In this document: positions 1 to 64,000 of the stretch, piece by piece
Numbering within the stretch: the first letter of the stretch is position 1
How the letters are laid out: every line of letters starts with the position of its first letter
From: Latilactobacillus curvatus JCM 1096 = DSM 20019
GTDB taxonomy: Bacteria > Bacillota > Bacilli > Lactobacillales > Lactobacillaceae
Length of the DNA: 64,000 nucleotides
Direction of reading: 5' to 3'
Assembly (NCBI RefSeq): GCF_004101845.1
Contig: NZ_CP026116.1
Coordinates: 1,240,001 to 1,304,000, forward strand
Notes under the pieces: model-generated
Databases searched by the model: none
What the model was told of the DNA's origin: nothing
What the model saw: the letters and a program-made list of their open reading frames with translations, nothing else
Translations under genes and position numbers: made by a program

Positions 1-139
1 ATTAAACTTTGGATTTCTGGAGAAAATTCAGTAGTTGTCATTTTTGGTCTCCTTTGAGTAAACAGCTTTGCTTTTCATGATAAGCCAAATCCAGTTAAAT
101 TACCAACGGTTTAGAATGTATGAAAGCGGTTAAAACTGT

Positions 140-145
140 TATAAT
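140..145 (+). promoter_or_regulatory. Putative -10 box of the first gene
   Basis: A perfect TATAAT lies 34 bases before the chosen ATG at 179. The hexamer 17 bases upstream (TGTATG) is a poor -35, so only the -10 is well supported. Confidence 0.45.
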
Positions 146-178
146 AAAGGTAATCTTAATTTAAAGGACGTGTTGACT

Positions 179-718
179 ATGACAGAACCAAATTCGCGAA
201 AAGTAATTTTATACCTTGCTCAGAGTCTAGATGGCTTCATCGCTGAAAAAGATGGTAGTACTGCTTGGTTAGCTGCACTCGATTCATCCGAATCAGACGC
301 TGCAATTCAAGCTTTCCAACGCACCGTCGATACCGTTGTGATGGGGCGTAAGACATATGAACAAAGTCTTAAATTAGCCGGCACCTATCCTTACCAAGAT
401 AAAAACGGCTATGTCTTCTCGAAAACGTTACATGATACAGAAGATCGAACACATGTCGTTGCTGGGAATATTCCTGAGTTCATGCGTCAATTAAAAAAAG
501 AAGATGGCGGCAATATCTGGCTTGTGGGTGGTGCAGAAATCTTTACCGAATTGCTTAAAGCCCAGTTAGTCGATGAACTCATCATCACCATTGCGCCAGT
601 TCTCCTGGGTGACGGCATTTCACTGGTCAGCACGCACTTAACCGATATGCCATTGGAACTTATCAATAGCCGTCAAATCGGTCATTTTGTTGAATTGACA
701 TACAAGATTAATTATTAA
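179..718 (+). CDS. Dihydrofolate reductase family protein (RibD C-terminal-like)
   Basis: The 179-residue protein has the fold signature of the DHFR/RibD-C superfamily: an N-terminal strand followed by SLDGFIA, VMGRKTYE near residue 58 and the nucleotide-binding stretch IWLVGGAEIF near 120. Families of this kind (YwjB/YyaP type) are NADPH-dependent reductases of unproven substrate. It is probably not the housekeeping FolA, which has a different N-terminus. ATG at 179 is preferred because AAAGGA (163-168) sits 10 bases upstream; an in-frame GTG at 170 overlaps the spacer. The gene is monocistronic, with a TATAAT upstream and a hairpin terminator after the stop. Confidence 0.8.
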   Translation: MTEPNSRKVILYLAQSLDGFIAEKDGSTAWLAALDSSESDAAIQAFQRTVDTVVMGRKTYEQSLKLAGTYPYQDKNGYVFSKTLHDTEDRTHVVAGNIPEFMRQLKKEDGGNIWLVGGAEIFTELLKAQLVDELIITIAPVLLGDGISLVSTHLTDMPLELINSRQIGHFVELTYKINY

Positions 719-728
719 AAATCAAACG

Positions 729-766
729 AAAAGGCAGCCACAATATTTTGTCGCTGCCTTTTCAGA
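729..766 (+). terminator. Rho-independent terminator
   Basis: AAAAGGCAGC (729-738) pairs with GCTGCCTTTT (753-762) across a 14-base loop, directly after the DHFR-like gene. Confidence 0.8.
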
Positions 767-788
767 TTAAAGTACGGGGGAATGACCA

Positions 789-953
789 ATGAAAGCCAAC
801 CTTAAAATCCCACTTATTTTATTCATCGCTTTATGTATCAGCGGCCTCTGCCAGCTGTTGCACCAAGATTTCTTCGCTGTGCTTGTGATGCTCATCGCAA
901 CAATCAGTTGTCTGATAATTGCCTTTAAAAACCGGCAAGCTAGCGGACGTTAA
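789..953 (+). CDS. Small membrane protein, 54 residues
   Basis: An ATG at 789 follows GGGGGA (776-781) with 7-base spacing and opens a 54-codon frame ending TAA at 951-953. The translation has two hydrophobic stretches (about residues 6-22 and 28-47) separated by a short polar turn, then a basic tail (FKNRQASGR). This is typical of a two-helix membrane microprotein. Its 3' end overlaps the end of the convergent pentapeptide gene by 14 bases. I do not recognise a family. The strong ribosome binding site and membrane profile argue for a real gene. Confidence 0.55.
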   Translation: MKANLKIPLILFIALCISGLCQLLHQDFFAVLVMLIATISCLIIAFKNRQASGR

Positions 954-1575
954 TTCGCAACGCGCTCATAATCACGAGCGTCTGTTCTGTGCTGATGGTC
1001 GCCCCACGTAATAATTCGAGCGTGAAAGTCGCTTTTTCGAATTGATTCTGACTGATATCGAGATTCTTCAAATTCGTGCCAGTCATATCCATGCCGTTCA
1101 AACGATTCCCGACCATTGTTAGCCACTGCCAATCAACTTGCCCGAGTGAGACTTCTTGCATACTGCAATCTTTAAAGTCGACATGCCGCATCCGCGCAAA
1201 GTTAAAGCCGGTGTAATCCGCTTGGCAAGTGTCGAACGTGACATCATTCAGACCAGCCTCTGCAAAATCGGAACCAATCAACTGGCAACCATTAAACGCG
1301 ACTCGTTGGAAGGGATCATTCGTCAACGAACAGTTTAACAACGCGCAGTGTTCGAATTGCACATCTTGAAAATCACAGTTATTAAAGTCGACTTGTTCAA
1401 ACTGACAATTTTTAAATAAACAGCCTTTAAAGAATAACATCTCAACTTCGGTTTGCTTCAACGTTAGTTCTTCGAAAAACAAACCTTCATAAGTCTCATC
1501 TGGTTCAAACGCAGTAAGCTGTACCGTCTCAAGTTGTGGATTTAGCCGCGGTGCCTGTGCTTTCTTATCTGTCAT
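940..1575 (-). CDS. Pentapeptide repeat protein, Qnr-like
   Basis: The 211-residue protein is built of tandem A(D/N)LXX-type pentapeptides, e.g. VDFNNCDFQDVQFEHCALLNCSL near residue 63 and NFARMRHVDF near 124. These fold as a right-handed quadrilateral beta-helix. The length and the gap between two repeat blocks resemble chromosomal Qnr-like proteins of enterococci, which mimic DNA and protect gyrase from quinolones; that role is an inference here. AGGAGACAG precedes the ATG at 1575. The gene converges on, and overlaps, the small membrane ORF at 789-953. Confidence 0.8.
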   Translation of the reverse strand: MTDKKAQAPRLNPQLETVQLTAFEPDETYEGLFFEELTLKQTEVEMLFFKGCLFKNCQFEQVDFNNCDFQDVQFEHCALLNCSLTNDPFQRVAFNGCQLIGSDFAEAGLNDVTFDTCQADYTGFNFARMRHVDFKDCSMQEVSLGQVDWQWLTMVGNRLNGMDMTGTNLKNLDISQNQFEKATFTLELLRGATISTEQTLVIMSALRINVR

Positions 1576-1713
1576 CTAACTGTCTCCTGTCTATTGTGAT
1601 TAGTATACCGAAAATTGTCGCCAGTGACGACCTGAAATTCAGGAAAGCCTTTTCTTTTCATTAATGGTACTTTGTGGTAGGTTAAAAGCATCAAATAAAA
1701 GGAGTGATTGATA

Positions 1714-2631
1714 GTGCAAAAAATCAATGTTGGTGGCAGCGGCTTAATGGCTTCGCCAATTGTCTGGGGTGTCATGCGCATCCCACAACTGAGCGACCAA
1801 GAAGCCCTGACAATGCTCGAAACCGCCTATGAACATGGGATTAATTACTTTGATAACGCTGATATTTACGGCGATGGTGCTTCCGAAATTAAATTCGGGA
1901 ACGCCCTTAAGGCCAGTCATATTGACCGTGATCAAGTGCTCGTTCAAACCAAAGTCGGCATTGGCAAAAAAATGTACGACTTTTCAAAGGAACACATCAT
2001 CGAAGGTGTTGAAGCCAGCCTCAACCGATTACAACTTGATCATGTTGACACCTTGCTGCTCCACCGACCTGATCCACTCATGGAACCGGATGAAATCGCT
2101 GAAGCCTTCTTAAAATTGCAAAATAGTGGTAAAGTCCGCCAATTCGGGGTCAGCAACTTCAATCCCGGTCAAGTCGACTTACTCCAACAAGCAGTGCCGC
2201 AAGCATTGATTGCTAATCAACTCCAATTCAGTTTGATGCACACTGGTATGATTGATGCCGGCGTGCATACCAATATGCAAGACGCGCGCAGCATTCATCA
2301 CGATGGTGGTTTATTAGAATACTCACGCCTCACGAATATGACCATTCAAGCATGGAGTCCTTATCAATACGGCATGTTTGAAGGGGTCTTCATCGATAAT
2401 CCGAAATTTCCAGAATTAAACGCAGCACTCCAATCAGTTGCCAAGGCACATGACACCAACGTCAACGCAATTGCTAGCGCATGGCTCCTCAGAATTCCAG
2501 CCAGCATGCAAGTCGTTGTCGGCACAATGAACCCCGGCCGCCTAGCACAAATCTGCGAAGCAGACAAAGTCACCCTCACCAGAAGAGAATGGTACGACCT
2601 ATACTTGGCAGCAGGCAATGACCTGCCATAA
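1714..2631 (+). CDS. Aldo/keto reductase
   Basis: The 305-residue NAD(P)H-dependent reductase is of the YdhF/YcsN type. The catalytic tetrad is visible: Asp and Tyr in DNADIYGDG (about residue 48), Lys in QTKVGIG and His in LLHRPD. The C-terminal SAWLLRIP...VVGTMNP segment binds the cofactor's adenosine. GTG at 1714 is chosen because GGAG (1701-1704) is 9 bases upstream; an in-frame TTG at 1708 would be only 3 bases from it. A hairpin element begins at the stop codon. The physiological substrate is unknown. Confidence 0.88.
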   Translation: MQKINVGGSGLMASPIVWGVMRIPQLSDQEALTMLETAYEHGINYFDNADIYGDGASEIKFGNALKASHIDRDQVLVQTKVGIGKKMYDFSKEHIIEGVEASLNRLQLDHVDTLLLHRPDPLMEPDEIAEAFLKLQNSGKVRQFGVSNFNPGQVDLLQQAVPQALIANQLQFSLMHTGMIDAGVHTNMQDARSIHHDGGLLEYSRLTNMTIQAWSPYQYGMFEGVFIDNPKFPELNAALQSVAKAHDTNVNAIASAWLLRIPASMQVVVGTMNPGRLAQICEADKVTLTRREWYDLYLAAGNDLP

Positions 2632-2750
2632 AGTGCTGAGATAGCCGTTTATCACTTGAAGATTAGCCTATCACCAGGAATTATGGTGGTTTCCGGCCAT
2701 GATTTTTGTTGTGTAGTGAACCGGAAGGTTATGGCTATCGAAGCATGTTT
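2631..2750 (+). repeat. Diverged intergenic hairpin element (copy 1)
   Basis: It starts at the aldo/keto reductase stop codon (TAAAGTGC). Left arm GATAGCC followed by GTTTAT is matched by ATGGCTATC on the right, and the end resembles the GAAGCATGTTT variant of the family's AAGCACGTTT. The centre is strongly diverged from the other copies. A further left-arm fragment, AGTACGTTTAAAACGGTTAG, follows at 2752-2771 without a right arm. Confidence 0.5.
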
Positions 2751-2803
2751 AAAGTACGTTTAAAACGGTTAGTTTCTAAGTAAGTAGTAATTGTGCATTA
2801 AGC

Positions 2804-2848
2804 AAAAAAAGCGCCGTCTCAATTAATCTTGAGACGGCGCTTTTTTTG
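2804..2848. terminator. Bidirectional terminator
   Basis: Perfect stem GCGCCGTCTC / GAGACGGCGC flanked by A7 and T7, between the convergent aldo/keto reductase and nuclease genes, so it can serve both. Confidence 0.9.
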
Positions 2849-2855
2849 GTTCTAC

Positions 2856-3662
2856 TTAATTCTGATAAGGATTGCCTGCATACTGATCCACCACCGCCAT
2901 CGATCCATCGTAATGGCCGCGACCGGTTGCATAGTCAAATTGCATCTTAGGTTGTACATTCCAAACATACGCATTAAAGTTCAACTTCTTATCTGTTGAG
3001 ATTGCTTGAACCCAGTAACCGCGGGGCATCAATTCATCTCCACGGAACACAGTTGTCACTTGGTAAATCACCTTTTTATTTTGCGTTAGTGCTTGGCGAA
3101 CCTGGTCTTCAAAAATCTGCATGGTACGTTGATTGCTGAAGACCGTTTGTGTCGCTAAGTTCTTCGGATTATTGCTACTGCCGAGTTCCCCTTTTTGGAA
3201 AACACCATCTCGGTTGAAATTAAACGAAATCGCGTATGCAATCAAATGGCCGCGACTTTCAGGAAAGACCCGTTGGCCATCAATCATCACGGGTTGATTA
3301 TGCCAGCCGGTTGGTTGCCACGTTTGACGATGGCGTGTGTTTGAACGGCCTAACGTCTCTTTCGATAAGAAAGCCGTATTAGTCGTTGTCCGATTTAAAC
3401 CATCCAACGCACCATACTTGATCCGTTCGGTTTGCCATTGACGGACATCCAACGTTGATTTATTATGGTTCACTTCTAAATAGGCATTGTCGCCTGACTT
3501 AAAGGTCTTCTCAGTCAAGATTGCCGTTGTTTTTTTAACTTGTTTTTTATTTGCAATTGTTGGTGCATTCTCGTGCGTTGGTTGACTAGATTGTGTCGCC
3601 TGACAGCCACCCAACGCCAACATGGTCAACGATAAGCCGACCAATAAATACTTTTTAAACAT
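2856..3662 (-). CDS. Secreted DNA/RNA non-specific endonuclease lipoprotein (EndA-like)
   Basis: The 268-residue protein has a lipoprotein signal (LSLTMLALGGC), so it is probably anchored outside the membrane. The nuclease core contains SRGHLIAYAI followed by NFNRDG and the metal-binding Asn region NNPKNLATQT. This matches the beta-beta-alpha-metal DNA-entry nuclease family. The family motif is DRGH; here the first residue is Ser, while the general-base His is kept. ATG at 3662 is chosen because GGGAGGAACAGG precedes it and the signal peptide starts there. Its first 8 bases overlap the end of the MATE gene, implying translational coupling. Confidence 0.82.
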   Translation of the reverse strand: MFKKYLLVGLSLTMLALGGCQATQSSQPTHENAPTIANKKQVKKTTAILTEKTFKSGDNAYLEVNHNKSTLDVRQWQTERIKYGALDGLNRTTTNTAFLSKETLGRSNTRHRQTWQPTGWHNQPVMIDGQRVFPESRGHLIAYAISFNFNRDGVFQKGELGSSNNPKNLATQTVFSNQRTMQIFEDQVRQALTQNKKVIYQVTTVFRGDELMPRGYWVQAISTDKKLNFNAYVWNVQPKMQFDYATGRGHYDGSMAVVDQYAGNPYQN

Positions 3663-5016
3663 CCTGTTCCTCCCTATTCTTACCTGCTTCACGACGCTTC
3701 AGTTGGTGCATTGTCTTGAAATAGGAACTCAATAGCACCAAACATGAACCAATCCAAGCGAGTGGGTTGGCTAAACTTGCGCCCATGAAGCCGAATTGCT
3801 GCACGAGGAAGATCCCGGCAAAAATCCGCATGAACAACTCCGCAATCCCCGCTAAGGTTGGAATAAAGCTCTGCCCCAAACCTTGCAAGGTATAGCGAAT
3901 GGCAAATAAGATTGCCAAAATAAAGTAACAACTACTGTTAAAGCGGAAGTAGATTTGTGCTAAATCCGTCACGTGCGGTTGATTGTTCCCGATAAACAGG
4001 TTAACCAGTGGTCGTCCAAAGGCAATGATCAACGCGCCCATCACTAAACTAAAGATGATTGACACCATTAGTGTCTGGCGGACCCCTTTACTGATTCGTC
4101 CAAATTCACGTGCACCGTAATTTTGTGCGGAATATGTCGCCAAGGTAATCCCAAATGAATTCCCAACTTGAGTTGCTAATTGATCAATCTTCCCAGCCGC
4201 TGTGTAAGCAGCAACCGCGCTAGCACCCAATGTATTCAACATGATTTGGATCACGATTGAGCCAATTGCAATAATTGACGATTGAAAGCCCATCGGTAAT
4301 CCAACCTTGAGATGATCCATGACATCTTTGCGCGTCACGCGAAAATCCTTCGGCCGTAAAACGAGGACCGGAATGCGGCGATAAATATATAGTAAGCATA
4401 ACACAGCCGCAATTATTTGTGCAGAGACCGTCGCAAACCCGGCCCCTTCAACGCCCATATGAAAGCCTAAAATAAAAATAAAATCTAACACAATATTCAC
4501 AATGACCCCAATTACTAAGAAAAAGAGGGGGGTTCGACTATCCCCAAGTGCGCGAATGATATTCGAAAGTAAGTTAAACGCCATCGAGGCAAAAATCCCA
4601 CCAAAGATAATCATAATAAACCGTTGAGCATCAACAATGATGCTGGCCGGCGTCTTCATCATGACCAAAATATGTCGAGCAAATAATAGACTAATAACTG
4701 TCAAAATGATGGTTATCACCAAACTAATCAGAATGCTCGTCGCAAAGCTGCGCTTAACGCCGCGATAGTCTTGAGCACCATAGCGTTGGGCTGTCAAGAT
4801 GGACAACCCAGCCGTGGTCCCTGTACAAAAACCGATAATCAGCATGTTCAATCCACCCGTTGAGCCAACTGCTGCTAACGCATTAACACCAATTGTCCGC
4901 CCAACGATTAAGGTATCGATGACACTATAGAGTTGCTGAAAAATATTCCCAATCAATAATGGGCCGGTAAATAAGATAATTAATTTCAACGGATTACCTT
5001 TAGTTAAATCATGCAT
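3655..5016 (-). CDS. MATE family efflux transporter
   Basis: The protein of about 453 residues has 12 predicted membrane segments in two homologous halves. It opens with HDLTKGNPLKLIILFTGPLLIGNIFQQLYSVIDTLIVGR, characteristic of Na+ or H+/drug antiporters of the MATE superfamily (DinF/NorM branch). ATG at 5016 has AAAGGAG seven bases upstream; a more upstream ATG at 5037 lacks a site. The downstream nuclease lipoprotein overlaps by 8 bases, so the two form an operon. The transported compound is unknown. Confidence 0.88.
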   Translation of the reverse strand: MHDLTKGNPLKLIILFTGPLLIGNIFQQLYSVIDTLIVGRTIGVNALAAVGSTGGLNMLIIGFCTGTTAGLSILTAQRYGAQDYRGVKRSFATSILISLVITIILTVISLLFARHILVMMKTPASIIVDAQRFIMIIFGGIFASMAFNLLSNIIRALGDSRTPLFFLVIGVIVNIVLDFIFILGFHMGVEGAGFATVSAQIIAAVLCLLYIYRRIPVLVLRPKDFRVTRKDVMDHLKVGLPMGFQSSIIAIGSIVIQIMLNTLGASAVAAYTAAGKIDQLATQVGNSFGITLATYSAQNYGAREFGRISKGVRQTLMVSIIFSLVMGALIIAFGRPLVNLFIGNNQPHVTDLAQIYFRFNSSCYFILAILFAIRYTLQGLGQSFIPTLAGIAELFMRIFAGIFLVQQFGFMGASLANPLAWIGSCLVLLSSYFKTMHQLKRREAGKNREEQDV

Positions 5017-5162
5017 ATCAATTCTCCTTTGCTCCATGTTGATAACTTCTCAAATTATACACCAAAAACAGCGTTTACATCTGTCTTAAATTGAATTAAG
5101 TCTCTCATATTCAACTTTAAAGTACCATCAAAAAGCATCTATTATTCCACTATATTAGTCTA

Positions 5163-5213
5163 TAAAAAAACAGTTAAACAAGTCATTCAGCGACTTGTTT
5201 AACTGTTTTTTTA
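5163..5213. terminator. Terminator downstream of trpS
   Basis: Long perfect stem CAGTTAAACAAGTC / GACTTGTTTAACTG with A7 and T7 on either side. It lies between trpS and the MATE operon, both on the minus strand, so it mainly ends trpS transcription. Confidence 0.88.
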
Positions 5214-5225
5214 ATTTGAATAGGA

Positions 5226-6263
<1,038 letters not shown>

Positions 6264-6269
6264 TTATCA

Positions 6270-6510
6270 ACTCAAAAAAAGCGCCCTAATTGTGATTAAA
6301 CAATTAGGACGCTTCTACGTGGTACCACCTAAATTGCACGAAAATCATCCGTGCCACTCACGCGATAAGGGTGCTACCCGAATTAGTTACTCACTAATTC
6401 CCGATTGAAGGTCCAATTCACAACCAACTTCTTGACGACTTCTCAGTCCCGCCGCTTCCTGTTCAAGAAAATATCAGTTGCTACTTATCCTTCACTTTGT
6501 CTGTTGAATT
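6270..6510 (-). promoter_or_regulatory. Tryptophan T-box riboswitch
   Basis: On the minus strand the T-box sequence GGTGGTACCACG (around 6317-6328) precedes an intrinsic terminator with stem GCGTCCTAATTG / CAATTAGGGCGC and a T-run (about 6274-6312). Upstream, a specifier-loop-like GAATTGGACC carries TGG, the Trp codon, matching trpS. T-boxes sense uncharged tRNA and allow read-through when it is abundant. Confidence 0.92.
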
Positions 6511-6516
6511 ACTGTC

Positions 6517-6545
6517 ATACTAACGGATTTTAAAATGAATGTCAA
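6517..6545 (-). promoter_or_regulatory. Promoter of the trpS T-box transcript
   Basis: On the minus strand, TTGACA (6545-6540) is separated by 17 bases from TAGTAT (6522-6517), placing the start near 6510 at the head of the T-box leader. Confidence 0.72.
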
Positions 6546-6604
6546 TCGGTCGCTTTTTTACCCCAAGACGCTTATAATATAACAACTAACAATTGGAGGC
6601 TGCT

Positions 6605-8899
6605 ATGTTACACGAAGACACAAAACAACAAGAACAAGCGCGCGTTGACCGCACAGTTATACAGGTCGACCAACGCCTCACAGTGATTAACCAACAATTG
6701 GCCAACGCCTACAATGAAACCAAAGACATCGAACAACGTTACGGCGACAATACGAAAGTCAACATTACCGAAGTCGATGACCGCATGGAAACCAACGCCG
6801 CGGTCCAACAACAAAAGCAATTGGTCGCCGCCGCTGTCGAAAACGAAAAATTACTGACTAGCCAACAAGAACGCCTGACCGATCTCGTCAACTCCCCTTA
6901 CTTCGGTCGGATTGACATCACCGAAGATGGTGAAACGGAATCACTCTACATCGGGACCGCCACTTTTATCGACGACCAAGACAATTTCTTAATCTACGAC
7001 TGGCGCGCCCCTGTTTCGAGTATCTACTATAATGGGACACTCGGTCCAGTGACTTATGAGACGCCAAATGGCCCTGTCAAAGTTGACCTCAAACTCAAAC
7101 GCCAATTCAAGATTCAAAACGGTCAAATCGAACACGTCTTTGATACGAACGAAACTGTCGGCGATGAACTCTTACAAGCCGTCCTCGGTGAACAAAGTGA
7201 CGAATATATGCAAAACATCGTTGCCACGATTCAAAAAGAACAAAATGATATCATTCGCGATACAACCGCTGACTTACTGATTGTCCAAGGGGTCGCCGGT
7301 AGTGGTAAAACCTCAGCTGTCTTGCAACGCATCGCCTTTTTACTCTATCACAGCCGCAGTCAGCTCGAAGCCGACCAAATGGTGCTCTTCTCACCCAACC
7401 GTTTATTCAGCCATTATATTTCAGAAGTCCTGCCTAGTTTAGGCGAGAAAAACATGCGCCAAGTGACGATGGCCGAGTTCTTAAGTCATCGCTTCTCAGG
7501 CTTACAGGTTGAGAACCTCTTCGACCGCTTCGAAAAAGATCAAGCCAGTTTTCCTGAAATGACACAAGCCATGCGCCGGTATAAAGAAAGCGCAGCGTTC
7601 ATGCACGTAATTGAAGCTTACGTTAAACAAGCCTCAACCCAACCGTTGGCATTCAACGATCTATACTTCGAAGACCGCCCATTTTTTACTAAAGACCAGA
7701 TGAATCAGATTTATCTCGCGCTCCCCGCAAATATGTTACCCGGCGACAAATTCCTCGCCACTAAAAACACGCTCATCAAACGGCTTAAACGCCAAATCAA
7801 CCTCGAAGTTCATCTCGACTGGGTCGCTGAAAAAATCGATACCTTAACCGATGATGCTTACCGGACGATTGTCGGTGACCGCGAATTCGATTCTGGCGAT
7901 GATGAACAAGCTTTCATCGCTCGTGAAATCGTTCAAAGTTATTTCGCCCCACTCTATGAATCAATCTACAATGATTATTTCCTAGATGAATCCACAGAAT
8001 ATCAACACTTCTTAAGTGGTGCTTGCCCTGCCGACATCCCTACGAAGGTTTGGGACGCCATGATTCGCCAAGTCGCGGATAACAATGAACGCCACATCGT
8101 CGGGCTCAGTGACGCCGCCCCAATTCTATACCTGCGCGACTTATTAACTGACAGCGGCCAAAATCACGGCATTCAGTACCTCTTCATCGATGAAATGCAG
8201 GATTACAGCATCGCTCAGTTCGTCTACATCCACCACGCCTTTCCCAACGCGAAATTAACCGTTCTCGGCGATTACGCACAGGATGTCTTCACGGCGACCT
8301 ACCAAACCGGCCACTTCATCGATCAACTGACCGCTGCTTTTCCCCGCTTAAAAATCAACCAAATTAGCTTAACCAAGAGTTACCGCGCGACCGCCCCAAT
8401 CACCAACTTCGCCAAGGCACTCTTGCCAAAAGAAACAGCCCTCCAAGCCTTCAGCCGTGACGGGCGCCTACCGCGCGTCATTGAGACGCCAAACGACCAA
8501 GCGCTCGCTACACTGACCCAAGAAATCCGCCATCTCCAGGCAGAACACGCGACCGTTGCGATCCTCACCAAGAACCAACAAGTTGCCCACCAACTCTACG
8601 CTAGTTTAACACCTGATGAACACGTCACACTCATCGGTGAAACAACCCGTAGTTTACCCAAAGGCATCCTAATCCTTCCATTATACTTAGCCAAAGGGCT
8701 CGAGTTCGACGCTGTGATTGGCTACGACATCTCTAAGAAGACCTTCGGCGCACAATCAGACGTAGATCTCCTCTACACACTCGTCACACGTGCTATGCAC
8801 GATTTAACACTGATTGGCGTGGATCAGCTCAGTCCGTTGATAGTGGCACTGCCGACGGACATCTATACTACCTTACAATCAACTAAGCAATCCATTTAA
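6605..8899 (+). CDS. helD: RNA polymerase-recycling helicase-like ATPase HelD
   Basis: The 764-residue protein is of the UvrD/Rep superfamily 1 type. A charged coiled-coil N-terminus (residues 1-70, many Gln/Glu/Lys) precedes the Walker A VAGSGKTSA (about residue 230) and the DEMQD-type Walker B FIDEMQDYS (about 527). Late motifs include TKSYRAT and YLAKGLEFDAVI. This layout fits HelD, which binds RNA polymerase and pushes stalled complexes off DNA. ATG at 6605 has GGAGG 5 bases upstream. A TATAAT at 6573-6578 is the likely -10. It is divergent from trpS. Confidence 0.85.
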   Translation: MLHEDTKQQEQARVDRTVIQVDQRLTVINQQLANAYNETKDIEQRYGDNTKVNITEVDDRMETNAAVQQQKQLVAAAVENEKLLTSQQERLTDLVNSPYFGRIDITEDGETESLYIGTATFIDDQDNFLIYDWRAPVSSIYYNGTLGPVTYETPNGPVKVDLKLKRQFKIQNGQIEHVFDTNETVGDELLQAVLGEQSDEYMQNIVATIQKEQNDIIRDTTADLLIVQGVAGSGKTSAVLQRIAFLLYHSRSQLEADQMVLFSPNRLFSHYISEVLPSLGEKNMRQVTMAEFLSHRFSGLQVENLFDRFEKDQASFPEMTQAMRRYKESAAFMHVIEAYVKQASTQPLAFNDLYFEDRPFFTKDQMNQIYLALPANMLPGDKFLATKNTLIKRLKRQINLEVHLDWVAEKIDTLTDDAYRTIVGDREFDSGDDEQAFIAREIVQSYFAPLYESIYNDYFLDESTEYQHFLSGACPADIPTKVWDAMIRQVADNNERHIVGLSDAAPILYLRDLLTDSGQNHGIQYLFIDEMQDYSIAQFVYIHHAFPNAKLTVLGDYAQDVFTATYQTGHFIDQLTAAFPRLKINQISLTKSYRATAPITNFAKALLPKETALQAFSRDGRLPRVIETPNDQALATLTQEIRHLQAEHATVAILTKNQQVAHQLYASLTPDEHVTLIGETTRSLPKGILILPLYLAKGLEFDAVIGYDISKKTFGAQSDVDLLYTLVTRAMHDLTLIGVDQLSPLIVALPTDIYTTLQSTKQSI

Positions 8900-8901
8900 G
8901 C

Positions 8902-8936
8902 AAAAAAGCCTGTCGAAATTATCGACAGGCTTTTTG
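8902..8936. terminator. Bidirectional terminator between helD and tsaD
   Basis: AAAAAAGCCTGTCGA pairs with TCGACAGGCTTTTT across a 5-base loop, between the convergent genes. Confidence 0.9.
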
Positions 8937-8946
8937 AATTCGTATT

Positions 8947-9975
8947 TTATGCACCGTATGGAAAATCCAAACCAGGGACTGCATTTAAACTTAGATCAGC
9001 AAATTGTTGTTTTTGTAATTCGATATGCGCTGCGGCCCCGATCATGGCGCCGTTATCGCCGCATAATCGAAGTGGTGGCATGATGAGGTCTAAATCCATT
9101 CCGGATGCCTTAATGGCTGTCGCCAAACCTTCACGTAAACCTTGATTGGCAGCCACCCCACCGGCCACAACGAGTTGGCGCACGTTTAATTGACGCGCGG
9201 CGTGCATCGTTTTAGTGGTGAGCACTTCGACCACACTCGCTTGGAAACTAGCGGCTAAGTCTTCGTGGTTCAGCGTCTCACCGATTTGATCGGCATGGTG
9301 CACTGTGTTAATGAAGGCACTCTTCAAACCACTAAAGCTGAAGTCAAGATTATCTTCCTTGAGCATCGCACGCGGGAATTTAAATGTATCTTGACCTAAG
9401 TGGGCAAGCCGATCGATTTCTTTACCGGCTGGGTATTGAATCCCGAGGACGCGACCAATTTTATCGTAGGCTTCACCTGCTGCGTCATCCCGTGTATCAC
9501 CGATAATTTCGAATTCGCCGGCGGCTGGCATGTACACCAATTCAGTATGGCCACCTGAAACCAGTAAAGCTAACAATGGGTATTCTAAAGGCTTAACAAA
9601 CCGCGCCGCATAAATATGCCCCGCCATATGATTGACTGGAATCAATGGTAAGTGGTGTGCGTAAGCAATCGCTTTGGCAGCTGTCACGCCAATTAATAAG
9701 GCGCCGACTAATCCAGGGCCATAAGTGACTGCGACCGCCGTTAAATCAGCGTAAGTAACCCCGGCCTCTTCTAAAGCCGCTTGTGTACAAACTGTGATTT
9801 GTTCAACGTGATGGCGACTGGCCACTTCGGGTACCACCCCACCAAAACGTTGATGACTCTTAATTTGGGTAGCAATGATGTTGCTTAAAATAACATGACC
9901 GTCTTCGATGACGGCCACACTCGTTTCATCACAACTGGATTCAAATGCTAAAATTAATTCTCGTTTTTCCGACAT
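8947..9975 (-). CDS. tsaD: tRNA N6-adenosine threonylcarbamoyltransferase TsaD
   Basis: The 342-residue catalytic subunit transfers the threonylcarbamoyl group to A37 of ANN-decoding tRNAs. The ASKHA fold starts with [14 protein letters not shown]. The metal-binding pair is in HMAGHIYAA (about residue 113), with LVSGGHTEL and the C-terminal [17 protein letters not shown] precedes the ATG. It is the last gene of the tsaB-rimI-tsaD operon, 9 bases after rimI. Confidence 0.96.
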
Positions 9976-9984
9976 GACTGACTC

Positions 9985-10530
9985 CTATTGACTCAATATC
10001 CGACACATACTGAATGCATCTTCTTTTTCCTGAATGTAATAATTGGGACGCGTCCGCACCACTGTAAAACCCAATCGCTGATAAACGGCTTGAGCGCTTG
10101 TGTTGCTGGCGCGTACTTCTAGTGTAATTTTTTGACTGGGATAATCGTGGGCTAAACTAACCATTTCGTGCACCAAAAAGTGGCCAATACCACGTTTTTG
10201 ATAACTTGGCCGCACCGCGATATTCGTAATATGAGCTTCATTGGTTGAAAACCATGCACCGACAAACGCTACGACTTCAGTCCCTTGGCATAAAACCAGA
10301 TACAACGATGTCTTGCGCTTGCTCAACTCACTAGTGAAGGTCCAACGATCCCACGGCGTCTGACCGGCATAGACCGACCGTTCAATGTCCAACAATGCCG
10401 TAATATCATTTTGACTCGCGCGTGCTAAGTAAAATGTCGTCTCATCAATTTCAACGCGCCGAGTTGTGTAAGGCATTTCTTTCTTGACCCAAATCTGGGG
10501 TTTGAGGTATTCCCTAAACTTGTTCCACAT
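9985..10530 (-). CDS. rimI: Ribosomal protein S18-alanine N-acetyltransferase
   Basis: The GNAT-fold protein has the acetyl-CoA loop in VRPSYQKRGIGHFLVHEM (after IAVR) and the C-terminal NTSAQAVYQRLGFTVV. It is named RimI because it sits between tsaB and tsaD, as is usual in Firmicutes. ATG at 10530 (181 residues, MWNKFREYL...) is preferred: a longer frame to 10614 would lie inside tsaB, whereas this start overlaps tsaB by only 17 bases. GAGG lies 11 bases upstream. The N-terminal ~45 residues precede the GNAT core and are not typical of enterobacterial RimI. Confidence 0.85.
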   Translation of the reverse strand: MWNKFREYLKPQIWVKKEMPYTTRRVEIDETTFYLARASQNDITALLDIERSVYAGQTPWDRWTFTSELSKRKTSLYLVLCQGTEVVAFVGAWFSTNEAHITNIAVRPSYQKRGIGHFLVHEMVSLAHDYPSQKITLEVRASNTSAQAVYQRLGFTVVRTRPNYYIQEKEDAFSMCRILSQ

Positions 10531-11239
10531 ACGAATCAGCGCCTCGCTCATCATGCGTTTTTGCCCAGTTAACTTCTGCTTCCGTCTTGCGTAAATAAAC
10601 GGGTCCGAAGCCATGGATATCCGCGACAGGTTCAGCCATCAAGCCTAATTCACCCAAGACGCTGGCGTGCGGTAAATTATGGTTGGCGGACACGAAATGC
10701 GCGTTACTACCTAATGCAGCTTGAATCTGTTCGTTAAAGTGTGCAACGTCATTCCCCACAAAATAAACAGGTTCTGCCAATAATTGTAATTGTGCCAGTA
10801 GTGCTTCTAGTGAAACGTGTTGATCGGCCACAACGGTTTGCAATGTCCCATTTTGCCACTGATAAATCCCCGCGAAAACATTGTCGCGGCGTGCATCAAA
10901 CAGCGGTACAATCAAGGCGGTCGTATCCATCACATTGGCCGCTAGCAATGCTAAACTCGAAATCCCGACCAATGACTTATTAAGCGTCCAAGCAAAAGAC
11001 TTAGCCGTTGTCACCGCAATCCGCAATCCCGTGTATGAACCCGGACCTTCTGCAACGACAAAGCGATCGATATCTTCAATGGTGGTTTTTGTTTGTTTTA
11101 ATAGTTGATCAATCATTGGAAGTAACGTCTGACTATGTGTTTGACGAATATTAACAGTCATTTCGCCTAAAATTTGATGATCTTCAAGGAGTGCCACACT
11201 CACCGCTTGATTCGAGGTATCCATTGCCAATAGCTTCAT
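10514..11239 (-). CDS. tsaB: tRNA threonylcarbamoyladenosine biosynthesis protein TsaB
   Basis: The 241-residue ASKHA-fold paralogue of TsaD (start LLAMDTSNQAVSVALL, then GPGSYTGLRIAV near residue 66) scaffolds the TsaB-TsaD-TsaE complex. It opens the tsaB-rimI-tsaD operon, and its stop overlaps the rimI start. The C-terminal region GPVYLRKTEAEVNW is typical. Confidence 0.94.
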   Translation of the reverse strand: MKLLAMDTSNQAVSVALLEDHQILGEMTVNIRQTHSQTLLPMIDQLLKQTKTTIEDIDRFVVAEGPGSYTGLRIAVTTAKSFAWTLNKSLVGISSLALLAANVMDTTALIVPLFDARRDNVFAGIYQWQNGTLQTVVADQHVSLEALLAQLQLLAEPVYFVGNDVAHFNEQIQAALGSNAHFVSANHNLPHASVLGELGLMAEPVADIHGFGPVYLRKTEAEVNWAKTHDERGADSYVEQV

Positions 11240-11299
11240 TATTTCATCCTTCTTCTGCTTATAATCCTTGTTATTCTAGCATAAAAAGCCGGTTTCCAC

Positions 11300-11332
11300 A
11301 AAAAAAGGCGTTATCTTCAAATAGATAACACC
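11300..11332 (-). terminator. Terminator of the folate transporter gene
   Basis: On the minus strand GTGTTATCT and AGATAACGCC-type arms (GGTGTTATC / GATAACGCC) are followed by T7, just after the ECF S-component stop. Confidence 0.75.
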
Positions 11333-11339
11333 TACTCAT

Positions 11340-11873
11340 TTATAATACTCTATCTTTTAATCTAATAATCGGTTCGAAATGCATCACGATGTATAGAATA
11401 ATCGGATGAATCACTAATGTGGCAGCTTCCCCAATGGCCCGCGCCGTAAAGTGGAACCCAAATGGTGTATGACTAATAATCGACACCCACCATGAATTCA
11501 AACCGAGGTTAACGATTAGCACAACTGTCACAACGGCGGCAATCACGCGCCACCATGTAATCTTTTGTCGGTAGAAGTAACACCCATAGATGAAAGCCCC
11601 TAGAAACGCTGAAAGTGTGAAGCCTGGGAAATAACCACCTGGGACCCCAATCATCAAACTATTGATGAGGTCGCCAATAACGGCGGCAAGTCCCGCCCAA
11701 ACTGGGCCAAACCACCACCCCATTAAGGCGGTGACGATGAATCCAAAACTAATTCTGAAAATCGTTAGTGAAATTGCAAAGCGTGCAACCACCAATTGTA
11801 AAGCAATTAAAACAGCTAGTAAAACAACGCGTCTAGTGTCTAGCTTAACACCAAAAATCTGACCATTAACCAT
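11340..11873 (-). CDS. folT: Folate ECF transporter S component
   Basis: The 177-residue protein has six predicted membrane helices and the FolT-type sequence VARFAISLTIFRISFGFIVTAL, GPVWAGLAAVIGD and a GFTLSAFLGAFIYG segment. It captures folates and works with the shared EcfA/A'/T module, which is not in this window. ATG at 11873 is chosen because GGGAG is 9 bases upstream; the frame remains open upstream through the riboswitch, which is not coding. The THF riboswitch directly upstream supports the folate assignment. Confidence 0.88.
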   Translation of the reverse strand: MVNGQIFGVKLDTRRVVLLAVLIALQLVVARFAISLTIFRISFGFIVTALMGWWFGPVWAGLAAVIGDLINSLMIGVPGGYFPGFTLSAFLGAFIYGCYFYRQKITWWRVIAAVVTVVLIVNLGLNSWWVSIISHTPFGFHFTARAIGEAATLVIHPIILYIVMHFEPIIRLKDRVL

Positions 11874-11911
11874 AAAAAGCATCTCCCTTTTGGAGCTGCC
11901 ACAAATAATAC

Positions 11912-12007
11912 TGCGGCGAATGCGGTACTGAAATCGCAAGCATTGCTGCTTTTCGTCTGGTGTCCACATTCCGTTCCACCAGCACTTAACGCTTCAGTCC
12001 TACTCCG
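11912..12007 (-). promoter_or_regulatory. Tetrahydrofolate (THF) riboswitch
   Basis: Reading the minus strand from 12007, the sequence begins CGGAGTAGGACTGAAGCG, followed by the conserved TTAAGTG core, GGAATGTGGAC and CACCAGACG. The closing strand TTTCAGTACCGCATTCGCC pairs back with the 5' side. This matches the folT THF riboswitch class. A CTCC-AAAA-GGGAG hairpin just before the start codon can hide the ribosome binding site, suggesting translational control. Confidence 0.85.
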
Positions 12008-12097
12008 AATTTTTAGAACCCCTTAAATGTATCACTAACGTTATTTAATTACAAGCAATTGATTTTCATTTTTCAGCAACTCTTGCAGAAAATTTGC

Positions 12098-12103
12098 TAT
12101 ACT
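12098..12103 (+). promoter_or_regulatory. Putative extended -10 for ansA
   Basis: TGC directly before TATACT gives an extended -10 motif 44 bases from the ansA start. No good -35 is seen. Confidence 0.45.
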
Positions 12104-12146
12104 TACAGATGAGTAATTCGGATTTAAAGAAAGGTGTTCATTAAAC

Positions 12147-13121
12147 ATGAAGAAAATTTTAGTCCTCCATACTGGTGGCACAATCGCAATGTCTGCGGAC
12201 GAAGATGGCGCGGTTGCACCCACAGATCAAAATCCAATGGCCGGCTTTGAAAAGCTGTTCGATAATCAATTAATCATTGAAAGTGAAGAGTTCGCCAATC
12301 TGCCTTCACCACACATCACACCCGCTGTGATGTTAAACCTTAAGAATCGAATTCAACAAGCTGAAGAAGACGGGATTGATGGTGTTGTTGTCACACACGG
12401 GACGGATACCCTCGAAGAGACCGCCTATTTCTTAGACTTGACACTTCCCAACAATATCCCCGTCGTCGTGACTGGTGCGATGCGCTCGTCGAATGAAATC
12501 GGCGCAGACGGATTACACAACTTGATTAGTGCCGTTTGGACAGCCGCTTCTGACGATGCTCATGATAAAGGTGTGCTAGTCGTGATGAACGATGAGATTC
12601 ACACAGCACGGTATGTCACGAAGACGCACACGACGAACGTCGCAACCTTTAGAACGCCAACTTTTGGTCCCATCGGTTTGGTCAGCAAACACAATGCGAA
12701 TTTCTTCCAAGAATTAATTCGTTCTGAAATTTGCGACATCAAAACCCTTGTCGAACCTGTTTATCTTTTAAAAGCATACGCTGGCATGGATGGGACTTTA
12801 TTCGACGCCATCAACCAACCCAACACCAAAGGGCTCGTTATCGAAGCACTCGGGGCTGGTAACTTACCACCAGCAACCTTACCCGCTGTTCAAGCGCTAT
12901 TAGATCGCAACATCCCCATCGTACTTGTTTCTCGCTGTTTCAACGGGATTGCCGAAGACGTCTACGATTACCAAGGCGGCGGTGTAAAGCTTAAACAAAT
13001 GGGCGTCACCTTCTGCCAAGGCCTCAATGGACCAAAAGCACGCCTCAAACTACAAGTCGGCCTCAGCGCAGGCAAAACAGGCGCAGCATTAAAAGAATTT
13101 GTCAGCAACGCAACATCATAG
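12147..13121 (+). CDS. ansA: Type I L-asparaginase
   Basis: The 324-residue cytoplasmic-type enzyme hydrolyses L-asparagine to aspartate and ammonia. It carries both active-site threonine motifs: HTGGTIAMS (about residue 10) and THGTDTLEET (about 86). The conserved VVVTGAMRSSNEIGADG also follows. AAAGGTG precedes the ATG. Its TAG stop is the first triplet overlapping a downstream hairpin element. Confidence 0.92.
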   Translation: MKKILVLHTGGTIAMSADEDGAVAPTDQNPMAGFEKLFDNQLIIESEEFANLPSPHITPAVMLNLKNRIQQAEEDGIDGVVVTHGTDTLEETAYFLDLTLPNNIPVVVTGAMRSSNEIGADGLHNLISAVWTAASDDAHDKGVLVVMNDEIHTARYVTKTHTTNVATFRTPTFGPIGLVSKHNANFFQELIRSEICDIKTLVEPVYLLKAYAGMDGTLFDAINQPNTKGLVIEALGAGNLPPATLPAVQALLDRNIPIVLVSRCFNGIAEDVYDYQGGGVKLKQMGVTFCQGLNGPKARLKLQVGLSAGKTGAALKEFVSNATS

Positions 13122-13238
13122 AGTGCGTCATCAACGGTTAGCTTCTGAGCACTTGCCTAACTTAGCGAATTGACGCTGTAAGCGCCGATTTGATAAGTGT
13201 AGCAAAGCGCAGGAAGCTGTTGATGAAAACACGTTTTC
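13121..13238 (+). repeat. Intergenic hairpin element (copy 2)
   Basis: It opens GAGTGCG sharing the G of the ansA TAG stop. Left arm CATCAAC, then CGGTTA, then AGCTTCTGAGCA. Right side GCAAAGCGCAGGAAGCT, GTTGATG, then the end ACACGTTTTC. CATCAAC/GTTGATG pair perfectly. An inner stem TTAGCGAATTGACGC / GCGCCGATTTGATAA forms the tip. Confidence 0.85.
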
Positions 13239-13242
13239 GATA

Positions 13243-13363
13243 GAGTGCGTTTGAAACGGTTAGCTTCTGAGCATTAACTGGATTTGCCGAATTGGCGATG
13301 AAATCGCCGATTTGGTAAATTGGGTTAAGCGCAGGGAGCTGTTTCAAAAAGCACGTTTCAATA
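13243..13363 (+). repeat. Intergenic hairpin element (copy 3)
   Basis: It follows copy 2 in the same orientation, again starting TAGAGTGCG. Arms TTTGAAAC / GTTTCAAA differ from copy 2 but still pair. Conserved CGGTTAGCTTCTGAGC and GTTAAGCGCAGGGAGCT flank an inner stem TTTGCCGAATTGGCGAT / ATCGCCGATTTGGTAAA. The end is AAAGCACGTTTC. Confidence 0.88.
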
Positions 13364-13380
13364 AATATTCGAAGATAACA

Positions 13381-13426
13381 AAAGAAAGCCCATCACAACT
13401 TTATCTGTGAATGGGGCTTTCTTTCG
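13381..13426. terminator. Bidirectional terminator
   Basis: AAAGAAAGCCC-ATCACA pairs with TGTGAATGGGGCTTTCTTT between ansA and the convergent thioesterase, sandwiched between hairpin elements of opposite orientation. Confidence 0.82.
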
Positions 13427-13428
13427 TT

Positions 13429-13522
13429 TAAACGTGCTTCCTCGAACTGCCTTTTCCGGTTAACTGAATAATTGGGATTATCCCGTTAATCCTCAAAGCT
13501 AACCCGTTCGACTCAGCGCTCT
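13429..13522 (-). repeat. Intergenic hairpin element (copy 4), overlapping a gene end
   Basis: On the minus strand it begins GAGCGCTGAGTCGAAC-GGGTTAGCTTTGAGG, where GAG CGC TGA are the last two codons and stop of the thioesterase. The right arm has GTTCGAG and ends AAGCACGTTT. TCGAAC/GTTCGA pair. The inner stem is shorter (GGGATAATCCC). Confidence 0.8.
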
Positions 13523-14259
13523 TTCCACGTAATTTCCGCTTCTGCTGCACTTAGGTCATCCACGGCGACTTTATGCCGTGTTGTGATTATATCATCAACT
13601 GTGAGTTGTTCGACCATGCTTTGGGTCATTTCACCGTATTGAATTTCGTGGCCGTAGCGGATGTTGACACTTGCTACGCGGTGTGTCGTCAAGAAGTCAT
13701 AATCGAGCGCATCCAACATCCATTCAAAATAATGGACGTTATTAACGTGTTGATTACCATCAATATCGAAATAACGCACACGATATTCTTTGGTCGTCAC
13801 TTGTTCGGGATCAATCTTCTTAATCCGTGGGAATCGTTTGCTACCTTTAATCTCACTTGACTCGAATGGTGCCATGATTTCCGGCACAACTTGCACCATA
13901 CTCCGTGTTTCATACGACATCATCACGAAGATGCTTTGGACGAAGACGCATTCGTTGCCGGCTTCATCATATAACCAGAAATTCCGGTAACAGAAATACT
14001 TGTTGTAACTCTCAGCTTCAGTCACAATTTTAACTTTTTCATCCACCTTCGGCATCCGCGTAATCTTCATTTGATACTGCGTGACCACCCAACCAAGATT
14101 GAGCGCATGCATTGTCGCTTCACCGACGTTGAGCGCATTAAGTTGATGCTCTGATGCTAAAATTAAAATGTTCACCAAGGATGCAAGCGTTAATTCGCCC
14201 TTGATATCCGTTTCGAAATACGGAATTTGATAGTTTTCTGAATATTGCTTTCCTGGCAT
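13513..14259 (-). CDS. Acyl-ACP thioesterase
   Basis: The 248-residue double hot-dog protein resembles bacterial FatA/FatB-like thioesterases, which release fatty acids from acyl carrier protein. YQIPYFETDIKGELTLASLVNILILASEHQLNAL opens the first hot-dog. The second has VRYFDIDGNQHVNNVHYFEWMLDAL near residue 157, containing the conserved Asp/Asn-His pair. It is 10 bases downstream of rsmI and likely co-transcribed. Its last codons (Glu-Arg-stop) lie inside a hairpin element. Confidence 0.85.
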   Translation of the reverse strand: MPGKQYSENYQIPYFETDIKGELTLASLVNILILASEHQLNALNVGEATMHALNLGWVVTQYQMKITRMPKVDEKVKIVTEAESYNKYFCYRNFWLYDEAGNECVFVQSIFVMMSYETRSMVQVVPEIMAPFESSEIKGSKRFPRIKKIDPEQVTTKEYRVRYFDIDGNQHVNNVHYFEWMLDALDYDFLTTHRVASVNIRYGHEIQYGEMTQSMVEQLTVDDIITTRHKVAVDDLSAAEAEITWKER

Positions 14260-14269
14260 GGCGTGACCT

Positions 14270-15148
14270 CTATTCTGTTAATTCGTGGTAGGCATTATAA
14301 ACGACTTGCTTTTTCAAGCCATTTGCCTTAGCGACCGTCTTAATCGCCACGTTGGGGCTTGCTCCTTGTTGAATCTGGGCTTCCACTTGTTCAGGAAGGG
14401 ATAGCGATTCCGTTGCAACTGCACTGACCGTTGCATCTGGTGCTGGATTTCCAGCAACTATCATCACAAATTCACCACGTAATTCTGTTTCAGTCGCCCA
14501 AGCAAGCACTTCTTCTAGGTCGCCACGAATGAATTCTTCGAACTTCTTCGTGAGTTCGCGCCCCAAGGTGACTTTGCGGTCGGCGCCAAACGTACTGAGC
14601 AAAGCTTGCAACGTCTTTTTCAAACGATGCGGTGCTTCATAGAAGATAAGTGCTTCAGGCTTTTGTGCCAACGTCGTTACGGCTTCCGTTAACTCCTTGC
14701 CTTTACGAGGCAAAAAACCGTAGAACGTAAACGGTTGTGGTGTGATGCCCGAAGCAATCAACGCTGTAATCCCGGCATTGGCTCCAGGTAATGGCACCAC
14801 TGAAATGCCCGCTTCAATACAAGCTTTAACGAGCTCATGACCGGGATCACTAATCGATGGCATCCCCGCATCACTAACTTGTGCAATATCGTCACCGGCT
14901 TCTAATTTTTCAATCAGCGTTTCAATCCGTTGTTGCGTATTGTGTTCGTGGAAACTAATTTGTTTCGTTTCAATCTCAAAGTGGTTCAATAACTTCTGCG
15001 TATTTCGTGTATCTTCAGCAGCAATCAGTGCGACCGATTTCAATGTATCGATTGCCCGGTAAGTCATATCGCCTAAGTTCCCGATGGGGGTTGGTACTAA
15101 AAATAAAGTTCCCGTTTCCGTCGTTTTAAAACTTGATTGTGTTTGCAT
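14270..15148 (-). CDS. rsmI: 16S rRNA (cytidine-1402-2'-O)-methyltransferase
   Basis: The 292-residue tetrapyrrole-methylase-fold enzyme modifies C1402 in the 30S P site. Visible motifs are VPTPIGNLGDMT at the N-terminus, AAEDTR near 40, VSDAGMPSISDPG near 86 and PGANAGITAL. Its place next to yabA and holB is the standard Firmicutes order. Confidence 0.95.
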   Translation of the reverse strand: MQTQSSFKTTETGTLFLVPTPIGNLGDMTYRAIDTLKSVALIAAEDTRNTQKLLNHFEIETKQISFHEHNTQQRIETLIEKLEAGDDIAQVSDAGMPSISDPGHELVKACIEAGISVVPLPGANAGITALIASGITPQPFTFYGFLPRKGKELTEAVTTLAQKPEALIFYEAPHRLKKTLQALLSTFGADRKVTLGRELTKKFEEFIRGDLEEVLAWATETELRGEFVMIVAGNPAPDATVSAVATESLSLPEQVEAQIQQGASPNVAIKTVAKANGLKKQVVYNAYHELTE

Positions 15149-15224
15149 GTTCTATCCTTTCAAGATGCATCAATAATGACATAAAGACAGGCCAAAAGTA
15201 AGCATCCCTTTTGCCCTGCCTTTT

Positions 15225-15575
15225 TTAATCGTTTGTTCGTTCGCCGTAGATGACATCATTACAAAATGCGCAAGGCTCGTTATTTTCGCGTCGTGACCCA
15301 TAAAAATACGGGCAGATATGGAAGCCTTCTTCGTAAAGATTCTGCAAGTTTTGTTTTGATTTCGAAAGGGCTTGAGCCCCTTCCTTACCCGTTTGCGGGG
15401 TGGCTGATGGTTCCAATTCTTGCAAATGTTCCCGCAAGTGCTTGTTTTCAATCTTTAATTCAGCGTTTTTCTCAAGGACTTCGGCAAGGACTGCTTTCAT
15501 TTCACTGAGCCCCTCAAACGTCAATTTAGCTTGCTGTTCAATGTCTGATAACTGTTCATATAAGTCTTTACTCAC
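15225..15575 (-). CDS. yabA: Replication initiation control protein YabA
   Basis: The 116-residue protein has an N-terminal coiled coil (KDLYEQLSDIEQQAKLTFEGL onward) that tetramerises. Its C-terminal zinc-binding domain has ligands CPYFYGSRR and CAFC. YabA bridges DnaA and DnaN and restrains initiation. GTG at 15575 is chosen: GGGAGG lies 9 bases upstream and the product then starts at the coiled coil. A longer frame to 15620 would overlap holB. Confidence 0.92.
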   Translation of the reverse strand: MSKDLYEQLSDIEQQAKLTFEGLSEMKAVLAEVLEKNAELKIENKHLREHLQELEPSATPQTGKEGAQALSKSKQNLQNLYEEGFHICPYFYGSRRENNEPCAFCNDVIYGERTND

Positions 15576-15612
15576 CGTTGATATCCTCCCGATACGCTGG
15601 TTATGCGTTTTA

Positions 15613-16599
15613 CTATGCAATTAACTTTAACGTTAAACTCTCTAAGACGTTTTGGCAACTAATATTTTGTTCAAAAATGCGTTGTGCTTGTAAAGCATAT
15701 TCCGTCTGAGCGACCAACTGCGTGGTAGTCAACGCGGCGCTGGCCTGATTTAACTGACTTTCGTACGCACCAAAACAAGGTGTGGCACCTAATTCATAGC
15801 GGTAATTCAATAAATCTTGATACCATAAGCCCACCAAAGTTAAAAAGGTCTTCTGCTGTTGGCGATCAACTAATAATGGTAAAATTTGCGTCTGAATCTG
15901 CACAAATGCTTCTAAATCACGTTGTTCAACTTTTTGTGCCCACGCGGCAAGCTTCGCACTGACTTGTAATAGCCAATCATCCGCCAATAAGGTCTGTGCT
16001 TCAGCTAAGTCACTCGTCAAATGCACCAATAACTGCGCTTGTTGTGGCAAAATACCAGCTGCTTCAAACTGTTGTTGCACCATTTGTGGTGCCAATGCTG
16101 CCAGATCAATCACTTGAAGCCGTGATAAAATCGTGGGGAGCATTTGATTTTTATTACTCGTACATAAAATCGCGTAAACATTTTGCGCCGGTTCTTCCAA
16201 GAACTTCAACAAACTATTAGCCGCGCTGGCGGTTAACGTTTCAGCAGCTTCAATAATGAATAAGCGTTGACTGGATTCCATCCCGCTCTTAGCCACTTCT
16301 TGTTTCAAATAGCGAATATCGGCAATCTTAATACTCTTACCTTCCGGCTTAATTTCAATGACATCCGGATGATTATGCGTCAAAATCCGCTGACATTCCG
16401 GACATGTCCGACAAGGTTGCCCATCTGGTGTCACTTGTTGACAGAACAGACGCAGTGCCAACCACTGTGCCAATTGTGTCTTCCCCAATCCCTGTGCACC
16501 AGCTAATAGATAACCATGCGCCATCTGTCCACGCGCGATAATCTGGGCAAACTGGGCCACAAGTTTGGGTTGAAGCTGTTCAATTGTTAAACTGGCCAT
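15613..16599 (-). CDS. holB: DNA polymerase III subunit delta'
   Basis: The 328-residue clamp-loader subunit has P-loop AGAQGLGKTQLA near residue 34, the four-Cys zinc module (CQQ...CRTCPEC) near 53-70, and the C-terminal clamp-loader domain. It lies 3 bases from darA in the tmk-darA-holB-yabA-rsmI operon. The ricT (yaaT) gene often found between holB and yabA is absent. Confidence 0.94.
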   Translation of the reverse strand: MASLTIEQLQPKLVAQFAQIIARGQMAHGYLLAGAQGLGKTQLAQWLALRLFCQQVTPDGQPCRTCPECQRILTHNHPDVIEIKPEGKSIKIADIRYLKQEVAKSGMESSQRLFIIEAAETLTASAANSLLKFLEEPAQNVYAILCTSNKNQMLPTILSRLQVIDLAALAPQMVQQQFEAAGILPQQAQLLVHLTSDLAEAQTLLADDWLLQVSAKLAAWAQKVEQRDLEAFVQIQTQILPLLVDRQQQKTFLTLVGLWYQDLLNYRYELGATPCFGAYESQLNQASAALTTTQLVAQTEYALQAQRIFEQNISCQNVLESLTLKLIA

Positions 16600-16602
16600 C
16601 GA

Positions 16603-16932
16603 TTAGAAGCGGTGGAACTGTTCAATCGGCATCACAAAGACGGTTGCCCCACCGACTTGCACTTCAATCGGATATGACATTGAGCTATCCATCGTGGCAT
16701 CCATATTAACAGGCGGTGTCATGAATTGTTCGCGTGCCTGACACGTTTTTTCAATAATCTTAAGCGCTTCAGGAACCCGTTCGTCTTCAATTCCGACGAT
16801 AAACGTTGTATTCCCAGATTTTAAGAAGCCACCAGTCGTTGACAACTTGGTTGCCCGAATGTTGGCATCGATTAATTCGCTGCTTAATAAGTTGCTATCT
16901 TTATCTTGAACAATTGCTAAAAGTAATTTCAT
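16603..16932 (-). CDS. darA: Cyclic-di-AMP receptor DarA/PstA (YaaQ)
   Basis: The 109-residue PII-like protein begins MKLLLAIVQDKDS, with the ligand-contacting TKLSTTGGFLKSGNTTFIVG (about residues 27-46) and the B-loop EQFMTPP region. This family binds c-di-AMP as a trimer; its output is not established. ATG at 16932 has GGGGAG 8 bases upstream. It follows tmk closely. Confidence 0.93.
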   Translation of the reverse strand: MKLLLAIVQDKDSNLLSSELIDANIRATKLSTTGGFLKSGNTTFIVGIEDERVPEALKIIEKTCQAREQFMTPPVNMDATMDSSMSYPIEVQVGGATVFVMPIEQFHRF

Positions 16933-16948
16933 TTCAATCTCCCCTTTT

Positions 16949-17593
16949 CTATGCTGTGAATAAGTCTGGATATCGTTGTTCAATCACTTGCAGACATTTG
17001 GCAACAACTATGTCTAAGTCTGCGGTCGCATCAATCGTTTGAATCCGCTCTGGATTATCTTGCGCAAGTTGTAAGTAGGATTGCCGAACTTTTTGGTGAA
17101 AAGCCAACTTCTCTTGGTCCAATCGATCATATTGATCCTGTCGATTCTGTTTAATCCGTTGTAAACCGACTTCAGATGGTACATCAAGGTATAACGTTAA
17201 ATCGGGCGCTAATCCATTAGTGGCAAATAAGTTCATTTGCGCAACGGCTTCCTCACCGATGCCACGACCTGCCCCTTGATAAGCGATTGAACTATCCACA
17301 AATCGATCACAAATCACGATTTTGTTATCAGCCAACGCTGGTTCAATCTTTTCAACAATGTGTTGTCGCCGAGCGGCAGCGTATAACAGTGCTTCGGTGC
17401 GGTCATCCATTGCCGTATTTTCAACATCTAAAATGACATTGCGAATCTTTTCGGCAATCGGATTGCCACCTGGTTCGCGCGTAACAATGATGTCTTGGTT
17501 GCACTTGGATTCAAGTAGCGGTACAACAGCCATCAACGCACTTGTCTTACCAGCACCATCCGGCCCTTCAAACGTAATTAATTTTCCTACCAC
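16949..17593 (-). CDS. tmk: Thymidylate kinase
   Basis: The 214-residue enzyme phosphorylates dTMP to dTDP. P-loop FEGPDGAGKTSA near residue 8, TREPGGNPIA, and DRFVDSSIAYQGAGRGIG (dTMP-binding DRY-like and LID region). GTG at 17593 is preferred because AAGAAGG lies 7 bases upstream; an in-frame ATG at 17614 has no site. Confidence 0.94.
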   Translation of the reverse strand: MVGKLITFEGPDGAGKTSALMAVVPLLESKCNQDIIVTREPGGNPIAEKIRNVILDVENTAMDDRTEALLYAAARRQHIVEKIEPALADNKIVICDRFVDSSIAYQGAGRGIGEEAVAQMNLFATNGLAPDLTLYLDVPSEVGLQRIKQNRQDQYDRLDQEKLAFHQKVRQSYLQLAQDNPERIQTIDATADLDIVVAKCLQVIEQRYPDLFTA

Positions 17594-17661
17594 AAAACAA
17601 CCTTCTTCATCCATAGAGTTACTTCCATTTTACTTGATTCAACAAAAGACGTAAAGGGAAG

Positions 17662-17719
17662 AGTGCGTATCCGGCGGTTATGTTCTTGCGTTTAGCGTGC
17701 GACAGCAGACGTTTGAAAT
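17662..17719 (-). repeat. Degenerate hairpin-element fragment (copy 5)
   Basis: GAGTGCG, GGCGGTTATG and GCGTTTAGCGTGCG resemble the conserved blocks of the intergenic element on the plus strand, but arms and inner stem are mostly missing. It lies just downstream of yaaL. Orientation is uncertain. Confidence 0.35.
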
Positions 17720-17752
17720 AAAAAAAGACAAAGTCACTCGACCTTGTCTTCA
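17720..17752 (-). terminator. Terminator after yaaL
   Basis: On the minus strand AGACAAGG and CTTTGTCT arms are followed by T7, downstream of yaaL and upstream of tmk. Confidence 0.7.
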
Positions 17753-17780
17753 CGCTGCGGCTGTCATCTGAATGCCCGCG

Positions 17781-18035
17781 CTATCTAAATGTATTTCTAG
17801 TTGCTGCTTCTTTCGAAACTGCTTCACCTGCTACTTTACGTTGGCGGGCTTGGCGGAATAAGAATTCAAACTTTGCTTGTTGAATCTTACTTTCCATCTC
17901 TAATTGGTCATCGAGTCCGCGGACGTTGTCTTGCGTCTTTTGGGCCATCTGCCACTTATCTTTGACTTGGTACACTAAATCCAATAAGGCTTGATCACCT
18001 AATTGTTTTAATGTCGGTTTCTTTCTACCAAACAT
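17781..18035 (-). CDS. yaaL: YaaL-like DUF2508 protein
   Basis: The 84-residue, Lys/Gln-rich, mostly helical protein (GRKKPTLKQLGDQALLDLV...) matches the YaaL family next to recR in Bacillus. Its function is unknown. ATG at 18035 has GGTGGG 6 bases upstream; a longer frame runs back into recR. A terminator follows. Confidence 0.82.
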   Translation of the reverse strand: MFGRKKPTLKQLGDQALLDLVYQVKDKWQMAQKTQDNVRGLDDQLEMESKIQQAKFEFLFRQARQRKVAGEAVSKEAATRNTFR

Positions 18036-18051
18036 CGCAAACCCACCATTC

Positions 18052-18648
18052 TTAAATTTCTTGACGCCCTTCAACCGCTTTTAACAACGTCATTTCATCT
18101 GCGTATTCAATATCGCTACCGACTGATAAACCGTGCGCCAAACGCGTCACTTTAATCCCAGCTGGTTTAATCAACCGCGAAATATACATTGCCGTTGCTT
18201 CCCCTTCAGGTGTTGCATTAGTAGCAATGATAACTTCTTTAGCCGGTGTTTTTTGCAATCGTTTAATCAAATTGGCGATGTTAATATCATCGGGCCCCTT
18301 GCCTTCAATCGGTGATAACACCCCATGCAAGACATGGTAGAGCCCATGATAATCATTCATCCGTTCCATCGACATGACATCTTTCGGTTGTTCAACCACT
18401 AAGATCATGTCTTGACTCCGCGTTGTATCGCGACAAATTTCGCACGGGTCTTCATCCGTAATGTTGCCACAGACACTACAATAATGCAGATCACGACGTG
18501 CCGAAATTAAGTTCTTGGCGAAATTCGTCACATCGTCTTCATTCATATCAATCGTGTAAAAAGCTAATCGGGTTGCGGTCTTGTTCCCAATCCCAGGTAA
18601 CTTCATGTAGCTTTCGATCAGCTTCGCAATTGGTTCTGGATATTGCAT
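18052..18648 (-). CDS. recR: Recombination protein RecR
   Basis: The 198-residue DNA-repair protein acts with RecF/RecO in loading RecA. Helix-hairpin-helix [14 protein letters not shown] is near residue 17, the zinc finger [16 protein letters not shown] near 57, and the Toprim domain ([14 protein letters not shown]) follows. It lies between ybaB and yaaL in the standard order. Confidence 0.96.
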
Positions 18649-18672
18649 TAATGCACTTCCTTAATGTCTCAC

Positions 18673-18981
18673 TTAAAATGGGAGGCCTTTAGTAAATTTA
18701 CCCATTTGGGCTTGTGTTTGTTTATCGATTTCAGTCATCGCTTCGTTAGTTGCCATGATAATGAGGTCTTGTAACATATCAACATCATCTGGATCGATGG
18801 CCTCTGGTTTAATGGCAATGTCTTTCATCTTCTTGTCGCCAGTCATTGTGACCACGACTAAATCGTTGGCTGCTTTGCCGACAAATTCTGTATTGTTGAG
18901 GGCTTCTTGTGTTTGCCCCATTTCTTTTTGCATCTTTTGCATTTGTTTCATCATACCTTGCATATTACCCATTCCGCGCAT
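18673..18981 (-). CDS. YbaB/EbfC nucleoid-associated protein
   Basis: The 102-residue DNA-binding protein begins [20 protein letters not shown], the helical tweezer domain, followed by a beta sheet ([17 protein letters not shown]). Alternative ATG codons at 18987 and 18981 exist. The latter is favoured because AAAGGA then has 10-base spacing and the product matches the Bacillus homologue start. Confidence 0.92.
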
Positions 18982-19009
18982 CTTCATTACTTCCTTTCAA
19001 ATTTAAACG

Positions 19010-20716
19010 TTAATCTTTTTTAACAACCACCGCATCGCCAAACAAAGCTTGTGCTTGTTCGACAACGGCCGGTTTTTGTTCTGGTTTCGGCGTTGCTTCT
19101 GCTTCGTCATCAGTTGTTACCTGTTGACTTGGTACTGCGTGATTCTGTAAATATTCCTGGCGAATTTCTGGCCAAACACCGTGGGGCACTAAAACCACCT
19201 TGAAGGGGTTGCCAGTCAAACGATTCAAGCCGTTTTCTAAAATGTTCAAAAGATCTTGATCATTGCTAGCTCGCTCGAATAAAATCGCGTAGTTAAACGC
19301 GACGACAACGCCACTTTGACTCGCTGCAACCGGTTCGGAAACCTTCATCACGGCGCGCTTGGTAACGTCCAACATATTCAACAGATCCGGCCAGACTTCT
19401 TTGAGATTCTCCAAATTGGTCCGCGTCGCATCTGCCAATACCGGATAAATCGCCTTACGGTTGACCTTTTTACTAATCTTCTTAGCAGGCTTGGCAGCTG
19501 GAGCACTCACTGGTCCCGCCGCTTCCAATTTTTGTAACGCCGCTTGTAATTGTGCAACTTGTTGACTCAACGCTGCGACTTGTTCATTATCAGCAGCTGG
19601 TGCGGCAACCATCGTAGTCGTTACTTGGGCTGTCTGGACTTGCGTCAAGCGGACCGTTGCGACTTCCAGATAGATTTCTGGATGGTTCGTGAAACGCAAT
19701 TGCTGTTGCGTTTCATTCAGGATATCAATCACCCCGTACAAACGGTCAGCCGGCATCGCTGCACTGAGCGCTTTGAAGTGTTCATCCAATAGATCCATTT
19801 CACTTGCGGCGACTAATTCGGGTGCTTGTTGATACAACAGTAAGTCGCGCACATATTCAATTAAGTCTTCCACAAAACGTTGGGCATCTTTACCTTCAGC
19901 CAAAATCTGTTGCAACAATTGCAACGCTTGTTTAGGCGCATTATCCTGAATTGTTTGGACATAATCCGCCAACAACGCTTCGGTTAAGCTGCCTGTCACA
20001 TCCAACGCATTATCCAACGTGACGTGATTGTCGCTAAAGGATAACACTTGATCGAGAATACTTAAAGCATCCCGCATCCCACCTTCAGCAGCTTTGGCAA
20101 TCACTTTCAGAGCTGCTGGATCATAGGTCATTTCCTTTTGATCTAAAATATAAGCCATTCGCTTAAATAAATCAGCGGCCGTGATCCGCTTAAAATTAAA
20201 GCGTTGCGTCCGCGAAATGATGGTTGCTGGCACCTTGTGAACTTCCGTTGTTGCGAGGATGAATACCACATTTGTTGGTGGTTCTTCCAACGTCTTCAAC
20301 AGTGCATTGAACGCACCAGTGGATAACATGTGGACTTCATCAATGATGTAAATTTTATAATCAGCTTGGGTCGGCGCATATTTGGCCTTATCCCGAATAT
20401 CACGAATCTCTTCGACCCCATTATTAGACGCCGCATCAATTTCAATCACATCATTGAGGGCGCCAGCCGTAATGGCCCGACATGTCTCACATTCATTACA
20501 TGGTTCGCCATCTTTTTGATAATGACAGTTAATTGCCTTGGCAAAAATCTTGGCAGCCGATGTTTTCCCTGTTCCACGTGGGCCTGTAAATAAATAAGCA
20601 TGACTTGTTTGGTGCGTCATAATGGCATTTTTCAATGTTTGGGTCATTGTTTCTTGCCCAATCACGTCATCGAAACGCTGCGGGCGCCAAACCCGGTATA
20701 AAGCTTGATAGCTCAT
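19010..20716 (-). CDS. dnaX: DNA polymerase III subunits gamma and tau
   Basis: The 568-residue clamp-loader ATPase has Walker A GPRGTGKTSAAK near residue 45, zinc Cys in CHYQKDGEPCNECETC, Walker B IIDEVHMLS near 126, and arginine-finger ISRTQRF. An Ala/Gln-rich tau-type linker (about 375-420) precedes a C-terminal domain that contacts the polymerase. I see no obvious frameshift signal for a short gamma form. The SRP RNA gene lies just upstream. Confidence 0.96.
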   Translation of the reverse strand: MSYQALYRVWRPQRFDDVIGQETMTQTLKNAIMTHQTSHAYLFTGPRGTGKTSAAKIFAKAINCHYQKDGEPCNECETCRAITAGALNDVIEIDAASNNGVEEIRDIRDKAKYAPTQADYKIYIIDEVHMLSTGAFNALLKTLEEPPTNVVFILATTEVHKVPATIISRTQRFNFKRITAADLFKRMAYILDQKEMTYDPAALKVIAKAAEGGMRDALSILDQVLSFSDNHVTLDNALDVTGSLTEALLADYVQTIQDNAPKQALQLLQQILAEGKDAQRFVEDLIEYVRDLLLYQQAPELVAASEMDLLDEHFKALSAAMPADRLYGVIDILNETQQQLRFTNHPEIYLEVATVRLTQVQTAQVTTTMVAAPAADNEQVAALSQQVAQLQAALQKLEAAGPVSAPAAKPAKKISKKVNRKAIYPVLADATRTNLENLKEVWPDLLNMLDVTKRAVMKVSEPVAASQSGVVVAFNYAILFERASNDQDLLNILENGLNRLTGNPFKVVLVPHGVWPEIRQEYLQNHAVPSQQVTTDDEAEATPKPEQKPAVVEQAQALFGDAVVVKKD

Positions 20717-20812
20717 TTAATGACCTCCACCTTTGCAATTTAAAGTCCGATTCATTTAAAACTACTTGTTCCATTTTAGCATATTTTACCGTCAATTTTG
20801 ATTGCGTTGCAT

Positions 20813-20855
20813 GAAAAAAGACCCAACCGACAAAATTAATTGTCCGTTGGGTCTG
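20813..20855 (-). terminator. Terminator of the SRP RNA gene
   Basis: On the minus strand AGACCCAACGGACA pairs with TGTCGGTTGGGTCT followed by T6. Confidence 0.88.
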
Positions 20856-20862
20856 GTTAATT

Positions 20863-20961
20863 TTCACAAAACTTAAGACACATGATAAAACAAACTTAGT
20901 GCTGCTTTCTTCCGAACCTGACACGATTCGTAGGCTCATCATTGTCTCAAGGCCTTTCGGC
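20863..20961 (-). ncRNA. ffs: Signal recognition particle RNA (small type)
   Basis: The minus strand carries the SRP domain IV signature GTGTCAGGTTCGGAAG followed by AAAGCAGCAC. Flanking arms CTTGAGACA-ATGATGA and TTATCATGTGTCTTAAG pair into the long rod. A -10-like TAGAAT lies at 20974-20969, and a terminator follows. Location between tadA and dnaX is the usual one. Ends are approximate. Confidence 0.93.
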
Positions 20962-20987
20962 AATTCCTATTCTACCTGATTCAAGCA

Positions 20988-21485
20988 TTAATTACCAGCC
21001 ATTTTCTTTTTTTTACGGCGATTTTCGCGAATCTTTCTAAAAAAAGTCTGCAATAAACTCGCACATTCAGCTTCTCGCACCCCGCCAACCACTTCAGCTT
21101 GGTGATTGAACCGTTTGTCAGTTAATAAATTCATCAACGTGCCGGTCACACCAGCCTTAGGATCACTCGCGCCAAAATAAACTTTGGGAATCCGGCTATT
21201 GATAATCGCGCCTGCACACATTGGGCATGGTTCTAACGTGACATAAATCGCGGTATCTTCCAGACGCCAACTCTTTTCAACCATACAGGCTTCTTGAATC
21301 GCGAGAATTTCAGCATGTAACGTCGCATCTTGCGCGTGTTCGCGAATGTTATGCCCCCGTCCAATAATTTGTCCGTCTTTAACAATCACGGCGCCAATCG
21401 GTACCTCGCCAATGATGCGTGCTTGGTTAGCTTCATCGATGGCGGCTTGCATCCATTGATCGATCTCTTGTTGTGTTTCACTCAC
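20988..21485 (-). CDS. tadA: tRNA-specific adenosine deaminase
   Basis: The 165-residue enzyme makes inosine 34 in tRNA-Arg(ACG). The zinc site is HAEILAIQEA (catalytic Glu) and PCPMCAGAI. The C-terminal basic tail (RKIRENRRKKKKM) fits tRNA binding. The start is a GTG with AGGGG 11 bases upstream. Confidence 0.94.
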   Translation of the reverse strand: MSETQQEIDQWMQAAIDEANQARIIGEVPIGAVIVKDGQIIGRGHNIREHAQDATLHAEILAIQEACMVEKSWRLEDTAIYVTLEPCPMCAGAIINSRIPKVYFGASDPKAGVTGTLMNLLTDKRFNHQAEVVGGVREAECASLLQTFFRKIRENRRKKKKMAGN

Positions 21486-21543
21486 GCGTTAGTCGCCCCT
21501 TTATTTTACTTCTCAACTATTAAAACACAGTCGCGCTAGTCGA

Positions 21544-21590
21544 GCAATTAAAAATGGTGCCGACGGATTGTCGATACCATTTTTAATTGC
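21544..21590. terminator. Long perfect inverted repeat, probable terminator
   Basis: GCAATTAAAAATGGT (21544-21558) is exactly complementary to ACCATTTTTAATTGC (21576-21590). It is between the 21701 gene's hairpin element and tadA. A-rich/T-rich arms would act as a weak terminator either way. Confidence 0.6.
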
Positions 21591-21591
21591 T

Positions 21592-21703
21592 CCATAAGCC
21601 ATCCTCTTCCGTTTAACTGCAAAATGAGCATTATGGCAAGGACTGCCATAATGCTCATTTCACTGTTAATGCTCAAAGCCTGACCAACTCGAGTCGCACT
21701 CTA
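21592..21703 (-). repeat. Intergenic hairpin element (copy 6), right end altered
   Basis: On the minus strand it starts TAGAGTGCG, using the stop codon of the upstream gene, then ACTCGAGTTGG and GGCTTTGAGCATTAACAGTG. The inner stem is a different type: TGAGCATTATGGCA / TGCCATAATGCTCA. The right side GCAGTTAAACGGAAG is present, but the AAGCACGTTT end is missing. Confidence 0.78.
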
Positions 21704-22045
21704 TAGTTTTTCTTTCACCTTTGTTGCGTAAGCCATTAGTGTTTGGCGCAAATCATCCATCATATCTGGTAGATTGTCTGCGTGTTCTCCGAGCTTATCT
21801 TTTAATTGGGTTAACCTGTCTGCCGCAGTCAACAAGTTATTCACATCCGCATCGGAGAGTTGATCGACCAACTCTAACGCCTTTTGATTACCATGTAATT
21901 TGTCTTTTACAAAACTTTTAACTGCTAATCGTTTGCGATAGCGCGATACTTTATCGATTACTGCCTTAGAACCGACAAAAGCGGTCGTTGCGCCAACTGC
22001 TGCAGTCACCCCTACGCCGATTAAAATTTTATATCTGGTTTTCAT
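21701..22045 (-). CDS. Small membrane-anchored protein of unknown function
   Basis: The 114-residue protein has one N-terminal hydrophobic helix (ILIGVGVTAAVGATTAFVGS) and a charged helical remainder rich in Lys/Asp/Leu, likely coiled coil facing the cytoplasm. This resembles YtxH/DUF-type stress proteins, but the match is not firm. A good ribosome binding site (AAGGAGGTTG) precedes the ATG. A hairpin element begins at its stop. Confidence 0.65.
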   Translation of the reverse strand: MKTRYKILIGVGVTAAVGATTAFVGSKAVIDKVSRYRKRLAVKSFVKDKLHGNQKALELVDQLSDADVNNLLTAADRLTQLKDKLGEHADNLPDMMDDLRQTLMAYATKVKEKL

Positions 22046-22118
22046 CGTATCAACCTCCTTGTACTTTAATCATAGTTTAGCACAATTCGCCTGAATTTAC
22101 CGCTTTCAACCCCGGTCC

Positions 22119-22724
22119 TTACTTTAATTTAATACTTTGGAGAATGTAATACCCCTTATCCTTGTGAATAATTTGCACGTTGCCAAAAATGCTCATCATC
22201 GTTTTCTTCGCTGATGGGGCACCTTGTTTCTTTTGGATCACAACGTTCAATTCACCATCTGGTAATAAGTGATCATAGGCACCAGTCAAAATATTTTGCA
22301 CCACATCTTTTCCCGCTCTGATTGGTGGGTTGGTGAAGATGGCGGCGTATTGATCCGTTACGTTTTGATATTCAGCTGATTCGAATACAGTAACGTTGGT
22401 AATCTGATTCAATTCACTGTTCTTACGTGCCAAATCCAATGCCCGTTCATTCACATCGACCATGTCGATTCGGCGCTCTGGTGCGAGCTTAGCAATCGTC
22501 ATCCCGATTGGCCCGTATCCACACCCCATATCAAGCACTGGACCAGCTGGCGCTTCACTCAGATCGACCGCTGCTAGCAATGCCCGTGAACCGTAATCAA
22601 CAGTGCTTTTAGAGAATACCCCGTTATCCGTTATAAATTTAAAATTAAAGCCGCGTAATTCAAACGTCCATTGCCGCTCAGCGTGTTCAACGTCTGGATT
22701 TTTAGAATAGTAATACTCTGTCAT
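22119..22724 (-). CDS. Class I SAM-dependent methyltransferase (RsmC-like, YbxB)
   Basis: The 201-residue protein has the SAM-binding motif VLDMGCGYGPIGMTIA near residue 62, acidic DMVDVNERAL, and the N6/N2-purine motif TNPPIRAGK near 131. These suggest a guanine N2 RNA methyltransferase as in RsmC; the site is an inference. GAGGAAAAAAG precedes the ATG. It is 19 bases after mprF. Confidence 0.85.
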   Translation of the reverse strand: MTEYYYSKNPDVEHAERQWTFELRGFNFKFITDNGVFSKSTVDYGSRALLAAVDLSEAPAGPVLDMGCGYGPIGMTIAKLAPERRIDMVDVNERALDLARKNSELNQITNVTVFESAEYQNVTDQYAAIFTNPPIRAGKDVVQNILTGAYDHLLPDGELNVVIQKKQGAPSAKKTMMSIFGNVQIIHKDKGYYILQSIKLK

Positions 22725-22743
22725 CTTTTTTCCTCATTTGTCG

Positions 22744-25356
22744 TTAGTTATCTGAAAATTTCCCAATTTGAACTGACTTCATCAAACGACCTAGCAAGCC
22801 ACCAGGATGCGGTTGATCCGCAACCCGTTGATTAACGACCATTAAAACTTGAACCATCGTGAAAATTAATGAGGTCCGTTTTTGATAAGCGATATATTTC
22901 GAACGCCATTCCGTCGTATATTTCTTCTTATAGGTCCGTAATCCCTGGAATCCGTAGAAGTGATAGCCGTATTCATAGATCAGATGAGCGATTCGTTCTT
23001 CAATAAAGCTAAACTCGGAAGTCCCTACATTTGCAAGAGGCGCCATGCCGAGGTTGAAGTACGTGTAGCCATCCGTTCGATTTTGTTCAAAGAGGTTAAT
23101 AAAGATCTCATCCATTATACCAGATGGCGCGTCTTGTCTGTGACGCATTAGATCAATACTTGCGACTTCTTTGGTTCCTGTTGGCATTTCGTTAGCGAAA
23201 GCAATTAATTGGTGATCGGCATTATAGACAACTGCAATTGGGGCTTTTTGGAGGTATGCTTCATCGAAAAAGCCTAACGAGAAGCCTTTTTCAACGCGAC
23301 TACCCAACCAATCATCAGAAACCGCTTTGAGTTCTGCCATTAATTCGGCACTAAATGGTGGGTTTAAAATTTCAAATTGATAGCCTTCACGTTCAAACTT
23401 ATTCATTAAGGCGCGTTCAGCCCGCCGTTTCTTACCAGTCATCGTGAAGTCCGCCAAACGGACGTAGCCTTCTTCACCAAACTTGATAAAGTCAAACCCG
23501 ATTTCATGCAGTTGCATCGTTAATTCACTTGAAATTTCGTAGAACGCTAAATGACAATCAATCAAATCAGCGTCGTGCATCATCTGTTCAATTGCCGGTA
23601 AAATTTTAGCCGGATTTCCGACTGGTTCACCCATTACAATTAAGCGATCCGCTTTTTTACGATAAAGCAAGAATACCTGATCTTCTCCTTCTTCCTGATA
23701 GAAATAAACTGATTTATCCCGTAAGTATGCCAAATGACTGACCTCATTGCCGCCGTAAGTGTTAATCACGTTAGCAATTCGTGCTTCATCATATGGCGCT
23801 GCTATTGAACGGCCCCCTCGACTGAGATAACGGTAGACGAGATATAAGGTCCCTGCGGCAACCAACATCCCGATAAAACCAGCCAACCAGACTCTTTCGG
23901 ATGGAAATAAAAGCGCTGTTGGTACGGGTTTTCGATGCCGTAAGTGTGGCGAATTGGCAATCCCAACAAAGCCGTATAACAAGAAGGCGCCCACGAAAAG
24001 TACACCATCCACAATCCGATCATTCCATGAAAATTCGATCCGTTCACGGTATAATTCGCGTTTCAATAAGAAACTAGCTACGAGCACAAAAGTTAAAAAG
24101 ACAGCGAGTTTGATTGAGAAATCCCGCCATAGTGTATTGGTAATCGCAATCACCAATAGCACCATCAACGGCCAGAAAACTTTTTGAACGCGGTTGGCAA
24201 CGCCGCGGGCTAAGGCCAACATGACAAACGCTACAATGATGTTTGTCACACGATCTAAGAAGAAGAACGTGTATGGGTAGAGCTGTCCAATCACTGTGTT
24301 GGTAATCGCAAAGTTCGGGACAGTTGCTACTAATAATAGAATGATGCTTGAAATATAAAGGAAGAAAACAATGAAGTGATGAGCGATTTTTTGCATCACC
24401 TGCCGAGGTAAGCCCTGTAAATAATGATTTAACCGGCTGCCTGCATCGTGAGTAAATAAACCAACGCCGACTAAAAACGGCACGATGTAATAAAAGACTC
24501 GGTAAAATGACAACCAGACAACGGCGTCCGCATTTTGAACGCCGACTGCACTCAGACCAAAGATCATGAACAAATCAAACGTTCCTAAGCCCCCTGGTAC
24601 CATCGAAATAACACCAATGATGTTGGCAATCATGAAAAGTGGTAAGACTTGTAATAAGTCACCCTTAATCTCTAAGAAATAACCAATCGTTAAGAAAAAG
24701 CCGCCCGCAAAACCCCATTCTAAGAAAGACCCTAATGTTAGGCGTAAAACGCGTTGCATCGAAAGATCTTTGAAAAAGGCCGCATTTTTAAAGCGCGTAC
24801 TAATCATCAGACCAGGGAAATACAACGAACCGCCCACTAGCCATAACCAGTAGTTGGCATACATCCCACCAATACCAAAGCCAAAGATCAAAACGACACT
24901 AATCAGACACCAGATTGACAGGCCGGCTAATAAGAACAGCGCAATTTTTGAAATCGCAATTAAGATTTCTTTTTGTGACGCTTTTTTACCATAGAAATTG
25001 GCCCGTAAACTCGCACCTAAGAAGCCCCCGAATCCGGCAATGTTCGTAAACGTATTGACGATCCAACCAGATTTGACTTTATACCAGAATGAATAGTCCT
25101 CCGGCAGCAACTCCGCAATCACGAAATCATAATTGAGCATTGGCAAGACCGCCACAAACCCAATCACCAGCATCGCTAGCAAGGTCCACGGACTTTGTGT
25201 CGTTAAACTCGCTTTCAATTGTTCCCCGTTCAAGTCCCGGAAAATCCGGCCGACTTCTAGGATAACAAAGACCATCACCGAAAGGATGAAGATGCCTTTT
25301 AACAACGTTAGGTGTCGCTGAATTCCTTCATATATGTGTTTGCCCCATTTTCGCAT
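22744..25356 (-). CDS. mprF: Phosphatidylglycerol lysyltransferase/flippase MprF
   Basis: The 870-residue protein has an N-terminal membrane flippase domain (about residues 15-330; MVPGGLGTFDLFMIFGL), further helices to ~520, and a cytosolic GNAT-like synthase domain (DUF2156) from about 540. That domain has the conserved LGMAPLANVG and YKKKYTTEWRSKYIAY. The enzyme transfers Lys from Lys-tRNA to phosphatidylglycerol and flips the product, reducing sensitivity to cationic peptides. A TATAAT on the minus strand (25394-25389 region) and AAGGAGCGGTTGAT lie upstream. Confidence 0.94.
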   Translation of the reverse strand: MRKWGKHIYEGIQRHLTLLKGIFILSVMVFVILEVGRIFRDLNGEQLKASLTTQSPWTLLAMLVIGFVAVLPMLNYDFVIAELLPEDYSFWYKVKSGWIVNTFTNIAGFGGFLGASLRANFYGKKASQKEILIAISKIALFLLAGLSIWCLISVVLIFGFGIGGMYANYWLWLVGGSLYFPGLMISTRFKNAAFFKDLSMQRVLRLTLGSFLEWGFAGGFFLTIGYFLEIKGDLLQVLPLFMIANIIGVISMVPGGLGTFDLFMIFGLSAVGVQNADAVVWLSFYRVFYYIVPFLVGVGLFTHDAGSRLNHYLQGLPRQVMQKIAHHFIVFFLYISSIILLLVATVPNFAITNTVIGQLYPYTFFFLDRVTNIIVAFVMLALARGVANRVQKVFWPLMVLLVIAITNTLWRDFSIKLAVFLTFVLVASFLLKRELYRERIEFSWNDRIVDGVLFVGAFLLYGFVGIANSPHLRHRKPVPTALLFPSERVWLAGFIGMLVAAGTLYLVYRYLSRGGRSIAAPYDEARIANVINTYGGNEVSHLAYLRDKSVYFYQEEGEDQVFLLYRKKADRLIVMGEPVGNPAKILPAIEQMMHDADLIDCHLAFYEISSELTMQLHEIGFDFIKFGEEGYVRLADFTMTGKKRRAERALMNKFEREGYQFEILNPPFSAELMAELKAVSDDWLGSRVEKGFSLGFFDEAYLQKAPIAVVYNADHQLIAFANEMPTGTKEVASIDLMRHRQDAPSGIMDEIFINLFEQNRTDGYTYFNLGMAPLANVGTSEFSFIEERIAHLIYEYGYHFYGFQGLRTYKKKYTTEWRSKYIAYQKRTSLIFTMVQVLMVVNQRVADQPHPGGLLGRLMKSVQIGKFSDN

Positions 25357-25446
25357 ATCAACCGCTCCTTAACTTAATTAATTTAATTATAAGCTATCCC
25401 AAGGCAAAACACAGTAAAATGACAATTATGTTAGATGGCTGTTAGA

Positions 25447-25533
25447 TTATGATTTTCGCTTATTACTTACCCGGAGCACAATCCGATTCCCGTTCACCCG
25501 ACAATCAATATCCTCTGATTGCCTTTTTAATTC
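25447..25533 (-). pseudogene. Possible remnant reading frame upstream of mprF
   Basis: Within an otherwise gene-free 310-base stretch, the minus strand has a 28-codon open frame ending TAA (NGNRIVLRVSNKRKS C-terminus) with no start codon. The residue pattern looks protein-like, but no family is recognised and it may be chance. Confidence 0.2.
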
Positions 25534-25630
25534 TCAACAGCAATGGCTGTCGCTTAAGATATGGAATCCATATTTAGCATCGTGTTATTTTGTGCAACTC
25601 GCCATTTATGTTTTACAAAAAAATATGTAA

Positions 25631-25662
25631 AAAAAGAACCCCACATTAGTGGGGTTCTTTTA
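25631..25662. terminator. Bidirectional terminator
   Basis: AAAAAGAACCCCAC and GTGGGGTTCTTTT pair across ATTA, lying between rplL's hairpin elements and the mprF upstream region. Confidence 0.85.
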
Positions 25663-25666
25663 GAAA

Positions 25667-25768
25667 TAAAACGTGCTTTCATTAACTGCTTTCTGCGCTT
25701 TGCTACATTAGTCAAATCACCGGCTGATTAGGCAAATGCTCAAAAACAACCCGTTAATGACGCACTTT
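25667..25768 (-). repeat. Intergenic hairpin element (copy 7)
   Basis: On the minus strand AAAGTGCGT-CATTAAC-GGGTTG...TGAGCATTTGCC, inner stem CTAATCAGCCGGTGATTTGACTAATG-type, then GCAAAGCGCAGAAAGCA-GTTAATG-AAAGCACGTTTT. CATTAAC/GTTAATG pair. It lies in tandem with copy 8. Confidence 0.82.
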
Positions 25769-25772
25769 ATTT

Positions 25773-25896
25773 TGAAACGTGCCATTGGCGCTAGATTTCT
25801 GCGCTTAACTACAAATCGGGCATCATGGCTTAGATCGCCGCGATGCCCGATTTTAGGTTAGTGCTCAAAATCTAAACAAGCGCCAAGGGCGCTCTA
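25773..25896 (-). repeat. Intergenic hairpin element (copy 8)
   Basis: On the minus strand TAGAGCGCCC-TTGGCGC-TTGTTTAGATTTTGAGCACTAAC; inner stem AAATCGGGCATC / GATGCCCGATTT; GTTAAGCGCAGAAATCTA-GCGCCAA-TGGCACGTTTC. TTGGCGC/GCGCCAA and AGATTT/AAATCT pair, so both arm blocks co-vary. It starts 7 bases after the rplL stop. Confidence 0.85.
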
Positions 25897-25902
25897 TTTA
25901 AA

Positions 25903-26271
25903 TTATTTCAAGTTAACGACAGCGCCAACTTCTTCTAATTTAGCTTTCATTTCTTCTGCTTCGTCTTTAGCAACGTCTTCTTTAAGAGCTGAAGGAGCGT
26001 TATCAACTAAGCCCTTAGCATCTTTCAAGCCTAAGCCTGTGATTTCACGAACGGCTTTGATAACTTTAACCTTTTCTTGGCCGATTTCTGATAATTCAAC
26101 AGTAAAGCTGTCTTTTTCAGCTGCTGCGTCTGCGCCAGCTGCACCTGCTGCTGCTACTGGAGCTGCTGCAGAAACACCGAATTCTTCTTCGATTGCTTTA
26201 ACTAAGTCGTTTAATTCTAAGATTGATGATTCTTTTAATTGATCAACAATTGCATTTACGTCTAATGCCAT
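25903..26271 (-). CDS. rplL: 50S ribosomal protein L7/L12
   Basis: The 122-residue stalk protein has the N-terminal dimerisation helices ([23 protein letters not shown]), an Ala-rich hinge ([18 protein letters not shown]) and the factor-binding domain with [23 protein letters not shown] at 26271 follows GGAGG by 8 bases. It is the second gene of rplJ-rplL. Confidence 0.97.
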
Positions 26272-26334
26272 TTTTGTTTCCTCCATTTTGTGGGTAATAT
26301 TTTTTGATAACACTTTTAACTACACAATTTTAAA

Positions 26335-26838
26335 TTATGCAGCTGGTTCGTCTTTGCTGTCGGCAACTGCTTTAACAGCATATGCGACATTGCGGACTGG
26401 TGCTTGTAATACAGAAAGTAACATTGATAATAAACCGTCGCGACTTGGTAATGTAGCCAAGGCATTGATTTCATCAAGTGTTGCCACTTTACCTTCGATC
26501 ATACCACCTTTGATTTCAAGTGCATCAGCACTCTTAGCAAAGTTAGCGATGATCTTAGCTGGTGCAACAACATCTTCGTTAGAAAATGCAACTGCTGTAG
26601 GGCCTGTGAATGTATCATCCAAACCTTCGTAACCAGCTTTGTCTGCTGCACGACGCAAGTAAGTGTTTTTAACAACTTCCATTTGTACGCCAGCTTCACG
26701 TAATTGTTTACGTAATTCAGTTACTTGTTCTACTGTTAAGCCACGGTAATCCATAACGACGATAGAAACAGCACTATTGAATTTTTCAACAACTGTGTCA
26801 ACAATTTGTGCTTTTTTTGCAATGATTGTTTCGCTCAA
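26335..26838 (-). CDS. rplJ: 50S ribosomal protein L10
   Basis: The 167-residue stalk base protein begins [22 protein letters not shown] at 26838 is chosen: GGAGGTG lies 6 bases upstream, and the product then matches the family start. The upstream ATG codons lie within or before that site. Expression with rplL is controlled by the L10 leader. Confidence 0.94.
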
Positions 26839-26894
26839 TTGATTCACCTCCATTAGATTTGTAAAACTTGTGGTCAAGAGTTCCTTATAAAAAT

Positions 26895-27011
26895 AAAAAA
26901 CTCCATGTCCACCAAGACATAGAGAGGGATTTCAACGTATCTTCCTCGGCAGGATATTAAGCCTATTGGCACCTGAGTCTTCGGTAGCATAAATAACCAA
27001 CTACAAATATA
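26895..27011 (-). promoter_or_regulatory. L10 leader (ribosomal protein autoregulation) with attenuator
   Basis: On the minus strand, after an extended -10 TGCTATATT (27014-27006), the transcript contains ACCGAAGAC...GGTGCC and AATATCCTGCCGAGG, the conserved L10-leader core. The hairpin CTCTATGTC / GACATGGAG with T6 (26895-26924) is the terminator. L10(L12)4 binding to such leaders represses rplJL. Confidence 0.88.
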
Positions 27012-27152
27012 GCATGGATTCCATAAAGCGTCAATCATTATCGGCACTTAATTTTAGTTATCCTAGCATTACGTTTTACTTATTTTATTTTTCTGAAAAA
27101 ACGGTTTAAAATTGAGACTATCAAGAAAATTAATCGTAAGAGGTGCAGTTTT

Positions 27153-28337
27153 TTGAATAATATTTTAGTCGTTAACGCGGGTAGTTCATCATTGAAATGG
27201 CAACTATTCCAACAATCTGATTTAACCTTACTGGCAAGCGGGCTCATGGAACGCATGAACACACCAGAAGCTAGCTTCACCTTCAAGTTCCAAGGTCAAA
27301 AAGAACAAGTCGCCATTGCTAATCTTTCCTATGAAGATGGTGTTCTTCGACTTTTGAAACAACTTGAAGACAATGGCATCATTCATTCACCCGCAGACAT
27401 CATTGCAGTCGGCCACCGGGTCGTTGCCGGTGCTACCACGTTCGAAAAACCAACCATTATTGATCGCACCAACTTAGATACATTAAAACAACTCGACAAG
27501 TATGCACCTTTACACAATCCCGTGCAAGTTGACTGCATTGAAACCTTGATGCATATTTTACCAACTAATGTCCCTCAAGTGGCTGTCTTTGATAGTCAAT
27601 TCTATCTCGATATGCCAGATGAAACTAGTTTTTATGGCTTACCTTATGAATACAGCCAAGACTATCAAATCCGCAAGTATGGCGAACACGGCATTAGTCA
27701 CAGCTATATCTTACAAGCAACAGCTGACTTTTTGAAAGAACCCGTTGCCGATTTAAAATTAATTACACTTCATTTGGGTGGCGGTTCTTCAATTACGGCC
27801 AGCCAAAATGGTAAGCCTGTCGATACATCAATGGGCTTCACACCGTTAGAAGGCGTTCCAATGGGCACTCGCGCTGGTTCATTAGATGCGGCCATCGTCC
27901 CATTCTTAATGAACGAATTGGATAAGAGTGCCGATGACGTCATCACGCTTTTGAACGCCAAATCAGGGATTCTCGGCGTTTCAGGCGTTTCCGCTGACAT
28001 GCGCGATATTCAATCAACACGCGCTACCAATCCACGGGCTAAACTCGCCTACGACATGTTCATCACTTCTGCTGTGAAGTTCATCGCGAGCTACCACGTT
28101 GAACTCGGTGGTGCGAACGTCATCACTTTCACAGCCGGCATCGGTGAAAACGACGCCCGTTTACGTGCTGATATCTGTGCCAAGCTGGCTGTTTTAGGCG
28201 TTCAAATCGATCTTGAATTGAACGAAAACGGCTCAGGTGCCCGTCAAATCAGTACCCCCGATTCAACTATCAAAGTCTTGATGATCCCAACCAACGAAGA
28301 ATTAGCGATTGCTAATCACGTCCTAGCAACCATCTAA
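27153..28337 (+). CDS. ackA: Acetate kinase
   Basis: The 394-residue ASKHA kinase interconverts acetyl phosphate and acetate, giving ATP from heterofermentative and pyruvate routes. It shows VNAGSSSLKWQLF at the N-terminus, LGGGSSITA and GVPMGTRAGSLDA near residue 230, and TAGIGEND near 325. The start codon is TTG at 27153, with AGAGGTG upstream and no nearby ATG. Confidence 0.96.
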   Translation: MNNILVVNAGSSSLKWQLFQQSDLTLLASGLMERMNTPEASFTFKFQGQKEQVAIANLSYEDGVLRLLKQLEDNGIIHSPADIIAVGHRVVAGATTFEKPTIIDRTNLDTLKQLDKYAPLHNPVQVDCIETLMHILPTNVPQVAVFDSQFYLDMPDETSFYGLPYEYSQDYQIRKYGEHGISHSYILQATADFLKEPVADLKLITLHLGGGSSITASQNGKPVDTSMGFTPLEGVPMGTRAGSLDAAIVPFLMNELDKSADDVITLLNAKSGILGVSGVSADMRDIQSTRATNPRAKLAYDMFITSAVKFIASYHVELGGANVITFTAGIGENDARLRADICAKLAVLGVQIDLELNENGSGARQISTPDSTIKVLMIPTNEELAIANHVLATI

Positions 28338-28354
28338 ATTAATCGCGAATTATG

Positions 28355-28394
28355 AGAGAGCCATTAGCGTTTTTCACGCTAATGGCTCTTTTTT
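28355..28394 (+). terminator. Terminator of ackA
   Basis: AGAGCCATTAGCGT / ACGCTAATGGCTCT followed by T6. Confidence 0.9.
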
Positions 28395-28535
28395 GATAAA
28401 ATAAACCCTTTTCATCACCAAATCACGAACGATATTTACAAAATAATAAATATTTTTCACATTTTTCTTAAAAACACGATTGTTTTGTTGTACAATAATG
28501 CCAAGGTTCTTAAAATACTAATTCAGAGGTGCATA

Positions 28536-29894
28536 ATGGATAAAAATATTGATATTGCAACAGAATCACGAACGAACTGGTTCGAACGTCAATTCAAAAT
28601 TAAAGCAAGTGGGTCGACCATTAAAACCGAAATCATCGCCGGAATTACCACTTTTATTGCGATGTCATACATTTTATTCGTCAACCCAACTATATTAGGC
28701 GACGCCGGCCTAGATAAGGGGGCCGTCTTTGTCGCCACCGCATTAACTGGAGTGGTCGGCTGTTTAGCCATGGCCTTCATCGCCAACTACCCAATCGCCG
28801 TTGCACCCGGACTCGGCAGCAATGCTTTCTTCGCCTATTCCGTCGTTTTAGGCATGGGAATTCCTTGGCAAACAGCACTTGCCGGTGTTTTCGTCGCTTC
28901 CCTCCTTTTCATGCTTGTCACGGTCTTAAAAGTCCGCGAAGTCGTGATTAACGCGATTCCCGCTAATTTAAAAGCCGCCATGGCCGTCGGGATTGGGTTA
29001 TTCATCGCCTTTACCGGATTAAAACAAGGGGGCATCGTCGTCAGTAGTGCTAAATCATTCGTCACCATTACGAGTTGGTCAGATCCGCACGTTTGGTTGA
29101 CCGTCTTCGGTTTAATCGTCACCGTTGCTCTATTAGCCCGCAAAGTCCCTGGCGCTTTATTCATCGGTTTGGCGGCCACAGCCATCATGGGAGTCGTGAC
29201 TGGTCTAATCGCAATGCCTCACAGCATCATCGCTTCAATTCCAAGCTTAGCACCCACTTTCGGTGTCTCAATCATGAACATCCACAACGTCTTCAATGTT
29301 CAAATGGCCGTCGTAATTCTCGTCTTTTTCTTCAGCGTCTTCTTCGATACAACTGGAACGGTAATCGGACTTGCTCAACAAGCTGGTTTCATCAAGGGCA
29401 ACAAGATGCCTAAGGAAGTCGGCAAAGCCCTTTTCGCCGATTCAACCTCAATGATTGCCGGTTCCGTTTTCGGTTCAACCCCAACTGCTTGTTACATCGA
29501 ATCATCAACTGGGATTGCTGCTGGTGGTCGGACTGGTTTCACCGCCGTGGTCGTCGCCATCATGTTCGTCTTAAGCTTATTCTTCTCACCTTTACTGGCC
29601 GTTGTGACGTCGCAAGTGACTGCCCCAATCTTAATCATCGTGGGTTCATTCATGATGAAGTCAATTGCCAACATCGACTGGTCAGAATTCGAAACTTCTT
29701 TTGCAGCCTTCATGATTATTCTGTGCGTCCCATTAACCTATAATATCTCATACGGTTTAGCATTCGGGCTGATCACTTACCCCATCACCATGATTGCTGC
29801 TGGCAAAGGTAAAAAAGTGCATCCGATTATGTATGTCGCTGCGCTCTTATTCCTATTATTACTCTTCACAATGCACGAATTACCTGCTAAATAA
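28536..29894 (+). CDS. NCS2/AzgA-family purine permease
   Basis: The 452-residue membrane transporter has about 12-14 helices. It carries the AzgA/PbuG features SYILFVNPTILGDAG, APGLGSNAFFAYSVVLGMG near residue 90, FFDTTGTVIGLA near 268 and STGIAAGGRTGF near 325. The family imports hypoxanthine, guanine or adenine with protons. ATG at 28536 has AGAGGTG 5 bases upstream. The adenine deaminase gene follows 12 bases later, pointing to adenine as a substrate. A TACAAT -10 lies at 28491-28496. No purine riboswitch is visible. Confidence 0.88.
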   Translation: MDKNIDIATESRTNWFERQFKIKASGSTIKTEIIAGITTFIAMSYILFVNPTILGDAGLDKGAVFVATALTGVVGCLAMAFIANYPIAVAPGLGSNAFFAYSVVLGMGIPWQTALAGVFVASLLFMLVTVLKVREVVINAIPANLKAAMAVGIGLFIAFTGLKQGGIVVSSAKSFVTITSWSDPHVWLTVFGLIVTVALLARKVPGALFIGLAATAIMGVVTGLIAMPHSIIASIPSLAPTFGVSIMNIHNVFNVQMAVVILVFFFSVFFDTTGTVIGLAQQAGFIKGNKMPKEVGKALFADSTSMIAGSVFGSTPTACYIESSTGIAAGGRTGFTAVVVAIMFVLSLFFSPLLAVVTSQVTAPILIIVGSFMMKSIANIDWSEFETSFAAFMIILCVPLTYNISYGLAFGLITYPITMIAAGKGKKVHPIMYVAALLFLLLLFTMHELPAK

Positions 29895-29906
29895 AGGAGA
29901 TTACTC

Positions 29907-31649
29907 ATGGATAAACCAACTTTAAAACAACTAATTGATCAAGCTGCCGGCCGTCAAGCTGCCGACATGGTCATTAAAAATGCAAAGGTCGTCGATGTCT
30001 ATAATGGCCGCATTATTGAAGGCACACTCGCAATTGGTAATGGTCGCTTCCTCGGTATCAGCGACGACTACCTTGCACCAAAAGTTATCGATGCACGCGG
30101 CCAATATGTTGTGCCAGGTTTGATTGATCCGCATATTCATATCGAATCTGCCAATGTCTCACCCGCTGTCTTCGGATCACTTGTAACACCACATGGCACA
30201 ACGACGATCTTGGCTGACCCACACGAAATCGTGAACGTCGCTGGCATGCGGGGGCTTGAATACATGGTCGCATCTGCCAAAAAGACAGCACTTGATATCA
30301 AGTACACCATGCCCTCGTGTGTGCCTGCTGCTAATCCAAGCCTCGAAACATCTGGTGCTGTGATTACCGCTGCTGAAATCCAAGATTCTTACGACCGCAA
30401 TCTCACTTACGGCCTTGCCGAATTCATGAATTATCCCGGTGTTGTCAATGCTGATGATGGCGTTTTAGACGAATTACTCGTTTCACTCAACGCAAATAAA
30501 CTCATCGACGGTCACTCACCCACTTTAAAAGAACAAGGCTTAAACGCATATGCCGCTGCTGGTATTCGTAACGATCACGAATGTACCCAAGTCGATGAAA
30601 TGCTCGATCGCATCAGTCGCGGTATGTATGTTTATCTCCGCTACGGCACCGTCTCTAAGAATATGCCAACCCTTTTGAAAGGCGTGACGCCGCAAAACGC
30701 ACGTTTCTGTTGTCTCTGCGGTGACGACTTACAATCCGTAACCCTCCGTGAAACTGGCCACTTGGATGAAAGTATCCGCGTTGCTATCGCAAACGGGATC
30801 GACCCCATCATGGCAATCCAAATGGCCACCATCAACACTGCCCAATGTACCGGCTTAGCTGACCGCGGCGGGATTGCACCTGGTTTGAAGGCCGATTTCC
30901 TATTGGTTGATGATCTCGAACAATTCAGTGTGAATCAAACCTTTATCAATGGTCAAAAAGTTGCTGCTAGCGGCGAATACCTACTAACAACTGAAGATTC
31001 AGTTACTGGTTTTGATGACTTGTTACAAACCGTACACCTCGATACATTCACCGCTGACCAATTAAAACTCAACCTCACAAGCGATAAAGCCCACGTGATC
31101 GGCTTACAAAGCATCAGTCGGACACAAAATCTCGTCTTACCGGTCGCTCACACTGCAGACGGTGATTTCCAATATCATCCTGACGAAGACATCGCTAAAG
31201 TGGCCGTAGTTGAACGACATCATCTCACTGGTAATGTCGGCGTTGGCCTGCTTAACGGCTTTGGCATCAAGAACGGTGCGATTGCCACCAGCATCGGCCA
31301 CGATAGCCACAACCTCGTAGTAGTCGGTACCAACGATGCTGACATGGTCGTTGCCATCGAAGCGCTCAAAGAAAGCCAAGGCGGTGGCGTTGCCATTCGG
31401 GATGGCCAAGTCATCGCAACATTACCATTTGTCATCGGCGGCTTAATGAGTAACGAACCCATCGACACTTTAATTGAACATCAAAAGGCCTTCAATGCTA
31501 TTTGCCACGATAAACTCCACGTCACCGCTCACTTCGATCCGATTATGAAGCTCGGCGCAATGCCACTCGACGTCATCCCGAACTTGCGGATTACAGATAA
31601 AGGTTTAGTGGATGTCACAAAATTCGAAATTATCGACATTAATGCTTAA
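29907..31649 (+). CDS. ade: Adenine deaminase
   Basis: The 580-residue amidohydrolase converts adenine to hypoxanthine. Metal ligands are in LIDPHIHIESA (about residue 73) and HGTTTILADPHEI (about 95), followed by NDHECTQ near 225. The C-terminal domain has TAHFDPIMKLGAMPLDVIPNLRITDKGLVDV. It is co-transcribed with the purine permease, giving an adenine uptake and salvage unit. AAAGGAG precedes the ATG. Confidence 0.95.
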   Translation: MDKPTLKQLIDQAAGRQAADMVIKNAKVVDVYNGRIIEGTLAIGNGRFLGISDDYLAPKVIDARGQYVVPGLIDPHIHIESANVSPAVFGSLVTPHGTTTILADPHEIVNVAGMRGLEYMVASAKKTALDIKYTMPSCVPAANPSLETSGAVITAAEIQDSYDRNLTYGLAEFMNYPGVVNADDGVLDELLVSLNANKLIDGHSPTLKEQGLNAYAAAGIRNDHECTQVDEMLDRISRGMYVYLRYGTVSKNMPTLLKGVTPQNARFCCLCGDDLQSVTLRETGHLDESIRVAIANGIDPIMAIQMATINTAQCTGLADRGGIAPGLKADFLLVDDLEQFSVNQTFINGQKVAASGEYLLTTEDSVTGFDDLLQTVHLDTFTADQLKLNLTSDKAHVIGLQSISRTQNLVLPVAHTADGDFQYHPDEDIAKVAVVERHHLTGNVGVGLLNGFGIKNGAIATSIGHDSHNLVVVGTNDADMVVAIEALKESQGGGVAIRDGQVIATLPFVIGGLMSNEPIDTLIEHQKAFNAICHDKLHVTAHFDPIMKLGAMPLDVIPNLRITDKGLVDVTKFEIIDINA

Positions 31650-31659
31650 TTATAGCAAC

Positions 31660-31696
31660 AAAAAAAGCGCTCATCCTTTCGGATGAGCGCTTTTTG
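31660..31696. terminator. Bidirectional terminator between ade and rplA
   Basis: AAAAAAGCGCTCATCC / GGATGAGCGCTTTTT between convergent genes. Confidence 0.9.
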
Positions 31697-31706
31697 CATT
31701 ACCAAC

Positions 31707-32396
31707 TTAGAAGCTAGCAACGTCAACTTTGACACCAGGGCCAAATGTTGAGCTAACTGATAAACTTGTAATGTATTGACCTTTAGCTGAAGCAGGACGA
31801 GCTTTGATGATCACGTCTTGCATCGCTTTAAAGTTTTCTACTAATTTAGCAGCATCGAATGATACCTTACCGATTGGTGCGTGAACGATACCAGCTTTAT
31901 CAACACGGTATGCCACTTGACCAGCTTTAATGTCGTTAACTGCTTTAGTAACGTCCATTGTAACTGTACCAGTCTTAGGGTTAGGCATTAAGCCTTTAGG
32001 TCCCAAGACACGGCCTAAACGACCTACTTGAGCCATCATTGGTGGTGTAGCAACGGCAACGTCAAAGTCTAACCAGCCGCCTTGGATCTTTTCAACTAAA
32101 TCTTCTGCACCGACTACGTCAGCACCAGCAGCTTCAGCTTGTTTTGCTTGTTCGCCTTGAGCGAAAACAATCACGCGTTGTGTCTTACCTGTACCATTTG
32201 GTAGTACGACAGCACCACGAATTTGTTGATCAGCTTGTTTAGGATCAACGTTTAAACGATATGCAACTTCAAGAGATGCATCGAATTTTGCAAAATCAAC
32301 TTTCTTTACTAAGTCGATTGCTTCTTCAACAGTGTATGCTTTAGTAGCATCCACTTGCTTTGCAGCTTCTAAATAATTTTTACCTTTTTTAGCCAT
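31707..32396 (-). CDS. rplA: 50S ribosomal protein L1
   Basis: The 229-residue L1 stalk protein begins [15 protein letters not shown] and has [18 protein letters not shown] near residue 125. ATG at 32396 follows CAAGGAGGAAAAC. It is the second gene after rplK. Confidence 0.97.
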
Positions 32397-32494
32397 TAGG
32401 GTTTTCCTCCTTGCAATTGTGGTGAACGGTTTTTGACCTCCCACTTGATTTTTCAACTTTCATTGAAAATCCGACTGAAAGTGTCAAGCATGAA

Positions 32495-32920
32495 TTAACC
32501 TTCGACAGTGAATCCCATGCTTCTTGCAGTACCTTCAACCATGCGCATAGCAGCTTCAACGTCTGCAGCGTTTAGGTCTTGCATTTTAGTTTCAGCGATT
32601 TCTTGCACTTGAGCTTTAGTTACAGTTGCAACCTTCTTAGTGTTTGGTTCGCCAGAACCTTTTTGAACACCGGCAGCTTTCTTCAAGAGAACTGCTGCTG
32701 GTGGTGTCTTTGTTACAAAGTCGAATGAACGATCTTCATAAACAGTGATCACAACTGGAATTAATAAACCAGCTTGGTCAGCTGTACGAGCGTTAAAGTC
32801 CTTTGTAAAGCCCATAATGTTGATACCAGCTTGACCTAAAGCTGGACCTACTGGTGGTGCTGGAGTTGCTTTACCTGCAGGAATTTGAAGTTTAACGATG
32901 TTTGCTACTTTTTTAGCCAC
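32495..32920 (-). CDS. rplK: 50S ribosomal protein L11
   Basis: The 141-residue GTPase-centre protein ([20 protein letters not shown], then the rRNA-binding C-terminal domain SMGFTVEG). The start is GTG at 32920 after GGAGGTATG. The 5' leader (32921-33010) has GTGGGAGAC and ACCACATCACGGAC, typical of rplK leaders in lactobacilli. A minus-strand TATATT near 33005 may be its -10. Confidence 0.97.
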
Positions 32921-33043
32921 GAAACATACCTCCTTAAGTCCGTGATGTGGTTAAGATGGCCATTATATTTGGTCTCCCACTAGTGTATGAAAACATACCT
33001 TAATAATATACCAAGCAATTGCCGAAAAAGCAAGGCGATTCCA

Positions 33044-33910
33044 TTAATCGCGCCACAAGAAATCATCAATGGCTTGATCAACTAAACGATTTTCGTGCAA
33101 CATGCTATGTGCTCCACCCGGTCCACGAACTAACATCTCCTGGTAATGGCGCACGTGTCCTTTTAATAGGCTACGCAATGCAAAACTACTATCGACTGCT
33201 ACCGAACCATCGTGTCGATTAGTTCCTAGTAACTCGCCAGCAATGTTTAAGACACTGATCGCAGTTGGAAAATACTTGGCCCGCACGGCTAAATAATTAT
33301 AATTACGTGTTCGTTTAACTGGTCCACGACTGGTTAACTCGCTCCAAAAAACAAGTGGTGTATCCGGACCAATTGATGGATCATTAACTGGCGCTGCCAA
33401 CAATATCACTTTGTCCACCACGGCATGGTCTGATGTCAACAAATAACGCAACACCGTAATTGCGCCCATCGAATGCCCTACTAAATTAACTTGCGTAACG
33501 CCATACGCTTCTTTTAGGTGTTCAATAATCGTAGCTAACCAACGGACTTGATCTTGCACATCGGCGCGGTTATTAGCAAATAAGACTTGAATCGTTGGGT
33601 TATTAGCCTGCAACGCTGCGTCTCCATCCACATGCAATCGACCGTTTCTGCCCACCCAAATGACCATGCTCTTCTTAGCAATTCCGGCTTTTTGTAGGCG
33701 CCCGAGTAAGTGACCGAATGAATAGCGATTCCCCCGATAGCCATGAATGAATAGCGTTGGTTGTTTTGTATATAAACGTGCGCGCGGCCGCCAATGTGCC
33801 GAAACCCGGATTAATTTGTAAAAATCCAGTCCTGCCAGTAAGACTAACAAAAAAATGACTAAGCCCACTGCAATTAATATTTGATCAATGATATACCACA
33901 TCGTCATCAC
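33044..33910 (-). CDS. Membrane-anchored alpha/beta hydrolase (DUF915 type)
   Basis: The 288-residue protein has one N-terminal transmembrane helix (IIDQILIAVGLVIFLLVLLAGL). An alpha/beta hydrolase follows with TLFIHGYRGNRYS (oxyanion strand), nucleophile elbow GHSMGA near residue 142 and a C-terminal His (GGAHSMLHEN). Family members in lactobacilli are surface-located esterase-like proteins of unknown substrate. The gene stands alone. Confidence 0.82.
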   Translation of the reverse strand: MMTMWYIIDQILIAVGLVIFLLVLLAGLDFYKLIRVSAHWRPRARLYTKQPTLFIHGYRGNRYSFGHLLGRLQKAGIAKKSMVIWVGRNGRLHVDGDAALQANNPTIQVLFANNRADVQDQVRWLATIIEHLKEAYGVTQVNLVGHSMGAITVLRYLLTSDHAVVDKVILLAAPVNDPSIGPDTPLVFWSELTSRGPVKRTRNYNYLAVRAKYFPTAISVLNIAGELLGTNRHDGSVAVDSSFALRSLLKGHVRHYQEMLVRGPGGAHSMLHENRLVDQAIDDFLWRD

Positions 33911-33944
33911 ATCATTCTTTCGAAATAGACACTATTGATTATTC

Positions 33945-33987
33945 AAAAAAAGCGGCTGAGACAAATCATCTTTCGTCTCAGCCGCCT
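33945..33987 (-). terminator. Terminator downstream of the nusG operon
   Basis: Minus-strand stem GGCGGCTGAGAC / GTCTCAGCCGC followed by T7. Confidence 0.87.
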
Positions 33988-34032
33988 ATCTTGTTGGGGC
34001 TTGGGACAAATCCTAGCCCCTACTTTAATTGT

Positions 34033-34151
34033 TGAAACGTGCTTTTTGAAACTGACTCTTGCGCTTAACTACATTTGTCAAATCGGCGCTTGTAGCACCA
34101 ATTCGCCAAATTAGGTTAATGCTCAGAGTCAATCCGTTTCAAACGCACTCT
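34033..34151 (-). repeat. Intergenic hairpin element (copy 9)
   Basis: On the minus strand GAGTGCG-TTTGAAAC-GGATTGACTCTGAGCATTAAC; inner stem AATTTGGCGAATTGGTGCT / AGCGCCGATTTGACAAAT; GTTAAGCGCAAGAGTCA-GTTTCAAA-AAGCACGTTTC. GACTC/GAGTC also pair. It is tandem with the minimal copy 10. Confidence 0.9.
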
Positions 34152-34155
34152 TTTT

Positions 34156-34199
34156 TCGAAACGTGCTCCTTCAGTCATCCCGCCTGAAGTCGCACTCTA
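34156..34199 (-). repeat. Minimal hairpin element (copy 10)
   Basis: Only 44 bases long. On the minus strand TAGAGTGCGA-CTTCAG-GCGGGATGA-CTGAAG-GAGCACGTTTCG. Both conserved termini and one pairing arm remain while the whole interior is gone. Its first three bases are the nusG stop codon. Confidence 0.82.
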
Positions 34200-34745
34200 A
34201 ACTAGTTCGTCTACTTGGTCGTAGTCTAATTCTGTTGCTGTTTCACGACCGAACATGTCGATGTTAACCTTTAATTTCATCTTTTCATCGTCAACTTCTG
34301 TAATTTGACCAACAAGGCCAGCGAAAGCCCCTTCGATAATCTTCACAGATTCGCCGACTTTGAACTCAACATCCAAATGACGGGTGCTCATGCCAAGTTG
34401 ACGCAAAATTTGTGTGATTTCATCGTCTAATAATGGGGCTGGTTTACTGCCGGCACCGTGTGAACCAACGAAGCCTGTCACACCTGGTGTATTCCGCACA
34501 ACGAACCAAGCTTCGTCTGACATCACCATTTCAACCAAAACATAGCCTGGGAAAGTCTTCTTCATGTCGACTTTTTCCTTACCGTTTTTGATTTCATGTT
34601 CTTCTTCTTCAGGCACCACAACGCGGAAAACATTGTTCTCCATCCCCATTGATTGGGCACGCGATTCCAAGTTTGCCTTCACTTTATTTTCGTAACCTGA
34701 ATATGTGTGTAAGACATACCAACTTTTTTCGATTGATTCAACCAT
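34197..34745 (-). CDS. nusG: Transcription termination/antitermination protein NusG
   Basis: The 182-residue protein has an NGN domain (WYVLHTYSGYENKVKANLE; FPGYVLVEMVMSDEAWFVVRNTPGVTGFVG) and a C-terminal KOW domain (GESVKIIEGAFAGLVGQI). ATG at 34745 follows AAAAGGAG. Its stop TAG is part of a minimal hairpin element. It follows rpmG and secE. Confidence 0.97.
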   Translation of the reverse strand: MVESIEKSWYVLHTYSGYENKVKANLESRAQSMGMENNVFRVVVPEEEEHEIKNGKEKVDMKKTFPGYVLVEMVMSDEAWFVVRNTPGVTGFVGSHGAGSKPAPLLDDEITQILRQLGMSTRHLDVEFKVGESVKIIEGAFAGLVGQITEVDDEKMKLKVNIDMFGRETATELDYDQVDELV

Positions 34746-34843
34746 GTGAATTCTCCTTTTAAATACCAAAATAAAAAAACTCCGACCACGCGAAGTTTTT
34801 TGCTTGCCATCAGTATAGCAAATCCGACTTAATTAAGCCAGTT

Positions 34844-35017
34844 CTAAAAGATAAATAATTGTAGTACTTTTAAGATTGCAAAATCAACAACGCCAAAGAA
34901 AATGGCGAATAAAACGGAGGTCATGACGACTGTTGATGTATCTTTACGTGTTTGTTTGGCATCTGGCCAACTAACAGTTTTCATTTCCTGACCAACACTC
35001 TTAAAAAACTTAATCAT
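34844..35017 (-). CDS. secE: Preprotein translocase subunit SecE
   Basis: The 57-residue protein (IKFFKSVGQEMKTVSWPDAK... then one hydrophobic helix VMTSVLFAIFFGVVDFAILKVLQLFIF) is the essential small subunit of SecYEG. The SWP(D/K) motif is typical. Start ATG at 35017 with AGGAGG upstream, stop TAG at 34844. It sits between rpmG and nusG, the conserved order. Confidence 0.94.
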   Translation of the reverse strand: MIKFFKSVGQEMKTVSWPDAKQTRKDTSTVVMTSVLFAIFFGVVDFAILKVLQLFIF

Positions 35018-35032
35018 CTTATTTCCTCCTAA

Positions 35033-35182
35033 TTAGCGCGTTTCTTTGTGTTGTGAGTATTGCCCACAATGTTTACAGAATTTGTTTAACTCTAGACGTT
35101 CTGTCCGATTCTTGTTCTCAGCAACATAGTAGTTACGTGAGCCACAGACAGTACAGGCTAAGGCGACTTTCTTAACACCCAT
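35033..35182 (-). CDS. rpmG: 50S ribosomal protein L33, zinc-binding (C+) form
   Basis: The 49-residue protein ([23 protein letters not shown]...[15 protein letters not shown]) carries both CxxC pairs, so it is the zinc-binding C+ paralogue. ATG at 35182 with GAGAGGGG upstream, stop TAA at 35033. Linked to secE-nusG. Confidence 0.95.
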
Positions 35183-35257
35183 ATGAAAAGCCCCTCTCTA
35201 ATTGACGTTTATCCCATTTACTTTATCATGTGTTGACCAAACTGTCAATGTGGTGGA

Positions 35258-36211
35258 TTATCCCCACCAGGTCGTGCGGACAATCGCTAATAACAAGCTG
35301 ACAATCAAGCTAATATTGATCGCCATCGCATTTTGAATCGCGGTAATAAAGGTGATATCCTTCAGTTGCCGTGTATTAAACCGGCGATTATTGCGCAAAA
35401 TGACAGGAATCAATAATAACAATAGTAACGATTCAATCGGTAAGACCTTCGTAATCACTGCCACAACAACGGCCACTAGTGAGAACCAAATCAACGTATT
35501 ATACAACCGCAACGCCCAGGTTGTTCCTAAATAATGCGGCAGTGTATAACGTTCATTGCGCCGATCTTGATCTAGATCACAGATATTATCCGCCAACATA
35601 ATGTTCGAAGTAGGGATTGCAATAATCACACCGATTAGGCATAGACTAAGCAATGTTGGTAATTGACCTTTAAGGGTAAACGTTGGCCAATCAAAATGGA
35701 GCGCCATGATGCTGTCGCTTGGTACGTTGACATAGACCATGATAAAAAATGCACCAAATGATTCTGTCACACCACTCAACAATTCACCAACCGGCATCCG
35801 CGACAGCGGAACTGGCCCGAACGTGTAAAAGACGGCCACAAAAATACAGGCGCCACCGATTAATAGTAATAAAATATTCGTTTGCCAAACCAACCAAATT
35901 CCAGCCGCCATGCTGAACAATAAAAAATAGAGCATTAAATGCAGTGCCTTGGTTGGCGACAAATGTTTGCGCCCAATGATATTCGTCTGTGCCCGATAAT
36001 CCAGATCAACTGCTTTGTAGTAATCCATCACATTATTAAAGCCAGTCACAAATAATGCAATCGAAAACTGGGCGACAAAATAAACAACTGTCGTCACTGG
36101 ATTCAGCTGGCCATTAACGTACCAACAATAAACAATCCCTAAGATTAAAGGCAAGACACTCGCTGTCTTGACCTCAATCCGGACAAATTCTAAAAACGTT
36201 TTAAAAGACAT
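35258..36211 (-). CDS. menA: 1,4-dihydroxy-2-naphthoate polyprenyltransferase (MenA/DmkA-like)
   Basis: The 317-residue UbiA-family membrane enzyme has about 9 helices and two Asp-rich motifs: NNVMDYYKAVDLDYRAQTN (about residue 59) and DNICDLDQDRRNE (about 207). It prenylates dihydroxynaphthoate to demethylmenaquinone. Next to pplA and ndh2 it corresponds to DmkA of flavin-based extracellular electron transfer loci, supplying a dedicated quinone pool. No other menaquinone genes are in the window, so naphthoate may come from elsewhere in the genome or from outside. Confidence 0.87.
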   Translation of the reverse strand: MSFKTFLEFVRIEVKTASVLPLILGIVYCWYVNGQLNPVTTVVYFVAQFSIALFVTGFNNVMDYYKAVDLDYRAQTNIIGRKHLSPTKALHLMLYFLLFSMAAGIWLVWQTNILLLLIGGACIFVAVFYTFGPVPLSRMPVGELLSGVTESFGAFFIMVYVNVPSDSIMALHFDWPTFTLKGQLPTLLSLCLIGVIIAIPTSNIMLADNICDLDQDRRNERYTLPHYLGTTWALRLYNTLIWFSLVAVVVAVITKVLPIESLLLLLLIPVILRNNRRFNTRQLKDITFITAIQNAMAINISLIVSLLLAIVRTTWWG

Positions 36212-36229
36212 CTCGGACTTCCTTCCATT

Positions 36230-36264
36230 AAAAAAGCTAGGACAAATTGACTTGTCCTAGCTTC
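36230..36264 (-). terminator. Terminator of pplA
   Basis: Minus-strand GAAGCTAGGACAA / TTGTCCTAGCTT and T6, between pplA and menA. Confidence 0.85.
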
Positions 36265-36327
36265 ATCGTACCTTCTAGCAGACAGTTACCCATTAATTCA
36301 TTGGCAGCTGACTGCCGAAGTCCCGTT

Positions 36328-37251
36328 TTATTCACCGTAAACGATGTTATCAACTGTAATCGTTGCTGTATTTCCTTTTTGTGCAGCATTGACTAATTGT
36401 TCAGCATAGTTGACGAAGCTGTGTGATGATTCTGTTGCACCAGAAACAACATCTACTTTGCCTGGTTCTTGTGCTTTGACGAATTCAGAATTCAACTTAG
36501 CGATGTATTCCTTAGGATCAGTCTTAGCAATCTTCTTCATTTGTTTGTTGTATGCAGCATCGTCAGCTTTTGACTTGCCATCTTTATTGATGTTATCGAA
36601 TTTAGATTCAGTGATTTTACCGTCTTTAACCACCATTGTGAAAACTGTTCGATAGTCATGGCTGTAATTCTTTTCTTCTAACTTATATGTGCCATCTTGC
36701 ATCTTAGCACCATTGTCGATTTCGATTGTTTCAGTGTTGCCAGCTTGAGCAGCTTGCACTAATTGTTGTGCGTAATTCTTAAATGAATTTGAGCTATGAG
36801 TTGCGCCTGATACGACTTCGATGCTTGAAACATCTGCACCTTTATCTGTAAATTCTTTGTTCAACTTAGGAATATATTCTTTAGGATTTGTTTTTGAAAC
36901 TTTCTTCATTTTTTCGTTGTATGTCTTGTCATCTTGTTTTGACTTGCCATCTTTATCAACGTAATCGTAAGTTGTCTTTGTCACTTTGCCGCCGGCAACG
37001 GTCATTGACATCTTAACGCGATAATTATTTTCGTAGTTCTTTTCTTCTAAGTTGTAAGTGCCGTCTTTTAATTCACCGCCGGCAACTTGTTTCTTAGCGG
37101 TTGCTTTTTTGCTTGATGATTCTTTGACTGAACTAGATTTTGCCTCTTTTGAAGATGAATCTTTAGCGTTATTACTATTACCACAAGCTGCTAATACCAT
37201 TGCTGACATTGCAACAACTGATAAACTAGCTAATGCTTTACTTAATTTCAT
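36328..37251 (-). CDS. pplA: Extracellular flavoprotein lipoprotein PplA
   Basis: The 307-residue lipoprotein has a signal ending VLAAC, a Ser/Lys-rich tether (about residues 22-55), and two tandem FMN-binding domains. Each domain carries the flavinylation motif: VVSGATHSS (about 152) and VVSGATESS (about 268). In Listeria, PplA carries covalent FMN and passes electrons from Ndh2/quinone to outside acceptors. ATG at 37251 with GGGCGGG upstream. It is divergent from ndh2. The flavinyltransferase that would load it is not in this window. Confidence 0.9.
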   Translation of the reverse strand: MKLSKALASLSVVAMSAMVLAACGNSNNAKDSSSKEAKSSSVKESSSKKATAKKQVAGGELKDGTYNLEEKNYENNYRVKMSMTVAGGKVTKTTYDYVDKDGKSKQDDKTYNEKMKKVSKTNPKEYIPKLNKEFTDKGADVSSIEVVSGATHSSNSFKNYAQQLVQAAQAGNTETIEIDNGAKMQDGTYKLEEKNYSHDYRTVFTMVVKDGKITESKFDNINKDGKSKADDAAYNKQMKKIAKTDPKEYIAKLNSEFVKAQEPGKVDVVSGATESSHSFVNYAEQLVNAAQKGNTATITVDNIVYGE

Positions 37252-37442
37252 AATTTTCCCGCCCTTTTCATAAATAATCATATAGTTTGTATCAACCTTC
37301 ACACAAAGTCAGTTTATCTTTTTTATGTAAAAAGTTCAAGTCTTTTAAATCACTTATTTTACGGCGATTAACTTTGGTTTTACACAATTTAAAACGGTTT
37401 CCTTAATAGTCATCAATCCCATTAATCTTATCCGTGAATAAA

Positions 37443-37471
37443 TAGACAATCTTTAGTTTATTCTGTATAAT
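37443..37471 (+). promoter_or_regulatory. Promoter of ndh2
   Basis: TAGACA (37443-37448), 17-base spacer, TATAAT (37466-37471), 47 bases before the ndh2 start. Confidence 0.75.
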
Positions 37472-37517
37472 GGATACTGATTGAAAACGCATTTATTTCA
37501 TTTAGGGGTGGCTCATC

Positions 37518-39413
37518 ATGGCTCAAAAAAACATCGTCATCATCGGTGCCGGTTTTGCCGGGATCTATGCGACTAAAAAACTTGCGAAATATTACAAGAA
37601 GAATCCAGATTATCAAATTACATTAATCGACAAACATTCCTACTTTACGTATTTAACGGAATTACACGAAGTAGCTGCTAACCGCGTGCCAGAAGACCAC
37701 GTTCAACACGATTTGCAACATCTCTTCTGTCGCCGCAAAAACGTTAAGTTGGTGACCGATACGGTAACCCGCATCGATCAAGCAAACAAAACCGTCATTA
37801 CTGAACATGGACGCTACGCCTATGATCAAGTTATGTTGGGGATTGGGAGTGAACCTAACGACTTTGGCACACCTGGGGTTGCCGAACATGGTTTCACTTT
37901 AGGTTCATGGGAACAGGCTGTTGAATTGAAGCAACATATTATCGATGTTGTTCGTCGTGGGGCAATTGAACACGACCCAGAAAAACGCCGGGCCCTTTTG
38001 AATATCGTGGTTGTTGGTTCTGGCTTTACCGGAACTGAAACTATCGGCGAATTACGCGACTGGCGTGATGAACTAGCAGCTGATAACAAGATTGATCCCG
38101 AAGAAATCCAATTTACAATGATGGAAATGGCACCAACCATCATGAACATGCTCGACCGCAACGATGCAGCCAAAGCAGAACGCTACATGGCTAAACAAAA
38201 AATTGATGTTCGCAAGAATACCGGTGTTACAGGTGTTCACGAAATGCATGTTGATTTAAATGATGGTTCAACTTTCCCAACTGCCACTCTAATCTGGACA
38301 GCTGGTGTCAAAGCTTCCTCACAAACGGCACAATTTGGCCTAACAACCGGTAAAGCCGGCCGAATCGTGACAAACGAATTCATGCAATCTGTTGACGATG
38401 ACAAGATTTACGTTGTCGGCGATGTGGCTTTCTTCGATGAAACTGATGACGGCCGCGGTCAACCCCAAATTGTTCAAGGCGCCGAAGCATCTGCTGCAAC
38501 AGCCCTAAAGAACATCATCGCAACTGAAGAAGGTAAAGCAAAAGTCCCATACAAAGGGAGCTATTCCGGCTTCATGGTTTCAATTGGTTCTCGCTATGCG
38601 GTTGCCAACTTGATGAATTTCTTCCATCTCAGTGGGTTCTTTGCCACATTAGTTAAACATTTAGTCAACATGCTCTATTTTGTTCAGATTTATTCTGGCT
38701 ACGATTTATTCCACTATTCAATGAATGAGTTCTTCAGAACGAAGAACGATCGCAACTTGATGCGCGGTCATATTTCACGGTATGGTAATGTTTTATGGAC
38801 AGTTCCTGCGCGAATTTTCTTAGGCGCAATGTGGCTTGTTGATTGTTGGGACAAGGTTCAAGGTGAAGGTTCTTGGTTCACCAATAAGCTCCGGTTACCT
38901 TTTGACTGGCTTCAACCAGCTGTCACCAGCGGTGCTTCTAAAGCGGCGGATGCAACAAGTGCTGCTAGCGGTGCCGCTGCAGGCGGGGCTGCTGAACCAG
39001 CAACTGCTAAAGTCACATTCGGCCTTTCTTACTTATTCGGTCATGATCCAATGCCCGTCTTCGATAAGATGCCCCACTGGTTCTACAGCATCACGAAGGT
39101 CTTGATTCCAAACCAAGAAGTCGCCTTCTTCATGCAAAAAACAATGACCATCATTGAAATTTTAATTGGCTTAGCTTTAATTGCTGGTCTCTTCACTTGG
39201 TTAACGAGCGCAGTAACCGTTGCAATGGTTATCACATTCTGCCTTTCAGGGATGTTCTATTGGGTTAACATTTGGATTATTCCAATGGCCCTCGCCTGCA
39301 TGAACGGTTCAGGCCGTGCCTTCGGATTAGATAAATGGGTTGTTCCATATTTACAAAAACATCTCGGTCACTGGCGCTACGGCCAACAACGTGCACTATA
39401 CAAAAATCAATGA
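37518..39413 (+). CDS. ndh2: Type II NADH:quinone oxidoreductase with C-terminal membrane domain (Ndh2, EET type)
   Basis: The 631-residue protein has an FAD site VIIGAGFAGIYATKKLAKY at the N-terminus, an NAD site VVVGSGFTGTETIGEL near residue 163, and VYVVGDVAF near 294. Canonical NDH-2 ends near 400-450. Here an extension carries a membrane segment (about 430), an Ala/Gly-rich linker (473-497) and four hydrophobic helices (about 540-620) resembling DoxX. This is the architecture of the EET-specific Ndh2, which feeds electrons to demethylmenaquinone. GGGGTGG precedes the ATG. The stop TGA overlaps a hairpin element. Confidence 0.88.
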   Translation: MAQKNIVIIGAGFAGIYATKKLAKYYKKNPDYQITLIDKHSYFTYLTELHEVAANRVPEDHVQHDLQHLFCRRKNVKLVTDTVTRIDQANKTVITEHGRYAYDQVMLGIGSEPNDFGTPGVAEHGFTLGSWEQAVELKQHIIDVVRRGAIEHDPEKRRALLNIVVVGSGFTGTETIGELRDWRDELAADNKIDPEEIQFTMMEMAPTIMNMLDRNDAAKAERYMAKQKIDVRKNTGVTGVHEMHVDLNDGSTFPTATLIWTAGVKASSQTAQFGLTTGKAGRIVTNEFMQSVDDDKIYVVGDVAFFDETDDGRGQPQIVQGAEASAATALKNIIATEEGKAKVPYKGSYSGFMVSIGSRYAVANLMNFFHLSGFFATLVKHLVNMLYFVQIYSGYDLFHYSMNEFFRTKNDRNLMRGHISRYGNVLWTVPARIFLGAMWLVDCWDKVQGEGSWFTNKLRLPFDWLQPAVTSGASKAADATSAASGAAAGGAAEPATAKVTFGLSYLFGHDPMPVFDKMPHWFYSITKVLIPNQEVAFFMQKTMTIIEILIGLALIAGLFTWLTSAVTVAMVITFCLSGMFYWVNIWIIPMALACMNGSGRAFGLDKWVVPYLQKHLGHWRYGQQRALYKNQ

Positions 39414-39531
39414 GTGCGTTTGAAACGGTTTGACTTTAAGCATTAGCACAGGGAAGCGAATTAGCGACATAGTCGATGATTTGATTCACAGCGCTAAACG
39501 CAGAAAGTTAACTTCAAAGCACGTTATAAAA
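39412..39531 (+). repeat. Intergenic hairpin element (copy 11)
   Basis: GAGTGCG begins inside the ndh2 TGA stop. Left TTTGAA-ACGGTTTGACTTTAAGCATTAGC; inner stem GAAGCGAATTAGCGA / TCGATGATTTGATTC; right GCTAAACGCAGAAAGTTAAC-TTCAAA-GCACGTT. Arms pair with a bulged CGGTT. Confidence 0.87.
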
Positions 39532-39533
39532 CT

Positions 39534-39654
39534 GAGTGCGTCAAAAGCGTTTATTCTATGCGGATTAGCAAAATTAGACGAATAACTAGCGTAGCTAGTT
39601 GTTTGGCTAATAGTGCTAAACGCAATAGAATGCTTTTGAAAGCACATTATAAAA
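39534..39654 (+). repeat. Intergenic hairpin element (copy 12)
   Basis: Tandem to copy 11, same orientation. GTCAAAAGC-GTTTATTCTATGCGGATTAGC; inner stem TTAGACGAATAACTAGC / GCTAGTTGTTTGGCTAA; GCTAAACGCAATAGAAT-GCTTTTGA-AAGCACATT. CAAAAGC/GCTTTTG and ATTCTA/TAGAAT pair although both differ from the other copies. Confidence 0.88.
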
Positions 39655-39676
39655 GCAATTCACAGCTATCAAAAGG

Positions 39677-39718
39677 AGGGGGTTATGACAGACAGGCTTT
39701 TGTCATAACCCCTTTTAT
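39677..39718 (+). terminator. Terminator after ndh2
   Basis: GGGGTTATGACA / TGTCATAACCCC followed by TTTTATT, separating ndh2 from eetA. Confidence 0.85.
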
Positions 39719-39747
39719 TGCTATTTTAGAGAGAAAGACTGACGCCT

Positions 39748-40194
39748 ATGTTTAAACAAATTCGCGCTAACCGTTACATCAAAATGATTCGCCCTGGTGA
39801 TATAATAGTAGTCATCGGCCTGTTTATTCTATCGTTTGCCCCAGTTGCTGTTTTTAGTTGGCACGAATGGCAAACGACGCAAGCAGCGGATTCAAACGCG
39901 CAGGTATTGACGGCCTACGTCAAACACGATGGCAAAACCGTCTACAAAGTGAACCTAACCACCCACCATGGTGTTAGCCACTTCACTTATCGCGATGCCG
40001 GCGGTGATTACAACAAAATTAAGGTAACCGATCATGCCATTGAGGTCACTGAAGCCAATTGCTTCAATCAGATTGATGTTAAGCGTGGCAAAATTTCTAA
40101 GCCAGGCCAAACCATTGTTTGCTTACCACACAAGTTACTGATTGAAATTAAAGCCAAGGATGGGACCGACACGGGCGGGATGGTTTCTGCCTGA
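39748..40194 (+). CDS. eetA: EET protein EetA (NusG domain II-containing membrane protein)
   Basis: The 148-residue protein has one N-terminal membrane helix (IIVVIGLFILSFAPVAVFSW). An extracytoplasmic NusG-domain-II fold follows (ITEA-like EVTEANCFNQIDVKRGKISKPGQTIVCLPHKLLIEI), with a conserved Cys pair. This is the EetA type of extracellular electron transfer loci. Its role there is accessory and not chemically defined. The upstream ribosome site is weak (GAGAGAAAG). eetB follows after 18 bases. Confidence 0.85.
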   Translation: MFKQIRANRYIKMIRPGDIIVVIGLFILSFAPVAVFSWHEWQTTQAADSNAQVLTAYVKHDGKTVYKVNLTTHHGVSHFTYRDAGGDYNKIKVTDHAIEVTEANCFNQIDVKRGKISKPGQTIVCLPHKLLIEIKAKDGTDTGGMVSA

Positions 40195-40212
40195 TTTAAA
40201 AGGAGTACAGCG

Positions 40213-40746
40213 ATGACTAACGATCAAACGCGTAAATACATCTATATTGCACTCTTGTGCGCTCAAGGGATTATTATTGGCCTTGTCGAACGCGCGATTC
40301 CATTTCCATTTGCCGTAGCCCCGGGTGCTAAGTTGGGACTAGCCAATTTAATTACCATCATTTCGTTATTTACCCTACCGGTCAGCGACTGCTTTTTATT
40401 GATGGTGATGCGAACTGTTTTATCCGCCTTGCTAGGGGGAACCCTCTCTACTTTTATGTATAGCATTGCTGGGGCAACGCTAAGTTTCTTTGGCATGGTA
40501 CTCCTCAAGCAATTTAGCCGCCGCTTTATGAGTATGATTGGCATCTCAGCTGCTGGTGGTCTGCTCTTTAATGTCGGTCAACTCTGCGTCGCGAGTTTCA
40601 TTGCCCAGAGTTGGCAAGTCCTCCTCTATCTACCAGTGCTTGCTTTTCTCGGTATTCTCGCCGGAATTGCGGTCGGCGTAGCCGCGAATTTTTTATTCGA
40701 ACATGTCAAAACCCTGACTTTTTTAAAAGCCCAACACGAAATTTAA
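40213..40746 (+). CDS. eetB: EET membrane protein EetB (Gx transporter family)
   Basis: The 177-residue protein has five to six helices: IALLCAQGIIIGLVERAIPFPFAVAPGAKLGLANLITIISLF, then LMVMRTVLSALLGGTLSTFMYSIAGA. It belongs to the family once labelled heptaprenyl diphosphate synthase component I. Adjacency to eetA and a polyprenyl synthase identifies it as EetB. It could pass quinone or flavin intermediates, which is an inference. AAAGGAG precedes the ATG. Confidence 0.87.
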   Translation: MTNDQTRKYIYIALLCAQGIIIGLVERAIPFPFAVAPGAKLGLANLITIISLFTLPVSDCFLLMVMRTVLSALLGGTLSTFMYSIAGATLSFFGMVLLKQFSRRFMSMIGISAAGGLLFNVGQLCVASFIAQSWQVLLYLPVLAFLGILAGIAVGVAANFLFEHVKTLTFLKAQHEI

Positions 40747-40764
40747 TTTAACAAGGAGTTAATT

Positions 40765-41745
40765 ATGGCGAAAGTACATGCCATGTGGCAGAACTATCCA
40801 GAAATCGAAACCGAACTTGCGCAAAGTCTTGCGCTCATTGAAGACAACATTCACACCAAAAATCAAGCCGTCACCGACGCCATTTTAAAGATGATTAGTG
40901 CTGGCGGCAAGTTGCTCCGCCCTGCTTACTGCTTATTATTTTCACAGTTTAATGCAGTCGATCGACAGAAGATGATCGCATTAGCCGCCGCTGTTGAAAC
41001 GCTACACACTGCGACATTAATTCATGACGACATCGTTGATGATTCCAATTTACGTCGCCATCAAGAATCGATTCAAGCCCGTTTCGGCAAAGATGTCGCC
41101 GTTTACGCTGGCGATTACTTATTCGTTGTCTGCTTCAAGTTACTAGCCAATTATGCGAGCGATTTGAAGAGCATCCAATTTAACAGCCAAACGATGGATC
41201 AAATTCTTGACGGTGAACTCAGTCAGATGACAACCCGATATAATCTCGATTTAACCCCCGAACAGTACCTACAACAAATTAACGGTAAAACCGGCCAACT
41301 GTTCGCGCTCAGTTGCTTCATCGGTGCTTACGAAAGCCAAAAGGGCTTGAAGTTTGCCCGCCAAGCCGAGAAAATCGGCTTAAATATCGGTCTCGCCTTC
41401 CAAATTCTGGACGATATCTTAGATTACACTCAGACCGATGTCGATTTTGGCAAACCAGTTCTCGATGACATGCGACGCGGCGTCTACTCGATTCCGTTAA
41501 TCATGGCACTGCAATCCAATCGCCAAACATTAGCACCCTACTTGGAAAAACAAGCAGCTATGACTGATGCCGATGTGCACGCTGTTCAAGGCATCGTCCG
41601 TCAATCTGGAAGTGTCGAAAAAGCCCAAGCACTCGCACAAGATTACACAAACCGCGCACTCGCTGGTCTTGCGAAACTACCCGACATGCCCGCAAAAACA
41701 ACGCTACAACAATTAACTGAACGTTTATTAACCAGAAAAGCCTAA
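40765..41745 (+). CDS. Polyprenyl diphosphate synthase (DmkB-like)
   Basis: The 326-residue trans-prenyltransferase has a first Asp-rich motif LIHDDIVDDSNLRR (about residue 90), GKLLRPAYCLL upstream and a second motif FQILDDILDYTQ near 213. It makes the isoprenoid tail for the quinone prenylated by MenA. It ends the eetA-eetB-dmkB operon. AAGGAG precedes the ATG. Confidence 0.9.
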   Translation: MAKVHAMWQNYPEIETELAQSLALIEDNIHTKNQAVTDAILKMISAGGKLLRPAYCLLFSQFNAVDRQKMIALAAAVETLHTATLIHDDIVDDSNLRRHQESIQARFGKDVAVYAGDYLFVVCFKLLANYASDLKSIQFNSQTMDQILDGELSQMTTRYNLDLTPEQYLQQINGKTGQLFALSCFIGAYESQKGLKFARQAEKIGLNIGLAFQILDDILDYTQTDVDFGKPVLDDMRRGVYSIPLIMALQSNRQTLAPYLEKQAAMTDADVHAVQGIVRQSGSVEKAQALAQDYTNRALAGLAKLPDMPAKTTLQQLTERLLTRKA

Positions 41746-41786
41746 AAAAGACGGACAACATGTTAGAAATGTTGTCCGCCTTTTAT
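41744..41786 (+). terminator. Terminator of the eetAB-dmkB operon
   Basis: ACGGACAACAT / ATGTTGTCCGCC followed by TTTTATT. Confidence 0.88.
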
Positions 41787-41792
41787 TCTCGA

Positions 41793-41830
41793 CTTAATGC
41801 TCAAAAGTTGACCAAGCTTGAATGCACTCA
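41793..41830 (-). repeat. Hairpin-element half copy (copy 13)
   Basis: On the minus strand GAGTGCATTCAAGCTTGG...AACTTTTGAGCATTAA, the left half only. No right arm precedes the operon terminator. Lies in tandem behind copy 14. Confidence 0.65.
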
Positions 41831-41834
41831 TTTT

Positions 41835-41953
41835 TTAACGTGCTCCTCGAACAGTCTTCTCCGGTTAACTGCAAAAAGGGCATTATGGCAAGTCCCGCCA
41901 TAATGCCCTTTTCTCTGTTAATCCTCAAAGCCTACCCAGTTCGAGTCACACTC
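41835..41953 (-). repeat. Intergenic hairpin element (copy 14)
   Basis: On the minus strand GAGTGTGA-CTCGAAC-TGGGTAGGCTTTGAGGATTAAC; inner stem AAAAGGGCATTATGGC / GCCATAATGCCCTTTT (second inner-stem type); GCAGTTAACCGGAGAAGACT-GTTCGAG-GAGCACGTT. It lies just 3' of tRNA-Thr. Confidence 0.87.
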
Positions 41954-41961
41954 TTTTTTTA

Positions 41962-42034
41962 AGCTGTTTATCGGATTTGAACCGACGACCCCCACCTTAC
42001 CATGGTGATGCTCTACCTACTGAGCTAAAACAGC
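41962..42034 (-). tRNA. tRNA-Thr (GGU)
   Basis: A 73-base cloverleaf: acceptor GCTGTTT/AAACAGC, D arm GCTC...GAGC, anticodon stem TCACC/GGTGG with loop ATGGTAA (anticodon GGT), T arm GTCGG/CCGAT with TTCAAAT. No CCA encoded. Single gene. Confidence 0.96.
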
Positions 42035-42038
42035 ATTT

Positions 42039-42059
42039 CACGGTTGATTAACAACCGTG
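42039..42059. repeat. Palindrome between promoter and tRNA-Thr
   Basis: CACGGTTG-ATTAA-CAACCGTG is a perfect 8-base inverted repeat lying between TATA-rich promoter-like DNA and the mature tRNA 5' end. Confidence 0.6.
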
Positions 42060-42097
42060 ATATAAGTATATCGAAAAATAAAAAGCGGGTCAAGCCC

Positions 42098-42937
42098 CTA
42101 GAGACCAACTTCTGTATCAGAAAGTGCTAATTCAAAATGTTGTTGTAAGAATTTAGCGACCCCGTCATTCGTATTCGTTTCTGTTACATAATTTGCAGCC
42201 GCTTTGACCTCTGGTAAGGCATTGTCCATCGCAACACTGTACTTCGCTGATTGCAACATTCCCAAATCATTTTGCCCATCCCCAAAGACAATTGTATGAT
42301 CGGCATCAATGCCATGAATCATTTGAATCTGGCGAATTGCAGTGGCTTTATCAATCCCGGTTGGAATCATCTCGATGTTGTCTGGACCAGAAGAAGACAA
42401 GCTCATCACAGCTTGATCCATTAATCGTTGTTTAGCGGCTGCTAAACTCTCTGGATGACCGCGACCAATGATAATCCCGTTAGTAATCTGATCACTTAAA
42501 TTCAACAACATTTCTAAATCAGTCACCGGTTGATTATCAATATCGGCATTCAACAATAAATTCCCCGCATCGCGCGCAACAAACTTGGGGATTTCTTGGG
42601 TATAGTAAGCTGTGTCAGTGGTAAAAAAGTGCGCAGATAAATTGGGATCTGCTAAACATGCTTCGTAAGCAGCTTTGAGCGCTTTTTTACCTAAATAATG
42701 CTTGTTCATCTGATGGCCATTTTCAAAGACAGCACCGTTAGAAGCCACAATCCGGACATCATCGTTAATTTGCCGCGAAATTACCCGGCCAAGATTGTAC
42801 ATTCGGCCGGTGGCAATATAGAAAATCACATCGCGTTTTTGTAATGTTCGAATCACGCGTTTGGTCAAAGGTGTCACGATTTGATGGTCAAGGACCAACG
42901 TTCCATCAATATCTGAAAAAACTAAGTAAGGTTCCAT
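42098..42937 (-). CDS. Cof-type HAD phosphatase
   Basis: The 279-residue protein has nucleophile Asp in VFSDIDGTLVLD, ATGRMYN near residue 45, and motif IV VFGDGQNDLGML near 226. The C2 cap places it with Cof/YidA sugar-phosphate or nucleotide phosphatases. ATG at 42937 follows GAGGGG. Specific substrate unknown. Confidence 0.88.
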   Translation of the reverse strand: MEPYLVFSDIDGTLVLDHQIVTPLTKRVIRTLQKRDVIFYIATGRMYNLGRVISRQINDDVRIVASNGAVFENGHQMNKHYLGKKALKAAYEACLADPNLSAHFFTTDTAYYTQEIPKFVARDAGNLLLNADIDNQPVTDLEMLLNLSDQITNGIIIGRGHPESLAAAKQRLMDQAVMSLSSSGPDNIEMIPTGIDKATAIRQIQMIHGIDADHTIVFGDGQNDLGMLQSAKYSVAMDNALPEVKAAANYVTETNTNDGVAKFLQQHFELALSDTEVGL

Positions 42938-43136
42938 ATGAATTCCCCTCAATTTTGATTTGTAACCGGTAACACTTCTTCGTTTTAGCGTATTTAGATG
43001 GGGAATTAAATAGCCAATTTCGTTTCATTCACAATCAAACGATTAATTTATAGCAGTAAGTCTTGCTATTTACCATGACATAGTTTATTATCACCTTATT
43101 TGGTAATTTTAATAATGTCTGAAGGAGTTTTTGGCT

Positions 43137-43352
43137 ATGGATAAAGAAAATCTCAATATCGGTGATTTAGTAACCGGCAAAGTGAACGAAGACCTAGATG
43201 GTGCATTTACAGGAACTGTTGAAAAAGTATATGAAAACTCCGCTTTAATTAGCATTACGGATTTCGATGCAGCCGACAAGGCCAACGTTTCGGAATTAAA
43301 CAACAAGATCGTTGTTAACCTCAAGCAATTAAAAGCTGCTAAAGCAAAATAA
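43137..43352 (+). CDS. Small DUF2187-like protein
   Basis: The 71-residue protein (MDKENLNIGDLVTGKVNEDLDGAFTGTVEKVYENSALISITDF) has an SH3-like beta pattern resembling YkvS/DUF2187. GAAGGAG lies 9 bases before ATG 43137; an in-frame TTG at 43131 is too close to that site. Unknown function. Monocistronic. Confidence 0.75.
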   Translation: MDKENLNIGDLVTGKVNEDLDGAFTGTVEKVYENSALISITDFDAADKANVSELNNKIVVNLKQLKAAKAK

Positions 43353-43355
43353 AAT

Positions 43356-43398
43356 AGAAAAAAGCCCACCGACATTTATTTACCGGTGGGCTTTTTTC
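43356..43398. terminator. Bidirectional terminator
   Basis: GAAAAAAGCCCACCG / CGGTGGGCTTTTTTC between convergent genes; its T-run touches the TetR stop codon. Confidence 0.88.
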
Positions 43399-43964
43399 TA
43401 TGCTTTAATTTCGCTGACTTGTAAAGAAGCATTCAATAACTGTTCAGCAACGAGCGCCAATTGCTGGGCGTCAAACGCTGGTTTAAACAATGCAGTGTGC
43501 AAAACACCGATTAGACCCCAACAACAATAATTCAAAATATAATCAGCGTTTTCCGGCTGCTGAAATGGAATCACCCGCTTGCCGTGAGTCACGGTCAACG
43601 CAACTAATTTATTCATTAACTGTGAATCGGGATTACGACACAATACCCGTAACATAGACTCGTTGTCTTGCACATATGACAAGACCCATCTAAAGAAAGT
43701 TTGGCCAACAATCTGTGGTTCAGAAGGCAACTCAAAACGTTCTAGCAACTGGCTGAACTCATTTAAGGTAAAATCTTCTGTCTGGCTTAAAAGATCGTAG
43801 ATATCCGTATAATGCAAATAAAACGTCCGCCGATTAATATCAGCCCGGTCGGCAATCATCTGAATTGTAATCTCATTAATTGGGTGTTTTAGCAGGAGCT
43901 CAATAAAACTTGTGCGAATTAACTTATGTGTCCGTTTAACCCGTCTGTCTTGCAGATTAACCAT
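43398..43964 (-). CDS. TetR family transcriptional regulator
   Basis: The 188-residue protein has an N-terminal helix-turn-helix (INEITIQMIADRADINRRTFYLHYTDIYDLL, about residues 28-58) and a helical ligand domain typical of TetR. It faces the ABC exporter genes at 44098. The shared region holds palindromes that could be its operators, so it most likely represses that exporter. Confidence 0.88.
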   Translation of the reverse strand: MVNLQDRRVKRTHKLIRTSFIELLLKHPINEITIQMIADRADINRRTFYLHYTDIYDLLSQTEDFTLNEFSQLLERFELPSEPQIVGQTFFRWVLSYVQDNESMLRVLCRNPDSQLMNKLVALTVTHGKRVIPFQQPENADYILNYCCWGLIGVLHTALFKPAFDAQQLALVAEQLLNASLQVSEIKA

Positions 43965-43999
43965 CTTTCAGCCTCCATTTACATCACAATTGACTAACT

Positions 44000-44018
44000 T
44001 GTGTGCATTATAACACAG
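44000..44018. promoter_or_regulatory. Candidate TetR operator over the tetR -10 box
   Basis: TGTGTGCATTATAACACA is a near palindrome (TGTG...CACA). It contains a minus-strand TATAAT that would serve as the tetR -10. A second dyad, TTGATT/AATCAA, lies at 44030-44047, overlapping the exporter -35. Confidence 0.5.
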
Positions 44019-44036
44019 AAACACTTAGATTGATTA

Positions 44037-44065
44037 TTGTTGAATCAACTAACCATCGTTATAGT
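44037..44065 (+). promoter_or_regulatory. Promoter of the ABC exporter
   Basis: TTGTTG (44037-44042), 17 bases, TATAGT (44060-44065), 33 bases before the start. Confidence 0.62.
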
Positions 44066-44097
44066 AGCCTTAATAACAAGTCATCGGAGGTCGGCAT

Positions 44098-45153
44098 ATG
44101 TTTCTAACAATCCAAGAATTACGCCGTAATAAGTTAAAATTTGGCGCACTGAGTTTTATCATCTTTTTAATCGTTTTCCTAGTACTCTTCATCACCGGAC
44201 TAGCTGCCGGTTTAGCAAACGATAGTGGCGCGGCTATTAAAAATACGCCGGCGACGCATTTTGTTTTACAAGCCGGTTCGGAAAGTCGGTTGAGTCGCTC
44301 GGCACTCACCCAATCTGATTGGCAAGCTCTCAAACACCAATCACTGACACCCATCAACGTCACCCAAGCCACCATCGAGCGGCCTAAAAAACAAACAAAA
44401 ACTGACATTGCCTACATTGCAGTTGACGCTACGAGCTTCATGACACCCAAAGTCACCCAAGGTCAAAAGCTGTCCAACCAAGCCACCCAAAAAGTGGTGG
44501 TCAGCAGCAAGTTACAAGCCAATGGTTACCAATTAGGCGACACCTTTAAAGACAGTACCACTGGTCAGCAATTTAAAATCGGCGGCTTTAGCAAGCAGAT
44601 GGCTTATGCCCATACGCCTGTTATTTATTTAAACCACCACCAGTGGCAAACCATTTTTCCAACGCAAAAGACGACCTATAACGCGTTTGCTAGCAAACGG
44701 CCCTTGTCGGTTAACAAGCACTACCAAGTGATCAGCAAACAAACCTTGATTGATAACATCCCTGGCTACTCTGCAGAACAAAGTTCATTGTACTTGATGA
44801 TCGGCTTTTTATACGTCATCTCACTGTTTGTCCTCGCAATTTTCTTTTATATCATTACCCTACAGAAATTACGGGACTTTGGGGCCTTAAAAGCATTGGG
44901 CACAACCACACGCTATCTCAGCCAGCACATCATCTCTGAGATTGGCTTGTTAACGGCAGTGGCGATTCTTTTGGCTGGCGGTATCATTAGTGTCATCGCC
45001 CAGTCAATGCCTGCCAGCATGCCGTTTATGCTCACAGCACCAACGATCATCGGCACCAGCGTTCTATTTTTAGCCGTCGCCATCCTAAGCGCCCTATTAT
45101 CCCTTATTCAAGTGATTCGGATTGACCCGATCACAGCTATTGGAGGTCATTAA
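44098..45153 (+). CDS. ABC transporter permease (FtsX/MacB type)
   Basis: The 351-residue protein has one N-terminal helix (LSFIIFLIVFLVLFITGLAAGL), a large extracytoplasmic domain (about 45-225) and three C-terminal helices (about 235-345) with RDFGALKALGTTTRYL. That is the four-helix MacB/FtsX topology. It pairs with the ATPase that starts one base after its stop. Substrate unknown; a TetR-controlled exporter of toxic compounds is the likeliest role. Confidence 0.87.
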   Translation: MFLTIQELRRNKLKFGALSFIIFLIVFLVLFITGLAAGLANDSGAAIKNTPATHFVLQAGSESRLSRSALTQSDWQALKHQSLTPINVTQATIERPKKQTKTDIAYIAVDATSFMTPKVTQGQKLSNQATQKVVVSSKLQANGYQLGDTFKDSTTGQQFKIGGFSKQMAYAHTPVIYLNHHQWQTIFPTQKTTYNAFASKRPLSVNKHYQVISKQTLIDNIPGYSAEQSSLYLMIGFLYVISLFVLAIFFYIITLQKLRDFGALKALGTTTRYLSQHIISEIGLLTAVAILLAGGIISVIAQSMPASMPFMLTAPTIIGTSVLFLAVAILSALLSLIQVIRIDPITAIGGH

Positions 45154-45154
45154 T

Positions 45155-45829
45155 ATGTCAGCACCGATTTTAACACTCGAACACATCACCAAAGATTATC
45201 CCGATGGTGATCAAATTAATCACATTTTAAAAGATATCTCCTTCACGATTCAGCCAGGTGAATTTAGCGCCATCGTTGGTCCCAGCGGTGTTGGTAAAAG
45301 TACTTTGTTGACGATTATGGGCGCGCTCTTGCAACCCACAGCCGGTCGTGTTACCTTGGCCGGTCAAGAACTTGCAACACTCAATCGTAATCGTCAAACA
45401 CAAATCCGCCGCGAATCAATTGGTTTTATTTTTCAGAGTTCAGAATTAATTCCCTATCTAACGGTCACTCAGCAGCTGACTTTTTTACAAAAAATCGCCC
45501 GTCATCGCGATCAATCCGCCGCTGAACAATTACTGACACAACTTGGATTAGGCCATCGATTACATAGTTATCCCGCTATGCTTTCTGGTGGTGAAAAGCA
45601 GCGGGTTGCCATTGCTCGGGCACTTATCAATCAACCTGCACTCATTTTAGCAGACGAACCAACCGCCAGTTTAGATGCGCAACGTGGTCGTGAAATTGTC
45701 CACTTAATTCGCGATGCAGTTCATGAACAAAAACGCACAGCTGTCATGGTAACACATGACGAACGGGTTTTAGATCTCGTCGATCACGTTTGGCGTATCG
45801 AAGACGGTCAACTCCGCCAAACCACATAA
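45155..45829 (+). CDS. ABC transporter ATP-binding protein
   Basis: The 224-residue ATPase has Walker A GPSGVGKSTLL near residue 44, signature LSGGEKQRVAIARAL near 145, Walker B LILADEPTASLD and the H-loop MVTHD. It belongs to the LolD/MacB-like branch. GGAGG lies 8 bases before ATG 45155, within the end of the permease gene. Confidence 0.92.
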   Translation: MSAPILTLEHITKDYPDGDQINHILKDISFTIQPGEFSAIVGPSGVGKSTLLTIMGALLQPTAGRVTLAGQELATLNRNRQTQIRRESIGFIFQSSELIPYLTVTQQLTFLQKIARHRDQSAAEQLLTQLGLGHRLHSYPAMLSGGEKQRVAIARALINQPALILADEPTASLDAQRGREIVHLIRDAVHEQKRTAVMVTHDERVLDLVDHVWRIEDGQLRQTT

Positions 45830-45877
45830 AAAAAACGGTCCTTTCACAACTTAGCGTTGTTGAAAGGACCGTTTTTT
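45829..45877. terminator. Bidirectional terminator
   Basis: ACGGTCCTTTCA(CAAC) / GTTGTTGAAAGGACCGT with flanking A7 and T6 between convergent genes. Confidence 0.88.
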
Positions 45878-45898
45878 AGTTCCAGAGGATAGCTACTA

Positions 45899-46750
45899 TT
45901 ATTCGACGTTTTCAAATTTACCCCACAAGTTCATTGTGGATTGAATATTAACAAAGGCATTCGGATCGGCATCCTTAACGACCCGTTTTAATTCCGTTAG
46001 ATCGTATTTTGAAACAACTGTCATGATCACTGTTGTTTCTTGGTTGGTATACAGACCAGTTCCATCTAATTCAGTCGCACCATGAATAAAGTCACGCATT
46101 CGCTTCTTCAATTCTTCAGGTCGCTTGGTAAAAATCGTCACAGTCACCTTTTGTTGTTGAATATAGATATAATCCATCAACAAGCTTGAAACAAAGATTT
46201 CGACGATACTGTATAAGGCAGCACCCCAACCAAAGAAGATGCCCGCTGCAAGAATGATCATTCCGTTGATGATATTATTCACAACACCAACCCGTTTGCC
46301 AGTTAAGCGCCCAACTAACGTCACAATGACGTCCGTGCCACCAGTTGAAAAACCCGCTTTAAAACACAAGCCAACCCCTAAACCAATCAATGCGCCCCCG
46401 AACAAGGCACCTGCAAATCGTTCGGTGACAATTGGGTGAACAGGTACTGGAATGACCTTCAAGAAAAGGACACTCGTAAAAACAGCGACGATACTAAAAA
46501 TCGCGTACTGATGATTAATCTTGAACCATGCCAGAATCAATAATGGCACATTCAAAATAAAGACCAACATCGCAACACTTAATGAGCCGCCCATATAGCT
46601 GACTAACGAGGTTAGTAATTGGGCAATCCCCGTGACCCCACTCGAATACGTCTTCGCCGGAATCAAGAACAGATTAACACTCACCGCCGCCAAAAAACCG
46701 TATACCATCGCGATAATAATTTTTTTCGAATTTCCTTTTAAAGCAATCAC
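45899..46750 (-). CDS. YitT family membrane protein
   Basis: The 283-residue protein has about six helices with GVTGIAQLLTSL, FSTGGTDVIV and a C-terminal cytosolic DUF2179 domain (TVTIFTKRPEELKKRMRDFIHGATELDGTGLYT). Function is unknown in the family. GTG at 46750 is chosen since GGAGG is 7 bases upstream; a longer frame would start within the terminator of the preceding operon. Confidence 0.85.
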   Translation of the reverse strand: MIALKGNSKKIIIAMVYGFLAAVSVNLFLIPAKTYSSGVTGIAQLLTSLVSYMGGSLSVAMLVFILNVPLLILAWFKINHQYAIFSIVAVFTSVLFLKVIPVPVHPIVTERFAGALFGGALIGLGVGLCFKAGFSTGGTDVIVTLVGRLTGKRVGVVNNIINGMIILAAGIFFGWGAALYSIVEIFVSSLLMDYIYIQQQKVTVTIFTKRPEELKKRMRDFIHGATELDGTGLYTNQETTVIMTVVSKYDLTELKRVVKDADPNAFVNIQSTMNLWGKFENVE

Positions 46751-46768
46751 TGTAGCACCTCCATCGAT

Positions 46769-46803
46769 TAAAAAAGCCACACTCCCCCCTTGGAAGAGTG
46801 TGA
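46769..46803 (-). terminator. Terminator of the sda-OPT-pepD operon
   Basis: Minus-strand CACACTC / GAGTGTG followed by GCTTTTTT, 25 bases after the dipeptidase stop and 20 before the YitT start. Confidence 0.8.
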
Positions 46804-46827
46804 CAAATGATTAAAGTGCGCACTTGG

Positions 46828-48249
46828 CTATAGGTTCTTATCCATGACGAAGGTCAACTTAGAAAGTTGCGTTCCTTCTGTCACCAATTGCGCTAACAAA
46901 TCGGTTGTTGCTTCATGGTAATGTGCAGCAATTTCATGATTTTGCTGGGTTAAGAAATCAGTGGCATTCGCTTCCGCCTTTACAGCAGCATCCACCGTAG
47001 CAATCTTAGTTCTTGCCCATTCTGATAATGCTTTTTGGTAGTCAATATCAGCTTTCTTAAAGGCCCCGTAGTGTGATTCAACAATCATTGCTAATGCTTC
47101 ATATAACCAGTAAGCGTTCTTCAACTGCATCTTCGCTGGTAGTTCGCGATAACTTTCATCCGTATCCATCGCATTCGTAAAGAATGGTACGTGTGGACAG
47201 AATGTTGGTACCCCCAAACCTAACCATTGAACACCACGCACAGCATCTGGCACATTGTTTCTAATCTGACAGATATGTGAGTTTTGCGTCCGTGAAAGTG
47301 AAATTGACCGATAAATCGTCTTTTGTTCTTCTGTCCCATTACCAAGTGGATCGTAAATAGTTTCGTTATAATGTGATTTTAACACATATTGAACATCTTC
47401 CACACTTATTTTACGGTTAGCCTTGCGAATGAAAGGCAAGTCACTCGATTCAGGTTCTTGTTTGATTTCAGGGTTCAAATAGCGTTGTGCATACCAAACC
47501 CGTGGTGTGTTATAGTGACGATCTAATTCAGTATCCGTCCCAAAAATCTTACGGAAGTTCCATTCAGCTTCACTCGGATTCAAGTGATTTTCACTGACGA
47601 ATTCTTGAATACCTTCTGACTACATGTAATTTTCTGGATCATTAAAGTCGACATCTTCGATGGCAATTTGGTTAGCGGCAACTGCATAACAATCATCCGG
47701 AATCCGAACAGCAACCCAGTGATGCCCAGTAACAATTTCTTGATACCAAACTTCATTTTGATCACTGTATTGAACGCCATTACCTTCAGCTGAACCGTAT
47801 TTAGCAATCAAATCCCCCATCAATTGAACCCCTTGACGTGCAGAATCGATGTATGGCAGAACCAACGTACACATTGAATCTTCAGCTAAACCTTGCTTGA
47901 CCAACGGATCATAAGCTAATACCCGTTCGTTGGCATAAACACTTTCAGTTGCGGAGAGGGCGACATTTTTTTCATTAATCCCGTCTTCTTCATTTAAACC
48001 ATCACTTAAATCGCCGTTGGGGGTTGATGTGTAACGATAACCGTCCGTCGGTAACGGCATGGTTAAGCCGTTATATTTTGAAACATATGTCTCATGTCGA
48101 TCATGAACTGCTGGTTGTACGAAGAACCGTTTAGGATGGATTGCATAGAAGCGATCCTCATTTCGCGAAATCATCGTAGAGCCATCAATTGACGCATTCT
48201 TCCCTACCATCATTGAAGTACATGCTGATAATTCGATTCTGTCTGTCAT
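46828..48249 (-). pseudogene. pepD: C69 family dipeptidase interrupted by an in-frame amber codon
   Basis: Two open segments lie in one frame: 48249-47620 (start MTDRIELSACTSMMVGKNAS, with Cys as the likely N-terminal nucleophile after processing) and the remainder to 46828. They are separated only by TAG at 47622-47620. Joined, they give a PepD-type peptidase of about 473 residues, the family length. The sequence around the codon is ENYM-stop-SEGIQEFV, and the downstream part remains intact and protein-like. One change from CAG would explain it. It is last in the sdaAB-sdaAA-OPT-PqqD operon. It could be a recent loss of function or a sequencing error. Confidence 0.82.
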
Positions 48250-48301
48250 TTGAAAAACTCCTTTTTATTAAAAATGTGATTCACTAATTGATTAATAAAA
48301 C

Positions 48302-48655
48302 TTAGTCGGTTACCCGCCGGATCAAATGTTCTGTGTGTTCTAGATGATTCAAATACACGAGTAATCGTTCATACAGGTATTCACCGGCTTCATCATACTG
48401 TCCTGCCAGTGCTTGGCCAATCTGGTGGACACTGCGTTTTCCATTCACATGCCTAAAGACAAAACTACCATAATCATCAAGTTCCAGCTGTGTTTCTAGC
48501 GGAATCTTCACATGCAAACGCCGTAATGTCCGTTGAATCCAGTGATTCTGCGGCCGAATAATGGTGACCTGGCCAGCTTGTAACTTAAACTGAACTTGCG
48601 GATTTTTTTCATAGATGAGTTGTTCTAAATCAATCTCCGCTTTCTGTCGTCCCAT
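48302..48655 (-). CDS. PqqD-like protein
   Basis: The 117-residue protein has the winged-helix PqqD/RRE-like pattern: ELDDYGSFVFRHVNGKRSVHQIGQAL followed by LYERLLVYLNHLE. PqqD proteins bind precursor peptides for radical-SAM or other modifying enzymes, but none of these enzymes is here. It overlaps the OPT transporter end by 26 bases and precedes a dipeptidase. A peptide-handling role is an inference. Not a PQQ gene by context. Confidence 0.72.
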   Translation of the reverse strand: MGRQKAEIDLEQLIYEKNPQVQFKLQAGQVTIIRPQNHWIQRTLRRLHVKIPLETQLELDDYGSFVFRHVNGKRSVHQIGQALAGQYDEAGEYLYERLLVYLNHLEHTEHLIRRVTD

Positions 48656-50573
48656 CTTCTGTTGCCCCTCCTTTATGAATCATCATAAGTGGCACAGTAA
48701 TCGAAACAACCATGACAACCAATAAGATAATCCCCATTGCATTGGTATTCGCAAAACCAGTAATTACGCGATCTTTTAACACACCGGTTACGTGGAGAAT
48801 AATCCCGATTAAACCAATAATTGAACCACCAGCAATTAAACCGGATGATAAACTAATCCCACTTTGAACCCGATTATTCTTAATCGCTTCATCACGCGTT
48901 GCTTTTTCAATAAAGACTTTAATCAAAGCACCGATCAAGATGATTGAAGTGGTTGAAATTGGTAAGTAAAAACCAATTGCAACGGTCATGATTGGTAAAT
49001 CTAAAAAGTAGAAAGCTAATGCCATCATAACCCCAACGATAATCATGATCCATGGTAATTTACCCGTCATAATCCCAGATGTTAATGTAGCAATTAAGTT
49101 CGCTTGTGGTAACCCAAAGGCTGGTGTTGCACTATCTGTAACGAATTGTGGTGATAAGATGCTGATTGTGCCGACAGTTACGATTACGCCGACAATCCCG
49201 GCAATCATGAAATATTTCATCATTTCAGATTTTGAACCACCAATGACATATGTTACTTTTTGAGATTGCATGTAGCCACCACCAACAGCAACGGCGGTCA
49301 CAACGAATGTCCCGAACATCAATAAGATTTGCGTATGGTTATTGTCCGTCCAACCAAATAATACGAAGACTACCGTCATAATCACTAATGACGCAATTGT
49401 CATCCCTGATACAGGCAAGTTAGAACAACCAATCGTCCCAGCAACCCGGGCTGAAACAATGACAAAGAGTAAACTTAAGATGGCTGCTAGTAATGCACCA
49501 ACAATCCCCATTAAGAAGTTTTGCGCAATGATAATACCAATAACGAAGATCCCAACACCACCAACAACAATGGCAATCATACCAAGTGTATTCTTTTCTT
49601 CGCCTGCTACGTTTTTAGCAGCTAGTGTTTTCTTGATTGATGTCACGATAGTTGGGATTAATTTAATCGCACCGATTAAACCACCACAAAGCATCATTCC
49701 GGCACCAATGTATTTAACGTATGAACTTGATAAATCGTTAACGGCCATTTGATTCACGGCTAAACTCGTGTTATTCCAAACATGCGCACTGTTGCCCGCC
49801 ATATCTGTGAAATAACCGATTAACGGTGCAATCGCAAAGTTGGATAAAATCGCACCCGCAAACATTGTTAATGACACTTCTAATCCAACGATAAAACCAA
49901 TTCCTGCAAGTAATGGATTCACTTCAACGTCCAATTTCCATTTATAAAATGATGAACCAACGTAGCTAATCATGTTGTTGACGACACCAAACACTGATGA
50001 AGTTAGCATCGTAATAACCCCACCGATACCAAAGCCAACGCCCATGTATTTAAGCGAATCGCCACCAGTATCTGACGCAACTAAGGTTTCTGAAATCGCC
50101 ATGGCTTCTGGATAAACCAACTTACCATGTTCTTCAACCATTAAGTAGTTGTGCACTAATGAGGCTGTCCCCATTGAAAAAAGAATTGCGAGCACCCCAA
50201 CGATGACCCCTTGAATGAAGTTGATGTGGCCACCAATTAAAATAATAGCTGGTAAAACATAAATCATCCCACTGGCGATTGATTCACCACCACTGGACAT
50301 CCCTTGCATAATATTCTTGCCTAAAATCCCTTTTGATTTGGCAAAGGCACCGACTAACCCAGACCCAATAATTGAACCTGGAATCCCGGCTGCAACGGTT
50401 AAACCGGCCTTCATCCCAGAATAAGCTGTTGAAGCAGCAAAAATAATGGCTAAAATGCTCCCCATTATTAGAATCGCTAAGTTGCCGACCTTTTTGTCGC
50501 CTTGGTTGACATACGGTACATATTTCTCACCTGAAACACCGCCGTATGCGGATTTTGAAAGTTTCTTTTGCAT
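48630..50573 (-). CDS. OPT family oligopeptide transporter
   Basis: The 647-residue membrane protein has about 14-16 helices. It has a family-typical N-terminus (STAYSGMKAGLTVAAGIPGSIIGSG near residue 45) and long hydrophobic repeats. OPT proteins import peptides with protons. The gene lies 25 bases after sdaAA and overlaps the PqqD-like gene, so uptake, peptide cleavage and serine deamination look linked. Confidence 0.9.
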   Translation of the reverse strand: MQKKLSKSAYGGVSGEKYVPYVNQGDKKVGNLAILIMGSILAIIFAASTAYSGMKAGLTVAAGIPGSIIGSGLVGAFAKSKGILGKNIMQGMSSGGESIASGMIYVLPAIILIGGHINFIQGVIVGVLAILFSMGTASLVHNYLMVEEHGKLVYPEAMAISETLVASDTGGDSLKYMGVGFGIGGVITMLTSSVFGVVNNMISYVGSSFYKWKLDVEVNPLLAGIGFIVGLEVSLTMFAGAILSNFAIAPLIGYFTDMAGNSAHVWNNTSLAVNQMAVNDLSSSYVKYIGAGMMLCGGLIGAIKLIPTIVTSIKKTLAAKNVAGEEKNTLGMIAIVVGGVGIFVIGIIIAQNFLMGIVGALLAAILSLLFVIVSARVAGTIGCSNLPVSGMTIASLVIMTVVFVLFGWTDNNHTQILLMFGTFVVTAVAVGGGYMQSQKVTYVIGGSKSEMMKYFMIAGIVGVIVTVGTISILSPQFVTDSATPAFGLPQANLIATLTSGIMTGKLPWIMIIVGVMMALAFYFLDLPIMTVAIGFYLPISTTSIILIGALIKVFIEKATRDEAIKNNRVQSGISLSSGLIAGGSIIGLIGIILHVTGVLKDRVITGFANTNAMGIILLVVMVVSITVPLMMIHKGGATEDGTTESGD

Positions 50574-50597
50574 AATTGTTCCTCCTAAAAGTCGCTT

Positions 50598-51488
50598 TTA
50601 TTTAAGGCTCTTATCCTTACCAAAGATTTGCATCTTCAATGCAACCCCGGTTGGTGTAGCAGCTAATCCACCTAAACCAGTTTCACGTAATGTAGATGGC
50701 ATATCTTCACCGATTCGTTTCATGGCACCAATCACTTCATCAGCTGGAATCTTGCTGATTAGCCCTGCCAATGCCATATCAGCACTGGTCAAGGCATCGA
50801 CGGCCCCAATCACGTTTCGTTTAACACATGGTATCTCAACTAATCCAGCAACGGGATCACAAACCAATCCCAATAGATTAGACATCGCCATCGCGAATGC
50901 TTCCGACGATTGTTGTGGTGTGCCACCAGCAGCTTCAACTGCAGCGGCGGCGCCCATCGCGGCAGCACTCCCCACTTCGGCTTGGCAGCCTCCAGTTGCC
51001 CCGGCAATCATCGCCTTATTGGCAACAATCATCCCAAAGGCTGACGCACAAAACAAGAACCGAATCTGCGCATCCCGATCAAGCGCCAAGCGCTCAGTAA
51101 TAACAGACAAAACACCAGGTAAAGTACCTGCTGAACCAGCAGTTGGCGTCGCACAAATGATTCCCATTGAAGCATTGACTTCATTGGTAGCTACCGCATT
51201 TTGCATAGCGGTCAACATCACATCACCTGATAACGACTTTCCCTTTTCCCGATACCGCTTCAACAGAACCGCTTCACCGCCTGTAATCCCAGTGGCAGAC
51301 TGAACACCTTCACCGGTCACGCCTTTTTCTTCGGCCGCAATCATGACATCCAAGTTTTTCCCCATGGTTGCCCAAATGACTTCACGACTAGTGTGACTCA
51401 TCGCAACCTCTTGTTCGATAATCAATTCCGAGATTGGTAGTTGCCGTTCTTGCGCTGTCTCGACTAATTCGTGAATTGTTGTATACAT
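50598..51488 (-). CDS. sdaAA: L-serine dehydratase, alpha subunit
   Basis: The 296-residue iron-sulfur subunit deaminates serine to pyruvate. Cys ligands are in IICATPTAGSAG, FLFCASAFG and GLVCDPVAGLVEIPC. It follows sdaAB by 14 bases. Confidence 0.95.
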   Translation of the reverse strand: MYTTIHELVETAQERQLPISELIIEQEVAMSHTSREVIWATMGKNLDVMIAAEEKGVTGEGVQSATGITGGEAVLLKRYREKGKSLSGDVMLTAMQNAVATNEVNASMGIICATPTAGSAGTLPGVLSVITERLALDRDAQIRFLFCASAFGMIVANKAMIAGATGGCQAEVGSAAAMGAAAAVEAAGGTPQQSSEAFAMAMSNLLGLVCDPVAGLVEIPCVKRNVIGAVDALTSADMALAGLISKIPADEVIGAMKRIGEDMPSTLRETGLGGLAATPTGVALKMQIFGKDKSLK

Positions 51489-51502
51489 CTTCCCACCACT
51501 TT

Positions 51503-52153
51503 CTATAACACAATAACGTCTTGGCTCATTCCGCGGACCTGTTCAATCTGTTCCGGGTACGGCTTATCAATCAGTTCGATTTTATACAAAAACCGATCTG
51601 GCACTTTAACCGATATGCGCTTATCACGATAGTTGCCTTCAAATATCTGGTCTAAAGCATCGCCGATTTCTTGTTCCGATTCGACAAAAACCAATGGTAA
51701 CGGGCCATCCGTTTTAATCACAATGCCATTCAAATTCACTTGGCGGATTTCGATGGTCCCGCCCCCAATTGAACAGCCCCAAATCGTTAGTTCCTTCTCA
51801 CGATTGATTAACGTTAATTCCGCTGTATTGGGATGGTGCACTGGACTATTCCCTGGATCTTCAATGAAGACAACGTCAATACCTTGACGTCGCGCTAAAT
51901 CAACTGCCATTGGTACCCTTTGATCGGCCGGATCGAATCCTAGCACGCCACTAATAATTGCATAATCGGTACCGTGCCCTTGGTGGGTTTGTGCAAAAGA
52001 TTCGTAGTAACGCACAATAACTTTGTTAATCGGTGCATGAAAAAGACGATTAGCAACATGTCCAATGGCAACTGCGCCAGCAGTATGTGAACTTGAAGGG
52101 CCAATCATAATCGGTCCAATGATATCAAAAACGCTCCGATATTGATTTGTCAT
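51503..52153 (-). CDS. sdaAB: L-serine dehydratase, beta subunit
   Basis: The 216-residue subunit has the GPSSSHTAGAVAIG motif near residue 16 and a C-terminal ACT-like domain (SVKVPDRFLYKIELIDKPYPE). It is the first gene of the operon. A minus-strand TTGTTT-16-TATAGA near 52225 could be the promoter. Confidence 0.94.
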   Translation of the reverse strand: MTNQYRSVFDIIGPIMIGPSSSHTAGAVAIGHVANRLFHAPINKVIVRYYESFAQTHQGHGTDYAIISGVLGFDPADQRVPMAVDLARRQGIDVVFIEDPGNSPVHHPNTAELTLINREKELTIWGCSIGGGTIEIRQVNLNGIVIKTDGPLPLVFVESEQEIGDALDQIFEGNYRDKRISVKVPDRFLYKIELIDKPYPEQIEQVRGMSQDVIVL

Positions 52154-52454
52154 GTTCTCCTCCTACTTTCTGAGATAGCATTAACAAATAGGACTACTTA
52201 TCCAATAAATCACAATCTCTATATCTGTACCATAACACAAAACAAACACGGCTTCATGATATTCTAATAAGCAACTTTGTGAAAAAATGAGAGGATTCTT
52301 AGATTTATTTATAAAACGAATCCCATAATTAGCTTTGCCTATTTAAAGGTTGCCATCAGCCACTTTCAAGATTATATACCCTAAAGCACACTCATTTTTT
52401 CGCAAGGTGCCGAATTTTATTGTACTACAACACAGGTTTTTAAATCCACTATCT

Positions 52455-52483
52455 TTGCGTCACTGTTCAATAACTACTATAAT
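52455..52483 (+). promoter_or_regulatory. Promoter of the NmrA-like gene
   Basis: TTGCGT (52455-52460), 17 bases, TATAAT (52478-52483), 34 bases before the ATG. The preceding 52154-52454 shows no gene; it contains the sdaAB promoter region. Confidence 0.72.
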
Positions 52484-52517
52484 GGACAGCACACACATTT
52501 ATATTGGAGGTTTTACT

Positions 52518-53159
52518 ATGCGGATTTTTGTTATTGGCGCCCATGGTAACGTTGGCCAGCTCCTAATTAGCCAACTCGTTGCTGCCGGTCACACCGTTAC
52601 AGCCGGCATTCGTGTCGAACAACAGGCGGATGAACTTGCACAACTAGGGGCCATGCCTGTCTTATTCGATTTAACCAAACAACCTAAGGCTTTAGCACCA
52701 CTATTTGCCGATCATGATGCGATTGTCTTTACAGCTGGTTCTGGCGGTAAAACAGGCGATGATCAAACACTGTTGGTTGATCTCGATGGCGCCGTTAAGA
52801 GTATGGCAGCAGCTAAGATTGCTGAAGTTAGTCGCTACGTCATGGTCAGTGCACTCTTTGTTGAGGATCGAACTAAATGGCCTGAAAGTATTAAACCGTA
52901 CTACGCTGCAAAATACTATGCCGATCACTGGCTTGAATTCTCTGGTTTAGATTGGACCATCTTGCGTCCTGGGACACTTACAAACGACGAAGCTACCGGC
53001 CTAGTGACAATGCAACCATCTGGTGGACAAGTTGCACGTGCTGATGTCGCTGCGATGATTTGCACCGTCTTAGAACATCCGACCGAAACAATCCACAAGA
53101 AATTCTCGTTTGTTAACGGCGACTTGCCTTTAATAGACGCCATCAAAAAAGCAGACTAA
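52518..53159 (+). CDS. NAD(P)-binding SDR/NmrA-like protein
   Basis: The 213-residue protein has GAHGNVGQ at the N-terminus (dinucleotide-binding), FTAGSGGKTGDD, and WTILRPGTLTN, typical of atypical SDRs (YhfK/YwnB-like). Catalytic activity is unknown. ATG at 52518 has GGAGG 7 bases upstream; the frame is open further 5' but lacks a site. Its last codons KKAD-stop lie inside a palindromic terminator. Confidence 0.85.
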   Translation: MRIFVIGAHGNVGQLLISQLVAAGHTVTAGIRVEQQADELAQLGAMPVLFDLTKQPKALAPLFADHDAIVFTAGSGGKTGDDQTLLVDLDGAVKSMAAAKIAEVSRYVMVSALFVEDRTKWPESIKPYYAAKYYADHWLEFSGLDWTILRPGTLTNDEATGLVTMQPSGGQVARADVAAMICTVLEHPTETIHKKFSFVNGDLPLIDAIKKAD

Positions 53160-53175
53160 ATTAGTCTGCTTTTTT
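53145..53175. terminator. Palindromic terminator encoding both C-termini
   Basis: AAAAAAGCAGACTAA (53145-53159) and its exact complement TTAGTCTGCTTTTTT (53161-53175) flank a single A. Both convergent genes end AAA AAA GCA GAC TAA within it, so each terminates with the same tail and an embedded bidirectional terminator. Confidence 0.85.
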
Positions 53176-53796
53176 CGTAGTCTTTTTTTTGGTGGTTGTT
53201 TTCTTAGTCGTTGCTTTTTTGGTAGCTGTCTTTTTAGCTGTTGTCTTCTTGGCAGGCGCTTTTTTCTTAGTCGTTGCCATTTTCTTAGGTGCGGCTTTCT
53301 TCTTAGCGGGCGCCTTCTTTTCGACTGGTTCTTCTTTAGGCGCCTGTGAACCGATTACGACGGCTTCCAAGTCCTTTGTTAGCAAGTCGGCAATCTTCGT
53401 CCAATTAGCAGCTGCCGATTCTTCAAACGAAGCTACCGTCCCAATTAAGTCAATCCGCATGTTCGAGCGATTAATGAGTGGCGATGTCACATATAAATAA
53501 AGATTCACCTCTGCTTGGTCGTCGAGTTCAAAAAATTGATTTACTTTTTTAATGTATTGTAATGGTAGATTCACAATCCCCGTTTCCAATGTCACCTTAA
53601 CGGGTTCGCCAGCATATTCTGTCAGCACCGAAAAAGAGGCCAAAGCTTGTTTTTCAATGGCTTTATCAATAGCGGGTTTTAACTGTGCCAAAATACCGTC
53701 CGCCACAAAAGGATCTGGCGTGGGGAGCTCGTATTCATCCGTTAAATATGTTTGATCTTGAATTTGATTGATAAATGCTTGTACTTCTATCTTCAT
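53161..53796 (-). CDS. Hypothetical protein with histone-like Lys/Ala tail
   Basis: The 211-residue protein has an N-terminal beta-rich domain (residues 1-150) of no recognised family, then a low-complexity tail from about 155 with APAKKKAAPKKMATTKKK-type repeats of Lys, Ala and Thr, like histone H1 or bacterial H1-like proteins. The tail could bind nucleic acid or cell wall polymers. It overlaps the terminator palindrome with its convergent neighbour. Confidence 0.65.
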   Translation of the reverse strand: MKIEVQAFINQIQDQTYLTDEYELPTPDPFVADGILAQLKPAIDKAIEKQALASFSVLTEYAGEPVKVTLETGIVNLPLQYIKKVNQFFELDDQAEVNLYLYVTSPLINRSNMRIDLIGTVASFEESAAANWTKIADLLTKDLEAVVIGSQAPKEEPVEKKAPAKKKAAPKKMATTKKKAPAKKTTAKKTATKKATTKKTTTKKKTTKKAD

Positions 53797-53851
53797 CTCG
53801 TCAGTCCTTTTTTAAATCTCTACATATCATAGCTTATTTAGGGCTAAAATA

Positions 53852-53881
53852 CAAAAAACATCCCACCTAGGTGAGATGTTC
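53852..53881 (-). terminator. Terminator of the NlpC/P60 gene
   Basis: Minus-strand AACATCTCACC / GGTGGGATGTT followed by T5. Confidence 0.8.
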
Positions 53882-53896
53882 GCTTAATTGCAATCA

Positions 53897-55207
53897 TTAA
53901 AAGACACGGCGTGCAAAACTTGGTGCATAGTATTGCATTGAACCGATCTTAACGTTTTCGCCAGGTTTTGGGGCATGAATATATTGTCCGCCACCAATGT
54001 ATAGCGCAACGTGGTGTGAGCTACCTTGTGAACCCCAGAATAATAAATCGCCAGGTTGCAAGTTGCTTAATGAAACAGCATAACCGGCACTTTCTTGAGG
54101 GACTGTCCAACCACCGATACTCTTACCAGCAGCATTTCTGAAGACATAGTCCATTAATCCAGAACAGTCAAAACTACTTGGACCATGGGCACCCCAAACG
54201 TAAGGTTTACCAATTTGAGCCATCGCTAAATTAATAACAGCTTGCGCATTACCAGTCGTTGCTGCAGGTGCCGTTGGGGCTGGTGTTGGTGTCGTTACAA
54301 CTGGTGCCTTTTGAGTTGGGGCTGGTGTTGTTTCAACTGGTGCCTTTTGAGTTGGGGCTGGTGTTGTTTCAACTGGTGCAGTTTCTTGGACAGGAGCTGA
54401 TGATTCTTGAGTAGCTGGTTGTTGTGTTTGAGTTGTACTTTCTGCTTGAGCAGGCGCACTACTTTCTGCTACAGCTGGTGTACTTTCTAGTGTGGCAGGC
54501 GTTTCAACTGGTGTTGATTCACTTTCTGCGACAGGTGCTGGTGTTGTAGGCGTGCTTTCTGTTTGCGCTGGTGTTGTTGCAACTGGTGCTGGCGCAGCTG
54601 GTGTTTCGACAGGAGTCGCTGTTGCAGGTTGTGCTGGTGCTACCGGTTGTGCAACGGGCGTTGGTGTGGCTTCAATCTTACCATCACCTGTAAAGCGAGC
54701 TGGTACCCAGCTACCATTTTCAAGTTGATACCATTCTTCGCCAGAAACAGTTTCTGTTTTCACAACGTTGACGGTTTGACCATAACCTAAGTATTGGCCT
54801 GTTGGGGCTGTATAAGTTGCTGTTGACCAAACAGTTGTTGCGCCACCGGCATAGGCAATCCGAGCTGTCTTTTGAGCAGCAGGTGCTTCTGTTGCTGGTG
54901 TTGTTTCAGCTGGTGTAGCGTCACTGGTTGTTAAGTAACGTTCAGGTACCCATTCGCCGTTTCCAATTCGGTACCATGTTTCAGCGCCAATCTTTTGTGA
55001 TGCTAAAAGATTTACTGATTGGCCCTTAAAGATGTATCGTTTAGCAGTTTGACCAGTTGTTGGACTTGTCCAAACAGTTGTTGCACCATCTGCGTAGTTG
55101 ACGGTTGCTGTCGTTGCTGCTTGTACTTGCCCTGCACTCAATAAACCGATCCCAGCTGCCCCTAAAATTCCAGAACTCAATGCAATCAAACTCTTTGTGT
55201 TGTTCAT
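53897..55207 (-). CDS. Secreted NlpC/P60 peptidoglycan hydrolase
   Basis: The 436-residue secreted protein has a signal peptide ending GQVQAATT and two SH3-like cell-wall modules (about 35-100 and 112-180, each ending WVP-R). A long Pro/Thr/Ala/Glu-rich linker (about 190-325) follows, then an NlpC/P60 domain. Catalytic Cys is in SFDCSGLMDYVF, the His residues in HHVALYIG and YIHAPKPG. It cleaves peptide cross-bridges. The linker contains a 36-base tandem repeat. ATG at 55207 follows AGGAGACAG. Confidence 0.9.
   Translation of the reverse strand: MNNTKSLIALSSGILGAAGIGLLSAGQVQAATTATVNYADGATTVWTSPTTGQTAKRYIFKGQSVNLLASQKIGAETWYRIGNGEWVPERYLTTSDATPAETTPATEAPAAQKTARIAYAGGATTVWSTATYTAPTGQYLGYGQTVNVVKTETVSGEEWYQLENGSWVPARFTGDGKIEATPTPVAQPVAPAQPATATPVETPAAPAPVATTPAQTESTPTTPAPVAESESTPVETPATLESTPAVAESSAPAQAESTTQTQQPATQESSAPVQETAPVETTPAPTQKAPVETTPAPTQKAPVVTTPTPAPTAPAATTGNAQAVINLAMAQIGKPYVWGAHGPSSFDCSGLMDYVFRNAAGKSIGGWTVPQESAGYAVSLSNLQPGDLLFWGSQGSSHHVALYIGGGQYIHAPKPGENVKIGSMQYYAPSFARRVF
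54297..54379 (-). repeat. 36-bp tandem repeat in the P60 linker
   Basis: Two complete copies and part of a third of a 36-base unit coding for APTQKAPVETTP. It is in-frame, so copy number changes alter linker length only. Confidence 0.8.
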
Positions 55208-55365
55208 TAAACTGTCTCCTGTCGATAAATTTTTTATTTGTGTTTTCTTAATCATCGTAATTAATTCATAACTAACTTTGCAAAAATTTAATTTCTAAAT
55301 GCAATTTTAGCACAGACCCGAGTAAACATTCAAGTAAACACTATGAACAACTGTTTAAGCATGCA

Positions 55366-55412
55366 ACAAAAAAAGCGCCACTACACGGTTTGTGCGGTGT
55401 CACTTTTTTTTA
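55366..55412 (-). terminator. Terminator after nox
   Basis: Imperfect minus-strand stem AGTGACACCGCAC / GTGTAGTGGCGCT followed by T7. Confidence 0.7.
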
Positions 55413-55413
55413 A

Positions 55414-56748
55414 TTAATGGGCAACATTGCCGGCCACATTCAGTGCATCCCACGTTCTTGCAAACGGTGGTGCATAAACAAGGTCGAGTAACCCGAGTTG
55501 TTCAGTTGTCATCTTCGCTTGGATCGCAGTTGCGAGTACATCAACGCGCAACACTGCGTCTTTTTGACCAACCACCTGGCCACCAATTAAGATATGCTCT
55601 GTTTTGGTGTAAATCAATTTAATCGTTAAATCTGATTGGCCTGGATAATAATTCGTTTGGTTCTTGTCGTGGATTAAAACAGTACTGAAATCAATACCAG
55701 CCTCTGCCGCTTCTTTTTCAGTCAAACCTGTTCGGCCCGCTTCTAGCGTGATTAATTTCACACCGGCTGAATTCAACATCCCTGGTAATTGAGCGGCTTG
55801 CCCGCCTAAATTCGTGCCGACAATTCGGCCTAATTTATTGGCACCAGTGGCAAGTGCTGAATACATCGGTTGGTTCGTCACGCTGTTAATGACCGTTGCA
55901 TTATCGCCAGCGGCATAGACATTTTCAATCGATGTCCGCCCTGCTTGATCGACAATAATCGCACCATTTGGCAACTTCTTCAATCGATCATCCGTGATGA
56001 ATTGCGTATTAGGCCGAATCCCAGCTGCTACAATCACTAAGTCTGTCGCATACTGCCCCTTATCAGTCACAATGCCAGTCACCTGAACAGTTCCTTCTAA
56101 GGCTTGAACAGCTTCTGATAAGTGTAATTCAATGCCGTTATCACGTAAGTCATCCGCGAACATGTCCGTTAGTTCTGGATCAAAAGCCAGTGGTAAAATT
56201 CGGTCTTCTAGTTGAATGACCCGGACTTGCTTCCCTAATTGATGGAACTCTTCGGCAATTTCTAACCCGATAAAGCCCGCACCAATCACCGTTACAGATT
56301 GAACCTTTGGGTCTTGTCCTAATTCACGTAAGGCTTGTCCATCTGCCATCGTCCGTAGATGATAGACGTTTTTGAGATCAACATTTTTAATCGGTGGCAT
56401 CACAGCTGTGGCTCCCGTTGCTAACATTAATTGATCATAAGATTCTGTGCGATCTTGATTGGTTTTCAAATCCCGAACCACGATTGTTTGCGCATCAAAG
56501 TCAACTGATAGTACTTCGTGTTCAAGCGCAATATCAATACCTTGTTGAGCAAATTTTTCAGGTGTCCGGGCAATCATTTGGTTGGGATCTTCAAAGTGCT
56601 CGCCAACAAAATAAGGTAAGCCACAAGCCCCAAAGGACACATAGTCCCGTTTTTCGTATAACGTAATGTCTAAATCTGGATTCGTTCTTTTTGCTTTTGC
56701 AGCTGCACTTGTTCCGGCAGCTGTGGCACCGATAATAATCGTTCGCAT
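55414..56748 (-). CDS. nox: FAD-dependent NADH oxidase (CoA-disulfide reductase superfamily)
   Basis: The 444-residue flavoenzyme has FAD site IIIGATAAGTSAAAKA, redox Cys in SFGACGLPYF (about 42), NAD site VIGAGFIGLEIAEE near 150 and YAAGDNATV near 270. This fits the water-forming NADH oxidase family, which regenerates NAD+ and removes oxygen. ATG at 56748 follows GGAGGG. It lies 24 bases after the cystine symporter. Confidence 0.88.
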   Translation of the reverse strand: MRTIIIGATAAGTSAAAKAKRTNPDLDITLYEKRDYVSFGACGLPYFVGEHFEDPNQMIARTPEKFAQQGIDIALEHEVLSVDFDAQTIVVRDLKTNQDRTESYDQLMLATGATAVMPPIKNVDLKNVYHLRTMADGQALRELGQDPKVQSVTVIGAGFIGLEIAEEFHQLGKQVRVIQLEDRILPLAFDPELTDMFADDLRDNGIELHLSEAVQALEGTVQVTGIVTDKGQYATDLVIVAAGIRPNTQFITDDRLKKLPNGAIIVDQAGRTSIENVYAAGDNATVINSVTNQPMYSALATGANKLGRIVGTNLGGQAAQLPGMLNSAGVKLITLEAGRTGLTEKEAAEAGIDFSTVLIHDKNQTNYYPGQSDLTIKLIYTKTEHILIGGQVVGQKDAVLRVDVLATAIQAKMTTEQLGLLDLVYAPPFARTWDALNVAGNVAH

Positions 56749-56772
56749 CACTAAACCCTCCATTTTTTGAAA

Positions 56773-58170
56773 TTAAGCCATTTCGTCTGAATCTTCCGTC
56801 AAACTCATATCATTAAACTTGTTCTTATCCAATTTACCTAATAAGTGAGCCGTTAAGACCCCAGCAGTCATTGAGCCATCAACGTTCAAGGCTGTCCGAC
56901 CCATATCGATTAATGGTTCAACTGAGATTAATAGTCCGGCTAACCCGACTGGTAAGTTCATTGAAGAAAGTACGATTAAAGCGGCAAATGTTGCGCCACC
57001 ACCGACACCAGCAACCCCAAAGGAACTGATTGCCACAATCAAGATTAATTTAACCAAGAAACCGATGCTCCAAGGATTAATCCCAACAGTTGGTGCAATC
57101 ATCACAGCTAACATTGCTGGATAAACACCCGCACAGCCGTTTTGACCGATTGAAGCCCCAAATGAAGCCGATAAATTAGCAATCCCATCTTCAACCCCTA
57201 AACGTTTCGTTTGGGTTTCAATGTTCATTGGAATTGAACCCGCACTCGTCCGTGACGTGAACGCAAAGATTAACGTTGGAATCACTTTTTTAATGTAGTT
57301 GATTGGATTTAACCCCGTGAACGTAATTAATAGGAAGTGAATCAAGAACATGATGATTAATGCCACGTAAGAGGCAATCACGAACTCACCTAGACTGAGA
57401 ATTCCTTTAACATTAGTTTGTGCTACGGTCGTTGTCATTAAGGCTAACACCCCATAAGGTGTCATCCGTAAAATTAAAGTTACCATGCGCATGATAACCG
57501 TGTACAAGGCGTTAACGATTTTATTAAACATTTCTGCTTGTTCCGGCTTTTTACGCCGTAATTGTAATGCTGCCACTCCTAAGAAAGCTGAGAAAATCAC
57601 AACAGCTAATGTTGATGTAGGTCGTGAACCCGTCATATCCATGAATGGATTTTCAGGAATGAAGCTAACGATTTTTTCAGGAACAGTTTGTTCCTGTACA
57701 TCGCCTAGCTTCGTTTGTAATTCTTTCGAGCGGGCCTTTTCGACTTGGCCTGATTGAATATCACTCGCATTTAAGCCGAAAACATCCGCTGTCACTGAAC
57801 CAACTGTGGCTGCGATTAAGGTTGTAAAGACTAAGATTCCAATGACCATGCCGGCCATCTTCCCTAAGCCTTTAGATGATTCCAAGTTCGTAATGGCTTG
57901 AATAATCGAAACCATGACTAACGGCATAACGATCATCTTTAAGAACGAGACATAACCGTTGCCGACAATGCCGACCCAATCAGCTGTTTGTTTGACAACC
58001 GTTGAATCTGTTTTGAAGATAATCTGTAAGAGTGCGCCGAATAAAATCCCGACCCCCAATGCCGTGAAAACGCGGCGACTAAACTTAACGTGAATCCGGG
58101 CCATCTTGTTTAAAACAAATAACATGATGAGCATGATCACGATGTTGATGACGACATATGTAATTGTCAT
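56773..58170 (-). CDS. tcyP: Cystine:cation symporter TcyP-like
   Basis: The 465-residue DAACS-family transporter carries HVKFSRRVFTALGVGILFGALLQ, IVMPLVMVSIIQA, TSRTSAGSIPMN near residue 320 and GVAGVGGGATFAALIVL. The N-terminus closely follows the Bacillus TcyP pattern. ATG at 58170 with GGGG upstream; ATG at 58188 lacks a site. It is co-transcribed with nox. Confidence 0.85.
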   Translation of the reverse strand: MTITYVVINIVIMLIMLFVLNKMARIHVKFSRRVFTALGVGILFGALLQIIFKTDSTVVKQTADWVGIVGNGYVSFLKMIVMPLVMVSIIQAITNLESSKGLGKMAGMVIGILVFTTLIAATVGSVTADVFGLNASDIQSGQVEKARSKELQTKLGDVQEQTVPEKIVSFIPENPFMDMTGSRPTSTLAVVIFSAFLGVAALQLRRKKPEQAEMFNKIVNALYTVIMRMVTLILRMTPYGVLALMTTTVAQTNVKGILSLGEFVIASYVALIIMFLIHFLLITFTGLNPINYIKKVIPTLIFAFTSRTSAGSIPMNIETQTKRLGVEDGIANLSASFGASIGQNGCAGVYPAMLAVMIAPTVGINPWSIGFLVKLILIVAISSFGVAGVGGGATFAALIVLSSMNLPVGLAGLLISVEPLIDMGRTALNVDGSMTAGVLTAHLLGKLDKNKFNDMSLTEDSDEMA

Positions 58171-58282
58171 TTCTTTACCCCATTCCATTTTTAATACTTA
58201 CTTATTGTAAACGATAGTGATTATTTTTGCATTAGATAAGCCCTAATTCTCATAATTTATTTCATAATGGTAAATTACAAGT

Positions 58283-59203
58283 TTAATCCGAACAAGCCCG
58301 GAATCTTTCAATGGCAGTCTGTTGATGATGTATTTTTAATGGTCGTTGATTAATTAGTTCAAGTGCTGCTAGGATCTCATCAGTCGTTACTTGGCTAAAA
58401 TTGGTCTTTTTCGGGAAGAACCAGCGTAACCGTCTATTAAAATATTCATTGGAACCTCGCTCCCATGGTGAATATGGATGGCAAAAATAAACTTTGATCT
58501 GATAATCCTGTTCTAAGGCCTGATAATTGGCAAACTCTTTACCATGATCAACAGTAATGGATTTTACTTGGGGACCGAAGGCCCCCATAAACTTGCCAAA
58601 GGCGGTGTTTAGAGCCTTAGCCGTTCTATTAGGGGCTTTGATGGCCCATAGAAGTCGGGTCTTACGTTCTACGAATGTAACCAGACATGATCGTGACTCA
58701 CTTCGACTAGAAAGCACCGTATCTACTTCCCAATGACCAAAAGCTAACCGTTGATTAACAGTTGTTGGCCGTTGTTCGATGGAAGTCCCACTTGTAAATT
58801 TCCCACGATTTTCGCTCACTCGGTGCTGGCGGACATTCCGATTGGGTAGATCAGTCAATTTGAAGGGGAGCCAGCCACGATTAAGCCAATTATAAATTGA
58901 CGCAGTGCTCAAGTTATAAGCGGCCGCAATGGTTTCTGGTGACCAGGTTAATCGTAAGTGATTGGTAATTAAAGTCGCTAATGCTGCCGTCAGCATCGAA
59001 CGACGACCGCAATTCCGCCTTTTGCGATCTGCATCTTGCTGAGCTAATTCTGGATCATAAGGTTTAACTCGGTCCAACTCATAGCTAATCGTAGCTTTGG
59101 CGACGCCTAAGGCGTCAGCCATTACTTGGTAAGATTTATTCCCCTCATTGACCAGTTGTGCTAGTGCGCCACGTTGAAAACGTGATAAAGTAGATGTACC
59201 CAA
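58283..59203 (-). CDS. IS30 family transposase
   Basis: About 306 residues. N-terminal helix-turn-helix SYQVMADALGVAKATISYEL; integrase core with the three acidic residues in GHWEVDTVLS, TVDHGKEFANYQAL and PWERGSNEYFNRRLRWFFPK. TTG at 59203 is preferred (GGGAG 7 bases upstream); GTG at 59212 overlaps that site. Its stop codon is in the terminal inverted repeat. Appears intact. Confidence 0.92.
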   Translation of the reverse strand: MGTSTLSRFQRGALAQLVNEGNKSYQVMADALGVAKATISYELDRVKPYDPELAQQDADRKRRNCGRRSMLTAALATLITNHLRLTWSPETIAAAYNLSTASIYNWLNRGWLPFKLTDLPNRNVRQHRVSENRGKFTSGTSIEQRPTTVNQRLAFGHWEVDTVLSSRSESRSCLVTFVERKTRLLWAIKAPNRTAKALNTAFGKFMGAFGPQVKSITVDHGKEFANYQALEQDYQIKVYFCHPYSPWERGSNEYFNRRLRWFFPKKTNFSQVTTDEILAALELINQRPLKIHHQQTAIERFRACSD

Positions 59204-59287
59204 AGTAATCACTCCCTATATTGGTTGGAATTAGCTACTACCATTGTAAGTGATTGCTTTGGGCTTTTTAATTTCTGTTCGGATTAA
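58283..59287 (-). mobile_element. IS30 family insertion sequence
   Basis: About 1005 bases bounded by inverted TTAATCCGAACA (58283-58294) and its complement TGTTCGGATTAA (59276-59287). The transposase fills it. No clear target duplication is seen. The adjacent gene is a truncated RpiR remnant, suggesting the insertion or a deletion beside it removed the 5' part. Confidence 0.85.
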
Positions 59288-59296
59288 TTATAGAAT

Positions 59297-59707
59297 TTGC
59301 CTATTCAAAAAAACGTTACGCTATCTGCGGTTCGTGGCGAGGAAAACTACGATGCCTATAATCTTAGTCCGGATGCTTGCGCGATTTTAATTTCCTATTC
59401 TGGCGAGAATCCCAACTTACTAGCACTTAACACTATTTTACGCACCCGCAACATCCCGACGATTGCGATTACCAGTATCGGTGAAAATCGACTTTCGCAA
59501 GAATGCACTTGCTTTTACCGATTACAACCCGTGAAAAACTCTACTCGAAAATCGGCAACTTTACCATTAATACCTCCATCATCTTCCTATTAAATGTTTT
59601 ATACGCGCTCGTTTTTTCGGAACACTACGATGCACATCTCAAACATCTAAAACGGATTGGTGAATTAGTCGACCATCGCACCATCAGTAACGCTGTCATG
59701 CAAGAAA
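59297..59707 (+). pseudogene. RpiR family regulator remnant (SIS domain)
   Basis: The first frame reads AILISYSGENPNLLALNTILRTRN...IAITSIGENRLSQE, the SIS sugar-phosphate-binding domain. From about 59503 the family sequence continues one frame over as LLLPITTREKLYSKIGNFTINTSIIFLLNVLYALVF. That is a net one-base deletion. The N-terminal HTH is missing, cut off at the IS30 end. Confidence 0.82.
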
Positions 59708-59716
59708 ATGAACGCA

Positions 59717-59752
59717 CAAAAAAAGCCCCTTCCTGACGGAAGGGGCTTTTTT
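59717..59752. terminator. Bidirectional terminator
   Basis: AAAAAAGCCCCTTCC / GGAAGGGGCTTTTTT; ends the rpiR remnant on one strand and the ncRNA candidate on the other. Confidence 0.9.
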
Positions 59753-59921
59753 CACAGTATTCCGAAGAATAAACACCTTGTGCTCCACAACACAGCGGGC
59801 GAAAACACCCTTGCAATACGGCAAGTGGTTAAATGAATAACCGTGGTATCCTGTATCTTTGGGTCTCCTAGCTGCCTTCGCAGAATAGTTGCCTACCGAG
59901 ACTTACTCGACTCATCGCATA
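59717..59921 (-). ncRNA. Candidate structured ncRNA (6S-like or Lacto-usp type; not identified)
   Basis: On the minus strand an extended -10 TGCTATAAT (59935-59928) starts a ~205-base transcript with no ORF. It ends at a strong terminator. Local hairpins occur along it: CTGC-GAAG-GCAG enclosed by GTCTC/GAGAC, GGTTA/TAACC, CTTGC/GCAAG, GGGTG-TTTT-CGCCC, TTGTG-GAG-CACAA and TATTC-TTCG-GAATA. Size fits a regulatory RNA such as 6S, but I cannot match a family reliably. Confidence 0.68.
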
Positions 59922-59927
59922 AACTTA

Positions 59928-59935
59928 TTATAGCA
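59928..59935 (-). promoter_or_regulatory. Extended -10 of the ncRNA candidate
   Basis: Minus-strand TGC followed by TATAAT, at the downstream end of the ThrE_2 gene. The -35 position, inside that gene's 3' end, is weak. Confidence 0.6.
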
Positions 59936-59941
59936 TACTTT

Positions 59942-60409
59942 TTAGTGACGCGATACCCATTTCGGCGTAATCGCTCGTTTTCGTGTTATATCGGCTAAAA
60001 TTTGCGCTAACATAAAGCCAACGGCAATCGCACCAGCAATCATGATTACTGAAACACCTTGTGTCGAAGCTTCATTTAAGTTGCCTAGCACGAGATTCCG
60101 AATCGCACGATACGCAGTTCCACCGGGCACTAAGGGTACTAACCCTGGAATATTAAAGATAATCACCGGCATCCGCTTATAACGGGCCATAATATTGCCA
60201 CAAATCCCAACAGCTAACGCACCCAACAAATTAGCAAGCATCCGCCCGCTACCAAAGTTAAAGAGCATCCAATAGACCTGCCACCCTGCCATACCGGCAA
60301 AGCCACACCATAATAATGCGCGTCTTGGTAAATTAATACAAATTCCAAACGCAACCGTTGAAATATAACTAAATAACGCTTGAATAATAAACTGAACCCA
60401 ATATGGCAT
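59942..60409 (-). CDS. Threonine/serine exporter, C-terminal half (ThrE_2-like)
   Basis: The 155-residue membrane protein has four to five helices with FNIPGLVPLVPGGTAYRAIRNLVLG. It corresponds to the small half of split ThrE exporters (DUF3815). GAGAGG precedes the ATG. It follows the DUF1212 half by 15 bases. Confidence 0.87.
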   Translation of the reverse strand: MPYWVQFIIQALFSYISTVAFGICINLPRRALLWCGFAGMAGWQVYWMLFNFGSGRMLANLLGALAVGICGNIMARYKRMPVIIFNIPGLVPLVPGGTAYRAIRNLVLGNLNEASTQGVSVIMIAGAIAVGFMLAQILADITRKRAITPKWVSRH

Positions 60410-60424
60410 CTGATGAACCTCTCT

Positions 60425-61183
60425 TTACATAAAGAATCTAAATACGAGCGCAATCCCTGTTCCAATTGCAAAGGCACTCAGGATGGCCTCCATCCCACGT
60501 GCCATACCAGATAATAAATGCCCTGCTAGCAAATCTCGAATCGAGTTGGTAATCGCTACACCAGGTACCAATGGCATTACAGCCCCAATGATAATATTAT
60601 CGATATCGACTCCTAAGTGCCACCTAGTTAATAGATAGGCGACTATCCCAATCACTGTCGCACTTAAAAATTCACCGATAAAGCGAATCGTTGTGACCCG
60701 ATTGACCGCCGCAAAGGCGGCATAGCCTAAAGCACCGGCTACCGCTGACGGTATGATGTCTAACCAATCATATTCACCAGAAAAAATAATCATCAAAAAC
60801 GCTGAAATGACTGCTGCAGCTGTAATTTGTAACCACAACGGAAAATGAGCTGTATCCTGATCAATTTGTTTTAACCGTAACATTAACTGATCCAACGTAA
60901 TTTCCTTAGTCGCAAATTGCCGTGAAGCAGTATTCACATTTTCAACTTTTCCAAGGTTAATCGTCCGCACCGCAACAGCGCCTAGTTGCACATAAGGTTG
61001 ATTTTCAATTCCGATAAATAAACCGGTCGGTGTCGTAAACACAACACTCTTTTGAATGCCTGCATTATAAGCAATCCGGTTCATTGTATCTTCAACCCGG
61101 TACATTTCAGAACCACTTTCAATCATAATCCGTCCCGCAATTAGGCAGGTTTCTAATATTTTATTTTTTTGGGCAATTTTCAT
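60425..61183 (-). CDS. Threonine/serine exporter, N-terminal half (DUF1212)
   Basis: The 252-residue protein has a soluble N-terminal domain (ESGSEMYRVEDTMNRIAYNAG near residue 22, a likely substrate/proton motif) and five helices with GAVMPLVPGVAITNSIRDLLAGH. Together with the next gene it forms the split amino-acid exporter. TGAGG precedes the ATG. The divergent MFS gene lies 231 bases away; that gap holds AT-rich promoter DNA but no clear gene. Confidence 0.88.
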   Translation of the reverse strand: MKIAQKNKILETCLIAGRIMIESGSEMYRVEDTMNRIAYNAGIQKSVVFTTPTGLFIGIENQPYVQLGAVAVRTINLGKVENVNTASRQFATKEITLDQLMLRLKQIDQDTAHFPLWLQITAAAVISAFLMIIFSGEYDWLDIIPSAVAGALGYAAFAAVNRVTTIRFIGEFLSATVIGIVAYLLTRWHLGVDIDNIIIGAVMPLVPGVAITNSIRDLLAGHLLSGMARGMEAILSAFAIGTGIALVFRFFM

Positions 61184-61414
61184 GGCAAAACCTCATTCGA
61201 CAACTTTTTTCATTATCTCCATCATAACTTGTTTAAACTGAAATAGAAACCATTTACATATTAAAAATTGCTCATATATCGCCACAAACCCGACTTCTTA
61301 TGTTAGTGTAACTAAGAAGCAACATGAATAGTAATTAATTAAATTCGTTCGGCGCTAGCTACGTTTTCAACGGGCTATTTTTTTACACTTTTTTATTTAG
61401 GAGGGTTTATTAAC

Positions 61415-62602
61415 ATGGTTTTAACAAAAAAAAGAACACTATGGTTATCTGTTTTACTTGGTTCACTGAGTGCTTATGGACCCCTACTAGTGGATATGTA
61501 TCTACCAGCATTTCCGATTATGGAAGCTGATTTTCATTCATCTGCTTCCATGATTCAACTGAGTCTAACTATGTGTTTGGCTGGACTTGCGATTGGCCCC
61601 ATCTTCATGGGTGCCTGGAGCGATCGTGTTGGCCGTAAAAAGCCACTCGTAATCGGAACCGCCCTTGCTTTTACAGCGTGTCTATTATCGTTAGTCACCC
61701 ACAATATTTGGCTATTCTTCCTTTTACGGTTTATTCAAGGGTTAGCGAGCTCTGCAGGACAGGTCATTACTCGAGCAGTCGCTAAAGATTTATTTGACGG
61801 TAAACAATTGACAAAATTCATTGCCTTACTCATGGCAATCAACGGTATCTTCCCCATCATTTCACCATTAATAGGAAGTGCTTTGCTCCGTTTCACCTCT
61901 TGGGAAGGTATTTTCGGCTTTTTAGGGATTGTTGGCCTTCTTCTATTGTTAGGCATCATTTTGGGATTCAAAGAAACACACACAGTATCCACAAGCGCGC
62001 AATCGGCACAACAATCGCGCCTTGGTATTCAAGCCATTTTTAAAGATCGCCCATTCATCCTATTTGTTTTAATTCAAGGCCTCGTTTATGGGGCAATGTT
62101 CTGTTATATTTCAGGTTCCAGTTTCATGCTTCAAAATGTCTTTAGTCTTTCTAAATCAACTTTCAGTCTAATCTACGGAATCAATGGGATTGGGATTATC
62201 TTAATGGCTGAAATGTCCACCATTTTAATCCATTGGTTTGATGAATTACAACAATTAAAAATCGGCTTAATTGGTGGTTTAATCGGTGCCATCTGCGTCT
62301 TAATTAGTGGCTTTGGCTCTAATCGTCTCTGGTTAGCTTTAATTGGTTTATTCCTAGTGGTCGCAACACTTGGTCTAATTAATGCCGTTGTCACCTCACT
62401 GGCCTTACAACGCCAAGGACAACATGCAGGGATTGCTTCTTCAGTGCTTGGACTTGGTATGTATGTTTTCGGCATTTTTCTTTCCCCATTAGTTGGCGTG
62501 ATGGGCAGTTATACCTATCTTCCATTAGCTGTTTTGATTTTACTTTGTGAGATTGGCGCATTAATCCTTTATCAACGTGTTATCCACATGGTTCGTCAAT
62601 AA
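61415..62602 (+). CDS. Bcr/CflA family multidrug efflux MFS transporter
   Basis: The 395-residue protein has 12 helices with MFS motif GAWSDRVGRKKPLV near residue 68 and LRFIQGLASSAGQVITRAVAKDLF near 102, characteristic of the Bcr/CflA family. Drug/H+ antiport is the known activity. TAGGAGGG precedes the ATG. Confidence 0.9.
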   Translation: MVLTKKRTLWLSVLLGSLSAYGPLLVDMYLPAFPIMEADFHSSASMIQLSLTMCLAGLAIGPIFMGAWSDRVGRKKPLVIGTALAFTACLLSLVTHNIWLFFLLRFIQGLASSAGQVITRAVAKDLFDGKQLTKFIALLMAINGIFPIISPLIGSALLRFTSWEGIFGFLGIVGLLLLLGIILGFKETHTVSTSAQSAQQSRLGIQAIFKDRPFILFVLIQGLVYGAMFCYISGSSFMLQNVFSLSKSTFSLIYGINGIGIILMAEMSTILIHWFDELQQLKIGLIGGLIGAICVLISGFGSNRLWLALIGLFLVVATLGLINAVVTSLALQRQGQHAGIASSVLGLGMYVFGIFLSPLVGVMGSYTYLPLAVLILLCEIGALILYQRVIHMVRQ

Positions 62603-62606
62603 TCAT

Positions 62607-62642
62607 CTCCCCCTTAGACAATAGCTAAGGGGGTTATTTTAT
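62607..62642 (+). terminator. Terminator of the MFS gene
   Basis: CCCCCTTAG / CTAAGGGGG then TTATTTTATTT. Confidence 0.85.
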
Positions 62643-62653
62643 TTCTACTTATC

Positions 62654-62692
62654 AAAAAAGACCCGCAACTCTCCAATGAAAGTTGCGGGCTA
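62654..62692 (-). terminator. Terminator of the thioredoxin gene
   Basis: Minus-strand AGCCCGCAACTT / AGTTGCGGGTCTTTTTT. Confidence 0.87.
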
Positions 62693-62707
62693 CTATTAAT
62701 GCGCTGA

Positions 62708-63031
62708 TTACATTTCAGCGATTTTCTTATCTAAGTATCTTTTTAACTTCTCTTTTGGAAAAGCGCCAGTTACCTTTTCTGTCGCCTGACCATTTTTGAA
62801 GATTAATAGGGTTGGAACGGATTGAATCGCATATTGTTCAGCTAACGCTGCTTGATCCTCTACATCAACGGTTCCTAAGCCAAACTGATCAGCTAATTGT
62901 TCATGTAGTTCAGTAATCATCGGTGTCATAATCCGACAAGGTGCACACCAATCCGCCCAAAAGTCTAAAATCACTAACGGTTGTGTTTGAACAAAGCTTG
63001 CGATGTTCTGTTCTGTTACGGTTTGAATCAT
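62708..63031 (-). CDS. Thioredoxin
   Basis: The 107-residue thioredoxin has LDFWADWCAPCRIMTPM near residue 25 and the cis-Pro loop SVPTLLIFKNGQ. The active site is WCAPC instead of the usual WCGPC, a known natural variant that shifts redox potential. ATG at 63031 follows GGGAG. It lies just downstream of the rRNA operon terminator, with no obvious promoter of its own. Confidence 0.92.
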   Translation of the reverse strand: MIQTVTEQNIASFVQTQPLVILDFWADWCAPCRIMTPMITELHEQLADQFGLGTVDVEDQAALAEQYAIQSVPTLLIFKNGQATEKVTGAFPKEKLKRYLDKKIAEM

Positions 63032-63065
63032 GCTGATTTCTCCCAACTTATTATTTAATTACTAC

Positions 63066-63098
63066 AAAAAAGGTTGAACCTTTCGGCTCAACCTTTTT
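63066..63098 (-). terminator. rRNA operon terminator
   Basis: Minus-strand AAAAAGGTTGA / TCAACCTTTTTT, directly after 5S rRNA. Confidence 0.87.
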
Positions 63099-63104
63099 AT
63101 ATTT

Positions 63105-63221
63105 GCGCGGCAACGTCCTATCCTCGCAGGTAGTTTCCCACCAACTACTATCGGCGCTAAGAAGCTTAACTTCTGTGTTCGACATGGGAACAGGTGTATC
63201 CTTCTTGCTATCGCCACCACA
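63105..63221 (-). rRNA. rrf: 5S ribosomal RNA
   Basis: The minus strand reads TGTGGTGGCGATAGC, then ACACCTGTTCCCATGTCGAAC and CGATAGTAGTTGGTGGG, the standard 5S core. About 117 bases. Confidence 0.95.
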
Positions 63222-63312
63222 CTATTTTGTGCTTGCGCACTGAGAAGAACTTCGTTCTCTCAAAACTGCATAATAAGTAATATTTCATTTCAAAAGCCTA
63301 ACATTGCACCTT

Positions 63313-64000
<688 letters not shown>

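Follow-up and report, generated by a model that had tools for sequence, protein, structure and literature searches.

Hairpin repeats, many of them abutting stop codons, form a large structured family in Latilactobacillus curvatus and other Lactobacillaceae

Results

Hairpin elements in the window

We analysed a 64,000-nt stretch of DNA (hereafter the window) from Latilactobacillus curvatus JCM 1096 = DSM 20019 (GCF_004101845.1, NZ_CP026116.1, positions 1,240,001-1,304,000), in which hairpin elements lie behind protein-coding genes and, in one case, behind a tRNA gene. A preliminary description had listed about 14 copies with common ends, a bulge, TGAGCATTAAC and GTTAAGCGCAG, and copy-specific pairing arms; all 14 places bear these features, with a bulge of 4 nt and with variation among copies. 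A covariance model, R1, trained on 10 copies from the window, found 11 of the 14 places at E ≤ 0.01 (2629, 13119, 13241, 13430, 21584, 25669, 25775, 34035, 39410, 39532 and 41836), and the other three (17661, 34153 and 41793), truncated or miniature, were recognised by eye only.

The leftmost element (2629-2750, + strand) is divergent, was supported by its R1 score (56.5 bits, E 9.8e-14) and by its fold, and lies directly 3' of the TAA stop codon that ends the gene at 1708-2631; a second degenerate piece follows 3' of it to about 2790. The gene at 12147-13121 ends in the TAG of the full element e1 itself (13119-13236, +; R1 119 bits), behind which the full element e2 (13241-13358, +; 121.4 bits) forms the second unit of an array. 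L. fragifolii (genome G002), from which e1 is missing, retains the stop codon TAG, followed by CACGTTT. Element e3 (13430-13523, -; 64.3 bits), which has a short apex, lies at the end of the gene at 13513-14259 (-), and the truncated e4 (17661-17716, +; by eye) corresponds in L. fragifolii to a longer copy at that site. The full element e5 (21584-21703, -; 62.6 bits) has a long apical stem and lies at the stop codon of the gene at 21701-22045 (-); it is missing from Latilactobacillus genome G004, where the position of the stop codon is unchanged.

The full element e6 (25775-25896, -; 94.1 bits) begins about 6 nt past the stop codon of the gene at 25903-26313 (-) and is followed, as second array unit, by the short-apex e7 (25669-25769, -; 85.6 bits); L. 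fragifolii carries no e6. At the stop codon of the gene at 34197-34769 (-), the miniature e9 (34153-34200, -; by eye), a single short hairpin with both conserved ends, precedes the full element e8 (34035-34152, -), the second unit of that array and, at 124.1 bits, the genome's best match to R1; genomes G001 and G005 carry other units at the same base as e9. The full element e10 (39410-39526, +; 90.4 bits) supplies with its own TGA the stop codon of the gene at 37518-39413, with the full element e11 (39532-39649, +; 107.2 bits) as second unit; the site holds a remnant in L. fragifolii, and in G004 the reading frame extends a few codons beyond. The truncated e12 (41793-41838, -; by eye) runs into a terminator-like hairpin, and the full element e13 (41836-41955, -; 93.0 bits) lies a few bases past the tRNA gene at 41962-42034 (-).

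Copy number and distribution

The genome-wide covariance-model search and copy count that had been proposed, with copies beyond the window as the point to be checked, yielded both further copies in the own genome and matches in related lactobacilli. R1 returned at least 150 places in the own genome, every one at E ≤ 2.1e-6, and the 1.9-Mb genome holds at least 172 copies in 96 arrays, a count obtained from 236 R1 matches after removal of weaker opposite-strand overlaps and of repeats from overlapping loci. A single unit makes up 39 of the 96 arrays, and in many others copies stand head-to-tail, repeating every 123 bp or so; three arrays on the small contig C2 have flanks identical to arrays on C1 and are not independent. 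The unit, AGTGC...GCACGTT, is about 118 nt long, mostly 118-123 nt.

Across the Lactobacillaceae, the family was matched in 165 of 301 genomes and in 23 of 40 genera. The remaining 136 genomes gave no match, so that the family is not essential, although absence is weak evidence in a scan that scored 12-14 candidates per genome. For the comparisons below, 79 of at least 80 loci from other genera were scored with R1, and 5 of their 119 matches were dropped (three partial or cut, one opposite-strand and one weak at 40.6 bits), as were 18 of 146 matches in two sister species (13 opposite-strand, 5 short). Matches to the scan pattern on a Prevotellaceae contig and a Ferrimonas contig were taken as chance, R1 finding nothing there at E ≤ 1e-5. 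A phage collection searched with e2 gave no match, and the only two plasmid records matching e2 were both from L. curvatus, one of which (CP117684.1) bears chromosomal housekeeping genes.

None of the seven window matches to Rfam 15 at gathering score fell on an element, and positions 13100-13380 matched only snoRNA models (E 3.1 and 3.7), far under their gathering scores. A search of the open-access literature, most subscription papers being outside its scope, found no description of the family from Lactobacillaceae. This large family of structured repeats thus appears to be unnamed.

A single nested hairpin with compensatory change

Each element folds as one long nested hairpin, in which a 4-nt bulge is fixed and the middle (TGAGCAUUAAC / GUUAAGCGCAG) is conserved. 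Their 5' consensus is NAGAGTGC, and the flank profile reads NAG|AGTGC at the 5' end and GCACGTT|T at the 3' end; parsing succeeded for 129 of 158 elements. In an alignment of 10 window copies, both sides had changed in 28 of 45 pairs, and covariation scored 0.415 against 0.173 after shuffling (0 of 500 shuffles reached the observed value); sliding the partner gave no more than 0.143. With 36 rows, both sides had changed in 41 of 45 pairs (0.594 against 0.191 shuffled). In alignments made without any structure (117 own elements and 67 foreign representatives), most of the top covarying pairs fell on the diagonals i+j=124 and i+j=120, whose difference of 4 corresponds to the fixed bulge. These measures are not R-scape, and their values are inflated by kinship among the sequences; by them, covariation is very strong, and compensatory change in the arms is borne out in L. 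curvatus and, separately, in other genera. The outer arms were unpaired in 14 of 164 own elements, compared with 53% of random combinations of halves.

The sense strand is the one kept folded

The preliminary description had left open whether structure is maintained at the level of RNA or of a cruciform. Among the 163 own elements scoring 60 bits or more, G-U exceeded A-C pairs by 555 to 166 (higher in 141 elements, lower in 8 and tied in 14), and in 114 elements from other genera by 407 to 44; at positions 29-40 of the own elements the bias was absent (80:78). Between orthologous units, 52 changes led to G-U and 19 to A-C (two-sided p = 1.1e-4), although events may be common to both sister species, and their paired positions differed less often (44/866 and 44/1462) than unpaired ones (56/322 and 43/544). 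These data show that the sense strand is the strand whose folding is maintained. Cruciform constraint, under which equal numbers of G-U and A-C are expected, was rejected on this asymmetry.

Position at stop codons

In the own genome, 62 of 96 arrays begin no more than a few bases from the stop codon of a same-strand upstream gene, and 34 of these coincide with it exactly, compared with 2 of 96 for the opposite end of the arrays, 31 of 4000 random points and 265 of 4000 random points placed 0-150 nt behind a stop codon. Arrays of the two sister species begin at a stop codon in 42 of 59 cases, 9 exactly. Abutment to a stop codon is less frequent in other genera, at 28 of 97 arrays (counted with a minimum frame length relaxed near locus ends), and 30 of 114 elements there come immediately after a T-rich tract resembling the end of a terminator, a position that a normal transcript would exclude. 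What often lies further 3' of elements is a hairpin of terminator type, or else a ribosome-binding site with a start codon. Gene truncation by insertion, in which the element provides the stop, was mostly rejected: at the sites of e1, e5, e6 and e8/e9, the gene stops at an unchanged codon in relatives that lack the element.

Content is exchanged at kept sites

Twenty-seven same-site comparisons with the two sister species, some sites being counted with both, revealed unrelated hairpins in 13 and orthologous ones at 85% identity or more in 8, so that exchange is not universal; since the own loci covered just the surroundings of elements, 27 of 59 should not be read as the frequency of shared sites. 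The best match was found elsewhere in the genome for 21 of the 27, and 19 of 21 distinct sites have retained their flanking "end type". Sites are thus kept while their content is exchanged, and arrays recombine at the level of units; one difference between strains looks like a chimera in which two units are fused at the conserved middle. Empty sites, proposed as a further check in sister strains, were seen in relatives at e1, e5 and e6 but in none of 31 two-strain comparisons, where no array in one strain faced zero units in the other. Flank profiles inspected by eye revealed no target-site duplication, and around the window the order of flanking genes is conserved in relatives.

The search for transposases that had been suggested covered the Y1 type, and none was found in the L. 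curvatus genome. PF01797 had no match at E ≤ 0.001 in G000, G001, G002, G003 and G005 and a single sub-threshold match, with two stops inside, in G004, on which grounds a Y1 partner was rejected. A group II intron derivative or reverse-transcriptase partner was likewise rejected, as PF00078 had no match in the six Latilactobacillus genomes.

Relation to known repeats

The closest known kind is Efa-1/EFAR of Enterococcus faecalis, the two names probably denoting the same repeat. EFAR is modular in make-up and inserts into a pre-existing stem-loop, parts of whose stem remain at its ends. The present elements, too, are structured repeats that lie between genes in many copies in a Lactobacillales genome, and their flanking bases -2 and +1 covary, with 84% standard pairs, which fits retained stem parts; element-less sites show the stop codon there. 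We know of no stop-codon abutment or same-site exchange in EFAR, which we compared by description. Efa-1 is described as having a pair of adjacent stem-loops in its 163 nt, and Lac-1 of Lactobacillus johnsonii as lying within coding sequence (Petrillo et al. 2008, PMC2267715). In contrast to Efa-1/EFAR, with its two neighbouring stem-loops and a length of about 163-170 nt, we found one nested hairpin of mostly 118-123 nt. Elements of the same plan were also found in a genome from another Lactobacillales family, by inference Enterococcaceae (G046), where model R2 gave E values of 3e-9 to 6e-7 in five of six loci (some overlapping) and 7.7e-4 in the sixth. A piece of an E. faecalis record (stretch L347) is 79% identical over 63% of one G046 element and resembles it in its fold by eye, R2 finding no match there at E ≤ 1.

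REP/REPIN elements with RAYT are high-copy intergenic palindromes with tandem arrays and bulged hairpins, and the present family is like them in each of these respects. It differs in lacking the GTAG or CGTC tag at its flanks, in the cognate Y1 transposase, which was not found in Latilactobacillus as detailed above, and in size, with 118 nt here and 20-40 nt for the REP palindrome (PMC3733652). BOX and RUP of Streptococcus pneumoniae and ERIC of enterobacteria, likened by description, are similarly intergenic and conserved in fold; to our knowledge, stop-codon abutment and exchange at kept sites are not among their features. ERIC is described as co-transcribed with its neighbours and as influencing mRNA stability (PMC2229807). 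The direct T-run that marks intrinsic terminators is absent from the units, which end GCACGTT. Integron attC sites lie behind stop codons and conserve their fold while their sequence is free, and the present elements share both properties; they differ in having other ends, with NAGAGTGC at the 5' end where attC sites carry R-boxes at both ends, and no gene cassettes.

Discussion

Our best reading is that the elements are exchangeable RNA hairpin modules of gene 3' ends, which turn over by recombination and are spread by a putative mover. We favour, with moderate confidence, the more specific view that modular RNA hairpins flank many protein-coding genes 3' and probably act as a decay block or insulator. 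Many protein-coding genes, as well as one tRNA gene in the window, would have such units as their 3' flank; each unit would be transcribed within the mRNA immediately past the stop codon and would fold there into one long hairpin with its fixed 4-nt bulge and conserved middle. Such a hairpin would most likely stop 3'-to-5' decay, or insulate the gene from what lies downstream, be it a terminator or the operon's next gene. The bulge and middle may be read in trans by a mover or a partner protein. Exchange would probably proceed by recombination at short conserved blocks, and thanks to the nesting of the hairpin an inner stretch can be swapped with both arms still matched.

The elements might instead be purely selfish, non-autonomous REP/MITE-like elements whose transposase reads the sense-strand fold as single-stranded DNA and for which stop-codon sites are harmless insertion points. 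High copy number, tandem arrays, a patchy distribution, different units at one site in different species and, in other genera, positions behind T-tracts all speak for this. Yet the zone of harmless insertion is wider than the stop codon itself, as the 265 of 4000 random points just behind stop codons against 62 of 96 arrays illustrate, pairing in orthologous copies is guarded after insertion, no two-strain comparison set an array against an empty site, and neither a Y1 transposase (five genomes) nor a reverse-transcriptase domain (six Latilactobacillus genomes) was found; we hold this explanation unlikely, though it deserves to be kept in mind. Of the two classes first proposed, non-autonomous element and 3'-UTR structure, each keeps some support: a mobile history follows from copy number, patchy distribution and exchange of content, and a 3'-UTR role is favoured by the stop-codon position and by the constraint between orthologous copies.

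The position behind stop codons in the gene's orientation, the fold kept while sequence varies, tandem units and exchanged content at kept sites would also suit attC-like recombination sites whose units are shuffled by a site-specific recombinase. What is exchanged here is the hairpin and not a gene cassette, the flanking genes around the window stay in order in relatives, and the 5' consensus carries no attC R-box as generally defined, which makes this quite improbable. Still less probable is a family of intrinsic terminators or attenuators: the hairpins do lie at gene ends, but without a T-run of their own, and a terminator-like hairpin or a start codon often lies further on. Long near-palindromes are corrected by template switching during replication, and such copying of arm onto arm could yield compensatory change without selection. 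This neutral maintenance predicts equal G-U and A-C, and the asymmetry seen in own elements, in other genera and between orthologues speaks against it unless correction were biased strand-specifically; we regard it as very unlikely.

If the elements are RNA modules of gene 3' ends, they would constitute a common, unstudied layer of gene regulation in food and probiotic bacteria. A kept site with changing content amounts to a natural experiment, in which one gene carries different hairpins across sister species and the effect on mRNA is measurable. Lactobacillaceae may even possess a cassette-like exchange of 3'-UTRs, in which kept stop-codon sites receive modules from a genome-wide pool that thereby set mRNA stability or coupling; this extension is tentative and, in our estimation, rather improbable, and in it RNA modules, not genes, would be the shuffled units. 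On this view, the boundary bases that a site retains through a change of module would point to an undescribed process of recombination or copying that is specific to these hairpins. Annotation is affected as well, at least one copy having been called a hypothetical protein.

Unit structure and end types

The intergenic hairpin family of the preliminary description, in which about 14 copies with conserved ends and co-varying arms were proposed, was present at 14 of 14 window places. A covariance model built from ten window copies (R1) matched 11 of these at E ≤ 0.01; the remaining three were seen by eye, two of them truncated (17661, 41793) and one a miniature (34153-34200). Read in the sense of the upstream gene, the 5' half of a unit consists of (T/A/C)AG, AGTGCG, arm 1, a GGTT bulge, arm 2 and TGAGCATTAAC, followed by an apical stem, GTTAAGCGCA, arm 2', arm 1' and GCACGTT, with variation of this plan among copies. 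Both sides had changed in 28 of 45 pairs among the ten window copies (score 0.415, versus 0.173 when shuffled) and in 41 of 45 in an alignment of 36 sequences (0.594 versus 0.191), where slid partners scored at most 0.206; these covariation scores are not R-scape values and are inflated by sequence relatedness. In a structure-free check using MAFFT alignments of 117 L. curvatus and 67 foreign representatives, the strongest covariation in both sets fell mostly on i+j = 124 and i+j = 120, and the 4-step between them is the bulge. Of the top 40 column pairs, 31 (own) and 28 (foreign) formed standard pairs in over 75% of rows; for column pairs drawn at random the share was 13% and 11%, respectively.

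The unit ends fall into two main types. Among the 109 units with A at position -2, of 150 in all, 101 carried T after GTT; of the 41 with another base, 37 carried A, 2 carried C and 2 carried T. Covariation also links columns -2 and +1, with standard pairs in 84%, but the common AGA...A class is incompatible with a base pair between them. Most multi-unit arrays were uniform, mixed end types occurring in 3 of 42. A ribosome-binding site and start codon lay within 50 nt downstream in 9 of 26 cases of type A, compared to 5 of 68 of type T (p = 0.002).

Placement behind stop codons

Searching the genome with R1 yielded at least 150 places, all scored at E ≤ 2.1e-6, and at least 172, five on the small contig, were counted in the window and the surroundings of matches. 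Same-strand arrays numbered 96 (39 single, 40 double, 15 triple and 2 quadruple). For 62 of them, an open frame on the same strand, 80 codons or longer, had its stop ending between -9 and +2 nt of AGTGC, exactly at AGTGC in 34, in comparison to 2 of 96 on the opposite strand at the arrays' other end, 31 of 4000 random points and 265 of 4000 random points placed 0-150 nt behind a stop. By eye, several of the remaining arrays have truncated units ahead. In two sister species, 42 of 59 arrays lay at a stop codon (9 exactly), and in other genera 28 of 97 (13 exactly); 30 of 114 elements from other genera directly follow a T-rich tract resembling a terminator end, which argues against reading them simply as 3'-UTRs in those genera. 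At window elements e1, e5, e6 and e8/e9 (13119, 21584, 25775 and 34035/34153), relatives without the element terminate the gene at the same codon, indicating that the element sits behind the native stop; at e10 (39410), the gene of one relative extends a few codons more.

Constraint on the sense strand

The structure had initially been placed at the RNA or cruciform level. A constraint on duplex DNA or a cruciform predicts equal numbers of G-U and A-C mismatches in the sense reading, whereas we counted 555 G-U versus 166 A-C in 163 own elements (G-U in excess in 141, A-C in 8, tied in 14) and 407 versus 44 in 114 elements of other genera, the bias being absent at own positions 29-40 (80:78). 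This imbalance disfavors the cruciform and favors the sense strand. Between orthologous same-site units, Watson-Crick pairs had changed to G-U 27 times and to A-C 11 times in one set of 10 unit pairs; a further 17 unit pairs gave 25 and 8, for a pooled 52:19 (two-sided p = 1.1e-4). Differences affected 44 of 866 paired versus 56 of 322 unpaired positions in one set and 44 of 1462 versus 43 of 544 in the other; the fold of the sense strand thus continues to be maintained once the element has inserted. Such maintenance favors RNA; single-stranded DNA of the sense strand is the alternative form that may be under constraint.

Collectively, the elements are best accounted for as a pool of exchangeable gene-ending RNA hairpins. 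The data demonstrate their structure, the strand under constraint, their site, their exchange and the recombination of units; they would be transcribed, might protect or insulate mRNA and may be recognized by a partner protein.

Exchange at kept sites and module shuffling

Units are exchanged at kept sites. Of the 59 sister-species arrays, 27 lie where our genome also has one, at 21 different sites in all, and flank identity there is 75-99.7%. In 13 of these 27 the most similar units at the site fell below an identity of 0.75 and in 8 they reached 0.85 or more, the mean for random own unit pairs being 0.64; in 21 of 27 comparisons the best-matching unit lay elsewhere in the genome. Despite this change of content, 19 of the 21 sites agreed in end type; the 5' boundary was often base-identical. 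At L262:2828 of one sister species (G001), compared with window position 25775, the array flank is 99.7% identical, although the remaining flanks of G001 and of the second species, G005, mostly range from 75 to 98%; the elements that follow this flank are different.

Outer arms and inner stems also shuffle as modules within the genome. Among 129 parsable units of 158 (8195 pairs), 30 pairs resembled each other in both parts. In 8 pairs the outer parts were identical at 90% or more and the inner parts at no more than 60%, and in another 8 the inner parts stood at 90% or more and the outer parts at 65% or less. A similar 5' outer part was shared by 118 pairs; 80 of them also had a similar 3' outer part, but only 42 had a similar inner part. 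As the hairpin is nested, exchange of the inner stretch leaves the arms matched. Non-pairing outer arms occurred in 14 of 164 elements, versus 53% of random half-combinations, indicating that chimeras do form yet remain rare.

The strain comparison covered 400 kb of L. curvatus CP117684.1 (592 kb in full) and 50 kb of NZ_CP016468.1 (220 kb). The chromosomal flanks of eight arrays were 98.5-100% identical to CP117684.1, with further flank matches, as was a 3.2-kb stretch of the small contig (99.9%). Of 33 flank-matched placements, 31 had both flanks: 28 were of equal length, 2 differed by whole units, and in 1 the difference was an unrelated insertion. In one whole-unit case, two units are missing from the other strain; in the other, our strain carries an apparent two-unit chimera with its junction at the conserved GCTAA(A/G)CGCAG. 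No array faced a fully unit-less site in these 31 two-flank comparisons.

CP117684.1 (591981 bp, labelled a plasmid) carries alaS, mutS, mutL, groEL, ccpA and many elements, and looks like a chromosome piece. Its PSR33_08230, a 'hypothetical protein', is annotated over an element (L297:865-1119; CP117684.1 200865-201119); some copies are thus mis-called as genes. In strain CACC879, near L297:7479-7952 (the site of our array 1868316), an extra ~350 bp lies behind the array; by eye, it is flanked by repeated AACCATTCAAACT and holds a short open frame resembling a type I toxin-antitoxin small membrane peptide.

Relatives and distribution

Dispersed chromosomal copies are at most 96.5% identical, indicating that their spread was not very recent. 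No Y1 transposase domain was found in the L. curvatus genome, and the six Latilactobacillus genomes searched gave no match to a reverse transcriptase domain. The elements are best placed with small structured intergenic repeats, nearest to Efa-1/EFAR of E. faecalis. The present elements lack the two-hairpin plan of Efa-1/EFAR, and a covariance model built from 36 sequences of several genera (R2) gave no match at E ≤ 1 in an E. faecalis stretch; we therefore do not claim membership. Efa-1 of E. faecalis is described in PMC2267715.

With 12-14 candidates scored per genome, R2 gave a match at E ≤ 1e-4 in 165 of the 301 genomes of Lactobacillaceae, representing 23 of 40 genera. Among the matches listed by a pattern scan were Levilactobacillus, Lapidilactobacillus, Paucilactobacillus, Latilactobacillus and Lacticaseibacillus. 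Across a 250-genome spread of the class, scored to the same depth, R2 matched only our genome and G517, of another family, whose units (L345, L346) have the same ends and plan, two standing in tandem in L346. G046, from another family of the order, holds weaker relatives. By eye, arrays at Levilactobacillus loci (L140, L141, L181, L190 and others) run on into 3' half units that alternate with long conserved spacers, an array type more complex than that of Latilactobacillus. On the small contig (C2, 18445 bp), arrays at 1900, 11056 and 12283 share flanks with chromosomal positions 1481543, 1590349-1590467 and 1589245; this contig could be a piece of the assembly that is redundant or duplicated. 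Rfam matches on the minus strand of the window were Ref68/Lacto-3 sRNA (59780-59919), a THF riboswitch (11912-12009) and an L10 leader (26885-27002).

Follow-up and report, generated by a model that had tools for sequence, protein, structure and literature searches.

We found that a small RNA gene of Latilactobacillus curvatus carries two sequence elements complementary to domain V of 23S rRNA, and that both coevolve with their rRNA targets. These comparisons strongly support the view that the RNA pairs with 23S rRNA. The best explanation, to which we assign a probability of about 0.65, is that of a trans-acting RNA that base-pairs with domain V while that domain is unfolded and serves as a chaperone in late 50S assembly; binding in cells, its timing or stage, and the chaperone role and its effect are what we infer. 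All coordinates refer to the analyzed window of 64,000 nucleotides, and the RNA gene, its parts and its rRNA targets lie on its minus strand.

A single-copy RNA gene of the Ref68/Lacto-3 family

The gene occupies positions 59717-59920, as delimited by Rfam coverage, inspection of the promoter and terminator, and homologue alignment. An earlier note on this DNA had listed the RNA as unidentified, but an Rfam scan assigned it to RF02840 (Ref68/Lacto-3) with 77.7 bits against a cut-off of 44. The match runs over the whole 124-nt model (model positions 1-124) and covers 59919-59780. The RNA is a member of a catalogued family without known function; literature searches with partial paper coverage found no stated function or rRNA target for Ref68/Lacto-3. 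The 6S and Lacto-usp identities suggested earlier from the size of the RNA had to be dropped, as neither appeared in the scan at a permissive threshold of E up to 1, and the RNA forms a four-way junction rather than the long rod with a central bubble of 6S. A box C/D or H/ACA snoRNA was likewise rejected, there being no Rfam match and no such architecture in the consensus structure.

The RNA is about 200 nt long, with a probable start at A59920 placed by the alignment of 56 homologues and an end in the T-run of the terminator. The promoter and terminator were recognized by inspection. An extended -10 element, TGCTATAAT (59927-59935), lies seven nucleotides from the probable start, and the promoter overlaps the end of the ThrE gene. 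When 56 non-redundant homologues were aligned at the start, the extended -10, with its TG, was common to them and the -35 was TTG-like in most; the promoter looks constitutive. An intrinsic terminator, supported by inspection and folding, spans 59718-59752. No open reading frame of at least 60 amino acids lies within the RNA on the minus strand, and a 63-amino-acid frame that overlaps the 3' part continues outwards into neighboring sequence. The RNA is single-copy in its own genome. The earlier reading of the locus as a noncoding gene with an extended -10, several hairpins (seven are present), one UUCG loop and a strong terminator was thus borne out: this is a real, independent structured RNA with its own promoter, its own terminator and a structure backed by covariation.

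Across the order, RF02840 matches at E up to 0.001 were obtained in 223 of 395 Lactobacillales genomes, with one match per genome among the matches listed, and the RNA is free-standing in this order. Named genomes with hits in an exact-pattern scan include Ligilactobacillus, Lentilactobacillus, Lacticaseibacillus, Liquorilactobacillus, Furfurilactobacillus, Periweissella, Pediococcus, Oenococcus, Enterococcus and others. One genus of the Lactobacillaceae (g2; L198, L215, L228-L230 and L233) gave no Rfam match, and its RNA was found through the conserved 5' block, complete with promoter and terminator. The RNA is present across most Lactobacillales, and part of the order is without a recognizable copy: the genomes examined from two families (f8 and f9) and a few others yielded only the antisense strand of 23S itself. 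Beyond the order we obtained nothing convincing: our model R1 gave one weak, coding-like match in 399 genomes of the class, and a search for the two-site pattern gave three matches that all resembled coding DNA. The exact-pattern scan of named genomes returned Lactobacillales plus two coding-like matches, in Pseudomonas and Lentibacillus.

The upstream neighbor is usually co-oriented and ends 20-60 nt before the RNA, and its identity differs between genera. It is ThrE at this locus; elsewhere it is, judging from sequence, presumably a YlbF-like protein, a uridine kinase, an oxidoreductase or others. The position downstream of the ThrE operon thus holds for L. curvatus but not as a general rule. 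The downstream gene also varies and is often convergent. Given that the neighbors on both sides vary, the RNA is not a leader of a downstream gene and is instead trans-acting. The short distance to the co-oriented gene in nearly all homologues leaves no space for an intervening terminator, and transcription running on from the upstream operon may contribute to the supply of the RNA.

At 58283-59736, fragments of a SIS-domain gene, which we take from its sequence to be RpiR/MurR-like, adjoin a gene for an IS30-type transposase with rve and HTH_38 domains. The fragments end at the terminator of the RNA, where T-runs are found on both strands, and this terminator may serve both the RNA and the SIS-domain gene. 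Other Rfam elements in the window, all on the minus strand, are a THF riboswitch (11912-12009), an L10 leader (26885-27002) and a bacterial small SRP RNA (20862-20958).

A consensus structure established by covariation

The 5' domain consists of an outer helix P2 with hairpins P2a and P2b (59863-59902; helices 1-3 of the covariation test) and is reduced in several genera. The 3' domain (59754-59854) is closed by P3 and forms a four-way junction with P4, P7 and P8. P3 pairs ACAG (59854-59851) with CUGU (59757-59754) and shows compensatory changes among homologues (CAG/CUG, CGG/CCG and UGG/CCA). The P4 arm (59804-59850) carries P5, read from the sequence, and P6, and corresponds to helices 5 and 6 of the test. 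The P7 arm with its hairpin P7a (59774-59801) corresponds to helices 7 and 8, and the P8 hairpin with its UUCG loop (59758-59771) to helix 9. P3, P7 and P8 are not in the Rfam model. The RF02840 model is thus incomplete: our RNA matches it along its whole 124 nt, but these three helices and the terminator are absent from the model, which also fails to detect the RNA of genus g2.

Aligning all homologues with plain MAFFT and folding the alignment with RNAalifold yielded no structure; a later helix search over about 70 homologues pointed to P3 (xCAG/CUGx'), P7 and P8, and a covariance model (156 positions, 44 pairs) then detected the RNA in all 74 loci tested. Within the 74-locus alignment, 93.9% of cells were paired and 43 of the 44 pairs had two-sided changes. 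The covariation score was 0.63 compared with 0.07-0.10 for slid-strand controls, and although the alignment was fitted to the model, so that these figures lean towards the structure, the gap to the controls is very wide. Low fold energy was discarded as a proof of structure because the signal fades once the terminator is removed: all 200 shuffles fold less well than the whole RNA (z = -3.9), but without the terminator z is only -0.7. It is covariation, not fold energy, that proves the structure.

The P6 loop, CGUAUU (59815-59820), keeps the pattern C-N-G-N-A-U across homologues with a variable fourth base. A scan of the well-filled columns in 52 genomes turned up no 23S target for this loop that held in 90% or more of them, and the loop is perhaps a protein or tertiary contact.

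Two complementarities to domain V of 23S rRNA

Complementarity to rRNA is kept by covariation at two sites in 61 and 62 genomes. The first element is the near-invariant 5' end of the RNA, (A)UGCGAUGAGUCGA, which lies outside every helix of the consensus structure. In L. curvatus this 5' guide, AUGCGAUGAGUCGA (59907-59920; homologue alignment and genome search), is complementary to the 5' strand of helix 90, 23S U2506-U2519 (E. coli numbers, with GAUGU2506 as the reference point), encoded at 63693-63706 in the rRNA operon at the end of the window. This part of 23S adjoins the peptidyl transferase center. Among 56 non-redundant homologues the block A-UGCGAYGRGNYGA is almost invariant, and its conservation falls at nucleotide 14, where the complementarity to 23S also stops. 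Searching the L. curvatus genome for the complement with up to 2 mismatches recovered, besides the RNA gene, seven occurrences of TCGGCTCATCGCA, which coincide with the 23S sites of seven rRNA operons. The duplex comprises 13 Watson-Crick pairs and one G-U, and the match is unique in the 16S-23S region of this genome (score 13.5, next best 6.5); only 2 of 20,000 shuffled motifs equaled its score. Over the 61 genomes with both RNA and 23S, 789 of 793 predicted cells of the 13-nt block pair, and a comparison of well-filled RNA columns with well-filled 23S columns in 52 genomes showed that only U2506-U2519 carries the whole block.

Nucleotide 6 of the RNA (U or C) faces 23S 2513 (A or G), and the combinations in 62 genomes were U-A in 36, U-G in 14, C-G in 12 and C-A in none. 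C occurs only where 2513 is G, genus g2 being among the groups that have it. Parsimony on the 23S tree requires five changes at nucleotide 6, with C gained at least five times and always on G2513. The independent-pairs test is powerless at this site; since U-G is tolerated, nucleotide 6 need not follow every change at 2513. U6 is also kept opposite G2513, where a mimic of the rRNA strand would have C. Two observations count against the pairing. A G at nucleotide 10 in some members of one family (L051, L052, L106 and L109 of family f5) creates a fixed G-G mismatch with 23S 2509 midway along the 5' duplex, and when single homologues are folded thermodynamically the 5' end comes out as only about half unpaired.

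The second element is the other strongly conserved loop, UGUGRA, at the tip of P7a. Here it reads UGUGGA (59784-59789; covariation with 2474) and is complementary to 23S 2473-2478 (UCCACA, helix 89; 63734-63739). This pairing is short (5-7 bp), and it follows its target without exception: UCCAC in 23S accompanies GUGGA in the loop in 34 genomes and UUCAC accompanies GUGAA in 28, with 0 exceptions in 62, so that loop G or A tracks 23S C or U at 2474 (G-C 34, A-U 28). With the sites masked during construction of the 23S tree, loop and 2474 switch jointly six times on it, and independent pairs agree in 6 of 6 cases (sign test p = 0.03, the minimum attainable with six pairs). Among all 23S columns, 2474 is the only one that predicts the loop perfectly (next best 0.80), and 2473-2477 is the only 23S window that is Watson-Crick-paired with the loop in 62 of 62 genomes, compared with at most 44 of 62 when labels were shuffled. 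Within 2431-2600, an initial set of 20 23S sequences showed variation in more than one genome at just three columns: 2474, 2513 and 2571, the last in parallel with 2513.

A proposed role in 50S assembly

We propose that a stable RNA of about 200 nt would base-pair in trans with two sites in domain V, the free 5' end (about 14 bp) with the 5' strand of helix 90 and the P7a loop with helix 89. The two targets are 27 nt apart in 23S, and their order fits one antiparallel arrangement, with the 5' end on the 3' target and P7a on the 5' target. The predicted 5' duplex has an energy of -22.8 kcal/mol compared with -15.2 for the best pairing of that strand within the rRNA stretch tested. Because the 5' duplex excludes helix 90, binding would be expected on pre-50S particles or free 23S rather than on mature ribosomes, and because it takes a strand that mature ribosomes use for helix 90, binding should come before final folding. 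Helices 89-93 belong to the portions of the 50S subunit that mature last; it is on these grounds that we propose an assembly chaperone. As the 50S subunit assembles, the RNA would keep this late-folding region open and hold it in register, with helix 89 presented and the strand of helix 90 sequestered until the late factors do their work, and would then be released.

The Streptococcus pyogenes RNA SSRC21 offers an experimental record for this family. Its primer contains the reverse complement of the 13-nt 5' block, and it shares with our RNA this block, the kind of size, a promoter and a terminator. Its neighbor, an anaerobic ribonucleotide reductase gene, fits the streptococcal homologue L206, whose neighboring frame we take from its sequence to encode that enzyme. 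According to the portions of the two papers available to us, SSRC21 (earlier SR914400) was detected by northern blot with its ends mapped, is highly stable when rifampicin is added, and is abundant during growth but drops dramatically in late stationary phase (PMC2765633, PMC3675131). Its stability and late-stationary fall fit ribosome production. The same portions report that its deletion is viable and changed 142 transcripts, with the V-ATPase operon up, which was interpreted as an effect on mRNA (PMC2765633, PMC3675131); the viable deletion means that the RNA is dispensable in rich medium. Unlike in our reading, SSRC21 is described there as a virulence and mRNA regulator, and these portions do not mention rRNA pairing.

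Could the RNA then be an ordinary mRNA-targeting small RNA for which unassembled 23S is a sponge or signal? The altered transcripts of the S. pyogenes deletion would favor this, but 23S explains both guide sequences order-wide and the mRNA changes may be indirect. We know of no mRNA target conserved across the whole order, which also counts against such regulation, and we regard it as improbable. Scarcely more credible is a brake, in which pairing blocks assembly or inactivates the catalytic region and thereby sets the number of active ribosomes. Exclusion of helix 90 would indeed keep the peptidyl transferase center unfolded, but the promoter has a constitutive look, and the course of SSRC21 over growth is the reverse of that of a hibernation factor. 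That the RNA guides an enzyme to the surroundings of the peptidyl transferase center, for base modification, processing or quality-control cleavage, is the least unlikely of these alternatives yet still doubtful. Two guide elements aimed at a region rich in modified nucleotides would suit it, and a protein could bind to the conserved elements of P6 and the junction, but no enzyme gene is linked to the RNA and bacterial rRNA modification nearby is done by stand-alone enzymes.

Least probable by far is that a structured RNA with some other function matches 23S by coincidence or through protein-directed mimicry of an rRNA strand. The 5' end does resemble the helix 90 partner strand, and a 14-nt match to rRNA can occasionally arise by chance, as the rare shuffled motifs show. 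Against this stand two separate sites that both covary, the six joint switches and the retention of U6 where a mimic would carry C; moreover, mimicry leaves the loop rule unexplained, given the apical position of 2474 in helix 89.

The accepted picture of bacterial ribosome assembly involves protein factors and rRNA leaders that act in cis, and trans-acting RNAs that pair with rRNA are regarded as an archaeal and eukaryotic feature. The bacterial leaders resemble our RNA in assisting rRNA folding but act in cis and on 16S, whereas this RNA is a separate gene aimed at 23S. Archaeal box C/D sRNAs also have dual rRNA-pairing guides; however, they direct methylation, and the RNA described here has neither a C/D box structure nor a linked enzyme. 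The chaperone snoRNAs of eukaryotes (snR190, U8 and U14) would be the closest in kind if an assembly chaperone is the right reading, being separate RNAs with two antisense elements and a pre-rRNA target; snR190 acts near the peptidyl transferase region. They differ in that our RNA is bacterial and shows no box C/D or H/ACA architecture, known partner protein or sign of common descent. By this analogy the RNA is most likely a convergent counterpart of the chaperone snoRNAs; the nearest working analogue would be eukaryotic and unrelated by descent, and on a stricter view the RNA could be called a variant of that kind. To our knowledge, no bacterial trans-acting RNA that pairs with rRNA is known, and our literature searches for bacterial RNAs pairing with 23S, with partial paper coverage, gave nothing relevant. 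The RNA family itself was known; the pairing with 23S is, as far as we found, new for bacteria. We think it probable, with a little less confidence than in the chaperone role itself, that most Lactobacillales have a dedicated snoRNA-like RNA that pairs in trans with two sites of domain V, next to the peptidyl transferase center, and acts as a chaperone while the active site of the ribosome forms, which would be the first in bacteria.

The pairing predicts mutual rescue of single-base swaps in the RNA and the rRNA, and it would give the orphan family RF02840 a function. A widespread bacterial RNA that coevolves with the catalytic region of the ribosome would alter the picture of bacterial ribosome assembly.
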